NCBI GenBank assembly: GCA_021108035.1
Contig: JAIORQ010000079.1
Span: forward strand, 1-45,152
Length of the DNA stretch: 45,152 nt
Source: Bacteroidales bacterium
GTDB lineage: Bacteria > Bacteroidota > Bacteroidia > Bacteroidales > JAADGE01
Reading direction: 5' to 3'
Below are positions 1-45,152 of this stretch, in pieces (position 1 is the stretch's first letter; each line of letters begins with the position of its first letter). The notes below the pieces were generated by a model. The model was given only the letters and a program-made list of their open reading frames with translations. It was not told the DNA's origin and made no database searches. Both the position numbers and the translations under genes were made by a program.

Positions 1-158
1 ATCTTATTTTTTTGTAAAGATATAAAATATTTCACAGAATACCTAAACTAAAGCCTTAAAGTTTAAGGATTGCTGACCGGCGGTCATATACTAATACGGG
101 ATAATCAGGTAAATTATCAAATAATTTCAATAGTTTGTAAATACAAAGTTATGCAACT

Positions 159-313
159 TTGAGTTTACTCCGAAAAGTCCTTTTTGCCACAAAGACACAA
201 AAACACAAAGAATCACAAAAAGATAAGATGCTGAAAATAAGTATTTTGTGAAATTTAGTGATTTGGTATTTTAGTGGCATTTTCATTTTTATGACTTTTC
301 GGAGTAGCCTCAA
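159..313. repeat. MITE-like palindromic intergenic element
   Basis: The ends are a 14-bp perfect inverted repeat, TACTCCGAAAAGTC at 166-179 and its reverse complement at 293-306. It extends to TTGAG (159-163) and CTCAA (309-313) with a two-base mismatch. The inside is itself an imperfect palindrome: the left half has a run of CACAAAGACACAAAAACAC type and the right half is roughly its reverse complement (TTTGTG, TTAGTG, TTTAGTGGCA). It has no coding capacity, so it is a non-autonomous repeat at most. No target-site duplication was evident. Confidence 0.6.
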
Positions 314-368
314 CTTTGATTTTCAAACAGAGTAAATCCGTTTGTGAATATAATCCAATATTTTATTG

Positions 369-400
369 TTTGGTAAAATGCTGTTTATTTCATATATTTG
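369..400 (+). promoter_or_regulatory. Predicted Bacteroidota-type promoter
   Basis: TTTG at 369-372 and TATATTTG at 393-400 match the TTTG / TAnnTTTG housekeeping promoter form known in Bacteroidota, with a 20-nt spacer in the usual range. It lies about 55 nt before the ATG at 454 and may drive the whole downstream row of co-directional genes. It also argues against translation starting further upstream at 316. Confidence 0.5.
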
Positions 401-453
401 ATAAACTAAATTGTAATAAAATTGAACAGATCATTATAACAAACACAAAAAAA

Positions 454-1185
454 ATGAGAACACTATTATTCATAATATTTATGATGTCAGTATCAATCGG
501 TTACGGACAAAAAACTGATTGTGATCTTAAACTTGAAATACTGAAAAATGTATTTAAAGACTATGAGATTAAACATTACGAAGATCAAAAAGTATTTGAA
601 ACTAAAGTATGGAACAAACATGCAGTCATCGCATTTGAAAACTGTTTTGTCATTCAATTTAATGAAGGTATTACTGCTTTAGCTTTTAATATTTACTTAT
701 CTGAAGACCCGAAACAATATCAATACATGATTGAGGAAGGTATATATAATATGATGGATGTTGATGATACTAATTTGTTTCAAGGAGGTGATGAACGTCT
801 GATCCAGGTGATCTTTTACAATAGAAAAAACAACAAGTTTTTAGGCAAAGCAAAAGGATTCCCAATTGATAAACTAACATGGATTCCCGAAGGAATGGGG
901 GATATGACAACACTTAATATAATAAAAAGTTTTTCAAAGTCTGATGCGAGCAAGAACACTTGTGTACTGTCAATTGAAGAATGTCCGGACTGTCTCGGAG
1001 GCTTAAACTACGTTTTTAAATTTCATAAAGGCGAAATACTTACTTCAAAAGGAACAGACGAATGTTACGATTCTGTTTATGAAAGAAATAACAGTTTGAT
1101 AATGAAAATCATTAAAAATTGCTATGAAAACCAATATGAGGACGAACCGGCTCAAATTAAAGAAGAACTTTTGTTTAAATGGTAA
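454..1185 (+). CDS. Secreted protein of unknown function (243 aa)
   Basis: I do not recognise the family. The chosen start gives a clean signal peptide: basic MR, a hydrophobic core of about 15 residues, and GYGQ before the mature part. The open frame continues upstream to 316, but that extension overlaps the predicted promoter at 369-400 and would bury the signal peptide. The mature part (about residues 20-243) is mixed polar and hydrophobic, with a Cys pair CPDC and further cysteines near the C-terminus that could form disulfides in the periplasm. It lies 27 nt upstream of the coiled-coil gene, so it is probably the first gene of that transcript. A link to the kinase locus is positional only. 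Confidence 0.6.
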   Translation: MRTLLFIIFMMSVSIGYGQKTDCDLKLEILKNVFKDYEIKHYEDQKVFETKVWNKHAVIAFENCFVIQFNEGITALAFNIYLSEDPKQYQYMIEEGIYNMMDVDDTNLFQGGDERLIQVIFYNRKNNKFLGKAKGFPIDKLTWIPEGMGDMTTLNIIKSFSKSDASKNTCVLSIEECPDCLGGLNYVFKFHKGEILTSKGTDECYDSVYERNNSLIMKIIKNCYENQYEDEPAQIKEELLFKW

Positions 1186-1212
1186 AAATCTGTTAAATAT
1201 CAAAATTTTATT

Positions 1213-2763
1213 ATGAGCGGTCCTAAATCTTATAAGACGTATTCAATTAATGTTTTTGAAGGTAAGTTGAATGATATATTTTGTATGCAATCTGATATTA
1301 TTCAAATATTTAAAGAATTGAAAAATTTCTCCGTAAATGATAATGAACGTAATATTAAATTTAACTGTGATGATTTTACCGATAAAAATCAGGATGAAGT
1401 AAATAAACAAATTAAGAGTTTTGTTGTTGAATATAAAGGCAGATTCGGGCAAGAAAAATATGATGAATTTAATAAAAAAATTAAATCGAAAGTCAAAAGT
1501 CTAAACAAGTTTCTTAATAAATTAAAAAAGGAAAAAACGGATTTTTCAGAAAAAAGAGAAGATTATCAATCTTATATTTCTTACGAAAAATATTATGAAA
1601 ATTCACTCAACTCATTAAAGCGATTTAAAACGAATGTAATTGATTATTTAGAGCAAAATATTGATGATGAACATCTTAAAAAATTTGAAAAAACAAAAAA
1701 TACAATAAAACAATTTAAGCCGACAATAAAAAAGCTCAATTTTGAATACGGATTTCAAGATATTGAAAAAACAAATAAGCAAAAAGTCAGTAAGTTCATC
1801 ACTCAAAGTGAGAATAAACTTGGTGATTTTAAAAATATAATCGTAAAAAGTATTATAAATGAATCCCTTTCACAAAAAAAACAAGTTCCACAGGCTGAAC
1901 AAACCAAATCAGTAAAACAAAACAAAGAAATTAAGAATCTGACAAAAAAAATTAATGAAAAAATTAATGTGCTTAAAGATAACAAACTTCGTAAAAAATT
2001 TATTTCCGAACTAAATAAATTGCAGAAAAGTAAAGTTCTTACGGATGTATATTTTTACAAGGAATTTCTTGACAACTTAAAACAATCTGAAAGAACTCAA
2101 GAATATAAACAAGAAATTAAGAATTTTATTTATGAAATAAATAATACAGAAACAGCAAGTGTTTTAGCAGAAAAAAGAAACAAATTTCTGCAAACGGCAA
2201 TTGGTTTGTTAGAATTACCTGTGATAAAACAATATAGTTTAAACGATTTTAAAACACGATACCGGGTTTTAAAAGAAAAAAACATTGAGGAAATACATGA
2301 CGAATATGTAAGAAAAAAAGAAAACGAGTTTCTGAAATCTCAACTTGTAAATGGTTTGCAAAACATGAATTATCAAGTTGCAGATGATATGGAAGTGATT
2401 GATTTTGAAAAACAATCTGATTTTCTTTTAAAAGTTCCTAATCAAAAAAATTATATAAATTTAAGAATAGGAAAAGACAACACAATAGCTTATAATTTTT
2501 TAATTGAAGAAAATAAAGACAGCTTAAGCATTGATCAAAAACGAAAAAAAGTAACAGAAATGGAATCTGCCTGCAAAGGTTTCAAACAAGTATTGGAAGA
2601 TTTGGAAAAAATGGGCTTGAAAGTAAATCAAACTAATGATAATGCTGCAACAGAGGAAACAATAATGCAGTTACCAAAAAAATATCGTGATAAAATTAAA
2701 AGTGAAGAAAAACAAAAACAACGATTACAACAAACAGAAAAAAAGAAGAAATATTTGGGGTGA
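1213..2763 (+). CDS. Coiled-coil protein of unknown function (516 aa)
   Basis: There is no signal peptide, so it is predicted cytoplasmic. The N-terminus MSGPKSYKTY is distinctive and followed by a very Lys/Glu/Asn-rich body with long heptad-like stretches (about residues 60-360), suggesting extended helical coiled coils. A compact C-terminal part (about 375-480, containing NYQVADDMEVIDFEKQ and LRIGKDNTIAYNF) looks like a small alpha/beta domain. The tail is charged. No enzymatic motif was seen. It precedes the AAA+ gene and could be an adaptor or scaffold for it, which is inference from position only. The spacer to the next gene carries a ten-unit heptamer repeat. Confidence 0.65.
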   Translation: MSGPKSYKTYSINVFEGKLNDIFCMQSDIIQIFKELKNFSVNDNERNIKFNCDDFTDKNQDEVNKQIKSFVVEYKGRFGQEKYDEFNKKIKSKVKSLNKFLNKLKKEKTDFSEKREDYQSYISYEKYYENSLNSLKRFKTNVIDYLEQNIDDEHLKKFEKTKNTIKQFKPTIKKLNFEYGFQDIEKTNKQKVSKFITQSENKLGDFKNIIVKSIINESLSQKKQVPQAEQTKSVKQNKEIKNLTKKINEKINVLKDNKLRKKFISELNKLQKSKVLTDVYFYKEFLDNLKQSERTQEYKQEIKNFIYEINNTETASVLAEKRNKFLQTAIGLLELPVIKQYSLNDFKTRYRVLKEKNIEEIHDEYVRKKENEFLKSQLVNGLQNMNYQVADDMEVIDFEKQSDFLLKVPNQKNYINLRIGKDNTIAYNFLIEENKDSLSIDQKRKKVTEMESACKGFKQVLEDLEKMGLKVNQTNDNAATEETIMQLPKKYRDKIKSEEKQKQRLQQTEKKKKYLG

Positions 2764-2788
2764 AAGTTATAAGTTTTGGGTTTGGAGC

Positions 2789-2858
2789 TGCAACCTGTAA
2801 CATGCAACCTGCAACCTGCAACCTGCAACCTGTAACTTGCAACCTGCAACCCGTAACA
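2789..2858 (+). repeat. Heptanucleotide tandem repeat (10 units, TGCAACC-type)
   Basis: Ten consecutive 7-mers fill 70 bp. Seven read TGCAACC; the others are TGTAACA (2796), TGTAACT (2831) and CGTAACA (2852). The array sits in the 141-nt spacer between the coiled-coil gene and the AAA+ gene and ends 47 nt before the AAA+ start. Seven is not a multiple of three and the array is outside coding sequence, so unit-number change would alter spacing rather than protein. Confidence 0.85.
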
Positions 2859-2904
2859 CATAGTACAATTCAATTTTTAAACAATAAACCAAAAATAATA
2901 CCAC

Positions 2905-4785
2905 ATGGATCTACAAGATATTTTTCCTCGCTGGATGTCAGAATTCAGACGCTTTCAAAATCTTAAATCACAGATATTTTTGTTCGGAAATGTTTATGAT
3001 TGTTATTATTTCCCTGTTAATCACAACACTGCTCAAAGTGAAGAAGAGTTAAAATGGAGTAAATTTCCTGATATAAAAACTTTAATGCGGCGATACTTAA
3101 TGAATGAGAACTATGAAATCGTTGCTTACTATGATATAATTGATGCTTTGGAGTTGCACTCTTCTGATGAAGATATTACAAAAGACACAATACTTAAGTT
3201 TTTATCGGAAGACAATGAAAAAGCAAAAATTGATTATGCTTCGGCAGATATGAGGCAAGTTGAAAATAATCTTGAAAATGTATTAACATTTTTCAGATAT
3301 TTGGTTGGCAATAAAACTAAATTAAGTGCAGGGATAATAAATTACAGTTCGCGCTTCAGTATGAACCCAAACTCCTTAGCTGAAAATGAAAGACGAATAT
3401 TTCTAAAATTACTTAAATCTGCACAAGAAGCACGAACAATCAGAACTTCGGAAGGGAAGAAAAATAATATTCTGATTTTTATTTGCGATAAATTAAATGA
3501 TATTCCAAGTTGGTTGTTGCTTGAAAATCCTTTAACAAAAGGGATTGAAATTCTTAAACCGGATAAGAAGGAACGTTTGCGTTTTTTTAATGTTCAAAAT
3601 CGTTTCTTCTTTCATGAAAATGAAGAAATTGATATGAAAGAAATTCCCGGCAGATTTGTAAACCTAACTGACGGCTTTACAAACAGCGAATTGGAAGATC
3701 TTATTATAATATCTGAACAAGAAAAAATTCATATCAATAATATCCGGCAAATTGTAGATTTATTTAAATACGGAGTTAAAGAAAATTTTTGGGAAGATTT
3801 GTCCAAAGATAAAATTAATAATGCAGATAAAGAGCTGAAAAAACGTGTTCTCGGACAAGATTACGGTATATTAAAAAGTGTAGAGATTATACGCAGGGCA
3901 AAACTCGGTTTACATTCAATAGACCAAAAGAAGCCTAAAAATAAACCTAAAGGAGTTTTGTTTTTTGCCGGGCCAACCGGAGTCGGTAAAACTGAACTGG
4001 CAAAATCGCTTGCAGAATTTATTTTCAGCGATGAAGATGCTATTGTTCGTTTTGATATGAGTGAATATAACGACGGGAATTCCGATGTGAAATTAATAGG
4101 AGCTCCTCCGGGTTATGTCGGTTATGAAGAAGGAGGACAATTAACTTCAAAAATGAAATCAAAACCGTTTTCAATTGTGTTGTTTGATGAAATTGAAAAA
4201 GCACATCCGGTTATTTTTGATAAATTCTTGCAAATTCTCGACGACGGCAGACTAACCGACGGAAAAGGAGAAACTGTGTATTTTACAGAATCTCTTATCA
4301 TTTTCACAAGTAATTTGGGAGTTTATAAATTAGATGATCAGGGAAGAAGAGTACAAAATATATTTCCTGATGATGATTACGAAACTATGTCGAAAAAAAT
4401 TATGAATGAGATTGTTAAGTTTTTTACAACAACTTTAAATCGTCCTGAGATATTGAATCGTTTCGGAGATAATTTTGTTGTGTTTGACTTTATCAGACCT
4501 CCCGTTGACAAATTAATTTTATTAAAAAATCTCAATGTTATCAAAGAAAATTTATTAAAACAAAAAAATTGCGGATTTGAGTTTGATGATGAATTTTGTG
4601 ATAAATTTCTCAAATATTTTGTTGCCGAAAATCTGCACATGGGCGGGCGAGGAATAATTAACAAAATTGAAACAGAAATTAAAAACGGAATAGCTAATTT
4701 TATGTTTGAACAGGACAAATCATCAGATTTTAATTTTAAAGTATATATTGATGAAAAAAATCTTGTAGATTTTAAAAGTATATAG
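2905..4785 (+). CDS. ClpB/ClpA-like AAA+ ATPase with degenerate first domain (626 aa)
   Basis: The C-terminal half is a clear Clp/Hsp100 D2-type AAA+ module. It has Walker A GPTGVGKT (residues 356-363, K362), Walker B VLFDEIEKAH (from about 425), a sensor-1-like FTSNLG, an arginine-finger region RPEILNRF (about 512) and the small-domain GGRG motif (about 581). The N-terminal half (1-310) resembles an AAA domain without Walker A: it has FLFGNVYD near residue 26 and a lid-like LTDGFTNSELEDL, but no P-loop. ClpB proper is about 860 aa with two active ATPase domains and a middle coiled coil; this protein has no middle domain. Clp family members unfold or remodel proteins. Its place before seven kinases and a phosphatase suggests a remodelling ATPase dedicated to this system, which is inference. 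Confidence 0.88.
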   Translation: MDLQDIFPRWMSEFRRFQNLKSQIFLFGNVYDCYYFPVNHNTAQSEEELKWSKFPDIKTLMRRYLMNENYEIVAYYDIIDALELHSSDEDITKDTILKFLSEDNEKAKIDYASADMRQVENNLENVLTFFRYLVGNKTKLSAGIINYSSRFSMNPNSLAENERRIFLKLLKSAQEARTIRTSEGKKNNILIFICDKLNDIPSWLLLENPLTKGIEILKPDKKERLRFFNVQNRFFFHENEEIDMKEIPGRFVNLTDGFTNSELEDLIIISEQEKIHINNIRQIVDLFKYGVKENFWEDLSKDKINNADKELKKRVLGQDYGILKSVEIIRRAKLGLHSIDQKKPKNKPKGVLFFAGPTGVGKTELAKSLAEFIFSDEDAIVRFDMSEYNDGNSDVKLIGAPPGYVGYEEGGQLTSKMKSKPFSIVLFDEIEKAHPVIFDKFLQILDDGRLTDGKGETVYFTESLIIFTSNLGVYKLDDQGRRVQNIFPDDDYETMSKKIMNEIVKFFTTTLNRPEILNRFGDNFVVFDFIRPPVDKLILLKNLNVIKENLLKQKNCGFEFDDEFCDKFLKYFVAENLHMGGRGIINKIETEIKNGIANFMFEQDKSSDFNFKVYIDEKNLVDFKSI

Positions 4786-4814
4786 CAGATAGTTACTTAT
4801 AATCATCAATTGTG

Positions 4815-7800
4815 ATGAAAAAACACGACAAAACCAAAACATATTCCGACAGTAATAAAACAACAACTTACGGCGATTCCGAAAAACGCACTAAGGAAAC
4901 TGTCCATAATCTGAAAGCCGGTGATAATATTATTCTGAACAATAAAGAGTACAAAATTCTTGAAATTATTTCAGAAAGTACAGGCGAAGCAGTTATCTAT
5001 AAAATTGAATCAGTTACCCCTAAATCCCCTAAAGGGGACTTTGCCGCAGCTACCAAAAAGTCCCCTTCAGGGGATTTAGGGGCAAAACAGGCGAAAGCAA
5101 ATTTTAATCAAAAACAAAAAATCTATGCACTAAAGCTGTATTTTGAATTTAAAGACGCAGAAAATGAACCAAATACAGAAGCATTATCGAGGATTAAAAA
5201 TATTAAAGACATTGATATACTGTGTTTATATGATTTTGGAACAGGCATAAATAAATACAAAGGAAAATATTGTTTTGAAATTTCCGATTTTGCTCACGGA
5301 CATGATTTGTTAAAAGTTGAAAACCTGAAAGAAAAATATAAACCTGATTTCATTGAAAAAGAACTTATTTCGCAAATATTTAAAGGGATTTTGCGATTAC
5401 ATGAAAATCGTATTTATCATTGTGATTTAAAACCGCAAAATGTTTTTTATCTTGATAAAGAACAAATCGAAATTGTAATCGGGGATTACGGATCGGCAAA
5501 GACATTTGAATTTGATGCAGAGAAAAAATCGCGCAAAACCACAACAGTAAAAGGAACTGATTTTTATTTGCCGCCCGAACAAGCACGAGGTTTTATTTCC
5601 GAAAAAAACGATTACTATTCTTTCGGAATGATATTGTTGCATTTATTTTATCCCGAAAAAATACTGCTGAATGAGAATAGCCTGTCCCGTGATAACGGAA
5701 AACCAAAAAGTTTAAGTCATTCAAAATTAAAACAAATTATTGAGAGACAATTTGAAGCTAAACCGATAATTGATTTTAACCCAAAATTTAAAAGAATTAA
5801 CAGCCTGATTGAAGGATTAACTCTTGTTGATTTTAATTTGCGTTGGGGAAAAGAACAAGTTGAGCAATGGATTGAAGGTAGAGACATTGACTTAATTTAC
5901 AGAGAATCAACTTCTCTAAAAGTAGATTTACATAAGATTAAAGAGCAGTCATTAAAATTTGGCGAATATACTTTATCAACTCCGGATGACTTAAGAAACT
6001 ATTTACTTAATGATGATAATTGGTATGCCGATTTAATTGAAGATGAATATAATAAAGAAGACTTTATTAAATGGATGTTAAACTTATATACCGGTGATAT
6101 TAATATGCGTACAGCATTTAATAATATCATAAAATATTACAGCCAAGAAGGAGTCAACTTTGTTGCAGATGCCGTTATTCGCTTATTCATTCCGGAACAT
6201 CCTGTATCAGTCGGTATGCAATCATTTAATTTTGCTGAATCGGATGACATTTTGAAAACCACTACTCTTGCATTTTCTCATTTAATTTTTGATTTATGGA
6301 AAAGTTCGACAGATAAAGATATAAAACAATTTATTTTCAGTTATGAATTTGCATTAATACAATCAAAAAACAAAGTAAAAGCCATAAATATCTTAAAAAA
6401 TTTATATCGAATATTTTCTGTAAATAAAGATATTGAAAGTGATTTTGAAAATTATAAGGTTTATGCTTATACTAAAATAAACAAAAATTCCCTTGAAATT
6501 GTCAAAGAATTTCTGTTAGAATTATCAGCCGGTGATATCGAGATAATTGTAAACTCATTGGATAAAGTGAATAATTTGCAATATAAATTTATAAAATCAA
6601 CTTCAAGTTATTTTAAAAGTATCGGTATCGATAATGCACTGTACGATACAATTTCAGAAAATCAAACAATTGCTCTGAAATGCCCTGAAATTTTTGAATC
6701 TCTTGATGATTTTATTGAAAAAATCTATATAAGTTTTATAGAGAATATTGTTACTAAACACAAAATTACAAATGTTATTAGTCCCTCTTCAGTAAATAAA
6801 ATAAAAGAAACTTTAAAAAAGACATATCAAGATATCATTTACAATATTGAAAATGAATTAAGCTCTCTTGAAAAAGAATTTCCGGAAGAATTAAAATTGG
6901 TTAGAGGTTTCAGTATTGATATTATAAAACTAAAAAAAAATTCTCTTCAAAACATAAAATTTGATAAAGTCCAAAAAATCTATGAAGACATTCTTAGCTT
7001 AAAGACTGAATTAGAAAAAGTAGCAGAAGCAAAAGGAATTTTAAAACAATTTCATGACAGGGCCAATGAATCAAGCCTTGTTCTGCCATTATTGAAGATG
7101 GCCGAAAAACATATCAAATCAAATAATTATAAGGAAATAGAAAAAGCATGGCAAATTTTAACAAATGAGCATTCCTTTAAATGTGAATCACTCATAGATA
7201 TTCGGGATATTAAAAAACATGATCAGATATCTTATGAAAAAATGGGCATGTTCACAAGAATAAAAGTAGGTGGACCAATAAGTTTATTAGCTTTGAGCCC
7301 CGATGGGCAAAATATTGTTGTTGGAAATTACAGGAGTCTTAAAATACTTAATATAAAAAGAAAAGAAGTTGTTTCTACCATTGAAAATTCAGAACCTATC
7401 AAAGCATCTATAGCTATCAGTAAAGACAGTAAGAAAATTTCCTGCATTGATATTTTAGGTAATAAAGCTTCAGTTTTTGATTTAAAATCCGGTGAAGAAA
7501 TATATCATCTAAAAGAAATTGAACATTATCCTCGTGATGTATTATTTAGTGCCGATGACAAATATTTGGCGATTCCGGGACTTTTTTACACATTATTGTG
7601 GGATGTAAAAACCTGGGAACAAGATAAGCTGGTTGAAGGATCTGCACCCATTTGTTTTCATCCGTTTAAAAATTTATTAGTCTCGAGTAATCTTGTTAAT
7701 GAAATTATACTTATTGACATTAACACAAATGAAAGTTCAATTATTTCAAAGAAACGCCCTAATATTATTGATCAAATTTGTTTTAGCCCTGATGGTGAAT

Positions 7801-8201
7801 TGATTGCAAGTAGCTGTAGGGATGATGATATACGAATATGGGATGTGACTGGTAATTTAGTCCATGTTTTACCCGGGCATTCACAATATGAATATAGCCA
7901 TATCTGTTTCAGCCCGGATGGAAAAATCCTTGCAAGCATTCTCAAAACAGGAGTAGTACGATTTTGGAGTGTAGCTACCGGGGCCTCCTTATTGACACTT
8001 AATAAATTTAATTCAGTTAAGGGATTAGCTTTTCATCCCAGTGGTAAATATATTGTAGTAGCTGATTATTTTCAGGTAATTTTAATTTATTTAAAATATG
8101 TTACCTTGTATACCCACAAAATGAATATCCCTGATTTTATAATTTATGAAAAAAAGAATTCAAAAGACTTAAAAAAAATTAAAGAACAGTCTAAAAATTA
8201 A
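4815..8201 (+). CDS. K1: Ser/Thr kinase with C-terminal WD40 propeller (1128 aa)
   Basis: First of seven tandem paralogues. The Thr-rich tail is 1-32. The kinase domain is about 45-345, with beta-3 Lys K107 (ALKLY), catalytic loop HCDLKPQN (D204, N209), DYG for DFG (D224) and PPE at 253-255. The glycine loop is degenerate (ISESTGEAVIY), but the catalytic residues are all present. Residues about 67-98 are an insertion encoded by a palindromic DNA element that K2 and K6 lack. A middle region (about 360-820) is shared with the paralogues. About seven WD40-like blades follow (822-1100; FSPDG, IRIWDV, RFWSV). There is no transmembrane segment, so it should be cytoplasmic. GTG at 4812 directly precedes the chosen ATG, which matches the other paralogues' MKK starts. 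A linker fossil after the stop suggests it once had an FGE-sulfatase end like K7. Confidence 0.88.
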   Translation: MKKHDKTKTYSDSNKTTTYGDSEKRTKETVHNLKAGDNIILNNKEYKILEIISESTGEAVIYKIESVTPKSPKGDFAAATKKSPSGDLGAKQAKANFNQKQKIYALKLYFEFKDAENEPNTEALSRIKNIKDIDILCLYDFGTGINKYKGKYCFEISDFAHGHDLLKVENLKEKYKPDFIEKELISQIFKGILRLHENRIYHCDLKPQNVFYLDKEQIEIVIGDYGSAKTFEFDAEKKSRKTTTVKGTDFYLPPEQARGFISEKNDYYSFGMILLHLFYPEKILLNENSLSRDNGKPKSLSHSKLKQIIERQFEAKPIIDFNPKFKRINSLIEGLTLVDFNLRWGKEQVEQWIEGRDIDLIYRESTSLKVDLHKIKEQSLKFGEYTLSTPDDLRNYLLNDDNWYADLIEDEYNKEDFIKWMLNLYTGDINMRTAFNNIIKYYSQEGVNFVADAVIRLFIPEHPVSVGMQSFNFAESDDILKTTTLAFSHLIFDLWKSSTDKDIKQFIFSYEFALIQSKNKVKAINILKNLYRIFSVNKDIESDFENYKVYAYTKINKNSLEIVKEFLLELSAGDIEIIVNSLDKVNNLQYKFIKSTSSYFKSIGIDNALYDTISENQTIALKCPEIFESLDDFIEKIYISFIENIVTKHKITNVISPSSVNKIKETLKKTYQDIIYNIENELSSLEKEFPEELKLVRGFSIDIIKLKKNSLQNIKFDKVQKIYEDILSLKTELEKVAEAKGILKQFHDRANESSLVLPLLKMAEKHIKSNNYKEIEKAWQILTNEHSFKCESLIDIRDIKKHDQISYEKMGMFTRIKVGGPISLLALSPDGQNIVVGNYRSLKILNIKRKEVVSTIENSEPIKASIAISKDSKKISCIDILGNKASVFDLKSGEEIYHLKEIEHYPRDVLFSADDKYLAIPGLFYTLLWDVKTWEQDKLVEGSAPICFHPFKNLLVSSNLVNEIILIDINTNESSIISKKRPNIIDQICFSPDGELIASSCRDDDIRIWDVTGNLVHVLPGHSQYEYSHICFSPDGKILASILKTGVVRFWSVATGASLLTLNKFNSVKGLAFHPSGKYIVVADYFQVILIYLKYVTLYTHKMNIPDFIIYEKKNSKDLKKIKEQSKN
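5017..5082. repeat. In-frame palindromic element, copy 1 (in K1)
   Basis: The near-perfect inverted repeat has arms CCCCTAAATCCCCTAAAGG and CCTTCAGGGGATTTAGGGG around a short centre with GCAGCTACC. It encodes 22 codons in frame inside the beta-2/beta-3 turn of the kinase N-lobe. The total insertion relative to K2 is 32 codons. Confidence 0.9.
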
Positions 8202-8202
8202 T

Positions 8203-8262
8203 AGAAGAGTCCAATCCGTAATAAACTATGAAAACATTGCTGAAAAAACTAGTTATGTCTAA
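8203..8262 (+). pseudogene. Fossil of the linker preceding an FGE-sulfatase domain
   Basis: Directly after the K1 stop, in the +1 frame, the DNA reads QSVINYENIAEKTSYV then stop. K6 has QSVVNYENITHKYIAS in the linker between its transmembrane helix and its FGE domain (near 23566). The DNA matches closely too (CAATC, AAACTATGAAAACATT). K1 therefore probably lost a membrane/FGE end by deletion plus frameshift. The match is short, so confidence is moderate. Confidence 0.5.
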
Positions 8263-8292
8263 AATTAAAATTCAATCCAAAAAATATGGATT

Positions 8293-11200
8293 ATGAAAGA
8301 ATCCAATAAAACAAAAGCCTATTCAGATAGTTGTAAAACAACCGTTTACGGCAACAACCAAAAACGAACAAAATCCTCTGTTCATAATCTGAAAGCCGGT
8401 GATAATATTATTCTGAACAATAAAGAGTACAAAATTATTGAAGTTATTTCAGAAAGTACAGGCGAAGCAGTTATCTATAAAATTGAAAATGCTGAAAAAA
8501 ATATACTTTCTTTAAAATTATATTTTGAGTTTCATGATTCTGAAAATGAACCAAATACAGAAGCATTATCAAGGATTAAAAATATTAAAGACATTGATAT
8601 ACTGCGTTTATATGATTTTGGAACAGGCATAAATAAATACAAAGGAAAATATTGTTTTGAAATTTCCGATTTTGCTCACGGACATGATTTGTTAAAAGTT
8701 GAAAACCTGAAAGAAAAATATAAACCTGATTTCATTGAAAAAGAACTTATTTCGCAAATATTTAAAGGGATTTTGCGATTACATGAAAATCGTATTTATC
8801 ATTGTGATTTAAAACCGCAAAATGTTTTTTATCTTGATAAAGAACAAATCGAAATTGTAATCGGGGATTACGGATCGGCAAAGACATTTGAATTTGATGC
8901 AGAGAAAAAATCGCGCAAAACCACAACAGTAAAAGGAACTGATTTTTATTTGCCGCCCGAACAAGCACGAGGTTTTATTTCCGAAAAAAACGATTACTAT
9001 TCTTTCGGAATGATATTGTTGCATTTATTTTATCCCGAAAAAATACTGCTGAATGAGAGTGAGCCAAAAAGTTTAAGTCATTCAAAGCTGAAACAAATTA
9101 TTGAAAGGCAGTTCGAAGCTAAACCGATAATTGATTACAATCCTAAGTACAAAAGAATTAACAGCCTTATTGAAGGTCTAACTTTGGTCGATTTTAACCT
9201 GCGTTGGGGAAAAGAACAAGTTGAGCAATGGATTAAAGGCGAACAAATTAATGTTATATATAAAAAATCAACACTATACTCTTCAGATGCAAAAATACAG
9301 GCGGATAAACGTTTAATTTTCGGCAAACATACTATAAACACTGTTTATGATTTAAGAGACTATATTTTAAATGTTCCTAATTGGTATAATGATCTTATAG
9401 AAGACAAGGATAACAGGAGCGATTTTACCGATTGGATGTTAAATCTTTACGACGGAGATAAAGGCAAACGCTCAGCATTTAATCGTATTGTCAGGCATTA
9501 CAGCCAAGAAGGTGTTGATATTGTTGCAGATGCAATAATACGTTTTTTTATTCCCGGCCATCCGGTGTTTTTTGGTTTAAAAATGTTCGATTTTAACGAA
9601 TCACCGGATTTAATGAAAACTACTGCTCTTGCTTTTTCGCATCTGATTTTTAATCTGTTGGAAAGTTCTTCCGACAATGATATTAAGCTTTATTTATTCA
9701 GATATGAATTTGCATTAAGGCAAATAGAAGAAAAACAGCCGGAAGTAATAAAATTATTGAATATTTTATACAAAAATCTTAATACACCGGAAGAAATAAG
9801 GCTTGATTTTATTAATTATAAAGTTTATGCCTATACATCCGGTTCAAAAAAATCAATAAATAACTTAAAGCAGTTCCTTTTAGAATACTTGCCGGCCAAA
9901 ATAAAGATTGATTTTGTTAAATTTAACGAACAAAATGAATTGCATTACAAGTTAGAAAAAACACTAACAGGTTATTTTACAGAAATCGGAATAAATAATA
10001 TATTAATTAAAGATAATTATGATGAAACTATTTCTGTAAATTATCCGGAAGATTATAAATCAGTTGAGGACTTTTATGAAAAAACAATTGATGTAATTAT
10101 AAACAGTATTTGTAATAAGCATTTGATTAAACGAGAAATGTTATTAGAAACCGGCTTGGATTTTTTTGAGATCAATTTTATAAACACTCATAACAGATTG
10201 TCTGACAGGCTAATAAACGAATATAACAAACTAAAAAAAAGTCTGTCTCTAATAACAAAACGGCAAAAATCCGTCAAAAATGATTTAAAGGAAGTTGAGT
10301 TAATCATTTCCGAAAAAAAATATCATAAAACTAATTCGGCTCTTCAATTAATATTAAAAATCCAAAGATATGATAAGGACCGATTCTTAATATATAAGCA
10401 AAAATTTCAAAATTTCATATCTCCAAAAAAAATAGCAATAAAAGCATTTACTAAAAAACATAAGTTGTTGATAATAGTCAGCTTACCTGTAATCATTACT
10501 CCTATAATACTTCTTTTAGATTCTTTATCATTGAATTATAATGAATCCGAAAATTTTGTTTTGGCAAATATTGAAATGATACATGTAAAAGGAGGAACAT
10601 ATAATATGGGGCATAAAATAGTAACAACTGATGAAATACCTTTACATACAGTAAGTTTGAATGATTTTTATATCAGTAAATATGAAATAACAAATGAACA
10701 ATTCTGTCTGTTTTTAAATAGTTATGATTCCGAAGAATTAAAATACGGATTAGATAAAGGGCAAAAAATTATATCTCTCAGTAATGAAGAAGAAAGAGAT
10801 TGGGGAATACACCGGACAGATAACAGTTGGTGTCCGAAAAGCGGATATGAAAAACACCCTGTTATTTATGTTACATGGTACGGTGCAAAAGAGTTTTGTG
10901 AGTGGGCAGACAGCAGACTGCCGAAAGAAGCAGAATGGGAATATGCAGCACGAGGAGGAAATAAATCAAAAGACTACAGTTATTCGGGAAGTAATAAACC
11001 GGAAGATGTTGCATGGTTTGACAGTAATTCAAAGAGCCAAACTCATAAAGTCGGGACTAAAAGCCCTAATGAACTTGATATTTATGATATGAGCGGTAAT
11101 GTTTTTGAATGGTGCGAAGATTGGTACTACCCGAAAAACAAACCTGTTAATCTGTCAACACCAAGAACAAAAGTACTTCGCGGCGGGTCTTACTATAGCG

Positions 11201-11301
11201 ACTATAACGGTAATTTGATTTTTTATCGTATGGGACGCCTGCCTGATAAATGTTTCAGCAATACAGGTTTTCGATTATGCAAGGATAATAAAGATCCTTA
11301 A
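8293..11301 (+). CDS. K2: transmembrane Ser/Thr kinase with FGE-sulfatase-like sensor end (1002 aa)
   Basis: Same tail and kinase core as K1 but without the palindromic insertion: beta-3 K75, HCD D172, N177, DYG D192. A middle region of the FGE-type class (about 345-715) leads to one transmembrane helix (about 725-745, with IIVSLPVIITPIILLL). An FGE-sulfatase fold follows (about 761-1000), with GGTYNMG, YEITNEQFC, RLPKEAEWEYAARGG, DMSGNVFEWCEDW, VLRGGSYYS and GFRLC. The cysteine pair of true formylglycine-generating enzymes after RGGS is absent, so a binding or structural role is more likely than catalysis. Predicted topology is kinase inside and FGE domain in the periplasm. The kinase part (8580-9055) is almost identical in DNA to K1. 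Confidence 0.88.
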   Translation: MKESNKTKAYSDSCKTTVYGNNQKRTKSSVHNLKAGDNIILNNKEYKIIEVISESTGEAVIYKIENAEKNILSLKLYFEFHDSENEPNTEALSRIKNIKDIDILRLYDFGTGINKYKGKYCFEISDFAHGHDLLKVENLKEKYKPDFIEKELISQIFKGILRLHENRIYHCDLKPQNVFYLDKEQIEIVIGDYGSAKTFEFDAEKKSRKTTTVKGTDFYLPPEQARGFISEKNDYYSFGMILLHLFYPEKILLNESEPKSLSHSKLKQIIERQFEAKPIIDYNPKYKRINSLIEGLTLVDFNLRWGKEQVEQWIKGEQINVIYKKSTLYSSDAKIQADKRLIFGKHTINTVYDLRDYILNVPNWYNDLIEDKDNRSDFTDWMLNLYDGDKGKRSAFNRIVRHYSQEGVDIVADAIIRFFIPGHPVFFGLKMFDFNESPDLMKTTALAFSHLIFNLLESSSDNDIKLYLFRYEFALRQIEEKQPEVIKLLNILYKNLNTPEEIRLDFINYKVYAYTSGSKKSINNLKQFLLEYLPAKIKIDFVKFNEQNELHYKLEKTLTGYFTEIGINNILIKDNYDETISVNYPEDYKSVEDFYEKTIDVIINSICNKHLIKREMLLETGLDFFEINFINTHNRLSDRLINEYNKLKKSLSLITKRQKSVKNDLKEVELIISEKKYHKTNSALQLILKIQRYDKDRFLIYKQKFQNFISPKKIAIKAFTKKHKLLIIVSLPVIITPIILLLDSLSLNYNESENFVLANIEMIHVKGGTYNMGHKIVTTDEIPLHTVSLNDFYISKYEITNEQFCLFLNSYDSEELKYGLDKGQKIISLSNEEERDWGIHRTDNSWCPKSGYEKHPVIYVTWYGAKEFCEWADSRLPKEAEWEYAARGGNKSKDYSYSGSNKPEDVAWFDSNSKSQTHKVGTKSPNELDIYDMSGNVFEWCEDWYYPKNKPVNLSTPRTKVLRGGSYYSDYNGNLIFYRMGRLPDKCFSNTGFRLCKDNKDP

Positions 11302-11393
11302 AAAAGATAAAAAATGAATTGCCGGTTCTGTCACTTTTAAAAATTTGTTAATCTTGTATCCTTTCAAAAAAATATAGCTTAAAAACCGGGATT

Positions 11394-14300
11394 ATGAAAA
11401 AATCCGACAAAACTAAAACATATTCCAACGAAAATAAAACGACAACCTATGGTGATTCAGGGAAACTCACAAAGGAAACGATTCATAATCTAAAAGCCGG
11501 TGAAAATATTATTCTGAACAATAAAGACTACAAAATTCTTGAAATTATTTCAGAAAGTACAGGCGAAGCAGTTATCTATAAAATTGAATCAGTTACCCCT
11601 AAATCCCCTAAAGGGGACTTTGCCGCAGCTACCAAAAAGTCCCCTTCAGGGGATTTAGGGGCAAAACAGGCGAAAGCAAATTTTAATCAAAAACAAAAAA
11701 TCTATGCACTAAAGCTGTATTTTGAATTTAAAGACCTGGAAAATGAACCAAATACAGAAGCGTTATCACGAATAAAAAATATTAAAGATGTTGACATTTT
11801 AAGACTTTATGATTTTGGAACGGGAATAAATAAATATGAAAATAAATATTGCTTTGAAATTTTAGACTTTGCACACGGGCTTGATTTGTTAGACGTAAAA
11901 AAACTGAAAGAAAAATATTCTCCTGATTTCATTGAAAAAGAAGTTATTCCGCAAATATTTCTCGGCATACTTAAACTGCACGAAAACAGAATTTATCATT
12001 GCGATTTAAAACCGCAAAATGTTTTTTATCTTGATAAAACACAAGTTGAGATTGTCGTAGGCGATTACGGATCAGCAAAGACATTTGAATTTGATGCAGA
12101 GAAAAAATCGCGCAAAACCACAACAGTAAAAGGAACTGATTTTTATTTGCCGCCCGAACAAGCACGAGGTTTTATTTCCGAAAAAAACGATTACTATTCT
12201 TTCGGAATGATATTGTTGCATTTATTTTATCCCGAAAAAATACTGCTGAATGAGAGTGAGCCAAAAAGTTTAAGTCATTCAAAGCTTAAACAAATTATTG
12301 AACGGCAGTTTGAAGCTAAACCGATAATTGACTTCAATCCGAAATACGAAAGAATTAATAAACTTATCGAAGGTTTAACACTTGTTGATTTTAATTTGCG
12401 ATGGGGAAAAGAACAAGTTGAACAATGGATAAAAGGCGAACAAATTGAAGTTATTTACCGAAAATCGGCAGAGACTCAATCCGGAACATCAACATTAGTT
12501 AAAAAAGCATTGAAATTCGGGAAATATACTATAAACACACCTTATGATTTAAGAGATTATATTCTGAACGATCCAAATTGGTATACCGACCTGATTGAAG
12601 ATAAGGAAAATAAGGAAGATTTCATCATATGGATATTAAACTTATATGACGGAAACCGAAGTAAACGTTCAGCATTTAACCGCATTATAAAATATTACAG
12701 CCCTGAAGGTATTGATTTTGTTGCAGATGCAATTATACGTTTCTTAATTCCCGAACATCCGGTAGTATTTGGTTTAAAGATGTTCGATTTTAAAGAATCA
12801 ACTGATTTAATAAAAACTACAACCGAGGCTTTTTCTCATCTTATTTTTAATCTGTGGGAAAATTCTTCCGATAAAGATATTCAGCTGTACTTTTTCAGAT
12901 ATGAATTTGCATTAAGACAACTGAAAGATAAACAACCGGAAGTAATAAATTTATTAAACATTTTATACAAAGAACTCAATAAAGAAGAGAAAATAAGTGA
13001 CGATTTTTATAACTATAAAGTTTTCGCTTATACATCAGTTTCAAAAAAAGCATTACAAAACATAAAGCAATTCCTTTATGAATCTTTATTAACACAAAGC
13101 ATTCTTGATTTTATTGAACTTAATGATAAAAATGAATTGCATTACAGTATAGGAAGAACACTGAATTCTTATTTTTCTGAAATCGGAATAAACAATTCAT
13201 TAACTGAATTAGGTTCTCCGGAAATTATTTCTGTAAGCTATCCTAAAGATTATAATTCCCTCGAAAATTTTTATGAAAAAACAATTGATGCTGTTATAAA
13301 CAGTATTTGCAATAAACATTCAATTACTGCAGAAACCTTTTCAGAAAACAGTTTGGAATTATTTAAAAGGAATTTCATAAATGCTTTCAACAGTTTGTCT
13401 GAAAAACTTGCAAATGAATATTATAAAATAAAAAAAGATCTTTCAATATTTATAAAATGGCGTTATCCGATTAATAATTACATAAAAAAAATTAAATTAA
13501 CAGTTAAGAAGAAAAAATATAATGAAATTAATTCAGCTTTTTATTTAATATCAAAAATCCGAAAATATGAAAACGACAAATTAATAAAAAAGAAACAAAG
13601 AATTGAAAAATTCATATCTCCGAAAAAAAGTGCAATAACAGAGTTTTATAAAGAAAATCGATATATAACAATAATGAGTCTTGCAGCATTTTTACTTACT
13701 GTTATAATTTTATTGAGTAAATTATATGAAAAGAAAGAAGCAGAAAACATCGTTTTTCCCCAAGTAGAAATGATACGCGTATGGGGCGGAGAATTTAATA
13801 TGGGATATTATGCAGGTCCTGAAAATAAAAAACCTTTACATACAATATATTTGAATTCTTTTTACATTAGTAAATACGAAATAACAAATAAACAATTCTG
13901 CTTATTTTTGAATGATTACGGTTACAAAGTAAAAGATAAAGATAATGAAAAAGAAAAAACAATCTCATATAGTAATAATGAAGAAAGGGATTGGGGAATA
14001 CACCGGACAGACAGCGGTTGGCATCCGGCTGCAGGATACGAAAATCACCCTGTTATTTATGTTACATGGTACGGAGCAAACGAATTTTGTAAATGGATAG
14101 GCGGCAGGCTACCGACTGAAGCAGAATGGGAATTTGCTGTACGCGGCGGAAATAAATCTGAAGCTTATAAATACTCAGGCAGTAATGAACTTAAAGATAT
14201 TGCATGGTATAATGATAATTCAGAAAATAAAACTCATAAAGTAGGAACTAAAAGCCCGAATGAACTTGGTATTCATGATATGAGCGGTAATGTTTTTGAA

Positions 14301-14495
14301 TGGTGCGAAGATTGGTACAAACCTAATAACAAACCTGTAAATCTAACAGAAGCAGAAGCAAAAGTACTTCGAGGAGGATCATACTACAGTGACAATAATA
14401 AAAATTCACTTTTTTATCGTACGGGCCACCTACCGAATAAAAGTTTCAGTAATATTGGATTTCGATTATGCAGTGATAAAGAATTAAATAATTGA
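11394..14495 (+). CDS. K3: transmembrane Ser/Thr kinase with FGE-sulfatase-like end (1033 aa)
   Basis: Layout as K2 but with the 32-codon palindromic insertion before beta-3 K107; D204, N209 and D224 follow. The transmembrane helix is about 757-778 (MSLAAFLLTVIILLSKLY) and the FGE-sulfatase fold about 791-1033 (GGEFNMG, RLPTEAEWEFAVRGG, SGNVFEWCEDW, VLRGGSYYS, GFRLC). The FGE catalytic cysteines are missing. The leader ATATAGCTTAAAA (11372-11384) is identical to the one before K7 (24374-24386), so the upstream DNA was copied with the gene. The start is preceded by GGATT as in K2 and K5. The sequence after its stop holds a broken copy of the radical-SAM gene start, as if K3 once ended an array. 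Confidence 0.88.
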   Translation: MKKSDKTKTYSNENKTTTYGDSGKLTKETIHNLKAGENIILNNKDYKILEIISESTGEAVIYKIESVTPKSPKGDFAAATKKSPSGDLGAKQAKANFNQKQKIYALKLYFEFKDLENEPNTEALSRIKNIKDVDILRLYDFGTGINKYENKYCFEILDFAHGLDLLDVKKLKEKYSPDFIEKEVIPQIFLGILKLHENRIYHCDLKPQNVFYLDKTQVEIVVGDYGSAKTFEFDAEKKSRKTTTVKGTDFYLPPEQARGFISEKNDYYSFGMILLHLFYPEKILLNESEPKSLSHSKLKQIIERQFEAKPIIDFNPKYERINKLIEGLTLVDFNLRWGKEQVEQWIKGEQIEVIYRKSAETQSGTSTLVKKALKFGKYTINTPYDLRDYILNDPNWYTDLIEDKENKEDFIIWILNLYDGNRSKRSAFNRIIKYYSPEGIDFVADAIIRFLIPEHPVVFGLKMFDFKESTDLIKTTTEAFSHLIFNLWENSSDKDIQLYFFRYEFALRQLKDKQPEVINLLNILYKELNKEEKISDDFYNYKVFAYTSVSKKALQNIKQFLYESLLTQSILDFIELNDKNELHYSIGRTLNSYFSEIGINNSLTELGSPEIISVSYPKDYNSLENFYEKTIDAVINSICNKHSITAETFSENSLELFKRNFINAFNSLSEKLANEYYKIKKDLSIFIKWRYPINNYIKKIKLTVKKKKYNEINSAFYLISKIRKYENDKLIKKKQRIEKFISPKKSAITEFYKENRYITIMSLAAFLLTVIILLSKLYEKKEAENIVFPQVEMIRVWGGEFNMGYYAGPENKKPLHTIYLNSFYISKYEITNKQFCLFLNDYGYKVKDKDNEKEKTISYSNNEERDWGIHRTDSGWHPAAGYENHPVIYVTWYGANEFCKWIGGRLPTEAEWEFAVRGGNKSEAYKYSGSNELKDIAWYNDNSENKTHKVGTKSPNELGIHDMSGNVFEWCEDWYKPNNKPVNLTEAEAKVLRGGSYYSDNNKNSLFYRTGHLPNKSFSNIGFRLCSDKELNN
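11596..11661. repeat. In-frame palindromic element, copy 2 (in K3)
   Basis: Base-for-base the same 66-bp inverted repeat as at 5017-5082, at the same codon position and frame. The adjoining 30 or so bases, through the codons for AKANFNQKQK, are also identical. Confidence 0.9.
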
Positions 14496-14768
14496 ATTTC
14501 ATAGAATTTTCTGTGTCAATCTGTGATATCTGTGTGAAATTTATGTATATGAGAAAGTTAAAAAAATTAAAATGCTTTGGAAATTAAACAGAATACAATA
14601 TCCCGTATATAATCTTGGAAATGGAAAATAAATAACTAATTTTAGTAAGATGGTGTGGAACTGACGGATATTATAATTCTGTAAAAATAATCAGAATTTC
14701 TTTATGAACTTTGTATTCTGTGTGGTTTAAAATTAAGAGTTTTTAGTACAATTTTAAAGAATAGAAAA
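14496..14768. other. Spacer K3-K4: Bacteroidota-type repeats around a broken gene
   Basis: Near 14509-14540 there is a CTGTGTCAATCTGTGATATCTGTGTG stretch of a common dispersed type. At 14572 a truncated radical-SAM start occurs (separate entry). At about 14697-14750 a TTCTTTATGAACTTTGTATT-type stretch closely matches 29740-29790 before the intact radical-SAM gene. No other gene is seen. It is the longest gap inside the kinase array. Confidence 0.6.
14572..14631 (+). pseudogene. Truncated duplicate of the radical-SAM activase gene start
   Basis: It encodes MLWKLNRIQYPVYNLGNGK then stop, matching 17 of the first 19 residues of the intact protein at 29888. Weaker DNA similarity continues to about 14660. 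The Cys cluster that would follow is gone, so no functional product is expected. It marks an old array end or a second copy of the tail module between K3 and K4. Confidence 0.85.
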
Positions 14769-17700
14769 ATGAAAAAAGCCGATAAAACAAAAACATATTC
14801 TGACAGCAACAAAACAAGCTTTTACGGTGATGTCGAAAAACTCACAAAAGAAACTGTTCATAAAATAAAAGCCGGTGATAATATTATTCTGAACAATAAA
14901 GAGTACAAAATTCTTGAAATTATTTCAGAAAGTACAGGCGAAGCAGTTATCTATAAAATTGAATCAGTTACCCCTAAATCCCCTAAAGGGGACTTTGCCG
15001 CAGCTACCAAAAAGTCCCCTTCAGGGGATTTAGGGGCAAAACAGGCGAAAGCAAATTTTAATCAAAAACAAAAAATCTATGCACTAAAGCTGTATTTTGA
15101 ATTTAAAGACGCAGAAAATGAACCAAATACAGAAGCAATATCAAGAATTAAAAACATTAAAGATGTTGATATACTGCGTTTATATGATTACGGAACAGGT
15201 ATAAACAAATATAAAGGGAAATATTGTTTTGAAATTTCTGATTTTGCATACGGACATGATTTATTGAGAGTAGTAAACCTAAAGGAAAAATATAATCCTG
15301 ATTTCATTGAAAAAGAAGTTATTCCGCAAATATTTCTCGGCATTCTTAAATTACACGAAAACAGAATTTATCATTGTGATTTAAAACCACAAAATGTTTT
15401 TTATCTTGATAAAACACAAGTTGAGATTGTCGTAGGCGATTACGGATCAGCAAAAACATTTGAATTTGATGCAGAGAAAAAATCGCGCAAAACCACAACA
15501 GTAAAAGGAACTGATTTTTATTTGCCGCCCGAACAAGCACGAGGTTTTATTTCCGAAAAAAACGATTACTATTCTTTCGGAATGATATTGTTGCATTTAT
15601 TTTATCCCGAAAAAATACTGCTGAATGAGAGTGAGCCAAAAAGTTTAAGTCATTCAAAGCTTAAACAAATTATTGAACGGCAGTTTGAAGCTAAACCGAT
15701 AATTGACTTCAATCCGAAATACGAAAGAATTAATAAACTTATCGAAGGTTTAACACTTGTTGATTTTAATTTGCGATGGGGCGAAAAGGAAGTCAAAAAT
15801 TGGTTAGAAGGCAAAAGTGTTGATGTATATTATAAAAAAGAAGTCTTAAAAACCGGTGTGGGCGAGTATTCTGAAAAAACTCTGATATTCGGGACTTATA
15901 AAATTAATTCAGTATATGACTTAAGAGATTACATCCTTAATGAAAAAAATTGGTATGCTGATTTAATTGAAGATGAAGAGAACCGTGATGATTTTACGGA
16001 ATGGATATTAAACTTGTATGCCGGTGACCGAAGCAAGCGTTCTGCATTTAATCGTATTGTAAAGTTATACAGTCAAGAAGGAATTGATTTTGTTGCAGAT
16101 GCAATAATTCGATTCTTTTTACCCGAACATCCTGTATCAATTGGTCTGAAATCATATAATTTTGCTGAACCGGATGATATTATAAAATCCACTGCCTTGG
16201 CATTTTCTCATCTGATTTTTGATTTATGGGACAGTTCAACAGAGAAAGATATTAAACTGTTTATTTTCAGCTATGAATTTGCTTTAAGGCATATAAAAAA
16301 TAAGGAGGAAGCTGACAGGATTTTAAAAATATTATATCAAAAACTTTCCCTTAATGAAAACACAGATGATGACTTTGAAGACTATAAAGTTTATGCATAC
16401 ACCAAAATAAATAAAAGCTCTTTGGAAATTATCAAAGAATTTCTGGCAGAATTAACTGCAAGTGATATTGAGATTGTAGTAAACTCAATAGATAATGAGC
16501 ATAATTTAAAATATAATCCGGTTAAATCAACATTTAATTATTTTCAAAGCATTGGAATAGATAATGTACTGTTTCACAAATCCTCAGAAGAACAAAGTAT
16601 TAAATTAAGGATAATTGATTCTTATGAATCTTATGATGACTTTATTAATAAAACATTCAACTTTTTTATAAAAGATTTTATTTCAAAACATTGTATTTCA
16701 AATGATTTAGGCTCAACTTCAGTAAAAAAAATAAAAGAAACTTTCAAAATTGCTTTTCAAAGTATCAAAGAGAACATTGAAAATGTATTAACTGATTTAT
16801 ACAATATATATTTAAAAGAAATTACATTAATAAAAGATCTTCATATTGATATCAGAGATAAAAACAATTTTCTTCAAAATATTGAATATAATAAATTTAA
16901 AAAAACCTATGAAGATATACTTATCCTGAAAAGTGAACTTGAAAAAATAGTTGCAATAGAAAAATTACTGATAGATTGTACTGAAAAAGCATCAGAATCA
17001 AGTGCTGTTATTCCGGAATTAAAGGATGCTGAAAAACTTATAAATACTGATATTTATAAAAATATTATAAAAGCCGAACAAGTTCTGAAAGAAATTTACT
17101 ATTTTAAGCTTGGCGGCACTTTCAATATTAAAGATATTAAGAAACATGAAGAAATATCATATAAAAAATTAGAAAGGGTTACACAGATACAGTTAGAGTC
17201 ATATATTGCATCATTGACTGTAAGTTCAGACGGTAAGTATATTATAGCTGCAGGAAATAATTCTATAATGATGGTTGACCCGGATCGTAAAAAAACTGTA
17301 AAAACTCACGGTAAGGTAAATTTTCCTTTGAACCGTGTGGCTGTGAGCAAAGACAGTAAATACACAGCATACACTGACATGGGAAATGCGAATGCATATC
17401 TTCGAGATTTTTCTTCGGGAAAAGAAATATACACATTTCAATCAGGAGAATATATTGCTTATGGTGTGGCTTTTAGCCCCGATGGTAAATATCTGGCAGT
17501 TTCAGGGCACAGCACACTGTTTTGGAATATTGAAAAACGAAAAATTGACAAAATACTAAACGCATCAATTGAAGTTTCTTTTCATTCGGAGAAAAATTTT
17601 TTCGCCTCCATAGGCAAAAGTAAAACCTTATATACCAATTCGGATACATGGGAAAGCACCCTTATTTCGGAAAAATCAACTAAAGGAATGAACGAAGTCA

Positions 17701-18056
17701 GCTTAAGCCCTAACGGTAAGTATATTGCAATTGGAAATAATGACAGTTCAATAACTGTATTGGATGTTGAAACTGCTGAATTATTATATACTTTCCCCAG
17801 GCCCGACTTCGATCATGATTATGGTGAGCCCAATATCTATTTCAGTCCGGATGAAAAACTTATGGCTGCTGTTTTGGAATCAGGGAAAATTAAACTTTGG
17901 GGCATGGAAACAGGAGAACCGATATTGACAATTAAAAAATTTAAAGAAATCGAAGGAATAGCTTTTCATCCGAGCGGTGATTATATTGTTATTGCAGATG
18001 AAGATAAACTGTTTTTAATTTATCTGAAAAATTCTTTTAAGCCCGGTTCTGAATGA
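14769..18056 (+). CDS. K4: Ser/Thr kinase with C-terminal WD40 propeller (1095 aa)
   Basis: Tail 1-32, then a kinase domain with the palindromic insertion, K107, D204, N209 and D224. The middle region is of the WD40-type class seen in K1 and K7. WD40-like blades occupy about 813-1090 (VSSDGKYI, FSPDGKYLAVSG, LSPNGKYIAIG, FSPDEKLMA, FHPSGDYIVIAD). There is no transmembrane helix and no FGE domain, so it is predicted soluble. The segment 15633-16383 (751 bp, covering the C-lobe end and the start of the middle region) is identical to K7 25251-26001, while the rest is only similar, showing recent gene conversion. It starts after a 273-bp spacer, so it may have its own promoter, though I could not identify a convincing one. 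Confidence 0.88.
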   Translation: MKKADKTKTYSDSNKTSFYGDVEKLTKETVHKIKAGDNIILNNKEYKILEIISESTGEAVIYKIESVTPKSPKGDFAAATKKSPSGDLGAKQAKANFNQKQKIYALKLYFEFKDAENEPNTEAISRIKNIKDVDILRLYDYGTGINKYKGKYCFEISDFAYGHDLLRVVNLKEKYNPDFIEKEVIPQIFLGILKLHENRIYHCDLKPQNVFYLDKTQVEIVVGDYGSAKTFEFDAEKKSRKTTTVKGTDFYLPPEQARGFISEKNDYYSFGMILLHLFYPEKILLNESEPKSLSHSKLKQIIERQFEAKPIIDFNPKYERINKLIEGLTLVDFNLRWGEKEVKNWLEGKSVDVYYKKEVLKTGVGEYSEKTLIFGTYKINSVYDLRDYILNEKNWYADLIEDEENRDDFTEWILNLYAGDRSKRSAFNRIVKLYSQEGIDFVADAIIRFFLPEHPVSIGLKSYNFAEPDDIIKSTALAFSHLIFDLWDSSTEKDIKLFIFSYEFALRHIKNKEEADRILKILYQKLSLNENTDDDFEDYKVYAYTKINKSSLEIIKEFLAELTASDIEIVVNSIDNEHNLKYNPVKSTFNYFQSIGIDNVLFHKSSEEQSIKLRIIDSYESYDDFINKTFNFFIKDFISKHCISNDLGSTSVKKIKETFKIAFQSIKENIENVLTDLYNIYLKEITLIKDLHIDIRDKNNFLQNIEYNKFKKTYEDILILKSELEKIVAIEKLLIDCTEKASESSAVIPELKDAEKLINTDIYKNIIKAEQVLKEIYYFKLGGTFNIKDIKKHEEISYKKLERVTQIQLESYIASLTVSSDGKYIIAAGNNSIMMVDPDRKKTVKTHGKVNFPLNRVAVSKDSKYTAYTDMGNANAYLRDFSSGKEIYTFQSGEYIAYGVAFSPDGKYLAVSGHSTLFWNIEKRKIDKILNASIEVSFHSEKNFFASIGKSKTLYTNSDTWESTLISEKSTKGMNEVSLSPNGKYIAIGNNDSSITVLDVETAELLYTFPRPDFDHDYGEPNIYFSPDEKLMAAVLESGKIKLWGMETGEPILTIKKFKEIEGIAFHPSGDYIVIADEDKLFLIYLKNSFKPGSE
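14971..15036. repeat. In-frame palindromic element, copy 3 (in K4)
   Basis: Identical 66-bp inverted repeat at the same position and frame as in K1 and K3. Confidence 0.9.
15633..16383 (+). repeat. 751-bp tract identical between K4 and K7
   Basis: Read base by base, this stretch equals 25251-26001 with no difference I could find, while both flanks diverge (for example ACTATAAAGT against ACTGTAAAGT at the right edge). Part of it, up to about the middle-region start, is also present almost unchanged in K5 (about 19000-19320). Confidence 0.85.
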
Positions 18057-18132
18057 ATATCTTGGATTTTATTTATTATAATACTGAGTAAAAAGTTTTA
18101 AAGCATAGTTTAGTAAAATAATAATAAGGATT

Positions 18133-21100
18133 ATGAAAAAACACGACAAAACAAAAATATATTCCGACAGTAATAAAACAACTGCCCATGGTGATGCCGA
18201 AAAGCTCACAAAAGAAACTGTTCATAATATAGAAGTCGGTGATAATATTACTCTGAATAACAAAGAATATAAAATTCTTGAAATTATTTCTGAAAGTACA
18301 GGTGAAGCAGTTATCTATAAAATTGAATCAGTTACCCCTAAATCCCCTAAAGGGGACTTTGCCGCAGCTACCAAAAAGTCCCCTTCAGGGGATTTAGGGG
18401 CAAAACAGGCGAAAGCAAATTTTAATCAAAAACAAAAAATCTATGCACTAAAGCTGTATTTTGAATTTAAAGACGCAGAAAATGAACCAAATACAGAAGC
18501 ATTAGATAGAATAAGAAATATTAAAGATATTGATATACTGCGTTTATATGATTTCGGAACAAGCATAAACAAATACAAAGACAAATTTTGCTTTGAAATT
18601 TCAGATTTTGCATACGGTCATGATTTATTGAGAGTTGAAAACCTGAAAGAAAAATATAATCCCCGGTTCATTGAAAAAGAACTTATTCCACAAATCTTTA
18701 AAGGGATTCTTCGATTGCATGAAAATAACATCTATCACTGCGATTTAAAACCCCAAAATGTATTTTATCTTGATAAAGAACAAACTGAAATTGTAATCGG
18801 AGATTACGGCTCAGCAAAAACATTTGAATTTGATGCAGAGAAAAAATCACGCAAAACTACAACCGTAAAAGGAACCGATTTTTATCTTCCGCCTGAACAA
18901 GCAAGAGGTTTTATTTCCGAAAAAAACGATTACTATTCTTTCGGAATGATATTGTTGCATTTATTTTATCCCGAAAAAATACTGCTGAATGAGAGTGAGC
19001 CAAAAAGTTTAAGTCATTCAAAGCTTAAACAAATTATTGAACGGCAGTTTGAAGCTAAACCGATAATTGACTTCAATCCGAAATACGAAAGAATTAATAA
19101 ACTTATCGAAGGTTTAACACTTGTTGATTTTAATTTGCGATGGGGCGAAAAGGAAGTCAAAAATTGGTTAGAAGGCAAAAGTGTTGATGTATATTATAAA
19201 AAAGAAGTCTTAAAAACCGGTGTGGGCGAGTATTCTGAAAAAACTCTGATATTCGGGACTTATAAAATTAATTCAGTATATGACTTAAGAGATTACATCC
19301 TTAATGAAAAGAATTGGTATGCTGATTTAATAGAAGATGAACTTAACCAAAAAGATTTTATGAATTGGTTCCGGAATCTGTACGGCAATGACAGAAGTAA
19401 AAGTTCCAAATTTTTTCGAATTGTTGAGTATTACAGTCAGGAAGGTGTTGACATTATTGCAGATGCCATTATTCGTTTTTTTATTCCCGAACATCCTGTA
19501 ATATTAGGCTTGAAGAGCTTTGATCTTAATAAATCAACTGACTTAAAGAAAACGACTGCTCTTGTTTTTTCTCATTTAATTTTCAATTTATGGGATAGTT
19601 CTTCAGATAAGGATATTCAACTTTATTTTTTCAGATATGAATTTGCTTTAAGGCAAATAAAAGATGAACAACCGGAAGTAATAAACCTGTTAAATATTTT
19701 ATACAAAGAACTGAATACTAAAGAAAAAATAAGTGCTGATTTTCATTACAATAGAGTTTATGCCTATACATCCGTTTCAAAAAAATCATTAAATAATATA
19801 AAGCGATTCCTCTGTGAATACTTACCGGCCAAAATCAATATTGCATATATTAAACTTAACGTACAAAATGAACTGCATTACAAGTTAGAGAAAACACTAA
19901 CTAATTATTATACTGAAATAGGCTTAAATGATATACAGATTATGTATGAATTTGAAGAAACTATTTCTGTAAATTATTCGGCAGATTATCATTCCGTTGA
20001 GGATTTTTATAAACAAACAATTGATACAACTATAGACAGTATTTGCAAAAAGCATTTAATCTCCTTAAAAATACTTATAAAAAGCAGCTTGGCATTATTT
20101 AAAAAAGATTTTATAAATGATTATAACAGAATGTTTAAAAAAATAATAGATATATATGAAAGATTTGAAAAAGAGATTCCGAAAAAAATAAAACAAAGAG
20201 ATCCTGTAAAAAGCGATTTAAAGGAATTTGAATCAATAATTACCGGGAAAAAATATCATAAATTTTATTCAGCTTTTTTATTATTTGAAAAAATTGATAA
20301 ATACAGGCATCAACTTTTCTTATCACAAAGAGAAAAAGAATCAGGAAACTATTCTGACAGAAGAATAGCAAGAAGAAGATTTTACAGAAGAAATAATGAC
20401 TTAATATGGATTCTTTCATCTCTTATTGGCATGGCACTTCTCTTTTTTTTACTCTATATAATTTCTGAAATGCGTAATGATTTTAAATCCAAAAAAAACT
20501 ATGAAAATTTTGTAGATAAAGGTCTTGCAGTTGAAAAAATTGAAATGGTATATGTAGCAGGCGGAACATTTATAATGGGGAATAAAGAAGGGCAGAAGCA
20601 TGAAAAACCCGAACATTCTGTTATTCTTAATGATTTTTATTTCAGCAAATATGAAATAACAAATGAACAATTCTGTCATTTTTTAAATATCTATAATTCT
20701 GATAAGGTGAAAGAAGGAGAACATAAAGGAGAAAAAATGATTTATTACAGTAATAAAGAAGACAGACAGGATCAAGGGGTACGCTATACAAAACGTGGTT
20801 GGCGGCCAAGCGGCGGATATGAAGATTACCCGGTAATTTATATTACATGGTACGGTGCAAATGAATATTGCAGATGGGCAAACGGCAGATTACCGACAGA
20901 AGCTGAATGGGAATATGCAGCAGGAGGAGGATACAAATCGAAAGGCTTCAAATTTTCGGGAAGTAATAATATTGATGATGTAGCATGGCATGAAGAAAAT
21001 TCAGAAGAAACTCATAAAGTTGGGGAAAAAGCACCTAATGAACTCGGTATTTATGATATGAGCGGTAATGTTCTTGAATGGTGTGAGGATTGGTACTCTG

Positions 21101-21297
21101 ATAATTATTATATTAAATCCCCTGAAGATAACCCTGTAAATTTAAATAAAAGTAATTATAAAGTAGTTAGAGGCGGCTCATACTACAGTAACAAAATTGA
21201 AATTTTACAATATTATCGTGATAAAGACCCTTCTGATACTCATTACTCAACTATTGGATTTCGACTATGCAGTAATAATAAAATAAATAATAACTAA
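18133..21297 (+). CDS. K5: transmembrane Ser/Thr kinase with FGE-sulfatase-like end (1054 aa)
   Basis: The kinase domain carries the insertion (K107, D204, N209, D224). Residues around 370-430, including KNWLEGKSVDVYYKK, match K4 and K7, but the following middle region switches to the FGE-type class of K2, K3 and K6, so the gene is a mosaic. A strongly basic stretch (RRIARRRFYRRN, about 738-750) precedes the transmembrane helix (about 757-778), which fits positive-inside topology with a periplasmic C-terminus. The FGE-sulfatase fold is about 803-1050 (GGTFIMG, RLPTEAEWEYAAGGG, SGNVLEWCEDW, VVRGGSYYS, GFRLC), again without the FGE cysteines. It starts 76 nt after K4. Confidence 0.88.
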   Translation: MKKHDKTKIYSDSNKTTAHGDAEKLTKETVHNIEVGDNITLNNKEYKILEIISESTGEAVIYKIESVTPKSPKGDFAAATKKSPSGDLGAKQAKANFNQKQKIYALKLYFEFKDAENEPNTEALDRIRNIKDIDILRLYDFGTSINKYKDKFCFEISDFAYGHDLLRVENLKEKYNPRFIEKELIPQIFKGILRLHENNIYHCDLKPQNVFYLDKEQTEIVIGDYGSAKTFEFDAEKKSRKTTTVKGTDFYLPPEQARGFISEKNDYYSFGMILLHLFYPEKILLNESEPKSLSHSKLKQIIERQFEAKPIIDFNPKYERINKLIEGLTLVDFNLRWGEKEVKNWLEGKSVDVYYKKEVLKTGVGEYSEKTLIFGTYKINSVYDLRDYILNEKNWYADLIEDELNQKDFMNWFRNLYGNDRSKSSKFFRIVEYYSQEGVDIIADAIIRFFIPEHPVILGLKSFDLNKSTDLKKTTALVFSHLIFNLWDSSSDKDIQLYFFRYEFALRQIKDEQPEVINLLNILYKELNTKEKISADFHYNRVYAYTSVSKKSLNNIKRFLCEYLPAKINIAYIKLNVQNELHYKLEKTLTNYYTEIGLNDIQIMYEFEETISVNYSADYHSVEDFYKQTIDTTIDSICKKHLISLKILIKSSLALFKKDFINDYNRMFKKIIDIYERFEKEIPKKIKQRDPVKSDLKEFESIITGKKYHKFYSAFLLFEKIDKYRHQLFLSQREKESGNYSDRRIARRRFYRRNNDLIWILSSLIGMALLFFLLYIISEMRNDFKSKKNYENFVDKGLAVEKIEMVYVAGGTFIMGNKEGQKHEKPEHSVILNDFYFSKYEITNEQFCHFLNIYNSDKVKEGEHKGEKMIYYSNKEDRQDQGVRYTKRGWRPSGGYEDYPVIYITWYGANEYCRWANGRLPTEAEWEYAAGGGYKSKGFKFSGSNNIDDVAWHEENSEETHKVGEKAPNELGIYDMSGNVLEWCEDWYSDNYYIKSPEDNPVNLNKSNYKVVRGGSYYSNKIEILQYYRDKDPSDTHYSTIGFRLCSNNKINNN
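18335..18400. repeat. In-frame palindromic element, copy 4 (in K5)
   Basis: Identical 66-bp inverted repeat at the same site. The DNA just upstream in K5 (for example GAAAGTACAGGTGAAGCAG) has its own substitutions, yet the element itself has none. Confidence 0.9.
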
Positions 21298-21338
21298 ACC
21301 TTTGTAAACAATGGGTTCCTTGTAATAAAAAATAAAAA

Positions 21339-21359
21339 ATGAAAAATGAAAAATGAAAA
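21339..21359 (+). repeat. Triple ATGAAAA heptamer at the K6 start
   Basis: ATGAAAA occurs at 21339, 21346 and 21353, giving three ATGs in three frames. Only the third opens the kinase frame; the first runs into TGA after five codons. Slippage here would move or remove the preferred start. Confidence 0.7.
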
Positions 21360-24300
21360 AAGACAAAACCAAAACATATTCCGGAAGTAACAAAACCTCT
21401 ACTTACGGTGATGCCGAAAAGCTCACAAAGGAAACTGTTCACAATATAAAAGCCGGTGATAATATTATTCTGAATAATAAAGAGTACAAAATTCTTGAAA
21501 TAATTTCAGAAAGTACCGGCGAAGCGGTCATTTATAAAATAGAAAACAAGAAAAAAAATATATTGGTACTAAAGCTGTATTACGAATTTCACGACCCTGA
21601 AAACGAACCAAATACAGAAGCATTATCAAGAATAAAAAACATAGAAGATGTTGATATTTTAAATTTAATTGATTACGGCACAGGAATAAACAAATATAAA
21701 GGAAAATATTGTTTCGAAATTTCTGATTTTGCTTATGGTCATGATTTGATGTTTATAGATAATTTCAAAGAAAAATACAGCCCTGATTTTATTATTAAAG
21801 AAGTTATATCTCAAATTTTTCTTGGAATTCAAAGACTGCATGAAAACAAAATTTATCATTGTGATTTAAAACCACAAAACATATTTTTTCTTGATAAAGA
21901 ACAAACAGAAATTGTAATCGGAGACTACGGTTCGGCAAAAACATTTGAATTCGATGCAGAAAAGCAATCACGAAAAACTACAACCGTAAAAGGAACAGAT
22001 TTTTATTTGCCGCCTGAACAAGCAAGAGGTTTTATTTCCGAAAAAAATGATTATTATTCTTTCGGAATGATATTACTGCATTTATTTTATCCAGAAGAAA
22101 TTCTGCTGAATGTAAATGAACCTAAAAGCTTAAGTCATTTAAAACTTAAACAAATTATTGAAAGACAGTTTGAATCTAAACCGATAATTGATTTCAACCC
22201 GAAATTCAAAAGAATTAACAGTTTAATCGAAGGCTTAACTCTTGAAGATTTTAACCTCCGTTGGGGAAAAGAACAAGTTAAGAAATGGATAAAAGGTGAA
22301 CAAATCAATGTAATTTATAAAAATTCTGCACAATATCCGTCGAATGCTGAAATTAAGGCTTTAATTTTCGGAGAATATACCATAAATACAGTTTATGACA
22401 TTAGAGATTATATTTTAAATGACCCCGATTGGTATGTTGACCTGATTGAAGATAAAGATAACAGAGCCGATTTTACTGAATGGTTTCTGAAACTTTACGG
22501 CGGTAATAAGAGCAAGCGTTCTGAATTTAACCGTATTGTTAAAAATTACAGTCAGGATGGTGTTGATTTTGTCGCAGAAGCAATAATTCGCTTCTTTATT
22601 CCGGAACATCCTGTAATATTAGGTGTGAAGACATTTGATTTTTACAATTCACCGGATTTAAAGAAAACCGTTGCTCTCACTTTCTCACATCTTATTCATG
22701 ATTTATGGAAAAGTTCGTCTGATAACGATATTAAACTCTATTTCTTCAGATTTGAATTTGCATTATGGCAATTAAAAAACCAACAACAGGAAGTATTGGA
22801 TTTGTTAACAATTTTATACAGAGAATTGAACATTAAAAAGAAGATAAAAACTGATTCTTTTGATTTTAAAGTTTATGCCTATACATCCGGTTCAAAAGAA
22901 TCTTTAAATAAAATAAAAAAATTTCTTTGTAAGTATTTACCTTCAAAAAGCAATATTAATTTTATTAGACTTAACGAACAAAATGGTTTAGATTATAAAA
23001 TTGAATTGACACTTGCACATTTTTTTACTGAAATAGGAATTGAAAATTCAATAATTGAAGATATAATTACAATTGACTATCCTGATAATTATAATTCAAA
23101 AGATGAGTTTTTTAAAAAAGTATTTGATACAACAATTAGTTCAATTTGCAATAATCACTTTATTAAAATTAAATTGATTTCAGATAACAGTTTGGAACAG
23201 TTTAAGAATGATTTTAAAAATGAATATAATAAGTTATTTGAAAATCTTAAACAAGAATTTCATAAATTAAAACAAGAAACTTCTCGAAAAATAAAACGAC
23301 AAAATCCGGTAAAAAGTAATTTAAAAGAAATTGAATCAATAATTTCAAAAAACAAATTTCATAAAATTAATGATGCTTTTTATTTTATTTATGAAATAAG
23401 AAGATACAGTAAAAAGCAGATTGAAATTCAGAAAAACAGAATTCATGAAGATAGAGTAAAAAAAAGAAACAGAAGAAGAAACATTTTTATTGCAATCCTT
23501 CCTATTATTGCAGTTGTTGTTTTATGGACTTTCCTTTTAAGGGATAAATGGTTGCCTAATATTCAATCAGTTGTAAACTATGAAAACATTACTCATAAAT
23601 ACATTGCTTCTAATAAAATAGAAATGGTGTTTGTAAAAGGAGGAACATTTATGATGGGGCATAAAGGAGGTCCGAAAAATGAAAGACCCTTACACAAAGT
23701 TAGCTTAAACGATTTTTATATAAGTAAATATGAAATAACAAATGAACAATTCTGTTGGTTTTTAAACATATATGGTTCAGATATAGTAAAATCCGGAGAA
23801 CATACCGGAGAAAAGATGATTTATTACAGTGATATTGAAGGAAGAGACTGGGGAGTAAATTATACTGAAGAAGGCTGGCGACCAAACGGCGGCTATGAAC
23901 ATTATCCTGTTGTTTATGTAACATGGTATGGTGCAAACGAATTTTGTATGTGGGCAAACGGAAGATTGCCTACAGAAGCGGAATGGGAATATGCTGCAAA
24001 GGGAGGAGATAAATCAGAAGGGTATAGATTTCCCGGCAGTAATAAAGTTTATGATGTTGCTTGGTGTTATGATAACTCTGATATAGAAACTCATAAAGTT
24101 GGAAAAAAAGACCCTAATGAACTTGAAATTTTCGATATGAGCGGAAATGTTTTCGAATGGTGTGAAGATTGGTATCATGCTGAATATTATATAGTAAGTC
24201 CCGAAAGCAACCCGCTTAATTTTGGAAAGACGGAATCAAAGGTACTTCGAGGCGGTTCATATTACACTTACAAAAAGGATTGTATGCCGTGCTATCGTAT

Positions 24301-24373
24301 AGGTGAATTTCCCGATAAATATTTCAGTAATTTCGGTTTTCGATTATGCAAATATAAGTTTATTGACGAATAG
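21353..24373 (+). CDS. K6: transmembrane Ser/Thr kinase with FGE-sulfatase-like end (1006 aa)
   Basis: Like K2, this copy lacks the palindromic insertion: IENKKKNILVLKLYYEF runs straight into beta-3 K74, with D171, N176 and D191. It is the most divergent kinase domain in DNA and seems to have escaped most of the homogenisation of K1-K5 and K7. A basic patch (KKRNRRRN) precedes the transmembrane helix (about 711-730, IAILPIIAVVVLWTFLL). The linker QSVVNYENI leads to the FGE-sulfatase fold (about 756-1000; GGTFMMG, RLPTEAEWEYAAKGG, SGNVFEWCEDW, VLRGGSYYT, GFRLC) without FGE catalytic cysteines. It ends 16 nt before the K7 start, suggesting co-transcription. Confidence 0.88.
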   Translation: MKKDKTKTYSGSNKTSTYGDAEKLTKETVHNIKAGDNIILNNKEYKILEIISESTGEAVIYKIENKKKNILVLKLYYEFHDPENEPNTEALSRIKNIEDVDILNLIDYGTGINKYKGKYCFEISDFAYGHDLMFIDNFKEKYSPDFIIKEVISQIFLGIQRLHENKIYHCDLKPQNIFFLDKEQTEIVIGDYGSAKTFEFDAEKQSRKTTTVKGTDFYLPPEQARGFISEKNDYYSFGMILLHLFYPEEILLNVNEPKSLSHLKLKQIIERQFESKPIIDFNPKFKRINSLIEGLTLEDFNLRWGKEQVKKWIKGEQINVIYKNSAQYPSNAEIKALIFGEYTINTVYDIRDYILNDPDWYVDLIEDKDNRADFTEWFLKLYGGNKSKRSEFNRIVKNYSQDGVDFVAEAIIRFFIPEHPVILGVKTFDFYNSPDLKKTVALTFSHLIHDLWKSSSDNDIKLYFFRFEFALWQLKNQQQEVLDLLTILYRELNIKKKIKTDSFDFKVYAYTSGSKESLNKIKKFLCKYLPSKSNINFIRLNEQNGLDYKIELTLAHFFTEIGIENSIIEDIITIDYPDNYNSKDEFFKKVFDTTISSICNNHFIKIKLISDNSLEQFKNDFKNEYNKLFENLKQEFHKLKQETSRKIKRQNPVKSNLKEIESIISKNKFHKINDAFYFIYEIRRYSKKQIEIQKNRIHEDRVKKRNRRRNIFIAILPIIAVVVLWTFLLRDKWLPNIQSVVNYENITHKYIASNKIEMVFVKGGTFMMGHKGGPKNERPLHKVSLNDFYISKYEITNEQFCWFLNIYGSDIVKSGEHTGEKMIYYSDIEGRDWGVNYTEEGWRPNGGYEHYPVVYVTWYGANEFCMWANGRLPTEAEWEYAAKGGDKSEGYRFPGSNKVYDVAWCYDNSDIETHKVGKKDPNELEIFDMSGNVFEWCEDWYHAEYYIVSPESNPLNFGKTESKVLRGGSYYTYKKDCMPCYRIGEFPDKYFSNFGFRLCKYKFIDE

Positions 24374-24389
24374 ATATAGCTTAAAAGAT

Positions 24390-27300
24390 ATGAAAAACGA
24401 TAAAACTCAAACATATACTGACAGTAATAAAACAACTGTTTACGGTGATGCCGAAAAGCTCACAAAGGAAACTGTTCACAATATAAAAGCCGGTGATAAT
24501 ATTATTCTGAACAATAAAGAGTACAAAATTCTTGAAATTATTTCAGAAAGTACAGGCGAAGCAGTTATCTATAAAATTGAATCAGTTACCCCTAAATCCC
24601 CTAAAGGGGACTTTGCCGCAGCTACCAAAAAGTCCCCTTCAGGGGATTTAGGGGCAAAACAGGCGAAAGCAAATTTTAATCAAAAACAAAAAATCTATGC
24701 ACTAAAGCTTTATTTTGAATTTAAAGACGCTGAAAATGAACCAAATACAGAAGCATTATCAAGAATTAAAGATATTGAAGATGTTGATATTTTAAATCTT
24801 CATAATTACGGAACAGGAATAAATAAATATGAAAGCAAATATTGTTTTGAAATTTTAGATTTTGCATACGGGCTTGATTTGTTGGATGTTAAAAACCTAA
24901 AAGAAAAATATACTCCGGATTTCACAGAAAAAGAAGTTATTCCTCAAATTTTTAAAGGAATTATAAAATTGCATGAAAATCGTATTTACCATTGCGACTT
25001 AAAACCACAAAATGTTTTTTATCTTGATAAAGAACAAGTTGAGATTGTCGTAGGCGATTACGGATCAGCAAAAACATTTGAATTTGATGCAGAGAAAAAA
25101 TCGCGCAAAACCACAACAGTTAAAGGAACCGACTTTTATCTTCCGCCTGAGCAAGCAAGAGGTTTTATTTCCGAAAAAAACGATTACTATTCTTTCGGAA
25201 TGATATTGTTGCATTTATTTTATCCCGAAAAAATACTGCTGAATGAGAATGAGCCAAAAAGTTTAAGTCATTCAAAGCTTAAACAAATTATTGAACGGCA
25301 GTTTGAAGCTAAACCGATAATTGACTTCAATCCGAAATACGAAAGAATTAATAAACTTATCGAAGGTTTAACACTTGTTGATTTTAATTTGCGATGGGGC
25401 GAAAAGGAAGTCAAAAATTGGTTAGAAGGCAAAAGTGTTGATGTATATTATAAAAAAGAAGTCTTAAAAACCGGTGTGGGCGAGTATTCTGAAAAAACTC
25501 TGATATTCGGGACTTATAAAATTAATTCAGTATATGACTTAAGAGATTACATCCTTAATGAAAAAAATTGGTATGCTGATTTAATTGAAGATGAAGAGAA
25601 CCGTGATGATTTTACGGAATGGATATTAAACTTGTATGCCGGTGACCGAAGCAAGCGTTCTGCATTTAATCGTATTGTAAAGTTATACAGTCAAGAAGGA
25701 ATTGATTTTGTTGCAGATGCAATAATTCGATTCTTTTTACCCGAACATCCTGTATCAATTGGTCTGAAATCATATAATTTTGCTGAACCGGATGATATTA
25801 TAAAATCCACTGCCTTGGCATTTTCTCATCTGATTTTTGATTTATGGGACAGTTCAACAGAGAAAGATATTAAACTGTTTATTTTCAGCTATGAATTTGC
25901 TTTAAGGCATATAAAAAATAAGGAGGAAGCTGACAGGATTTTAAAAATATTATATCAAAAACTTTCCCTTAATGAAAACACAGATGATGACTTTGAAGAC
26001 TGTAAAGTCCATGCTTACACCAAAATAAACAAAAGCTCCCTAAAAGCTGTCAAAGAATTTCTGACAGAATTATCAGCAAGTGATATTGAGATAGAGGTAA
26101 TCTCACTTGATAAAGAGAACAATTTGCATTATAATGTTATTAAATCTACTTACAGCTATTTTCAAAGTATAGGTATTGATAATACGCTGTCTGATATGTT
26201 TATTAAAAATCAAACAATTGCTTTAAGAATTCCGGAATCTTCAAAATCTTTTAATGATTTTATTGAAGAAACATTTGAAATTTTTTTAGAGGATTTTGTT
26301 AATAAATACAACATTAAAAACGAAATTAGTCCGACTTCTGTAAAAAAAATAAAAGAAACCTTTAAAACTACTTTTCAAAGTATCAGAGAAAATATTGAAA
26401 ATGAATTTTCTGACATGGTAGAAGCATATTCAAAAGAAATTGCATTAATTAAAGGTTTACATTTTGATATCAGTAATAAAAACAGGTTTCTTCAAAACAT
26501 AAGTTATGATAAAGTCCAACAAACATATGAAGATATTATTATTTTAAAGAGTGAATTGAAAAAAGCAGTTGAAGTAAAAGAAATTTTTAAGCAATGTAAA
26601 GAAAAGGCTAAAGAAACAAGCCTTGTAATACCATTATTGACGGAAGCCGGTAATCTTTTAAAAACCAATAATTATAAGGATATTGAAAAAGCCGGACAAA
26701 TTTTATCAAAAGAGCATTCTTTTAAGTTTGAAACACTTACTGATGTTACAAATATTAAGAAACACAAGCAAATATCTTATCAAAATACCGAGAGGTTTGA
26801 AAGAATAGATGCAGTTAAAATAATAGAATCATTAGCAGTAAGCTCCGACGGAAAAAAAATTATTACAGCTGCATTTTTCATGTATAAAACCTTGAGAATT
26901 ATCAATATAAAACAGAAAGAAGTTATATTGACTATTAATAAAACAGGATTTCCTCCTAAAAATATTTCAATCAGTAAAAACGGAGAATATATTGCTTGCA
27001 CCGGTACACATGATAAAAAGGCATTGGTTTACGACTTAAATTCCGGAAAAAAGATATGTACTATAAAAAAAGGTAATACTTATGCCCGAAATGCTATATT
27101 TAGTCCTGATAATAAATATCTCTCAGTTACAAGTTATGACAATACACTATTTTGGGACATAAAAACATGGAAACTTAAGAAAACAATTAAAACATCAGTA
27201 CCGATATGTTTTCATCCGAAAGAAAATTTATTGGCAAATGCGTTATATTCAGGTGAAATTGAATTAATTGATTTAAACACTAATGAAAGGTCAATTATTT

Positions 27301-29714
27301 CAGACAGACAAGAAGACAGTATAACAGAACTTTGTTTCAGCCACAACGGAAAATTGATTGCAAGCAGCAGCCATGATGATATTGTAAGGATTTGGAATGT
27401 CAGAACTACTGAATTAGTACACACCTTATCCGGACATGCACAATATCAGGAAAGTCATATTTGTTTCAGCCCTGACGGAAAAATTCTTGCAAGCCTTCTG
27501 AATTCCGGAGATGTAAGGTTTTGGAGTATGAATACCGGAGAACCGATTTTGACTCTTGAAGGTTTTGATTCAGTTAAGGGGCTTGCTTTTCATCCTGACG
27601 GTGATTATATTGTAGTAGGCGACCAATCACAGATAATCTTAATTTATCTGAAACATAAAGATTTGCAAACTCATAAAATGAGTATCCCGGATTTTATAAA
27701 TTATGAATTAAAGCAATCTGAAGAGAAAAAAAAGTTTAAAGCAGAAATCGTAAAAAGTAACTTCAAAAAAGATAAAGAAAAAGAATCTGATGATACATAC
27801 AGAGCAACTTTTTCTGATTCTGAAAATCGGGAAGAAGAGCAACCGGAAGAATTGCCTGAAATAATAATTGATTCTGAAAAAAGTAATATACAAGAAAATA
27901 TAGCGGATGTGTTTGGTTTAGATTCCCAAACAATAAGGCAAATAGAGGAAAAACGGAGAAGAAACAAAAGAACCATATTATTGATTGTAGTTGCGATACT
28001 TTTAATAATTGCCTCTGTTGTAATTGTTCAAAAGACTAATCTTTTCAATAAGCCTGCTGAACAAACTGTTACTGACTACAGTTATAAAAATGCCAAACGG
28101 TCAGGAATGGATTTAATTTTTATTAAAGGAGGAATTTTTAAAATGGGAGTTGAAAACGGCTACAAAGGAGAATACCCTGTCCATAATGTAATTTTAGGCA
28201 GCTATTATCTTGGCAAATATGAAATAACTAACGAACAATTCTCTCAATTTTTAAACGAATATGGTTCTGTTAAAGTAAAGAAAGGTGTATATCGAAATGA
28301 AGAAATATTGAGTGATGAAATTAATAATCCCGGAATAAGAAAAACAAGAAATGTTTGGAGTCCTTTACCCGGTTACGAAAAAAAACCTGTTGTTGAAATT
28401 ACTTGGTACGGAGCTAATGAATATTGCAAATATTACGGAGGCAGATTACCTACTGAAGCAGAATGGGAATTTGCAGCAAAAGGCGGAATATATTCTAATG
28501 ATTATAAATATTCCGGAAGTAATGAGGTAGATAATGTTATTTCTGCAAATGAAATTGGGCTGTTTTATATAACCGAAAAAGTTTGGAATTGGTGCGAAGA
28601 TACTTATGATGAGGATTATTTTGAAATCAGTCCTGTTTTTGATCCTTGCAATGAGAGGAATATGAAAACAATTTACGGACGATCCGGAAATACAGAACTG
28701 ACTCATAATGAGTCAAGATATTACACATACGGTAAAACAGTAGATAGAATTACTTATAAATCAATTCGAGGAAGTTCAAACGATAGTTATTCTTATCAAT
28801 CAAATATAGGAATAAGAAAATACTGTGAAAAATATAAGAAACAAAATGATTTAGGTTTTAGAATTTGTTTTAATGATACTCTTAATGAAAAAGAAAAACA
28901 GTTAGTCGAGAAATACAAAAATTACAGTTTGCAAATAGAAAAGAAAAAAGAATTGCAAAAATCCAAATTTAAAATGATTTATGTTAAGGGAGGAGAATTT
29001 AAAATGGGTAACGATTACAACAGAACAATAAGAAGAGTACATTCTGTAAAATTAAGTGATTTCGGAATTAGTAATTTGGAAATATCAAATAATTATTTTT
29101 GTAATTTTTTAAATTCGTACGGATCGGATACAGTTAAATCCGGAGAATTTCAAGGAAAATTAATGATTAAATCAAGTACTGTTTCTAAATACAGTAATTG
29201 GGGAATTTATAAAGTAGATTACACATGGCTTCCTGTTGAAGGCTATGAAAATCATCCTGTTATATATGTCAGTTGGTACGGTGCAAATGAATATTGCAAA
29301 TATTACAGTGGCAGATTACCAACCGAAGCAGAATGGGAATTTGCAGCACGCGGAGGTAAAAAAACAAGAGATTACCCATATTCCGGGGGAGGTAATATTG
29401 ATGAAGTCTCTTGGTATTTATCTAATTCAGACAAAACAACTTATAAACCCGGAACAAAAAAATCCAACAGACTCGGAATTTACGATATGAACGGAAATGT
29501 TCAAGAATGGTGTGAAGATACATACGATTTCAGATATTACAGAGATAGTCCGTATAAAAATCCGTGTAATCTTGAACTCGGCAAATACAAGATTGTAAGA
29601 GGAGGTGCATATACAAACTCGGCAAAACAAATAAGTCTTTATAACAGGTATAAGCAAAAACCCGGTGAATTCAATAATAAAACAGGATTTCGTATTGTAT
29701 TTCAGATAAAATAA
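24390..29714 (+). CDS. K7: Ser/Thr kinase with WD40, transmembrane helix and two FGE-sulfatase domains (1774 aa)
   Basis: The start at 24390 is chosen because MKNDKTQTY aligns with all paralogues; an in-frame ATG at 24303 would overlap K6. The kinase has the insertion and K106, D203, N208, D223. WD40 blades are about 812-1090, followed by an acidic linker (EEEQPEELPE) and a transmembrane helix about 1194-1214 after RRRNKR. FGE domain 1 (about 1239-1500) is degenerate: the SGNVxEW segment is replaced by NEIGLFYITEKVWNW and it holds an insertion before GFRIC. FGE domain 2 (about 1527-1774) is more typical (SGRLPTEAEWEFAARGG, MNGNVQEWCEDT, IVRGGAYT). Neither has the FGE cysteines. It combines both sensor types of the array and may represent the ancestral layout or a fusion. 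Confidence 0.86.
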   Translation: MKNDKTQTYTDSNKTTVYGDAEKLTKETVHNIKAGDNIILNNKEYKILEIISESTGEAVIYKIESVTPKSPKGDFAAATKKSPSGDLGAKQAKANFNQKQKIYALKLYFEFKDAENEPNTEALSRIKDIEDVDILNLHNYGTGINKYESKYCFEILDFAYGLDLLDVKNLKEKYTPDFTEKEVIPQIFKGIIKLHENRIYHCDLKPQNVFYLDKEQVEIVVGDYGSAKTFEFDAEKKSRKTTTVKGTDFYLPPEQARGFISEKNDYYSFGMILLHLFYPEKILLNENEPKSLSHSKLKQIIERQFEAKPIIDFNPKYERINKLIEGLTLVDFNLRWGEKEVKNWLEGKSVDVYYKKEVLKTGVGEYSEKTLIFGTYKINSVYDLRDYILNEKNWYADLIEDEENRDDFTEWILNLYAGDRSKRSAFNRIVKLYSQEGIDFVADAIIRFFLPEHPVSIGLKSYNFAEPDDIIKSTALAFSHLIFDLWDSSTEKDIKLFIFSYEFALRHIKNKEEADRILKILYQKLSLNENTDDDFEDCKVHAYTKINKSSLKAVKEFLTELSASDIEIEVISLDKENNLHYNVIKSTYSYFQSIGIDNTLSDMFIKNQTIALRIPESSKSFNDFIEETFEIFLEDFVNKYNIKNEISPTSVKKIKETFKTTFQSIRENIENEFSDMVEAYSKEIALIKGLHFDISNKNRFLQNISYDKVQQTYEDIIILKSELKKAVEVKEIFKQCKEKAKETSLVIPLLTEAGNLLKTNNYKDIEKAGQILSKEHSFKFETLTDVTNIKKHKQISYQNTERFERIDAVKIIESLAVSSDGKKIITAAFFMYKTLRIINIKQKEVILTINKTGFPPKNISISKNGEYIACTGTHDKKALVYDLNSGKKICTIKKGNTYARNAIFSPDNKYLSVTSYDNTLFWDIKTWKLKKTIKTSVPICFHPKENLLANALYSGEIELIDLNTNERSIISDRQEDSITELCFSHNGKLIASSSHDDIVRIWNVRTTELVHTLSGHAQYQESHICFSPDGKILASLLNSGDVRFWSMNTGEPILTLEGFDSVKGLAFHPDGDYIVVGDQSQIILIYLKHKDLQTHKMSIPDFINYELKQSEEKKKFKAEIVKSNFKKDKEKESDDTYRATFSDSENREEEQPEELPEIIIDSEKSNIQENIADVFGLDSQTIRQIEEKRRRNKRTILLIVVAILLIIASVVIVQKTNLFNKPAEQTVTDYSYKNAKRSGMDLIFIKGGIFKMGVENGYKGEYPVHNVILGSYYLGKYEITNEQFSQFLNEYGSVKVKKGVYRNEEILSDEINNPGIRKTRNVWSPLPGYEKKPVVEITWYGANEYCKYYGGRLPTEAEWEFAAKGGIYSNDYKYSGSNEVDNVISANEIGLFYITEKVWNWCEDTYDEDYFEISPVFDPCNERNMKTIYGRSGNTELTHNESRYYTYGKTVDRITYKSIRGSSNDSYSYQSNIGIRKYCEKYKKQNDLGFRICFNDTLNEKEKQLVEKYKNYSLQIEKKKELQKSKFKMIYVKGGEFKMGNDYNRTIRRVHSVKLSDFGISNLEISNNYFCNFLNSYGSDTVKSGEFQGKLMIKSSTVSKYSNWGIYKVDYTWLPVEGYENHPVIYVSWYGANEYCKYYSGRLPTEAEWEFAARGGKKTRDYPYSGGGNIDEVSWYLSNSDKTTYKPGTKKSNRLGIYDMNGNVQEWCEDTYDFRYYRDSPYKNPCNLELGKYKIVRGGAYTNSAKQISLYNRYKQKPGEFNNKTGFRIVFQIK
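24589..24654. repeat. In-frame palindromic element, copy 5 (in K7)
   Basis: Identical 66-bp inverted repeat at the same codon site as copies 1-4. Confidence 0.9.
25251..26001 (+). repeat. 751-bp tract identical between K7 and K4
   Basis: Partner of 15633-16383. The last shared bases are GACTTTGAAGACT; the next base differs. Confidence 0.85.
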
Positions 29715-29887
29715 CCGGAACTGTATGATTACAGAGCAGAACTTCTTTGTGAACTTTGTGTTCTGTGTAGTTAAAAACAAGGAATTTTTAATATGAACCT
29801 ATTTACATTATTACAGAAAATAATATAAATCATAATAATCAGCGTAAAACTTGTGCCGAACTTGTTTCGGTATCAGCGTCTAAAAAA
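29715..29887. other. Spacer K7 to radical-SAM gene with dispersed repeat
   Basis: The stretch at about 29740-29790 (TTCTTTGTGAACTTTGTGTT and on) is of a type found widely between Bacteroidota genes and matches 14697-14750. A short inverted repeat, TGCCGAAC/GTTTCGGTA, lies near 29853-29871. No gene is seen. Confidence 0.5.
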
Positions 29888-30505
29888 ATGCACTGGAAAC
29901 TAAACAGAATACAATATCCCGTATATAATCTCGGAAAGGGAAAACGGATAGCTATTTGGGTACAAGGATGCTCACTTGCATGCAAAAACTGTATAAGTAA
30001 AACTTTACAAACGAAAAACGGCGGAAAAAACATTGAAATTGAATATTTGGTAAATGAAATTGTAAAAGTAAATCAAGATTTTTCAGGCATAACAATTACC
30101 GGAGGTGAACCTTTTCAGCAATATCAACAATTAATTGCATTTTGTGCATATATAAAAAAAATGACTAATTTAGAGATTTATGTTTTTTCAGGTTACACAT
30201 TAGATGAATTATATCAATTATTTCCCGATAAACTCTTTACCGAATACATAGATTATTTAACAGACGGAAGATATGAACAAGATAAGCATGACGACCAAAA
30301 TGTAAGAGGTTCAACAAATCAGCAATTGTATAAGTTTGAAAATAATAAGGCTGTATTGCAAAAAACTTATTTCAAATCTAATTCGGTAAGTTTAAAAGTT
30401 GATAAAGATAAACAAGTGTATTTAAGCGGAATACCAAAAAAAGATGAATTAAAGCAATTATCTGACTATTTAAATAAAACAGGTATTAACCTAACATTCA
30501 AATAA
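29888..30505 (+). CDS. Radical-SAM activase-like 4Fe-4S protein (205 aa)
   Basis: CSLACKNC gives the CX3CX2C cluster that binds the radical-SAM [4Fe-4S], followed by the GITITGGEPFQQ motif (GGEP contacts S-adenosylmethionine). Length and the N-terminal pattern (YPVYNLGKGKRIAIWVQGC) fit small NrdG/PflA-like activating enzymes, which make glycyl radicals on partner enzymes. No glycyl-radical enzyme lies in the window, so it is not called nrdG. Its gene abuts the FHA gene (TAA then ATG with no gap), and a broken copy of its start lies next to K3, so it belongs to the kinase locus. It may modify a component of the system; the substrate is unknown. Confidence 0.82.
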   Translation: MHWKLNRIQYPVYNLGKGKRIAIWVQGCSLACKNCISKTLQTKNGGKNIEIEYLVNEIVKVNQDFSGITITGGEPFQQYQQLIAFCAYIKKMTNLEIYVFSGYTLDELYQLFPDKLFTEYIDYLTDGRYEQDKHDDQNVRGSTNQQLYKFENNKAVLQKTYFKSNSVSLKVDKDKQVYLSGIPKKDELKQLSDYLNKTGINLTFK

Positions 30506-31126
30506 ATGTATAAAATAATTTGTGATTATTGCGGAACCGAGAATACATTCTCTGCAAAAGAGCAACAGCCTGTTGAATGTTCAAATCAGGCTTGTCAGAA
30601 TTCCTTGAAAGGACTGGAGGTTATTACTGTAGATATTGAAGATAAAGAGCAGCAAGTTCAAGAAAATGAAAAACTCATCGGTTTGAAATTGATATATCAA
30701 AAAACATCTGAGGAAATAACTGTTAAAACAGACCCGAAAATAATTATTGGCAGGGAAAGTGTCGGCAGCAAGGTTTTATGGAAAATTGAACAAATAAGTC
30801 GTTCACATTGCAGTATTGAATTTAGTAACAACAAATACACAGTTACCGATTTAGGCTCAACAAACGGAACCTTTATCGGAGTAGGAACTGATAAAATCAG
30901 TTGCAAAACACCGCAATTGTTTACAGATAACGATTTTTTAGTATTAGGCCGAGAAGTTTTTTTAATTCAGTTTTTGAAAGAAGAAAAACTGTCTGAACCT
31001 GAAACTGTGCTTCAGGAAGAAACCAAAGAAATTGAAGAATCAAAAAAAAATTTATGTACGGAATGTTCATGTGTATTAATAAAATTACCGTGTTCTTGTC
31101 CTGATTGCGGCACTTGGAACGAATAA
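30506..31126 (+). CDS. FHA-domain protein with two zinc ribbons (206 aa)
   Basis: The N-terminal ribbon has CDYC (residues 5-8) and a second Cys pair in CSNQAC. A central FHA domain (about 55-155) has the phosphothreonine-binding signatures GRES, SRSH and STNGTFIG. The C-terminal ribbon has CTEC and CSCPDCG. FHA domains read phosphothreonine, so this is the natural reader for the seven kinases, whose N-terminal tails carry conserved threonines. The start codon follows the stop of the radical-SAM gene directly, implying translational coupling. It is predicted cytoplasmic, with no signal or membrane segment. The acidic linker (about 165-185) is low complexity. Confidence 0.88.
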   Translation: MYKIICDYCGTENTFSAKEQQPVECSNQACQNSLKGLEVITVDIEDKEQQVQENEKLIGLKLIYQKTSEEITVKTDPKIIIGRESVGSKVLWKIEQISRSHCSIEFSNNKYTVTDLGSTNGTFIGVGTDKISCKTPQLFTDNDFLVLGREVFLIQFLKEEKLSEPETVLQEETKEIEESKKNLCTECSCVLIKLPCSCPDCGTWNE

Positions 31127-31144
31127 AAATTTAAGTTTGAAATG

Positions 31145-31164
31145 CCTGCCTGCCGGTAGGCAGG
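31145..31164. repeat. 20-bp palindrome
   Basis: CCTGCCTGCCGGTAGGCAGG is palindromic except one central pair. This GC-rich repeat type is common between Bacteroidota genes and could act as a weak hairpin between the FHA and PP2C genes. Confidence 0.7.
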
Positions 31165-31204
31165 TAACAATGTAACAATGTAACAATGTAACAATGAAAC
31201 AATG
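31165..31204 (+). repeat. Octamer repeat TAACAATG running into the PP2C start
   Basis: Four exact TAACAATG units (31165-31196) and one AAACAATG (31197-31204). The ATG of the last unit is the phosphatase start. ATGs in earlier units meet TAA or TGA at once. Unit-number change would alter the leader and the spacing of decoy starts. Confidence 0.85.
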
Positions 31205-31921
31205 AAATATAACATATCAGCATTCACTCATATCGGTACAAAAAGAGAAATAAATCAAGACAGGATACTTGTTAATGATAAAATTCTTGAAACAGGATTC
31301 TGTCATATTACAGAACAACAGGAATGTTTTTGCTTTGTTGCGGATGGAATAGGAGGTGGTGTTCGCGGAGAAATTGCATCACAATTTGTTTTGGAAAAAA
31401 TATCGGAATTAAAAGATGAATTCATGGAATTGAATAACACTCAAATTCATGACAGTTTATCAAAAATAAATAAAGATCTTATTTCATATGCTAAATCAAA
31501 TCCTGAATATTTTGGAACAGGCACAACATTAACCGGATTAATAATTACACAAAATCAAGACAGTTTAACTGTAAATGCCGGAGATTCAGAGATCCGAGTT
31601 TTACGAAATAATATGTTTTTTCAAATCACTGAAAATCAAGTGTTAGATGACTCTCATTCCGGCAGCCCGCTTATGAGCTATTTCGGAGGTAAAGAAAACA
31701 GCTTGGATTTAAGTTTAACATCATCTTTACGAAGTATAATTGAAAATGATATATATGTTATTGCATCTGACGGTTTATTCGGTTCTTTATCACCAAAAGA
31801 AGTAAAAGAAATTTTGTCAGTAGATAAAACCCTTGCCGAAAAATCTGAATTAATATTAGAAACTGCTCTTTCAAAAGGTTCTGATGATAATATAAGTTGT
31901 ATTTTGATTGAACTTATTTAA
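31202..31921 (+). CDS. PP2C-family Ser/Thr phosphatase (239 aa)
   Basis: All metal-site motifs of the PPM/PP2C family are present in order: GTKREINQD near the N-terminus, VADGIGGGVRGE, GTGTTLTG, NAGDSEIRV, ASDGLFGSLS and GSDDNISC at the end. The length equals a bare catalytic domain of the bacterial type, with no membrane or sensor extension. These enzymes remove phosphate from Ser/Thr using two Mg/Mn ions. As the only phosphatase in the window it is probably the eraser for the seven kinases. It is the last gene of the phosphorylation row; an 840-bp gene-free stretch follows. Confidence 0.92.
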   Translation: MKYNISAFTHIGTKREINQDRILVNDKILETGFCHITEQQECFCFVADGIGGGVRGEIASQFVLEKISELKDEFMELNNTQIHDSLSKINKDLISYAKSNPEYFGTGTTLTGLIITQNQDSLTVNAGDSEIRVLRNNMFFQITENQVLDDSHSGSPLMSYFGGKENSLDLSLTSSLRSIIENDIYVIASDGLFGSLSPKEVKEILSVDKTLAEKSELILETALSKGSDDNISCILIELI

Positions 31922-31946
31922 ATTTTAGAGTTTACTTTAAATAAAC

Positions 31947-31960
31947 ACTAATCAATTAGT
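31947..31960. terminator. Possible terminator/palindrome after the PP2C gene
   Basis: ACTAAT CA ATTAGT, with outer AAAC/TTAAAC, forms a small perfect stem 26 nt after the stop. It is AT-rich and lacks a strong T-run directly after it, so termination is uncertain. Confidence 0.3.
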
Positions 31961-32129
31961 TTAAACGGATTAAGTTGATTCAAGCGAATTAAAAATCTAA
32001 TTTTTTATATCCTATAAGTAATAATTTCATTCGTATTTGTTAATTATCAGCATGAAAAATATTGCCGGAAATAAGAAAGAGAAGTTGTCGAAATCAGATT
32101 GCAGACTTTTTTCCGGAAAACTTTCAGTC

Positions 32130-32175
32130 TTTTAGATTTAAGAACAAGGAATGCTGATTAACGATTTTAGAAGTA
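32130..32175. repeat. Dispersed repeat (TTAGATTTAAGAACAAGG type), copy 1
   Basis: It shares TTAGATTTAAGAACAA, GATTAACGATTTT and AGAAGTAT with 35220-35266. The second copy ends in a start codon. Confidence 0.6.
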
Positions 32176-32372
32176 TCGGAAAATACAGGAAAAAATAATT
32201 TTTCAAGGACTGATTTTTGGAATTAAAGGACCGATTAAATGTTGCGATTATTGAATTTTTAAAACATGATTTTGCCGGCAACTTTGGACTTGGACTTTTT
32301 ACTGACTGACTGATTTTTTAAACCATGAAAGTTCGCAGGTTGCCGGACTGACCTTTTTAAAATTGCGTTAAG

Positions 32373-32475
32373 AAATTGAGATTGTTTGGCGTTAAGAAAG
32401 CAAATCTGTTTGAGCAGTCAGTTTTTTTTAACTGACTGTGAGTTTATTTGCTTTTAGTCAAACAATTTCAATTTT
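32373..32475. repeat. Long imperfect hairpin (about 103 nt)
   Basis: The left arm has AAATTGAGATTGTTTG, AAGCAAAT and CAGTCAGTT; the right arm has AACTGACTG, ATTTGCTT and CAAACAATTTCAATTTT. A T-rich loop lies at the centre (about 32422-32429). It is non-coding, and is either a repeat element or a structured RNA. Confidence 0.7.
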
Positions 32476-32744
32476 AGCAAATTTTCAAGCAGTCTTGAAT
32501 TTTTGTTACTTTTGTTTCAAGACAAAAGTAAGACAGAGAACTTATTGATAATAAAACAGATGATTAGACTTTGTAATTATTGCAACATGACTTTGCCGGA
32601 CTGATTGGATATAAAAAACGAATGAAACATCACAGAAATTAACTCCGCAAAAATTTTACTTTATAAAATAAAAAATAAGGCAAAATTTTGGCTAACTTGC
32701 AACCTGAAAATTTTTCGGTTATAAAGCACGCTTTTTAGCCAATC

Positions 32745-32754
32745 GTTGTGGTGC
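32745..32754. repeat. Cassette-like left boundary A (GTTGTGGTGC)
   Basis: Lies 7 nt before the lipoprotein ATG. Its exact reverse complement is at 33323-33332 at the end of the same gene. Confidence 0.6.
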
Positions 32755-32761
32755 ATAAGAA

Positions 32762-33352
32762 ATGAAAATTATATTCTACATATTAACAATGTTAATTTTG
32801 ACAGCATGCTCAAATAATGAAGATAATAATGAGCAGGTTGGTCTAAATAAAAATAATAATTCTGAACAAATGGATTACGGTGAACATTTTAACGATTGGC
32901 TTGCAAATCATAAATTAATCCGATCCGATTTTGCTGACACATCTGTAATAACTGCTTTTGAACTATGGACTTATGCCGAAAGTCTAACTAGAGAAGATTC
33001 CTTCTATCTATGGTATCCATCTACAGACAGTTCTTATTTTCTGCTTACAAACTATGATAATAAAACTAATGAAAGGAAGACATTTAGGACTGAAGACATA
33101 GATTTAAGATTTCTTGACAATAAAAATAAAAATGTTTATCTTGGAATACTACTTTTTGATAGTTTAACAGAAAGGAGTATTGATTATTATTGGTATGACT
33201 CTATTACATTTTACTATATAGAGAAAAATAGAGATACAATGGATTTCAGACTGACAAAATTGAAAATGAAAGCTGACACAATCTGGGAATATCGAACAAT
33301 AAAAAATATAAATAATAAAAACGCACCACAACAAAAAAATAAACTCAATTAA
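32762..33352 (+). CDS. Putative lipoprotein of unknown function (196 aa)
   Basis: A short basic start, a hydrophobic core and the lipobox LTAC (cysteine at residue 16) followed by SNNEDNNE predict lipidation and an envelope location. The body (about 35-185) is rich in Asp, Tyr and Trp with no motif I recognise. The last codons overlap the right cassette-like boundary at 33323, so the C-terminal tail (NAPQQKNKLN) is partly encoded by the repeat. It stands alone, with wide spacers on both sides. Confidence 0.65.
   Translation: MKIIFYILTMLILTACSNNEDNNEQVGLNKNNNSEQMDYGEHFNDWLANHKLIRSDFADTSVITAFELWTYAESLTREDSFYLWYPSTDSSYFLLTNYDNKTNERKTFRTEDIDLRFLDNKNKNVYLGILLFDSLTERSIDYYWYDSITFYYIEKNRDTMDFRLTKLKMKADTIWEYRTIKNINNKNAPQQKNKLN
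33323..33332. repeat. Cassette-like right boundary A (GCACCACAAC)
   Basis: Perfect 10-bp reverse complement of 32745-32754, inside the last codons of the lipoprotein gene. Confidence 0.6.
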
Positions 33353-33534
33353 AAAAGAGTTTATTCAAACCTCTGTAATTTTAAAACAACAAAGCAATAT
33401 AAACTTCCCGATTTATGGAATATATAACTCAATTGCATCATAAATATATTCCCTATAAAGAACAACGAGAGACAAAAAATATTATTTGGTCAAACGCTGT
33501 TACTGTTACACATTAATACGATAATTGAAAAAAA

Positions 33535-34896
33535 ATGAATAAAAAACTATTATTAATTTGTATTATTACAATATTGTGCTTTAACATAAACTGTCAGTAT
33601 GCACAAAACGGATCTCAACCCAAAATGACAAATGACATTAATATTACAATCGAAAAGGAAATACTTACAAGTTTAAAAGCTTCTCTCGGCACTATGAACA
33701 TTGCTAAAACAGGTCCTTATCTGATTTTACATGATTCGCATGTTTCCGACCGCAAATTAATTTGTATTGAATATTCTTCAGGTAAAGAGCTTTGGAAAAT
33801 TGAAACAGGTGTACACCGTTTTTATATTTATAATGATATTGTTATAATTGATTTTGACGAGTATATTGCAGCATATCAAGTAAAAACAGGTTCGGAATTA
33901 TGGCGTTTAGATTCTGTTAATATTTCATATAATTATCCTGAAGGTGCTGAAGTAACCGGGAAGTTACTCGCAAATCATAAAGGAAAGCAGGTTATTTTGG
34001 ATTTGGAAACTCAATCCGTAAAATCATTCAGACAAGGAGTAGTCGGAGCCTACCGGTTTCAATTAGACGAAGACCAAGTCGTAAGAAGCAGAACAGGAAC
34101 AGAAAATAATTATGATTACAAAGGTAACTTATTGGCAGTAGTAATAATTTCGGACTCCCAAGGCATAAGACGTGATTATGTATGGTCTCTTGATGAACAA
34201 ACCCGTCAATTTTATCTGACCGGCTTTGATACCGACGGAAAGAAATTTAATAACAGCAGTTGGAAAATGGATGAGGGAGAACGTTTGCCTCAAGATGCTT
34301 TCAGCGGCAATCCGGAGCCGGATAAGTTAGATAATTCTGTCTTTTTTGTTGATGGTTGGCTCTTTTTATTTGAGAATTATATAAATTATCGTTGGAGTTG
34401 GAACAGGGGAAGCAACCGAATAAATTGTATAGATTGGAAAACAGGAAGTTTGACATATCAAAAATGGGGACAAAGCCCTAAAGAAAAAGAATTCAATACA
34501 TTTCATTTTTTCGATAATACTATACTGTACAGCGACAATGTTATGCATTTTCAGGACGGAGACGGAAAATTTTCTAAATTCAACGGTCAAAAAGGAAAAG
34601 TTTTAGATTCATTGCCCCAAAAGGCAACACTTTTTAGAAATTATGACAAGGATCATTTGTTGGGTTTCTCATATGAACGTAAGCATATCAAAGAATCGGA
34701 ATATACTAATGCCGTTGAAATGAAGCTTTGGAACAGGCACAGTAATAAATTTTCAGAAACTTTTCGTTTTGAATATAATAAAGATTATCCGTATGAACCG
34801 GTGGTGTTTTCTGAAGAAGGATTAGTAATTTTGTATTATTATTTAAAAGATAAAGATCGAAGCATGTTACGGTGCTACAGAGTTACTGAAAATTAA
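33535..34896 (+). CDS. Secreted PQQ-like beta-propeller protein (453 aa)
   Basis: A signal peptide covers about residues 1-22 (LLLICIITILCFNINCQ). Repeated short blades of the outer-membrane PQQ type follow, such as ICIEYSSGKELWKIE, AYQVKTGSELWRL and INCIDWKTGSLTYQKWG, spread over about 60-450. Such propellers usually serve as binding scaffolds; no catalytic residues are evident. A cysteine in NINCQ could instead make it a lipoprotein. It has no partner gene close by, and no matching cassette-type boundary was found around it. Confidence 0.65.
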   Translation: MNKKLLLICIITILCFNINCQYAQNGSQPKMTNDINITIEKEILTSLKASLGTMNIAKTGPYLILHDSHVSDRKLICIEYSSGKELWKIETGVHRFYIYNDIVIIDFDEYIAAYQVKTGSELWRLDSVNISYNYPEGAEVTGKLLANHKGKQVILDLETQSVKSFRQGVVGAYRFQLDEDQVVRSRTGTENNYDYKGNLLAVVIISDSQGIRRDYVWSLDEQTRQFYLTGFDTDGKKFNNSSWKMDEGERLPQDAFSGNPEPDKLDNSVFFVDGWLFLFENYINYRWSWNRGSNRINCIDWKTGSLTYQKWGQSPKEKEFNTFHFFDNTILYSDNVMHFQDGDGKFSKFNGQKGKVLDSLPQKATLFRNYDKDHLLGFSYERKHIKESEYTNAVEMKLWNRHSNKFSETFRFEYNKDYPYEPVVFSEEGLVILYYYLKDKDRSMLRCYRVTEN

Positions 34897-35264
34897 AAGG
34901 TACTACCGCGAATTTAGCGGAACTTTTTAAATATTGATATAAATTTAATAAATATTTTACAATGATACAATGCTTAAATGCTTCAATAATTAGTGTGTAT
35001 TCTATTTAAGCTTATTAACATGTAATGTACTTGCAGTAAATAATTTGCATAATTGAGCATCACTTTTATTATAGCATTTAAGCATTATAGCATTTAATCA
35101 TTTTTAGATAAGCCAAAACAATTTTTTAAGTTTAAGCATAACTAATTTACCACTAAAATAACAGTAGAACCAATTAAAAAAATAACAGCTGTAAAACATG
35201 GGGTGTGTAGAATCACGATTGTTAGATTTAAGAACAAAGATTAACGATTTTTAATTTAAGAAGT
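34897..35264. other. Spacer with inverted and direct repeats
   Basis: A 16-bp unit ATAGCATTTAAGCATT occurs at 35071-35086 and, nearly the same, at 35087-35102. Its inverse (AATGCTTAAATGCT) lies at about 34970-34983, so the region can fold. The second copy of the dispersed TTAGATTTAAGAACAA repeat fills 35220-35266. No gene is seen. Confidence 0.6.
34906..34930 (+). terminator. Possible weak terminator after the propeller gene
   Basis: The stem CCGC (34906-34909) / GCGG (34917-34920) is followed by AACTTTTTAA. It is a four-pair stem with a short T-run, 10 nt after the stop. Confidence 0.4.
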
Positions 35265-35609
35265 ATGAATAAAAAAAGTAGAAAAGTAACTCTAAAAAGA
35301 ATTATCAGCAGAATATTTGCCTTATTTTTTGTGGTAAGTATCCTGATATTTACGGGGTGGTTTGGAGCCTGCCATGTTGCCCTGTCTCAAGATGAAAGCT
35401 TGCACACTCAAAAAATAATTGAAAAACAAAATATAGAGGATATGCTCTTGTTTTTCAATAAAAGAGAATACAAAGCTCCTTATTTATATGATTTAGACAT
35501 AAAAACTAAATATTATTGGGTTCGATATAATATTCTTGGTGTTATGCCATTTGATGTTTTATATGACACAAATGACCGGAAATTAGTTACTGTCGCAAGA
35601 TATGAATGA
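35265..35609 (+). CDS. Small single-pass membrane protein, unknown (114 aa)
   Basis: A strongly basic N-terminus (NKKSRKVTLKR) precedes one hydrophobic helix (about 14-36, IFALFFVVSILIFTGWFG). A mostly periplasmic polar domain of about 75 residues follows, with several Tyr. Positive-inside topology puts the C-terminus outside. The start codon lies at the end of a dispersed repeat. I do not recognise a family. Confidence 0.55.
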   Translation: MNKKSRKVTLKRIISRIFALFFVVSILIFTGWFGACHVALSQDESLHTQKIIEKQNIEDMLLFFNKREYKAPYLYDLDIKTKYYWVRYNILGVMPFDVLYDTNDRKLVTVARYE

Positions 35610-35742
35610 ACTACCGTTAATAAAATAATTTGAAACACGGCAACCAACATCTGTTTTTGCGATAATTCCTTTTTAACTCGGTACAGATTGGAACTACGTA
35701 AAGACAGTTGGATGGGATAATTATGAATTAAGTTCAGTTATA

Positions 35743-36213
35743 ATGAATACATTAGAAAAAGATAAGAGCCTTTTCCAAGCCATTAAAGAAGGTGATCTTA
35801 AAAAGGTGAATGAAGCCTTATATTCCGGAGCGAATATAAATTCGCTAAGTAAAAACTTTAACAGAAAGCCTATTTTTAATGCTTGTGGTTTTAACCATGT
35901 TGACATAATTAAGGTATTATTGAACAGAGGAGCGTTTGCTACAGATGGCTTAATGCCTGCAGCAATGAGTGGAAATATTAAATTATTACAATTACTTATT
36001 GAAAATAAAGCAGATGTGAATGCTAAGTTGACGGAAAATGGACATACCTTGCTTCACATTGCTTGTGATTTTAACCAAGTAGAGTTCATAAGATATCTAT
36101 TAACAATAGATACAATAGAGTTATCTCCTGAAACAAACGAAGGGAAAACACCCTATGATTTATTAAAAAAATTTGGAATGGATGATGATCTAAAATCATT
36201 TTTAAAAAAATAA
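35743..36213 (+). CDS. Ankyrin-repeat protein (156 aa)
   Basis: Four to five ankyrin repeats cover almost the whole chain. Typical helices are AIKEGDLKKVNEALYSGANINS (about 10-32), NACGFNHVDIIKVLLNRGA, AAMSGNIKLLQLLIENKADVNAK and LLHIACDFNQVEFIRYLL, then a capping segment TPYDLLKKFG. Ankyrins bind proteins and have no enzymatic role by themselves. There is no signal peptide, so it is predicted cytoplasmic. It stands between two unrelated small genes, and nothing in the sequence identifies a partner. Confidence 0.85.
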   Translation: MNTLEKDKSLFQAIKEGDLKKVNEALYSGANINSLSKNFNRKPIFNACGFNHVDIIKVLLNRGAFATDGLMPAAMSGNIKLLQLLIENKADVNAKLTENGHTLLHIACDFNQVEFIRYLLTIDTIELSPETNEGKTPYDLLKKFGMDDDLKSFLKK

Positions 36214-36368
36214 AAAGGAAAAAGAGCAATGCTTGGTGCGAAAGTTCATGCTTGACTTGACACTAATATTTATCAGTAATTGCTTCATTTGTATTTATTA
36301 ATTCTCCGCAGGAAAAACAAAGACAGAAATTAGGAAGATAATTTGACTTATTAATAAAAAAATAATAT

Positions 36369-36435
36369 ATTAGTTGATTGAAAAAACCGGCAACTAATAA
36401 AGAAATAAGCGTAACAGGAATATTAGGTTACGTTT
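36369..36435. repeat. Two small perfect hairpins before the secreted-unknown gene
   Basis: ATTAGTTG (36369-36376) pairs with CAACTAAT (36391-36398). AAGCGTAAC (36407-36415) pairs with GTTACGTTT (36427-36435, one G-T-type mismatch). They could be the folded part of an attC-like site ending at GTTAGCAAC (36444). The rest of 36214-36460 shows no gene. Confidence 0.5.
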
Positions 36436-36443
36436 ACACAGAT

Positions 36444-36452
36444 GTTAGCAAC
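36444..36452. repeat. Cassette-like left boundary B (GTTAGCAAC)
   Basis: Eight nt before the ATG at 36461. Its exact reverse complement GTTGCTAAC lies at 37536-37544 just after the stop of the same gene. Confidence 0.6.
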
Positions 36453-36460
36453 AATAAAAA

Positions 36461-37534
36461 ATGAAAAAAGCAATAATTCTAATATTGGTTATATTTATAT
36501 CAAATCATATTTATTCACAAGAAAATATGATTGATACAACTGAAATTATTATTACTCCCGTCAGATTTGGAACTCAAGCTTCAAATTTTGTATTTCATAA
36601 AAATTATATAGATAGTTTAATAAAAACAGAAACTTATAAAAACAGGAAAGTTTTACCAAATGAGTTACCGGATGAGTTCAATATAACGATGAACATTACT
36701 GGTGGTTGTATAGGTGCAATTTATAATAATATTATTATTCGTTATAATGCAAAGCAAAATTTAGATACAGGTTATATAATTACTAGAAATTGTTTTAGCA
36801 ATACAGAAAAAACAAAATATTATAACAACACTATTCGGTTAGCATATTTTGACACAAACTTTGTCAATAATGTCGTTGATAAATTAAATGAAGGAATATA
36901 TTGGGATACCTTAAATAATTTTTCGCCTATTTTGAGAGATGATTTTCCATATTCTACTGGGACATCTTCCGGGGAGTTTAATCTGTTTTTTTCATATTCA
37001 GACAATAATTACAAACAAATAATTAAAGGCGGACCGGCTTATACATCAGGATATTTTATTGAATTATTTGATTGGTTGAATGATACTGTTTATAAGTTTG
37101 TATATAAACCAACAATTGATGATATCAACTATTTTGAAAAATTCACTGGAACAAATAAGGAACAACAAAATGATTTAGCAACAATAGCTTATGATTATTT
37201 TGAACATATTAATGATTATAATGAAAATATTGAAATATTTAAAGATACAACATTGAACTATCATATTCGATTACCTGCATTTTCTCATTTGAATAAATAT
37301 AACGGTATTGATAGTATTGCATGGAATATCGTTGATTATATGCTTAACATATATCCTTTTGAAAGTCAAGAAAAACAATATCATTTTAGTTATCCTAATA
37401 ATTATTTTAAATATTTAATTCGGAATTCTAATCCCGAAAATTTATGTATGTATTTAAAACAATTAGAATCAATTGAAAATACTTATTTTAATCTTATATT
37501 GAACGAAAAATTAAAGAAGTATTGTAAAGAATAA
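36461..37534 (+). CDS. Secreted protein of unknown function (357 aa)
   Basis: A signal peptide covers about residues 1-20 (KKAIILILVIFISNHIYSQ), cleaved before ENMID. The mature chain is rich in Asn, Tyr and Asp, with scattered aromatic residues and only four or so cysteines. No domain is recognised. It is neatly bracketed by GTTAGCAAC and its reverse complement, so the gene with its flanks behaves like a single movable unit. Confidence 0.6.
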   Translation: MKKAIILILVIFISNHIYSQENMIDTTEIIITPVRFGTQASNFVFHKNYIDSLIKTETYKNRKVLPNELPDEFNITMNITGGCIGAIYNNIIIRYNAKQNLDTGYIITRNCFSNTEKTKYYNNTIRLAYFDTNFVNNVVDKLNEGIYWDTLNNFSPILRDDFPYSTGTSSGEFNLFFSYSDNNYKQIIKGGPAYTSGYFIELFDWLNDTVYKFVYKPTIDDINYFEKFTGTNKEQQNDLATIAYDYFEHINDYNENIEIFKDTTLNYHIRLPAFSHLNKYNGIDSIAWNIVDYMLNIYPFESQEKQYHFSYPNNYFKYLIRNSNPENLCMYLKQLESIENTYFNLILNEKLKKYCKE

Positions 37535-37535
37535 A

Positions 37536-37727
37536 GTTGCTAACACCAGCTAAAAAATCATGCAGCCAAAGTCGCAAATTGATAGCAAATAATAAGAAAT
37601 AAACACCGCAAAATCTTTAATTTAATTTTGTAAATAATTTTGAAGGTAAATTAAAATTTGGCTATCAAGCAAATTGAAAAGTCGTAGTTTTAAAACCTGC
37701 ACGCTTTTTAGCCAAACGTTGGCAAAC
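37536..37727. repeat. Long attC-like palindrome between boundaries B and C
   Basis: The left arm (37536-37565) has GTTGCTAAC, GCTAAAAA and ATGCAG. The right arm (37697-37727) has CTGCACGCTTTTTAGCC and GTTGGCAAAC and pairs with the left arm over most of 30 nt. Inner arms (ATTGATAGC with GCTATCAAGCAAAT) extend the fold. The left edge matches the preceding gene's left boundary, and the right edge matches the next gene's right boundary. An element of about the same length is at 44243-44434. Confidence 0.65.
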
Positions 37728-37874
37728 ATCCCCCTACTGCCGAAAAAACAGTTGAGTTTTTTTAGCTAACGAAATAGAGGGAATAAAGTTGGAATAGAAT
37801 AAAACTGAAAAAACATTAACAGATTGAATATTAAGATATTAACTTTGACATTAGTTGGAATTAAAAATAATAAT

Positions 37875-39836
37875 ATGAAACAGGTAATCAATTTTATTGT
37901 ATTTATTGTAGCAACTTGGCATATTAATGCTCAGGTACCTCAATATGTTCCTTCAAGCAACTTAAGAGCGTGGTGGTCTTTTTCGGGAGATGCCCAGGAT
38001 GCAAGCGGTAATAATATTAACGGAACTATAAATGGTGCGTTGCTCACTCAAGATATGCATGATCAACCAAATAGTGCTTATATTTTCAACGGAGTCAATA
38101 ATTGGATTGACTTGGGTGATAATGACTTACTAAACCCTCATTTTTCTGATTGGACTGTATCAGCCTGGATTAAAACAACTTCAGATTACTCTCGAATTTT
38201 TTCAAAAGGATCGCATGGAGGGAGTCAACCGGGATACACTATAATGATTTACCCCGGCAGCGGTGGAAGAGCAGCTCTAATTTTTGGTATTGACGGATAT
38301 GAACATATTGTAAAATCTGATAGCCCTGTAAATGATGATAATTGGCACATGATTACAGGCGTTATAAGCCGGAGTGATACTATTATAATATATATTGACG
38401 GTGTGGAACAAAATGAAAAATTATTTATTGGCGATCATTCAGGTTCAGACTTGGCAAATAATACATACAATGCTGCAATTGGCGTTTCATACAGTTTTAT
38501 GGGAACTCCAAATTTTTTAGTAGAATACTTTAACGGGAAAATTGATGAAGTGGGTGTGTGGAGCATGGTATTAAATCAATGTGAAATTCTCGATCTTTAT
38601 AATGAACGCAGCAGAGATACTTCAATCACAGAAACCGAGTGCGACAGCTTCACTGCTCCTGACGGAACCGTGTACACAACATCGGGAATCTACACAGCAG
38701 TGATACAGAATGCAACGGGATGTGACAGCACCATAACCATTGATCTCACTATAAACTACTCAAACACAGGAACGGATATTATTACAGCTTGTGATTCATA
38801 CACCTGGATTGACGGAGTAACTTATACCGTAAGTAATAACACAGCAACATATACATTGACGAATGTTGCCGATTGTGATTCCATTGTTACGCTCGACTTA
38901 ACAATCAACTATTCCAACACAGGAACGGATATTATTACAGCTTGTGATTCATACACCTGGATTGACGGAGTAACTTATACCGTAAGTAATAACACAGCAA
39001 CATATACATTGACGAATGTTGCCGATTGTGATTCCATTGTTACGCTCGACTTAACAATCAACTATTCCAACACAGGAACGGATATTATTACAGCTTGTGA
39101 TTCATACACCTGGATTGACGGAGTAACTTATACCGTAAGTAATAACACAGCAACATATACATTGACGAATGTTGCCGATTGTGATTCCATTGTTACGCTC
39201 GACTTAACAATCAACTATTCCAACACAGGAACGGATATTATTACAGCTTGTGATTCATACACCTGGATTGACGGAGTAACTTATACCGTAAGTAATAACA
39301 CAGCAACATATACATTGACGAATGTTGCCGATTGTGACTCTTTGGTTACATTGAATTTAACTATTATCATTGTTAATACTGCTGTAACTGTAAACGGCCT
39401 GACAATTACAGCTGATGCCGACGAAGCAATTTATCAATGGTTAGAATGTCCTGCTATGACAGTTATTTCCGGAGAAACAAATCAATCATTTACTGCTACA
39501 GCAAATGGAAATTATGCCGTTGAGGTTACAGAAAACGGATGTGTTGACACCTCTGTATGTGTTTCCATTACGAGTGTTGGCATATATGAAAATAGTTTTG
39601 GAAATGGACTTCTGCTTTATCCTAACCCGACTGATGGTAATTTCTCAATTGATTTAGGTGACAATTACGAATCCGTAACAATAACAATAACAGATTTAAC
39701 CGGAAAATTAATCCTTTCCAAAACATATATTGAAAGTCAGGTGCTAAACTTAAATCTGGATGAACCGGTAGGAGCTTATTTGTTAATTATAGAATCCGGA
39801 GGTAAGAAAGCGGTAATTCGAATAGTAAAAGAATAA
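37875..39836 (+). CDS. LamG-domain repeat adhesin with T9SS sorting signal (653 aa)
   Basis: The start at 37875 gives a signal peptide (KQVINFIVFIVATWHINAQ); an in-frame ATG at 37824 would place 17 unsuitable residues before it. A LamG/concanavalin-like jelly roll spans about 25-255 (LRAWWSFSGDAQDASGN, NWHMITGV, IDEVGVWSMVL). Four 51-aa repeats (295-498) follow, with CDSYTWIDG and CDSIVTLDLTIN. A further Ig-like segment precedes the C-terminal type IX secretion domain (about 580-653; LLYPNPTDGNFSIDL, DLTGKLIL, GAYLLIIES). It is expected at the cell surface, binding glycans or other surfaces. A TAACTTTG box at 37840-37847 could be its -7 element, though no good -33 element is seen. Confidence 0.85.
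   Translation: MKQVINFIVFIVATWHINAQVPQYVPSSNLRAWWSFSGDAQDASGNNINGTINGALLTQDMHDQPNSAYIFNGVNNWIDLGDNDLLNPHFSDWTVSAWIKTTSDYSRIFSKGSHGGSQPGYTIMIYPGSGGRAALIFGIDGYEHIVKSDSPVNDDNWHMITGVISRSDTIIIYIDGVEQNEKLFIGDHSGSDLANNTYNAAIGVSYSFMGTPNFLVEYFNGKIDEVGVWSMVLNQCEILDLYNERSRDTSITETECDSFTAPDGTVYTTSGIYTAVIQNATGCDSTITIDLTINYSNTGTDIITACDSYTWIDGVTYTVSNNTATYTLTNVADCDSIVTLDLTINYSNTGTDIITACDSYTWIDGVTYTVSNNTATYTLTNVADCDSIVTLDLTINYSNTGTDIITACDSYTWIDGVTYTVSNNTATYTLTNVADCDSIVTLDLTINYSNTGTDIITACDSYTWIDGVTYTVSNNTATYTLTNVADCDSLVTLNLTIIIVNTAVTVNGLTITADADEAIYQWLECPAMTVISGETNQSFTATANGNYAVEVTENGCVDTSVCVSITSVGIYENSFGNGLLLYPNPTDGNFSIDLGDNYESVTITITDLTGKLILSKTYIESQVLNLNLDEPVGAYLLIIESGGKKAVIRIVKE
38757..39368 (+). repeat. Four 153-bp tandem repeats inside the adhesin
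   Basis: AGGAACGGAT recurs at 38768, 38921, 39074 and 39227, exactly 153 bp apart. Units 1-3 are almost identical in DNA and unit 4 diverges at its end. Each encodes 51 residues with two cysteines. Confidence 0.95.
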
Positions 39837-39839
39837 CGA

Positions 39840-39896
39840 TTTGCCAACAATATCTAAAAAGCATTAAAACGCTTTTTAGTCTCATCGTTACCATGC
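39840..39896. repeat. Compact attC-like site between boundaries C and D
   Basis: TTTGCCAAC (39840-39848) is the reverse complement of GTTGGCAAA at 37718, before the same gene. A perfect stem CTAAAAAGC / GCTTTTTAG (39854-39862, 39871-39879) comes next, then GTTACCATGC (39887-39896), which matches the far side of the next gene. The order R'', L'', loop, L', R' and the 57-bp length resemble an integron attC. Confidence 0.65.
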
Positions 39897-39966
39897 ATTA
39901 AGGGAAGACTGATAAGATTATTGAATATGTTGGAAGAAATGCACTTAGTTTTGTTAGTTTTGAAGA

Positions 39967-40887
39967 ATGGATAATACAGAAATAAAAATATTCAAAAGTG
40001 ATGATGGTAAAACAGAAATCGAAGTAAAAATTGATAAAGAGACTGTTTGGCTTAACCGGTATCAAATATCTGAGCTTTTTCTTACTGACAGAACTTCTAT
40101 TGGCAGGCACATTTCCAATATCTATAGAACTAAGGAATTAAATGAAGAAGCAACTAGTGCAAGAATTGCACAAGTTCGAAAGGAAGGCAGTAGAACTGTA
40201 ACAAGACAAATAGGAATATATAATTTAGATGTAATATTATCAATTGGTTATAAGGTTCATTCCGAAAGAGGGAGACAATTTAGAGTTTGGGCAAATAAAA
40301 TACTGTGTGACTATTTAATAAAAGGATGTGCACTTAACACAAGGAAACTAAAAGAACAAAATAAGCAATTAAAAGAACTGCAAGATTCTGTTAAAATACT
40401 TGGAAGTGTTTTGAATTTTAAGTCTTTGTCAAATGATGAAAGTGTCGGGTTGTTAAAAATAATATCTGATTATGCTTATGCTTTGGATATATTAGACCGG
40501 TACGATTATCAGAGTTTACAGATAAATAATACTTCCGGAAAAGAAATATTTCAGTTAACTTATGAAGAAGCAATGACCCAGATTTTGTTGGTTAAAAAAG
40601 TCCATAGAAACAGTGATTTATTTGGACACGAAAAAGATGACTCATTTCAAAGTTCTGTTGCGACAATTTATCAGACTTTTGATGGAATTGATTTATATCC
40701 AAGTATTGAAGAAAAGGCTGCGAATTTGTTGTACTTTATCACAAAGAATCATTCCTTTTCAGATGGAAACAAAAGAATTGCTGACAATACATTGGTTGCT
40801 TTGACTTTAATGATAGCTGTAAGCAAACCTGTTGAAAAAGATACAATGACAAAAGTGATTGTGAATCTGATAAATAAAAACAATTAA
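39967..40887 (+). CDS. RhuM-Fic/Doc family protein (306 aa)
   Basis: The N-terminal 120 residues fit the virulence RhuM family (VWLNRYQISELF, IGRHISNIY, GYKVHSERGRQFRVWAN). The C-terminal part (about 160-306) is a Fic/Doc domain with the active-site motif HSFSDGNKR near residue 262. Fic enzymes transfer AMP or other groups to target proteins, and Doc-type variants phosphorylate EF-Tu. The GNKR ending is closer to Doc than to classic GNGR Fic proteins. Members often act in toxin-antitoxin or defence settings; no separate antitoxin gene is visible next to it. It is bracketed by GTTACCATGC and its near reverse complement, so it looks like cassette cargo. Confidence 0.82.
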   Translation: MDNTEIKIFKSDDGKTEIEVKIDKETVWLNRYQISELFLTDRTSIGRHISNIYRTKELNEEATSARIAQVRKEGSRTVTRQIGIYNLDVILSIGYKVHSERGRQFRVWANKILCDYLIKGCALNTRKLKEQNKQLKELQDSVKILGSVLNFKSLSNDESVGLLKIISDYAYALDILDRYDYQSLQINNTSGKEIFQLTYEEAMTQILLVKKVHRNSDLFGHEKDDSFQSSVATIYQTFDGIDLYPSIEEKAANLLYFITKNHSFSDGNKRIADNTLVALTLMIAVSKPVEKDTMTKVIVNLINKNN

Positions 40888-40898
40888 CGCATGGTACG
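40884..40898. repeat. Cassette-like right boundary D (TTAACGCATGGTACG)
   Basis: Matches the reverse complement of 39887-39901 (TTAATGCATGGTAAC) at 13 of 15 positions and overlaps the stop codon of the RhuM-Fic gene. Confidence 0.55.
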
Positions 40899-41040
40899 CA
40901 ATATAAAAAATTGGGCAGATAGTACTAAATATGAACGAATTAACATAAAATAAAAGGTGTAGTAAATTGAAAGATTGGTGTTTCAAAATGTACAACTTTT
41001 CATAATGCCACCGTTAAGCCGGCACAAAACTAATATAGAT

Positions 41041-43125
41041 ATGAAAAAGCTGAATTTATTTCTAATATGTATTATAATTAATTTTTCATCCGTATTAGGC
41101 CAACAACAGTTCGAATTTTGCAATAATTTTATTCAAAATCTAAGTTTTATTACAGGAACAGATGAAGGAATTGAGCAAAACCTGGATGATAACTTTGGAT
41201 GGATGCAAGATCAGGGATATACTCATCTAAGGTATTTCGGAATTTATCCAAACGGATATCATATCTTTCCGTCACCTACATTAGATGCAAACGGATATCC
41301 TACAGATTCAGGTTTGGAGACATATCTAAGTATAATATTAAGTAAAGCAGATCAATATGGAATTATTGTAAATTTCGATGGTTTGGAAATTATTGCTGAA
41401 TCAAATCAAGATACATTACAATCAGGATACGGATATCTCACTGAGCAGGAAGTTGCCGATGTAGTTCAGGAGCTTCTTTCTCTCGGAGTTACATTTATAT
41501 CCGAAGAACAATTTGGAGGAAGTTATCTTCAGGCTATCCAAACAGTTACATCTCAAATGGGTGCAACTCATGAAACAACTGCAAGCTCATGGTGGTTTGA
41601 TACCGTTTATGCTGATGAGCAGTTGGCCAGTGTTTTTAATTTTTATCACTATGATCAAGCTGAACTTGACTCTCTCATTGCTCTTTCAGGTACATATCCT
41701 CCATCGAATATAGGTAACCTCCATGTTATTGTCGAAGGTGCTGATTATTACGAATTCCCTATATCTGTTGCTGTTGGTTCATTTGGTTCTTTGGAAGCAG
41801 AAAACTGGAAAAATGTTCTGCTGTTTTCACAAATACAACACCAACCGAAAAGGTTTTCAATTGAAGAAAGTAATACAGATTTTTGTATTTGGAATACCGA
41901 CTTTAATTTTATGGCTGATGTGGGTAATGAGATTTTGTCTTATTCAGGGCAATCGTTTGCTGATCGTCCGATTATAAATCTGGTGTGTGATATGTCAACA
42001 GTATATTCAGGTACATTTTACCCTGTAGCAAATGCTTCAATTATAAATATACCGGCAATTGTAAACACATTTACACTTCTTGGTTACAGGGTTATTACCA
42101 CTAATAATTACATTCTTCAAGATGCAGATTTTTATTATCTGATGCTTGTTGGTGGGGCAAACTCTACTGAAATTGCACCGCTTCCTGATTACGTTGATAC
42201 TTTATTAAACAGTTCATCAACCGTTTTCCTGCATCCCGTTTTTGGAATACCTGATGAGAATGATGCCTCAGATTGGATACCGGTAAGGAATTTCTTTGGA
42301 TTGCCTTCAGGAGATACACAAACACTGATAGATGCATTACCCGAAAGCGTCTCTTTCAATAATTTCAATGTTTTGTGGGGAGGTGTAAATCTTTGGATTA
42401 CTCCCCTTATTGAGAATCTTCCTGTTTCACAAATTAACACAAGTATTGCCTCAGTATTGTTATCAGGAGAAGTTAATACGGATGATATTGCATTAATTAT
42501 CCAAAACGGGAACAAATATCTGATAAACAGCAATTTAATTCATTTGGAAACATCATATATTCTCTCCGAATTACTTGCCGGTCCTATGAATGCTCCCGGA
42601 ATAGCAGATATCGCAATCGTTGATGATATGGCCGTAATTTATGCTGAATACAATACCGAGATTAATATAGATTTACCGTGGAGAGGAATTAGTCATTTAA
42701 TCCGTTATAATCCTCAAGGTGATAAAATATTGGATACCCTTTTTGCAACAGGAGGTAATTATACCGATACTTTGTTTCGGGGAGAATTGGTTTTGCTTAT
42801 TGACAGTTTAGTAGTAGATATTAAAGAAATACCTTGTTGTAATCAGTTAACGAATCACCCAAATCCGTTCAGTTCTGAAACAAACATAAGTTTTGAGTTG
42901 TCTGAACCGGCAACTGTTAAACTTTCTGTTTATGATGTTAACGGAATGTTAATCACTACTCTCATTAACGGTTATAAAAGCAAAGGAAAATATAATATAA
43001 AATGGAATGGCCGAAATATTAATAAAAAAATAATGCTTAGCGGCATATATTTATGTAGGCTTGAGTTAATATCGAAAGGTAATATAATTAAAAACTGTAA
43101 TACAAAAATGGTATTATTAAAATAA
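41041..43125 (+). CDS. Secreted protein with T9SS sorting domain, glycosidase-like (694 aa)
   Basis: The start at 41041 gives a signal peptide (KLNLFLICIIINFSSVLGQ); an in-frame start at 40975 would add 22 residues in front. The first part (about 25-310) reads like a TIM-barrel glycoside hydrolase relative: YTHLRYFGIYPNGYHIF, ADQYGIIVNFDGLEI and FSIEESNTDFCIW. I cannot assign a family or active site. A second domain (about 320-560, IINLVCDMSTVYSG) resembles the partner domain of such enzymes. The last 90 residues are a type IX sorting domain (NHPNPFSSETNISFEL, VYDVNGMLI, SGIYLCRLE). It is expected to be cell-surface or released. GTTAAGC (41013) before it fits the integron core consensus, but no match follows the gene. 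Confidence 0.7.
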   Translation: MKKLNLFLICIIINFSSVLGQQQFEFCNNFIQNLSFITGTDEGIEQNLDDNFGWMQDQGYTHLRYFGIYPNGYHIFPSPTLDANGYPTDSGLETYLSIILSKADQYGIIVNFDGLEIIAESNQDTLQSGYGYLTEQEVADVVQELLSLGVTFISEEQFGGSYLQAIQTVTSQMGATHETTASSWWFDTVYADEQLASVFNFYHYDQAELDSLIALSGTYPPSNIGNLHVIVEGADYYEFPISVAVGSFGSLEAENWKNVLLFSQIQHQPKRFSIEESNTDFCIWNTDFNFMADVGNEILSYSGQSFADRPIINLVCDMSTVYSGTFYPVANASIINIPAIVNTFTLLGYRVITTNNYILQDADFYYLMLVGGANSTEIAPLPDYVDTLLNSSSTVFLHPVFGIPDENDASDWIPVRNFFGLPSGDTQTLIDALPESVSFNNFNVLWGGVNLWITPLIENLPVSQINTSIASVLLSGEVNTDDIALIIQNGNKYLINSNLIHLETSYILSELLAGPMNAPGIADIAIVDDMAVIYAEYNTEINIDLPWRGISHLIRYNPQGDKILDTLFATGGNYTDTLFRGELVLLIDSLVVDIKEIPCCNQLTNHPNPFSSETNISFELSEPATVKLSVYDVNGMLITTLINGYKSKGKYNIKWNGRNINKKIMLSGIYLCRLELISKGNIIKNCNTKMVLLK

Positions 43126-43281
43126 AAACTTAATATAATACCCATAAGAGGCATAGTTCAACTGCATTTTTTCAACAATTGCTTACAAATTATTCAGAAG
43201 CATATCTTTTTTTTCAGTATTTTTTGTTATTTTTGAGTACTCACATTCTGCATGTCGCAACTGTCGATAGAATGCTTAAAT

Positions 43282-43291
43282 GTTGGGCAAA
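43282..43291. repeat. Cassette-like left boundary E (GTTGGGCAAA)
   Basis: Includes GTTGGGC, a perfect GTTRRRY integron core. TTTGCCTAAT at 44243-44252 after the same gene is its reverse complement at 8 of 10 positions. A TATTTTTG box (43228-43235) upstream may be a promoter -7 element. Confidence 0.55.
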
Positions 43292-43302
43292 ATTGATAAG
43301 AA

Positions 43303-44238
43303 ATGAATACTACAGAGCAAAATATAAGTAAATCGAAACATATTTTTGAGTTATCTCAAGAAATAATAGAAGATATAGAATTAAGTCGAATAGACTCTGA
43401 AAAAATATTATTAAAAACTGTTAGACTTGCTAGACTAACAGAATCATATGATTTAAAAAAATGGTTAAACCTAGAAATGAGAGGTTATACGAAAGAAGAC
43501 TACGCTTTAGAATTCATGAGTTTAACTGGGAGATGGACTGATAAAGAAAAACAAAAAGGTTATTGGGTTCCTCTAGCACAGATTGAGGCTTCGATTGAAT
43601 CAAATACATTGAAACTGCAATCCATGAGAACTCCTGATTCAAATAGTCAGTATGCAAACATGGCAATACAAAATGCCAATCAAGCAATGAGTTACACCTC
43701 CAATAATATTGCAATGTTAAAAGGAATAGTTAGTAGGGTTATATCTCTCATTTATGAATTTGCAATTGATGTTTATTACAAAAAACAATTTAAGTTTACT
43801 GCTGAAAGCATCTTTGAAAAATACAAGAATGAATTAGATGAAAAATTATATTCAACAAGTAAAGAAATTGTAGAAAAAATACCAGCAATTATTGATAGAT
43901 TAAATAATGGAGATATAGAAGCGATTAGTAATTCGCTGACTAGTTGTCGAAGGTTAATAAATAATTTTGCGGATTTCGTTTTCCCAGCAACTAACTCTGA
44001 AATTGAATTGGATGGCAATAAAGTTTCCGTAAAACAAGATAAAGTTCTCAATAGAATTAATGCATACGTACATAAAAAAACGAAGAGTAAATCTAGAAAA
44101 AAACGAATAAGACAAAATCTTTCAAATTTGTATGATAGAGTTTCAGCTGGAGTTCATAGTGATTTGGACTTAACAGAAGCAAGAGCACTATTTTTCAATG
44201 TATATTTAATTCTTGGAGAAATTTTAACAATAGAATAA
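43303..44238 (+). CDS. AbiTii-domain-like protein (311 aa)
   Basis: The N-terminal 110 residues have the layout of AbiTii domains: helical ELSQEIIEDIELSRIDSEKILLK, then ARLTESYDLKKWLNLEMRGY, then a short strand region. This domain is known from abortive-infection proteins. The rest (about 120-311) is helical and ends in a segment of basic residues (KKTKSKSRKKRIRQN, about 258-272) followed by LYDRVSAGVHSDLDLTEARALF, typical of the C-terminal part of such proteins. There is no signal peptide. Proteins of this type are suspected anti-phage factors; the mechanism is not known from the sequence. It is bracketed by boundary E, suggesting cassette cargo. Confidence 0.62.
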   Translation: MNTTEQNISKSKHIFELSQEIIEDIELSRIDSEKILLKTVRLARLTESYDLKKWLNLEMRGYTKEDYALEFMSLTGRWTDKEKQKGYWVPLAQIEASIESNTLKLQSMRTPDSNSQYANMAIQNANQAMSYTSNNIAMLKGIVSRVISLIYEFAIDVYYKKQFKFTAESIFEKYKNELDEKLYSTSKEIVEKIPAIIDRLNNGDIEAISNSLTSCRRLINNFADFVFPATNSEIELDGNKVSVKQDKVLNRINAYVHKKTKSKSRKKRIRQNLSNLYDRVSAGVHSDLDLTEARALFFNVYLILGEILTIE

Positions 44239-44242
44239 CAAC

Positions 44243-44434
44243 TTTGCCTAATAATGGCTCATATGTAATACGGGGTTTTGAGGATAATTGGAGTACACCA
44301 CATTGTTGTAACACCGCCAAATCTTTGATTTGGCACTAAAATAGAAATTAAGGCAAATAAAAGATTTGGCTCAATGCAGATTTGAAAGAGAAGTGCTTCG
44401 AAATCCCGCACTACACATAGCCGAACCGTTATGT
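44243..44434. repeat. Long attC-like palindrome after the AbiTii-like gene
   Basis: The left arm TAATAATGGCTCATATGTAA with CGGGG pairs with the right arm CCCGCACTACACATAGCCGA before GTTATG (44428). The inner part (CCGCCAAATCTTTGATTTGG and AAAGATTTGGCTC) has relatives at 37605-37670 and 32640-32690, so the three spacers belong to one family. The region between the two genes shows nothing else. Confidence 0.6.
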
Positions 44435-44453
44435 TTAATTTTACCTAAAAAAA

Positions 44454-45152
44454 ATGAAAAAACTTAAAATAAAACATATTGTTAGACCAAATTATTCACT
44501 CACAACCGGCATTTTTTTACTTTTAATCACGATGACAGGTTTGGAGGCTCACAGTCAACTTCCCGACAATCACAAGCTTTGGTTTACCCCAAATTTTGCA
44601 AGCGTGGATATGTTAGACCTGTTCAACAATCCGGAACAATGGGACTCTGCAAGATCGAAGACAGATGTATTCAAGTTTTATACCGTACAGGTAGGTACCG
44701 GAGGCTGGAGCTGCGTCGATCATCCGGCCTACAACTGCGGTGATAACCATCTCGAAAACTTTGTGGAGGTTCAGGCATTCTCCAAATTAGGTCAATGGGG
44801 GATTGATATTGCTGTTGAGTCGTTTTTTGCTGAACCTGTTATGTCCTATGATCCTATTGAATGCTCAACAGCAGAGTACGTGTACAATCTGACTCTTGAC
44901 GGATCAATCAATGTCATTCAAAGCATTGAAGCAAACGGCGGAGTCGTCCGCTACTTGGCAATGGATGAACCCATTAGACGATGGTACCCACTTTACCATT
45001 ATATATATTGGGGAGAAACAGACCCCAGGCCGTGTCTCGTTGATTCATTGGGCGAATTGGCTGATCATGTGGCCGCTTATATAAACCAAATGCAAATATG
45101 GTTTCCTTCGGTTTCTATTGGACAAATCGGGCTTTATCCGGAAGTGGGGGTT
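44454..45152 (+). CDS. Secreted protein, 3' end cut by the window (233 codons visible)
   Basis: The open frame from ATG at 44454 runs to the last base without a stop. A signal peptide is clear: KKLKIKHIVRPNYS, a hydrophobic stretch TTGIFLLLITMTGL, then EAHSQ. The mature part contains TGGWSCVDHPAYNCGDNH, an alternating strand/helix pattern and YLAMDEPIRRWYPLY, which suggests a TIM-barrel glycosidase-like fold with an acidic pair in DEP. I cannot assign a family. Codon use is visibly richer in G and C than in the neighbours from about 44530 on, so the gene may have been acquired separately. Confidence 0.65.
   Translation, partial: MKKLKIKHIVRPNYSLTTGIFLLLITMTGLEAHSQLPDNHKLWFTPNFASVDMLDLFNNPEQWDSARSKTDVFKFYTVQVGTGGWSCVDHPAYNCGDNHLENFVEVQAFSKLGQWGIDIAVESFFAEPVMSYDPIECSTAEYVYNLTLDGSINVIQSIEANGGVVRYLAMDEPIRRWYPLYHYIYWGETDPRPCLVDSLGELADHVAAYINQMQIWFPSVSIGQIGLYPEVGV

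Follow-up and report, generated by a model that had tools for sequence, protein, structure and literature searches.

Analysis of a window of 45,152 nucleotides from a Bacteroidales bacterium (by window we mean the whole stretch of DNA that was analysed) revealed a complete unit of twelve genes, all on one strand between positions 1213 and 31921, which encode a coiled-coil protein (CC), a AAA+ protein, seven Ser/Thr kinases, a radical SAM protein, an FHA protein and a PP2C phosphatase. We propose, giving this reading even weight for and against, that the locus encodes a AAA+/radical-SAM module which is gated by kinases, has gained an expanded array of sensors and likely acts in a conflict response. 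A defined six-gene unit of this kind, in which a kinase, a phosphothreonine reader, an eraser and a AAA+ machine are encoded together, occurs across several phyla.

The seven kinase genes (K1 to K7) are paralogous and lie head to tail on the + strand from 4815 to 29714, as determined from the open reading frames and Pfam. The earlier note, which had described this array, had assigned the same interval to the locus; it holds for the kinases but not for the unit as a whole. Upstream lie the genes for CC (1213..2763, +; 516 aa) and the AAA+ protein (2905..4785, +; 626 aa), and downstream those for a small, NrdG/PFL-activase-like radical SAM protein (29888..30505, +; 205 aa), the FHA protein (30506..31126, +; 206 aa) and the PP2C phosphatase (31202..31921, +; 239 aa). 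One gene each was found for the ClpB-like AAA+, radical SAM, FHA and PP2C proteins that had been said to flank the array. The claim that a single FHA and a single PP2C protein are shared is correct as anatomy, one of each being present; that they serve all seven kinases is what we infer. Further downstream, the window encodes a secreted protein (37824-39836) whose translation shows a LamG-type domain, four near-identical repeats and a C-terminal sorting domain, followed by a Fic/death-on-curing-like protein (39967-40887), which matches a PADLOC candidate model at E 7e-115, and by an AbiTii protein (43303-44238; E 1.7e-23).

All seven kinases retain the motifs HCDLKPQN and DYG, and with them the residues of an active Ser/Thr kinase (HxD, the conserved N and DxG), so that all of them look active. 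K1 shares 57-66% identity with the other six. In each copy the kinase domain is followed by a middle region and then by a tail made of WD40 repeats, of a transmembrane segment plus an FGE-sulfatase fold, or of both, as the earlier note had stated and as was confirmed by Pfam and by the simple hydropathy scan with which hydrophobic segments were called: (i) K1 (4815..8201, +, with an alternative GTG start at 4812) and K4 (14769..18056, +) end in WD40 repeats (about 7257-8123 and about 17163-18026, respectively) and have no hydrophobic segment, (ii) K2 (8293..11301, +), K3 (11394..14495, +), K5 (18133..21297, +) and K6 (21353..24373, +) each carry one hydrophobic, putative membrane segment (10465-10521, 13662-13718, 20410-20466 and 23483-23539, respectively) and one FGE-sulfatase-fold domain (10573-11280, 13764-14468, 20542-21267 and 23621-24349, respectively), and (iii) K7 (24390..29714, +) combines WD40 repeats (about 26823-27752), one hydrophobic segment (27972-28028) and two FGE folds, the better one at 28971-29699. 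The ORF list places the start of K7 at a GTG (24303) within K6; the start that lines up with those of the other kinases is an ATG at 24390. Basic stretches precede the hydrophobic segments in most copies, which argues for a location of the FGE domains on the outer side of the membrane. When the FGE domain of K2, the only copy aligned, was compared with the solved enzyme 6muj, both enzyme cysteines of the aligned stretch, which we take to be the catalytic pair, were absent; we therefore read this domain as a non-catalytic, ligand-binding fold.

Ahead of the kinase fold, the kinases bear N-terminal extensions that are short, variable in length and marked by a repeated TxxY motif (4815..4919, +, in K1, with the equivalent stretch at the start of K2 to K7). 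Six of the seven window kinases have two copies and K5 has one. Among the relatives, two to four copies were counted in the loci L080, L082, L084, L085, L086 and L089; the L088 kinase has one TxxY and two SxxY, while that of L090, whose gene start is possibly missing, shows TTGI repeats and no TxxY. In the extensions of nine kinases taken as independent, Thr and Tyr occur at exactly the +3 spacing 21 times, as against at most 4 times for each of the other spacings from +1 to +9. Shuffled extensions contained a mean of 2.53 TxxY and none of 20,000 shuffles reached 21, a figure that overstates the case because the pattern was picked after the sequences had been seen and because repeats within one protein share ancestry. 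Across 15 kinases, 32 TxxY fall within 792 extension residues, versus 50 within 15,224 residues elsewhere. The two kinases of an Aristaeella plasmid (Bacillota) carry TxxN instead, seven times, a number reached in 2 of 20,000 shuffles.

FHA domains bind phosphothreonine and discriminate at the +3 position, for which reason the TxxY tails are probably docking sites of the FHA protein encoded by the locus. This protein matches the FHA family (E 5.5e-11) and has at either end a zinc-ribbon-like stretch with a CxxC pair; in nine relatives the four N-terminal and four C-terminal cysteines are invariant, as are S98, H101, N120, G121 and T122, and the residues expected of a phosphothreonine reader (GR, S, H and N) are present. 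The exception is L088, where V replaces the usual R of the FHA protein; together with the Ser that takes the place of Thr in two of the three kinase repeats, this single case fits a loosened reader-motif pair. The presence of TxxY at the N-termini of all seven window kinases lends support to the earlier proposal that many inputs converge on one phosphothreonine reader.

The AAA+ protein matches Pfam AAA_2 (E 1e-50) and a ClpB profile (E 1.5e-77 over residues 298-620). Its second, ClpB-like domain (best stretch 3943-4464) has the Walker A, the Walker B and a GYVGY loop, while residues 1-290 (2905-3774) have no Walker A and, searched alone, matched no Pfam family even at E<=1. This N-domain is 46-59% identical in 10 close relatives and 22% identical in a distant one. 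In a Foldseek comparison with solved structures, an AlphaFold model of the protein (mean pLDDT 78, pTM 0.49) was most similar to Clp proteins of the two-ring kind (over 500-700 alignment columns, TM about 0.4, best E 6.7e-27), and the N-terminal part of a 570-aa AAA protein of Bacteroidota is similar to the N-domain (E 1.3e-15). On these two grounds, the N-domain is likely a degenerate first AAA+ domain that has lost its P-loop. The 570-aa protein (L101:9674-11383) belongs with similar ones of up to 599 aa in L100 and L102-L106, all of which pair a P-loop-less N-domain with a classical AAA second domain.

The catalytic or binding residues of the AAA+ protein are conserved in relatives, as are those of the FHA and radical SAM proteins. 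The radical SAM protein (Cx3Cx2C; Fer4_12, E 6.7e-29) scores 99.6 bits with the NrdG profile, below the cut-off of 126.1, and C28, C32, C35 and a GGEP motif are invariant in 10 relatives. The phosphatase matches PP2C_2 (E 6.4e-06) and a Stp1/IreP profile (E 1.1e-33). CC matched no Pfam, PADLOC or NCBIfam family; its N-terminal MSGPK is invariant in 9 aligned relatives. According to AlphaFold (mean pLDDT 81), CC consists of helices and a small beta domain at the C-terminus; the model had no PDB match with E<=0.001, and a profile search of the PDB gave one weak coiled-coil match (BibA, E 0.0017).

As the rest of the set is common, the AAA+ N-domain was used as the search handle for the distribution of the locus. 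Within the order, 4 of 393 genomes matched: the source genome, two at 47-50% identity and one remote match. This draw also contained 3 further genomes of the same genus and 1 further genome of the same family, all without a match. With the full-length AAA+ query, three candidates being scored per genome, 114 other genomes out of 395 of the phylum matched, those listed doing so through the ClpB part, and no second full-length match was seen. In viral contigs, the matches to an AAA+ alignment query were confined to the general Clp domain and an N-domain query retrieved no relative; the phage records searched gave no match. When 84,980 species genomes were scanned with patterns, 13 confirmed loci with the AAA+ family emerged, a lower bound given that the scan needs exact short patterns. 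The records are labelled Bacteroidetes, Bacteroidales, Ignavibacteria, Desulfobacteraceae, Spirochaetia and others, labels that for short contigs, such as a 3.7-kb 'Heimdallarchaeota' contig, may be binning errors.

The AAA+ gene is accompanied in these 13 loci by genes for FHA (n = 10), CC (n = 10), kinase (n = 9), radical SAM (n = 9) and PP2C (n = 6) proteins, and all six families are present in 5 loci (L080, L084, L086, L088 and L089). Seven of the remaining 8 loci end at contig or sequence ends; the eighth, L087, is a real exception: its flanks are complete, yet within 10 kb the AAA+ gene is joined only by an FHA gene, those for kinase, CC, radical SAM and PP2C all being absent. Since this grouping of families recurs in other phyla, their co-occurrence goes beyond chance. 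Apart from L087, the survey bears out the conserved grouping whose absence the earlier note had named as grounds for refutation, in 5 of the 13 loci and on the Aristaeella plasmid. The kinase array itself did not prove to be a general feature: all 8 relatives with a kinase gene over most of its length have a single one (L078 shows a fragment), and Aristaeella has two. In a Marinifilum locus (L074:1870-6590), the PP2C gene is followed by three tandem genes for related membrane proteins of 507-515 aa that have no Pfam match.

Searched by tblastn against plasmids, the AAA+ N-domain of the window matched 18 records and the G411 version 11. Eight plasmid regions were examined, six from organisms on the list of the window N-domain and two, from Polaromonas and Leisingera, from the G411 list only. 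It is this single-sequence search that gives independent evidence for the kinship of the AAA+ proteins, because a profile comparison shares the window and G411 sequences in both alignments. A protein annotated as 4Fe-4S single cluster adjoins the AAA+ protein in 7 of the 8 regions; the exception is Geminocystis, with the two separated by about 9 kb and the 4Fe-4S protein upstream. On the Aristaeella plasmid all six families are present in the order helicase, kinase, MSGPK-type CC, FHA, radical SAM, AAA+, PP2C and second kinase, which makes it the 1 region of the 8 where a DUF4011-helicase-nuclease lies next to a complete set. Five other regions (L114-L118), from the proteobacterial genera Acinetobacter, Photobacterium, Polaromonas, Leisingera and Moellerella, share a five-gene cassette (helicase, PIN, hypothetical, AAA+, radical SAM), the identity of the SF1 helicase and PIN proteins being confirmed for Acinetobacter and taken from the annotations 'AAA domain' and PIN for the other four; this cassette looks like a candidate defence system in its own right. 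On a Rhizobium plasmid, the AAA+/radical-SAM pair adjoins a gene (L113:12473-18730) whose 2086-aa product fuses kinase, DUF4011, SF1 helicase and MTES_1575 nuclease domains, and the G411 locus joins PLD-like, helicase and Ppx/GppA genes to such a pair. With partners varying from locus to locus, the pair would be the constant part and the partner the part that changes. Homology between CC of the kinase-type loci and a neighbour protein of the helicase type was unsupported (hhalign probability 0.2%).

It is mainly these helicase, nuclease and PIN partners, that is, guilt by association, that led us to propose a conflict role for the AAA+/radical-SAM module, a role that they suggest but do not prove. 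In the Bacteroidota-type loci, the neighbouring genes show no clear link to defence: PADLOC, run on ten Bacteroidota-type and plasmid neighbourhoods, found mostly nothing, apart from one partial viperin-like match in L088. The protein concerned (L088:1174-2745; 524 aa, E 9.9e-16) is encoded about 1.4 kb upstream of the PP2C gene.

The same phospho-relay could instead serve ordinary envelope, stress or developmental signalling, with the AAA+ protein changing a housekeeping complex, and of the alternatives this is the one we take most seriously, as a genuine though minority possibility. The FGE and WD40 tails are general sensors, most Bacteroidota-type loci lack recognisable defence neighbours, and a part resembling the AAA+ N-domain occurs in the 570-599-aa AAA protein, which was found with the N-domain profile in 8 of 395 phylum genomes (all of the matches in other genomes) and which, in the one genome scanned, has metabolic and transport genes as neighbours. 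What speaks against housekeeping is the patchy presence of the locus (4 of 393 genomes of the order), the plasmid carriage and the helicase or nuclease partners of related AAA+/radical-SAM pairs, and the genes for AbiTii and Fic-like proteins that lie downstream at a distance of up to 13 kb.

Identity among the kinase genes is mosaic. The longest identical runs measure 752 nt (K4/K7), 453 nt (K1/K2) and 406 nt (K4/K5), and the same pairs drop to 44-79% in later windows; overall, the heads are alike and the tails have diverged, to 41-85% in the last 150-nt windows. This pattern, which supports the earlier view of interchangeable sensor ends, is the trace that gene conversion would leave, although an assembly effect could do so too. 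Five of the seven kinases contain an in-frame palindromic element, with no DNA strand assigned, in the loop that connects strands 2 and 3 of the kinase domain (5014..5085 in K1, 11593..11664 in K3, 14968..15039 in K4, 18332..18403 in K5 and 24586..24657 in K7). A 105-nt stretch from this element is identical in all ten pairs of the five copies, while its flanks differ at 17-31 places in 195 nt upstream and at 37-63 places in 300 nt downstream. K2, K6 and the relative L078, whose AAA+ protein is 98% identical, are devoid of the element. The complete palindrome occurs in the genome at the five kinase sites and once on another contig (C76), with five single arms elsewhere, and was not seen in 12 relatives. 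It recalls the in-gene palindromic elements that Rickettsia carries.

Given that relatives manage with one kinase, or two in Bacillota, the seven-fold array appears to be a local, recombining expansion of the kinase gene. That it is instead a neutral tandem duplication, or in part an assembly error, with no bearing on the convergence of inputs, seems to us quite improbable: identical runs of up to 752 nt are hard for short-read assembly and a single kinase suffices elsewhere, but none of the seven reading frames is interrupted, the active-site motifs are intact in each, every copy is distinct in sequence, and the tails differ as they do in spite of the similar heads.

For the kinase-gated module that we favour, the following sequence of events may be envisaged. 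Each kinase would join a cytosolic head to a tail of its own, WD40 repeats being suited to cytosolic partners and a membrane segment with a non-catalytic FGE fold to a periplasmic ligand. Once a signal is sensed, the kinase would phosphorylate the TxxY repeats of its own N-terminus or of a neighbour's; the FHA protein would bind these phosphothreonines and bring in the AAA+ protein, whose active ClpB-type ring and P-loop-less domain would then remodel a partner, most likely the adjacently encoded CC. It may be at the MSGPK end of CC that the radical SAM protein acts, by modification or activation, which is a guess on our part, and PP2C would return the system to its resting state. Such a switch would likely serve in responding to infection or to another conflict. 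Multiplication of the kinase gene, with the copies exchanging sequence by gene conversion, would keep the heads alike and leave the tails free to differ. We hold only tentatively, and consider somewhat unlikely as a whole, the bolder idea of an undescribed class of conflict systems in which a repertoire of receptor kinases acts through phosphorylated N-terminal TxxY or TxxN tails on FHA, and through it on a AAA+ unfoldase that presents the MSGPK end of CC to the radical SAM enzyme, the repertoire diversifying by duplication and gene conversion around a constant docking head. Should the conflict role be true, the locus would be an example from bacteria in which many receptors feed a single response machine through recombining copies. 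The TxxY repeat is a short linear motif open to peptide testing, and the locus draws attention to the part that a small, activase-like radical SAM enzyme may play in a phospho-switch.

Control of type VI secretion combines a kinase, an FHA protein and a PP2C, with ClpV in the machine (PMC10482370), and the earlier note had drawn this parallel. Kinship of the locus with that threonine phosphorylation pathway (PpkA, Fha and PppA with ClpV), in control of a contractile machine, is very improbable even though a membrane kinase, FHA, PP2C and a ClpB-like AAA+ protein supply the same activities. The one sheath family tested (VipB, of TssC/VipB) had no match in the 95%-complete genome while an E. coli control matched, no Tss gene was seen among the scanned neighbours of the loci, and the pathway, as described, includes neither a radical SAM nor a CC protein (PMC10482370). 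We rejected type VI control because VipB was not found in the genome, and retain the parallel as an analogy only. Least probable of all, and rejected since no reverse transcriptase of a diversity-generating retroelement (DGR) with template and variable repeats was found, is that the FGE ends are DGR targets: FGE-type lectin folds are known as such (PMC10907252) and the solved relatives include Treponema variable protein 1, but the one reverse transcriptase match of the genome lies on another contig (L001), where it is probably CRISPR-linked because the adjacent ORFs look, by eye, like Cas1 and Cas2, and no repeat is shared with the window at better than E 0.14.

Compared with known systems, the locus resembles the type VI pathway in uniting a sensor kinase, an FHA reader, a PP2C eraser and a ClpB-like AAA+ protein in one set (PMC10482370), and would likewise convert a signal into controlled assembly or disassembly. 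It differs in its radical SAM and CC proteins, the P-loop-less, probable first AAA+ domain, the cytosolic WD40 tails and the number of kinases, seven, with no sheath gene found. In multicellular bacteria, sensors with DGR-diversified FGE/lectin folds sit on signalling proteins, kinase fusions included, and they share with the window the use of an FGE fold as a putative ligand sensor (PMC10907252); variation in the window, in contrast, would come from duplication and gene conversion, no DGR having been found. Mokosh-type defence (PADLOC MkoA and MkoB) is approached through the helicase beside the related AAA+/radical-SAM pairs, which matches MkoA (E 8.7e-96 in Acinetobacter and 1.2e-92 in G411), whereas the window has no helicase and its kinases match MkoA through the kinase domain only. 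Texts retrieved for the PADLOC names ZacA and ZacB were all unrelated. The FtsH ternary systems have a P-loop-less first AAA+ domain, a radical SAM protein, nearby helical proteins and a proposed conflict role (Kaur et al. 2020, PMC7159879). The window has a radical SAM protein, a helical protein and a AAA+ protein whose N-terminal part, without P-loop, is probably a first AAA+ domain, but where the active domain there is of FtsH type around a vWA-MoxR core (PMC7159879), here it is of ClpB type (AAA_2) and joined by kinase, FHA and PP2C, with no vWA or MoxR among the 20 window proteins scanned. Literature searches on the gene combination returned only the FtsH ternary paper and works that, to judge from their listings, do not describe the set, subscription papers lying mostly outside the scope. 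Overall, the signalling logic is a familiar one, while the gene set and the TxxY motif appear to be undescribed in the literature searched.
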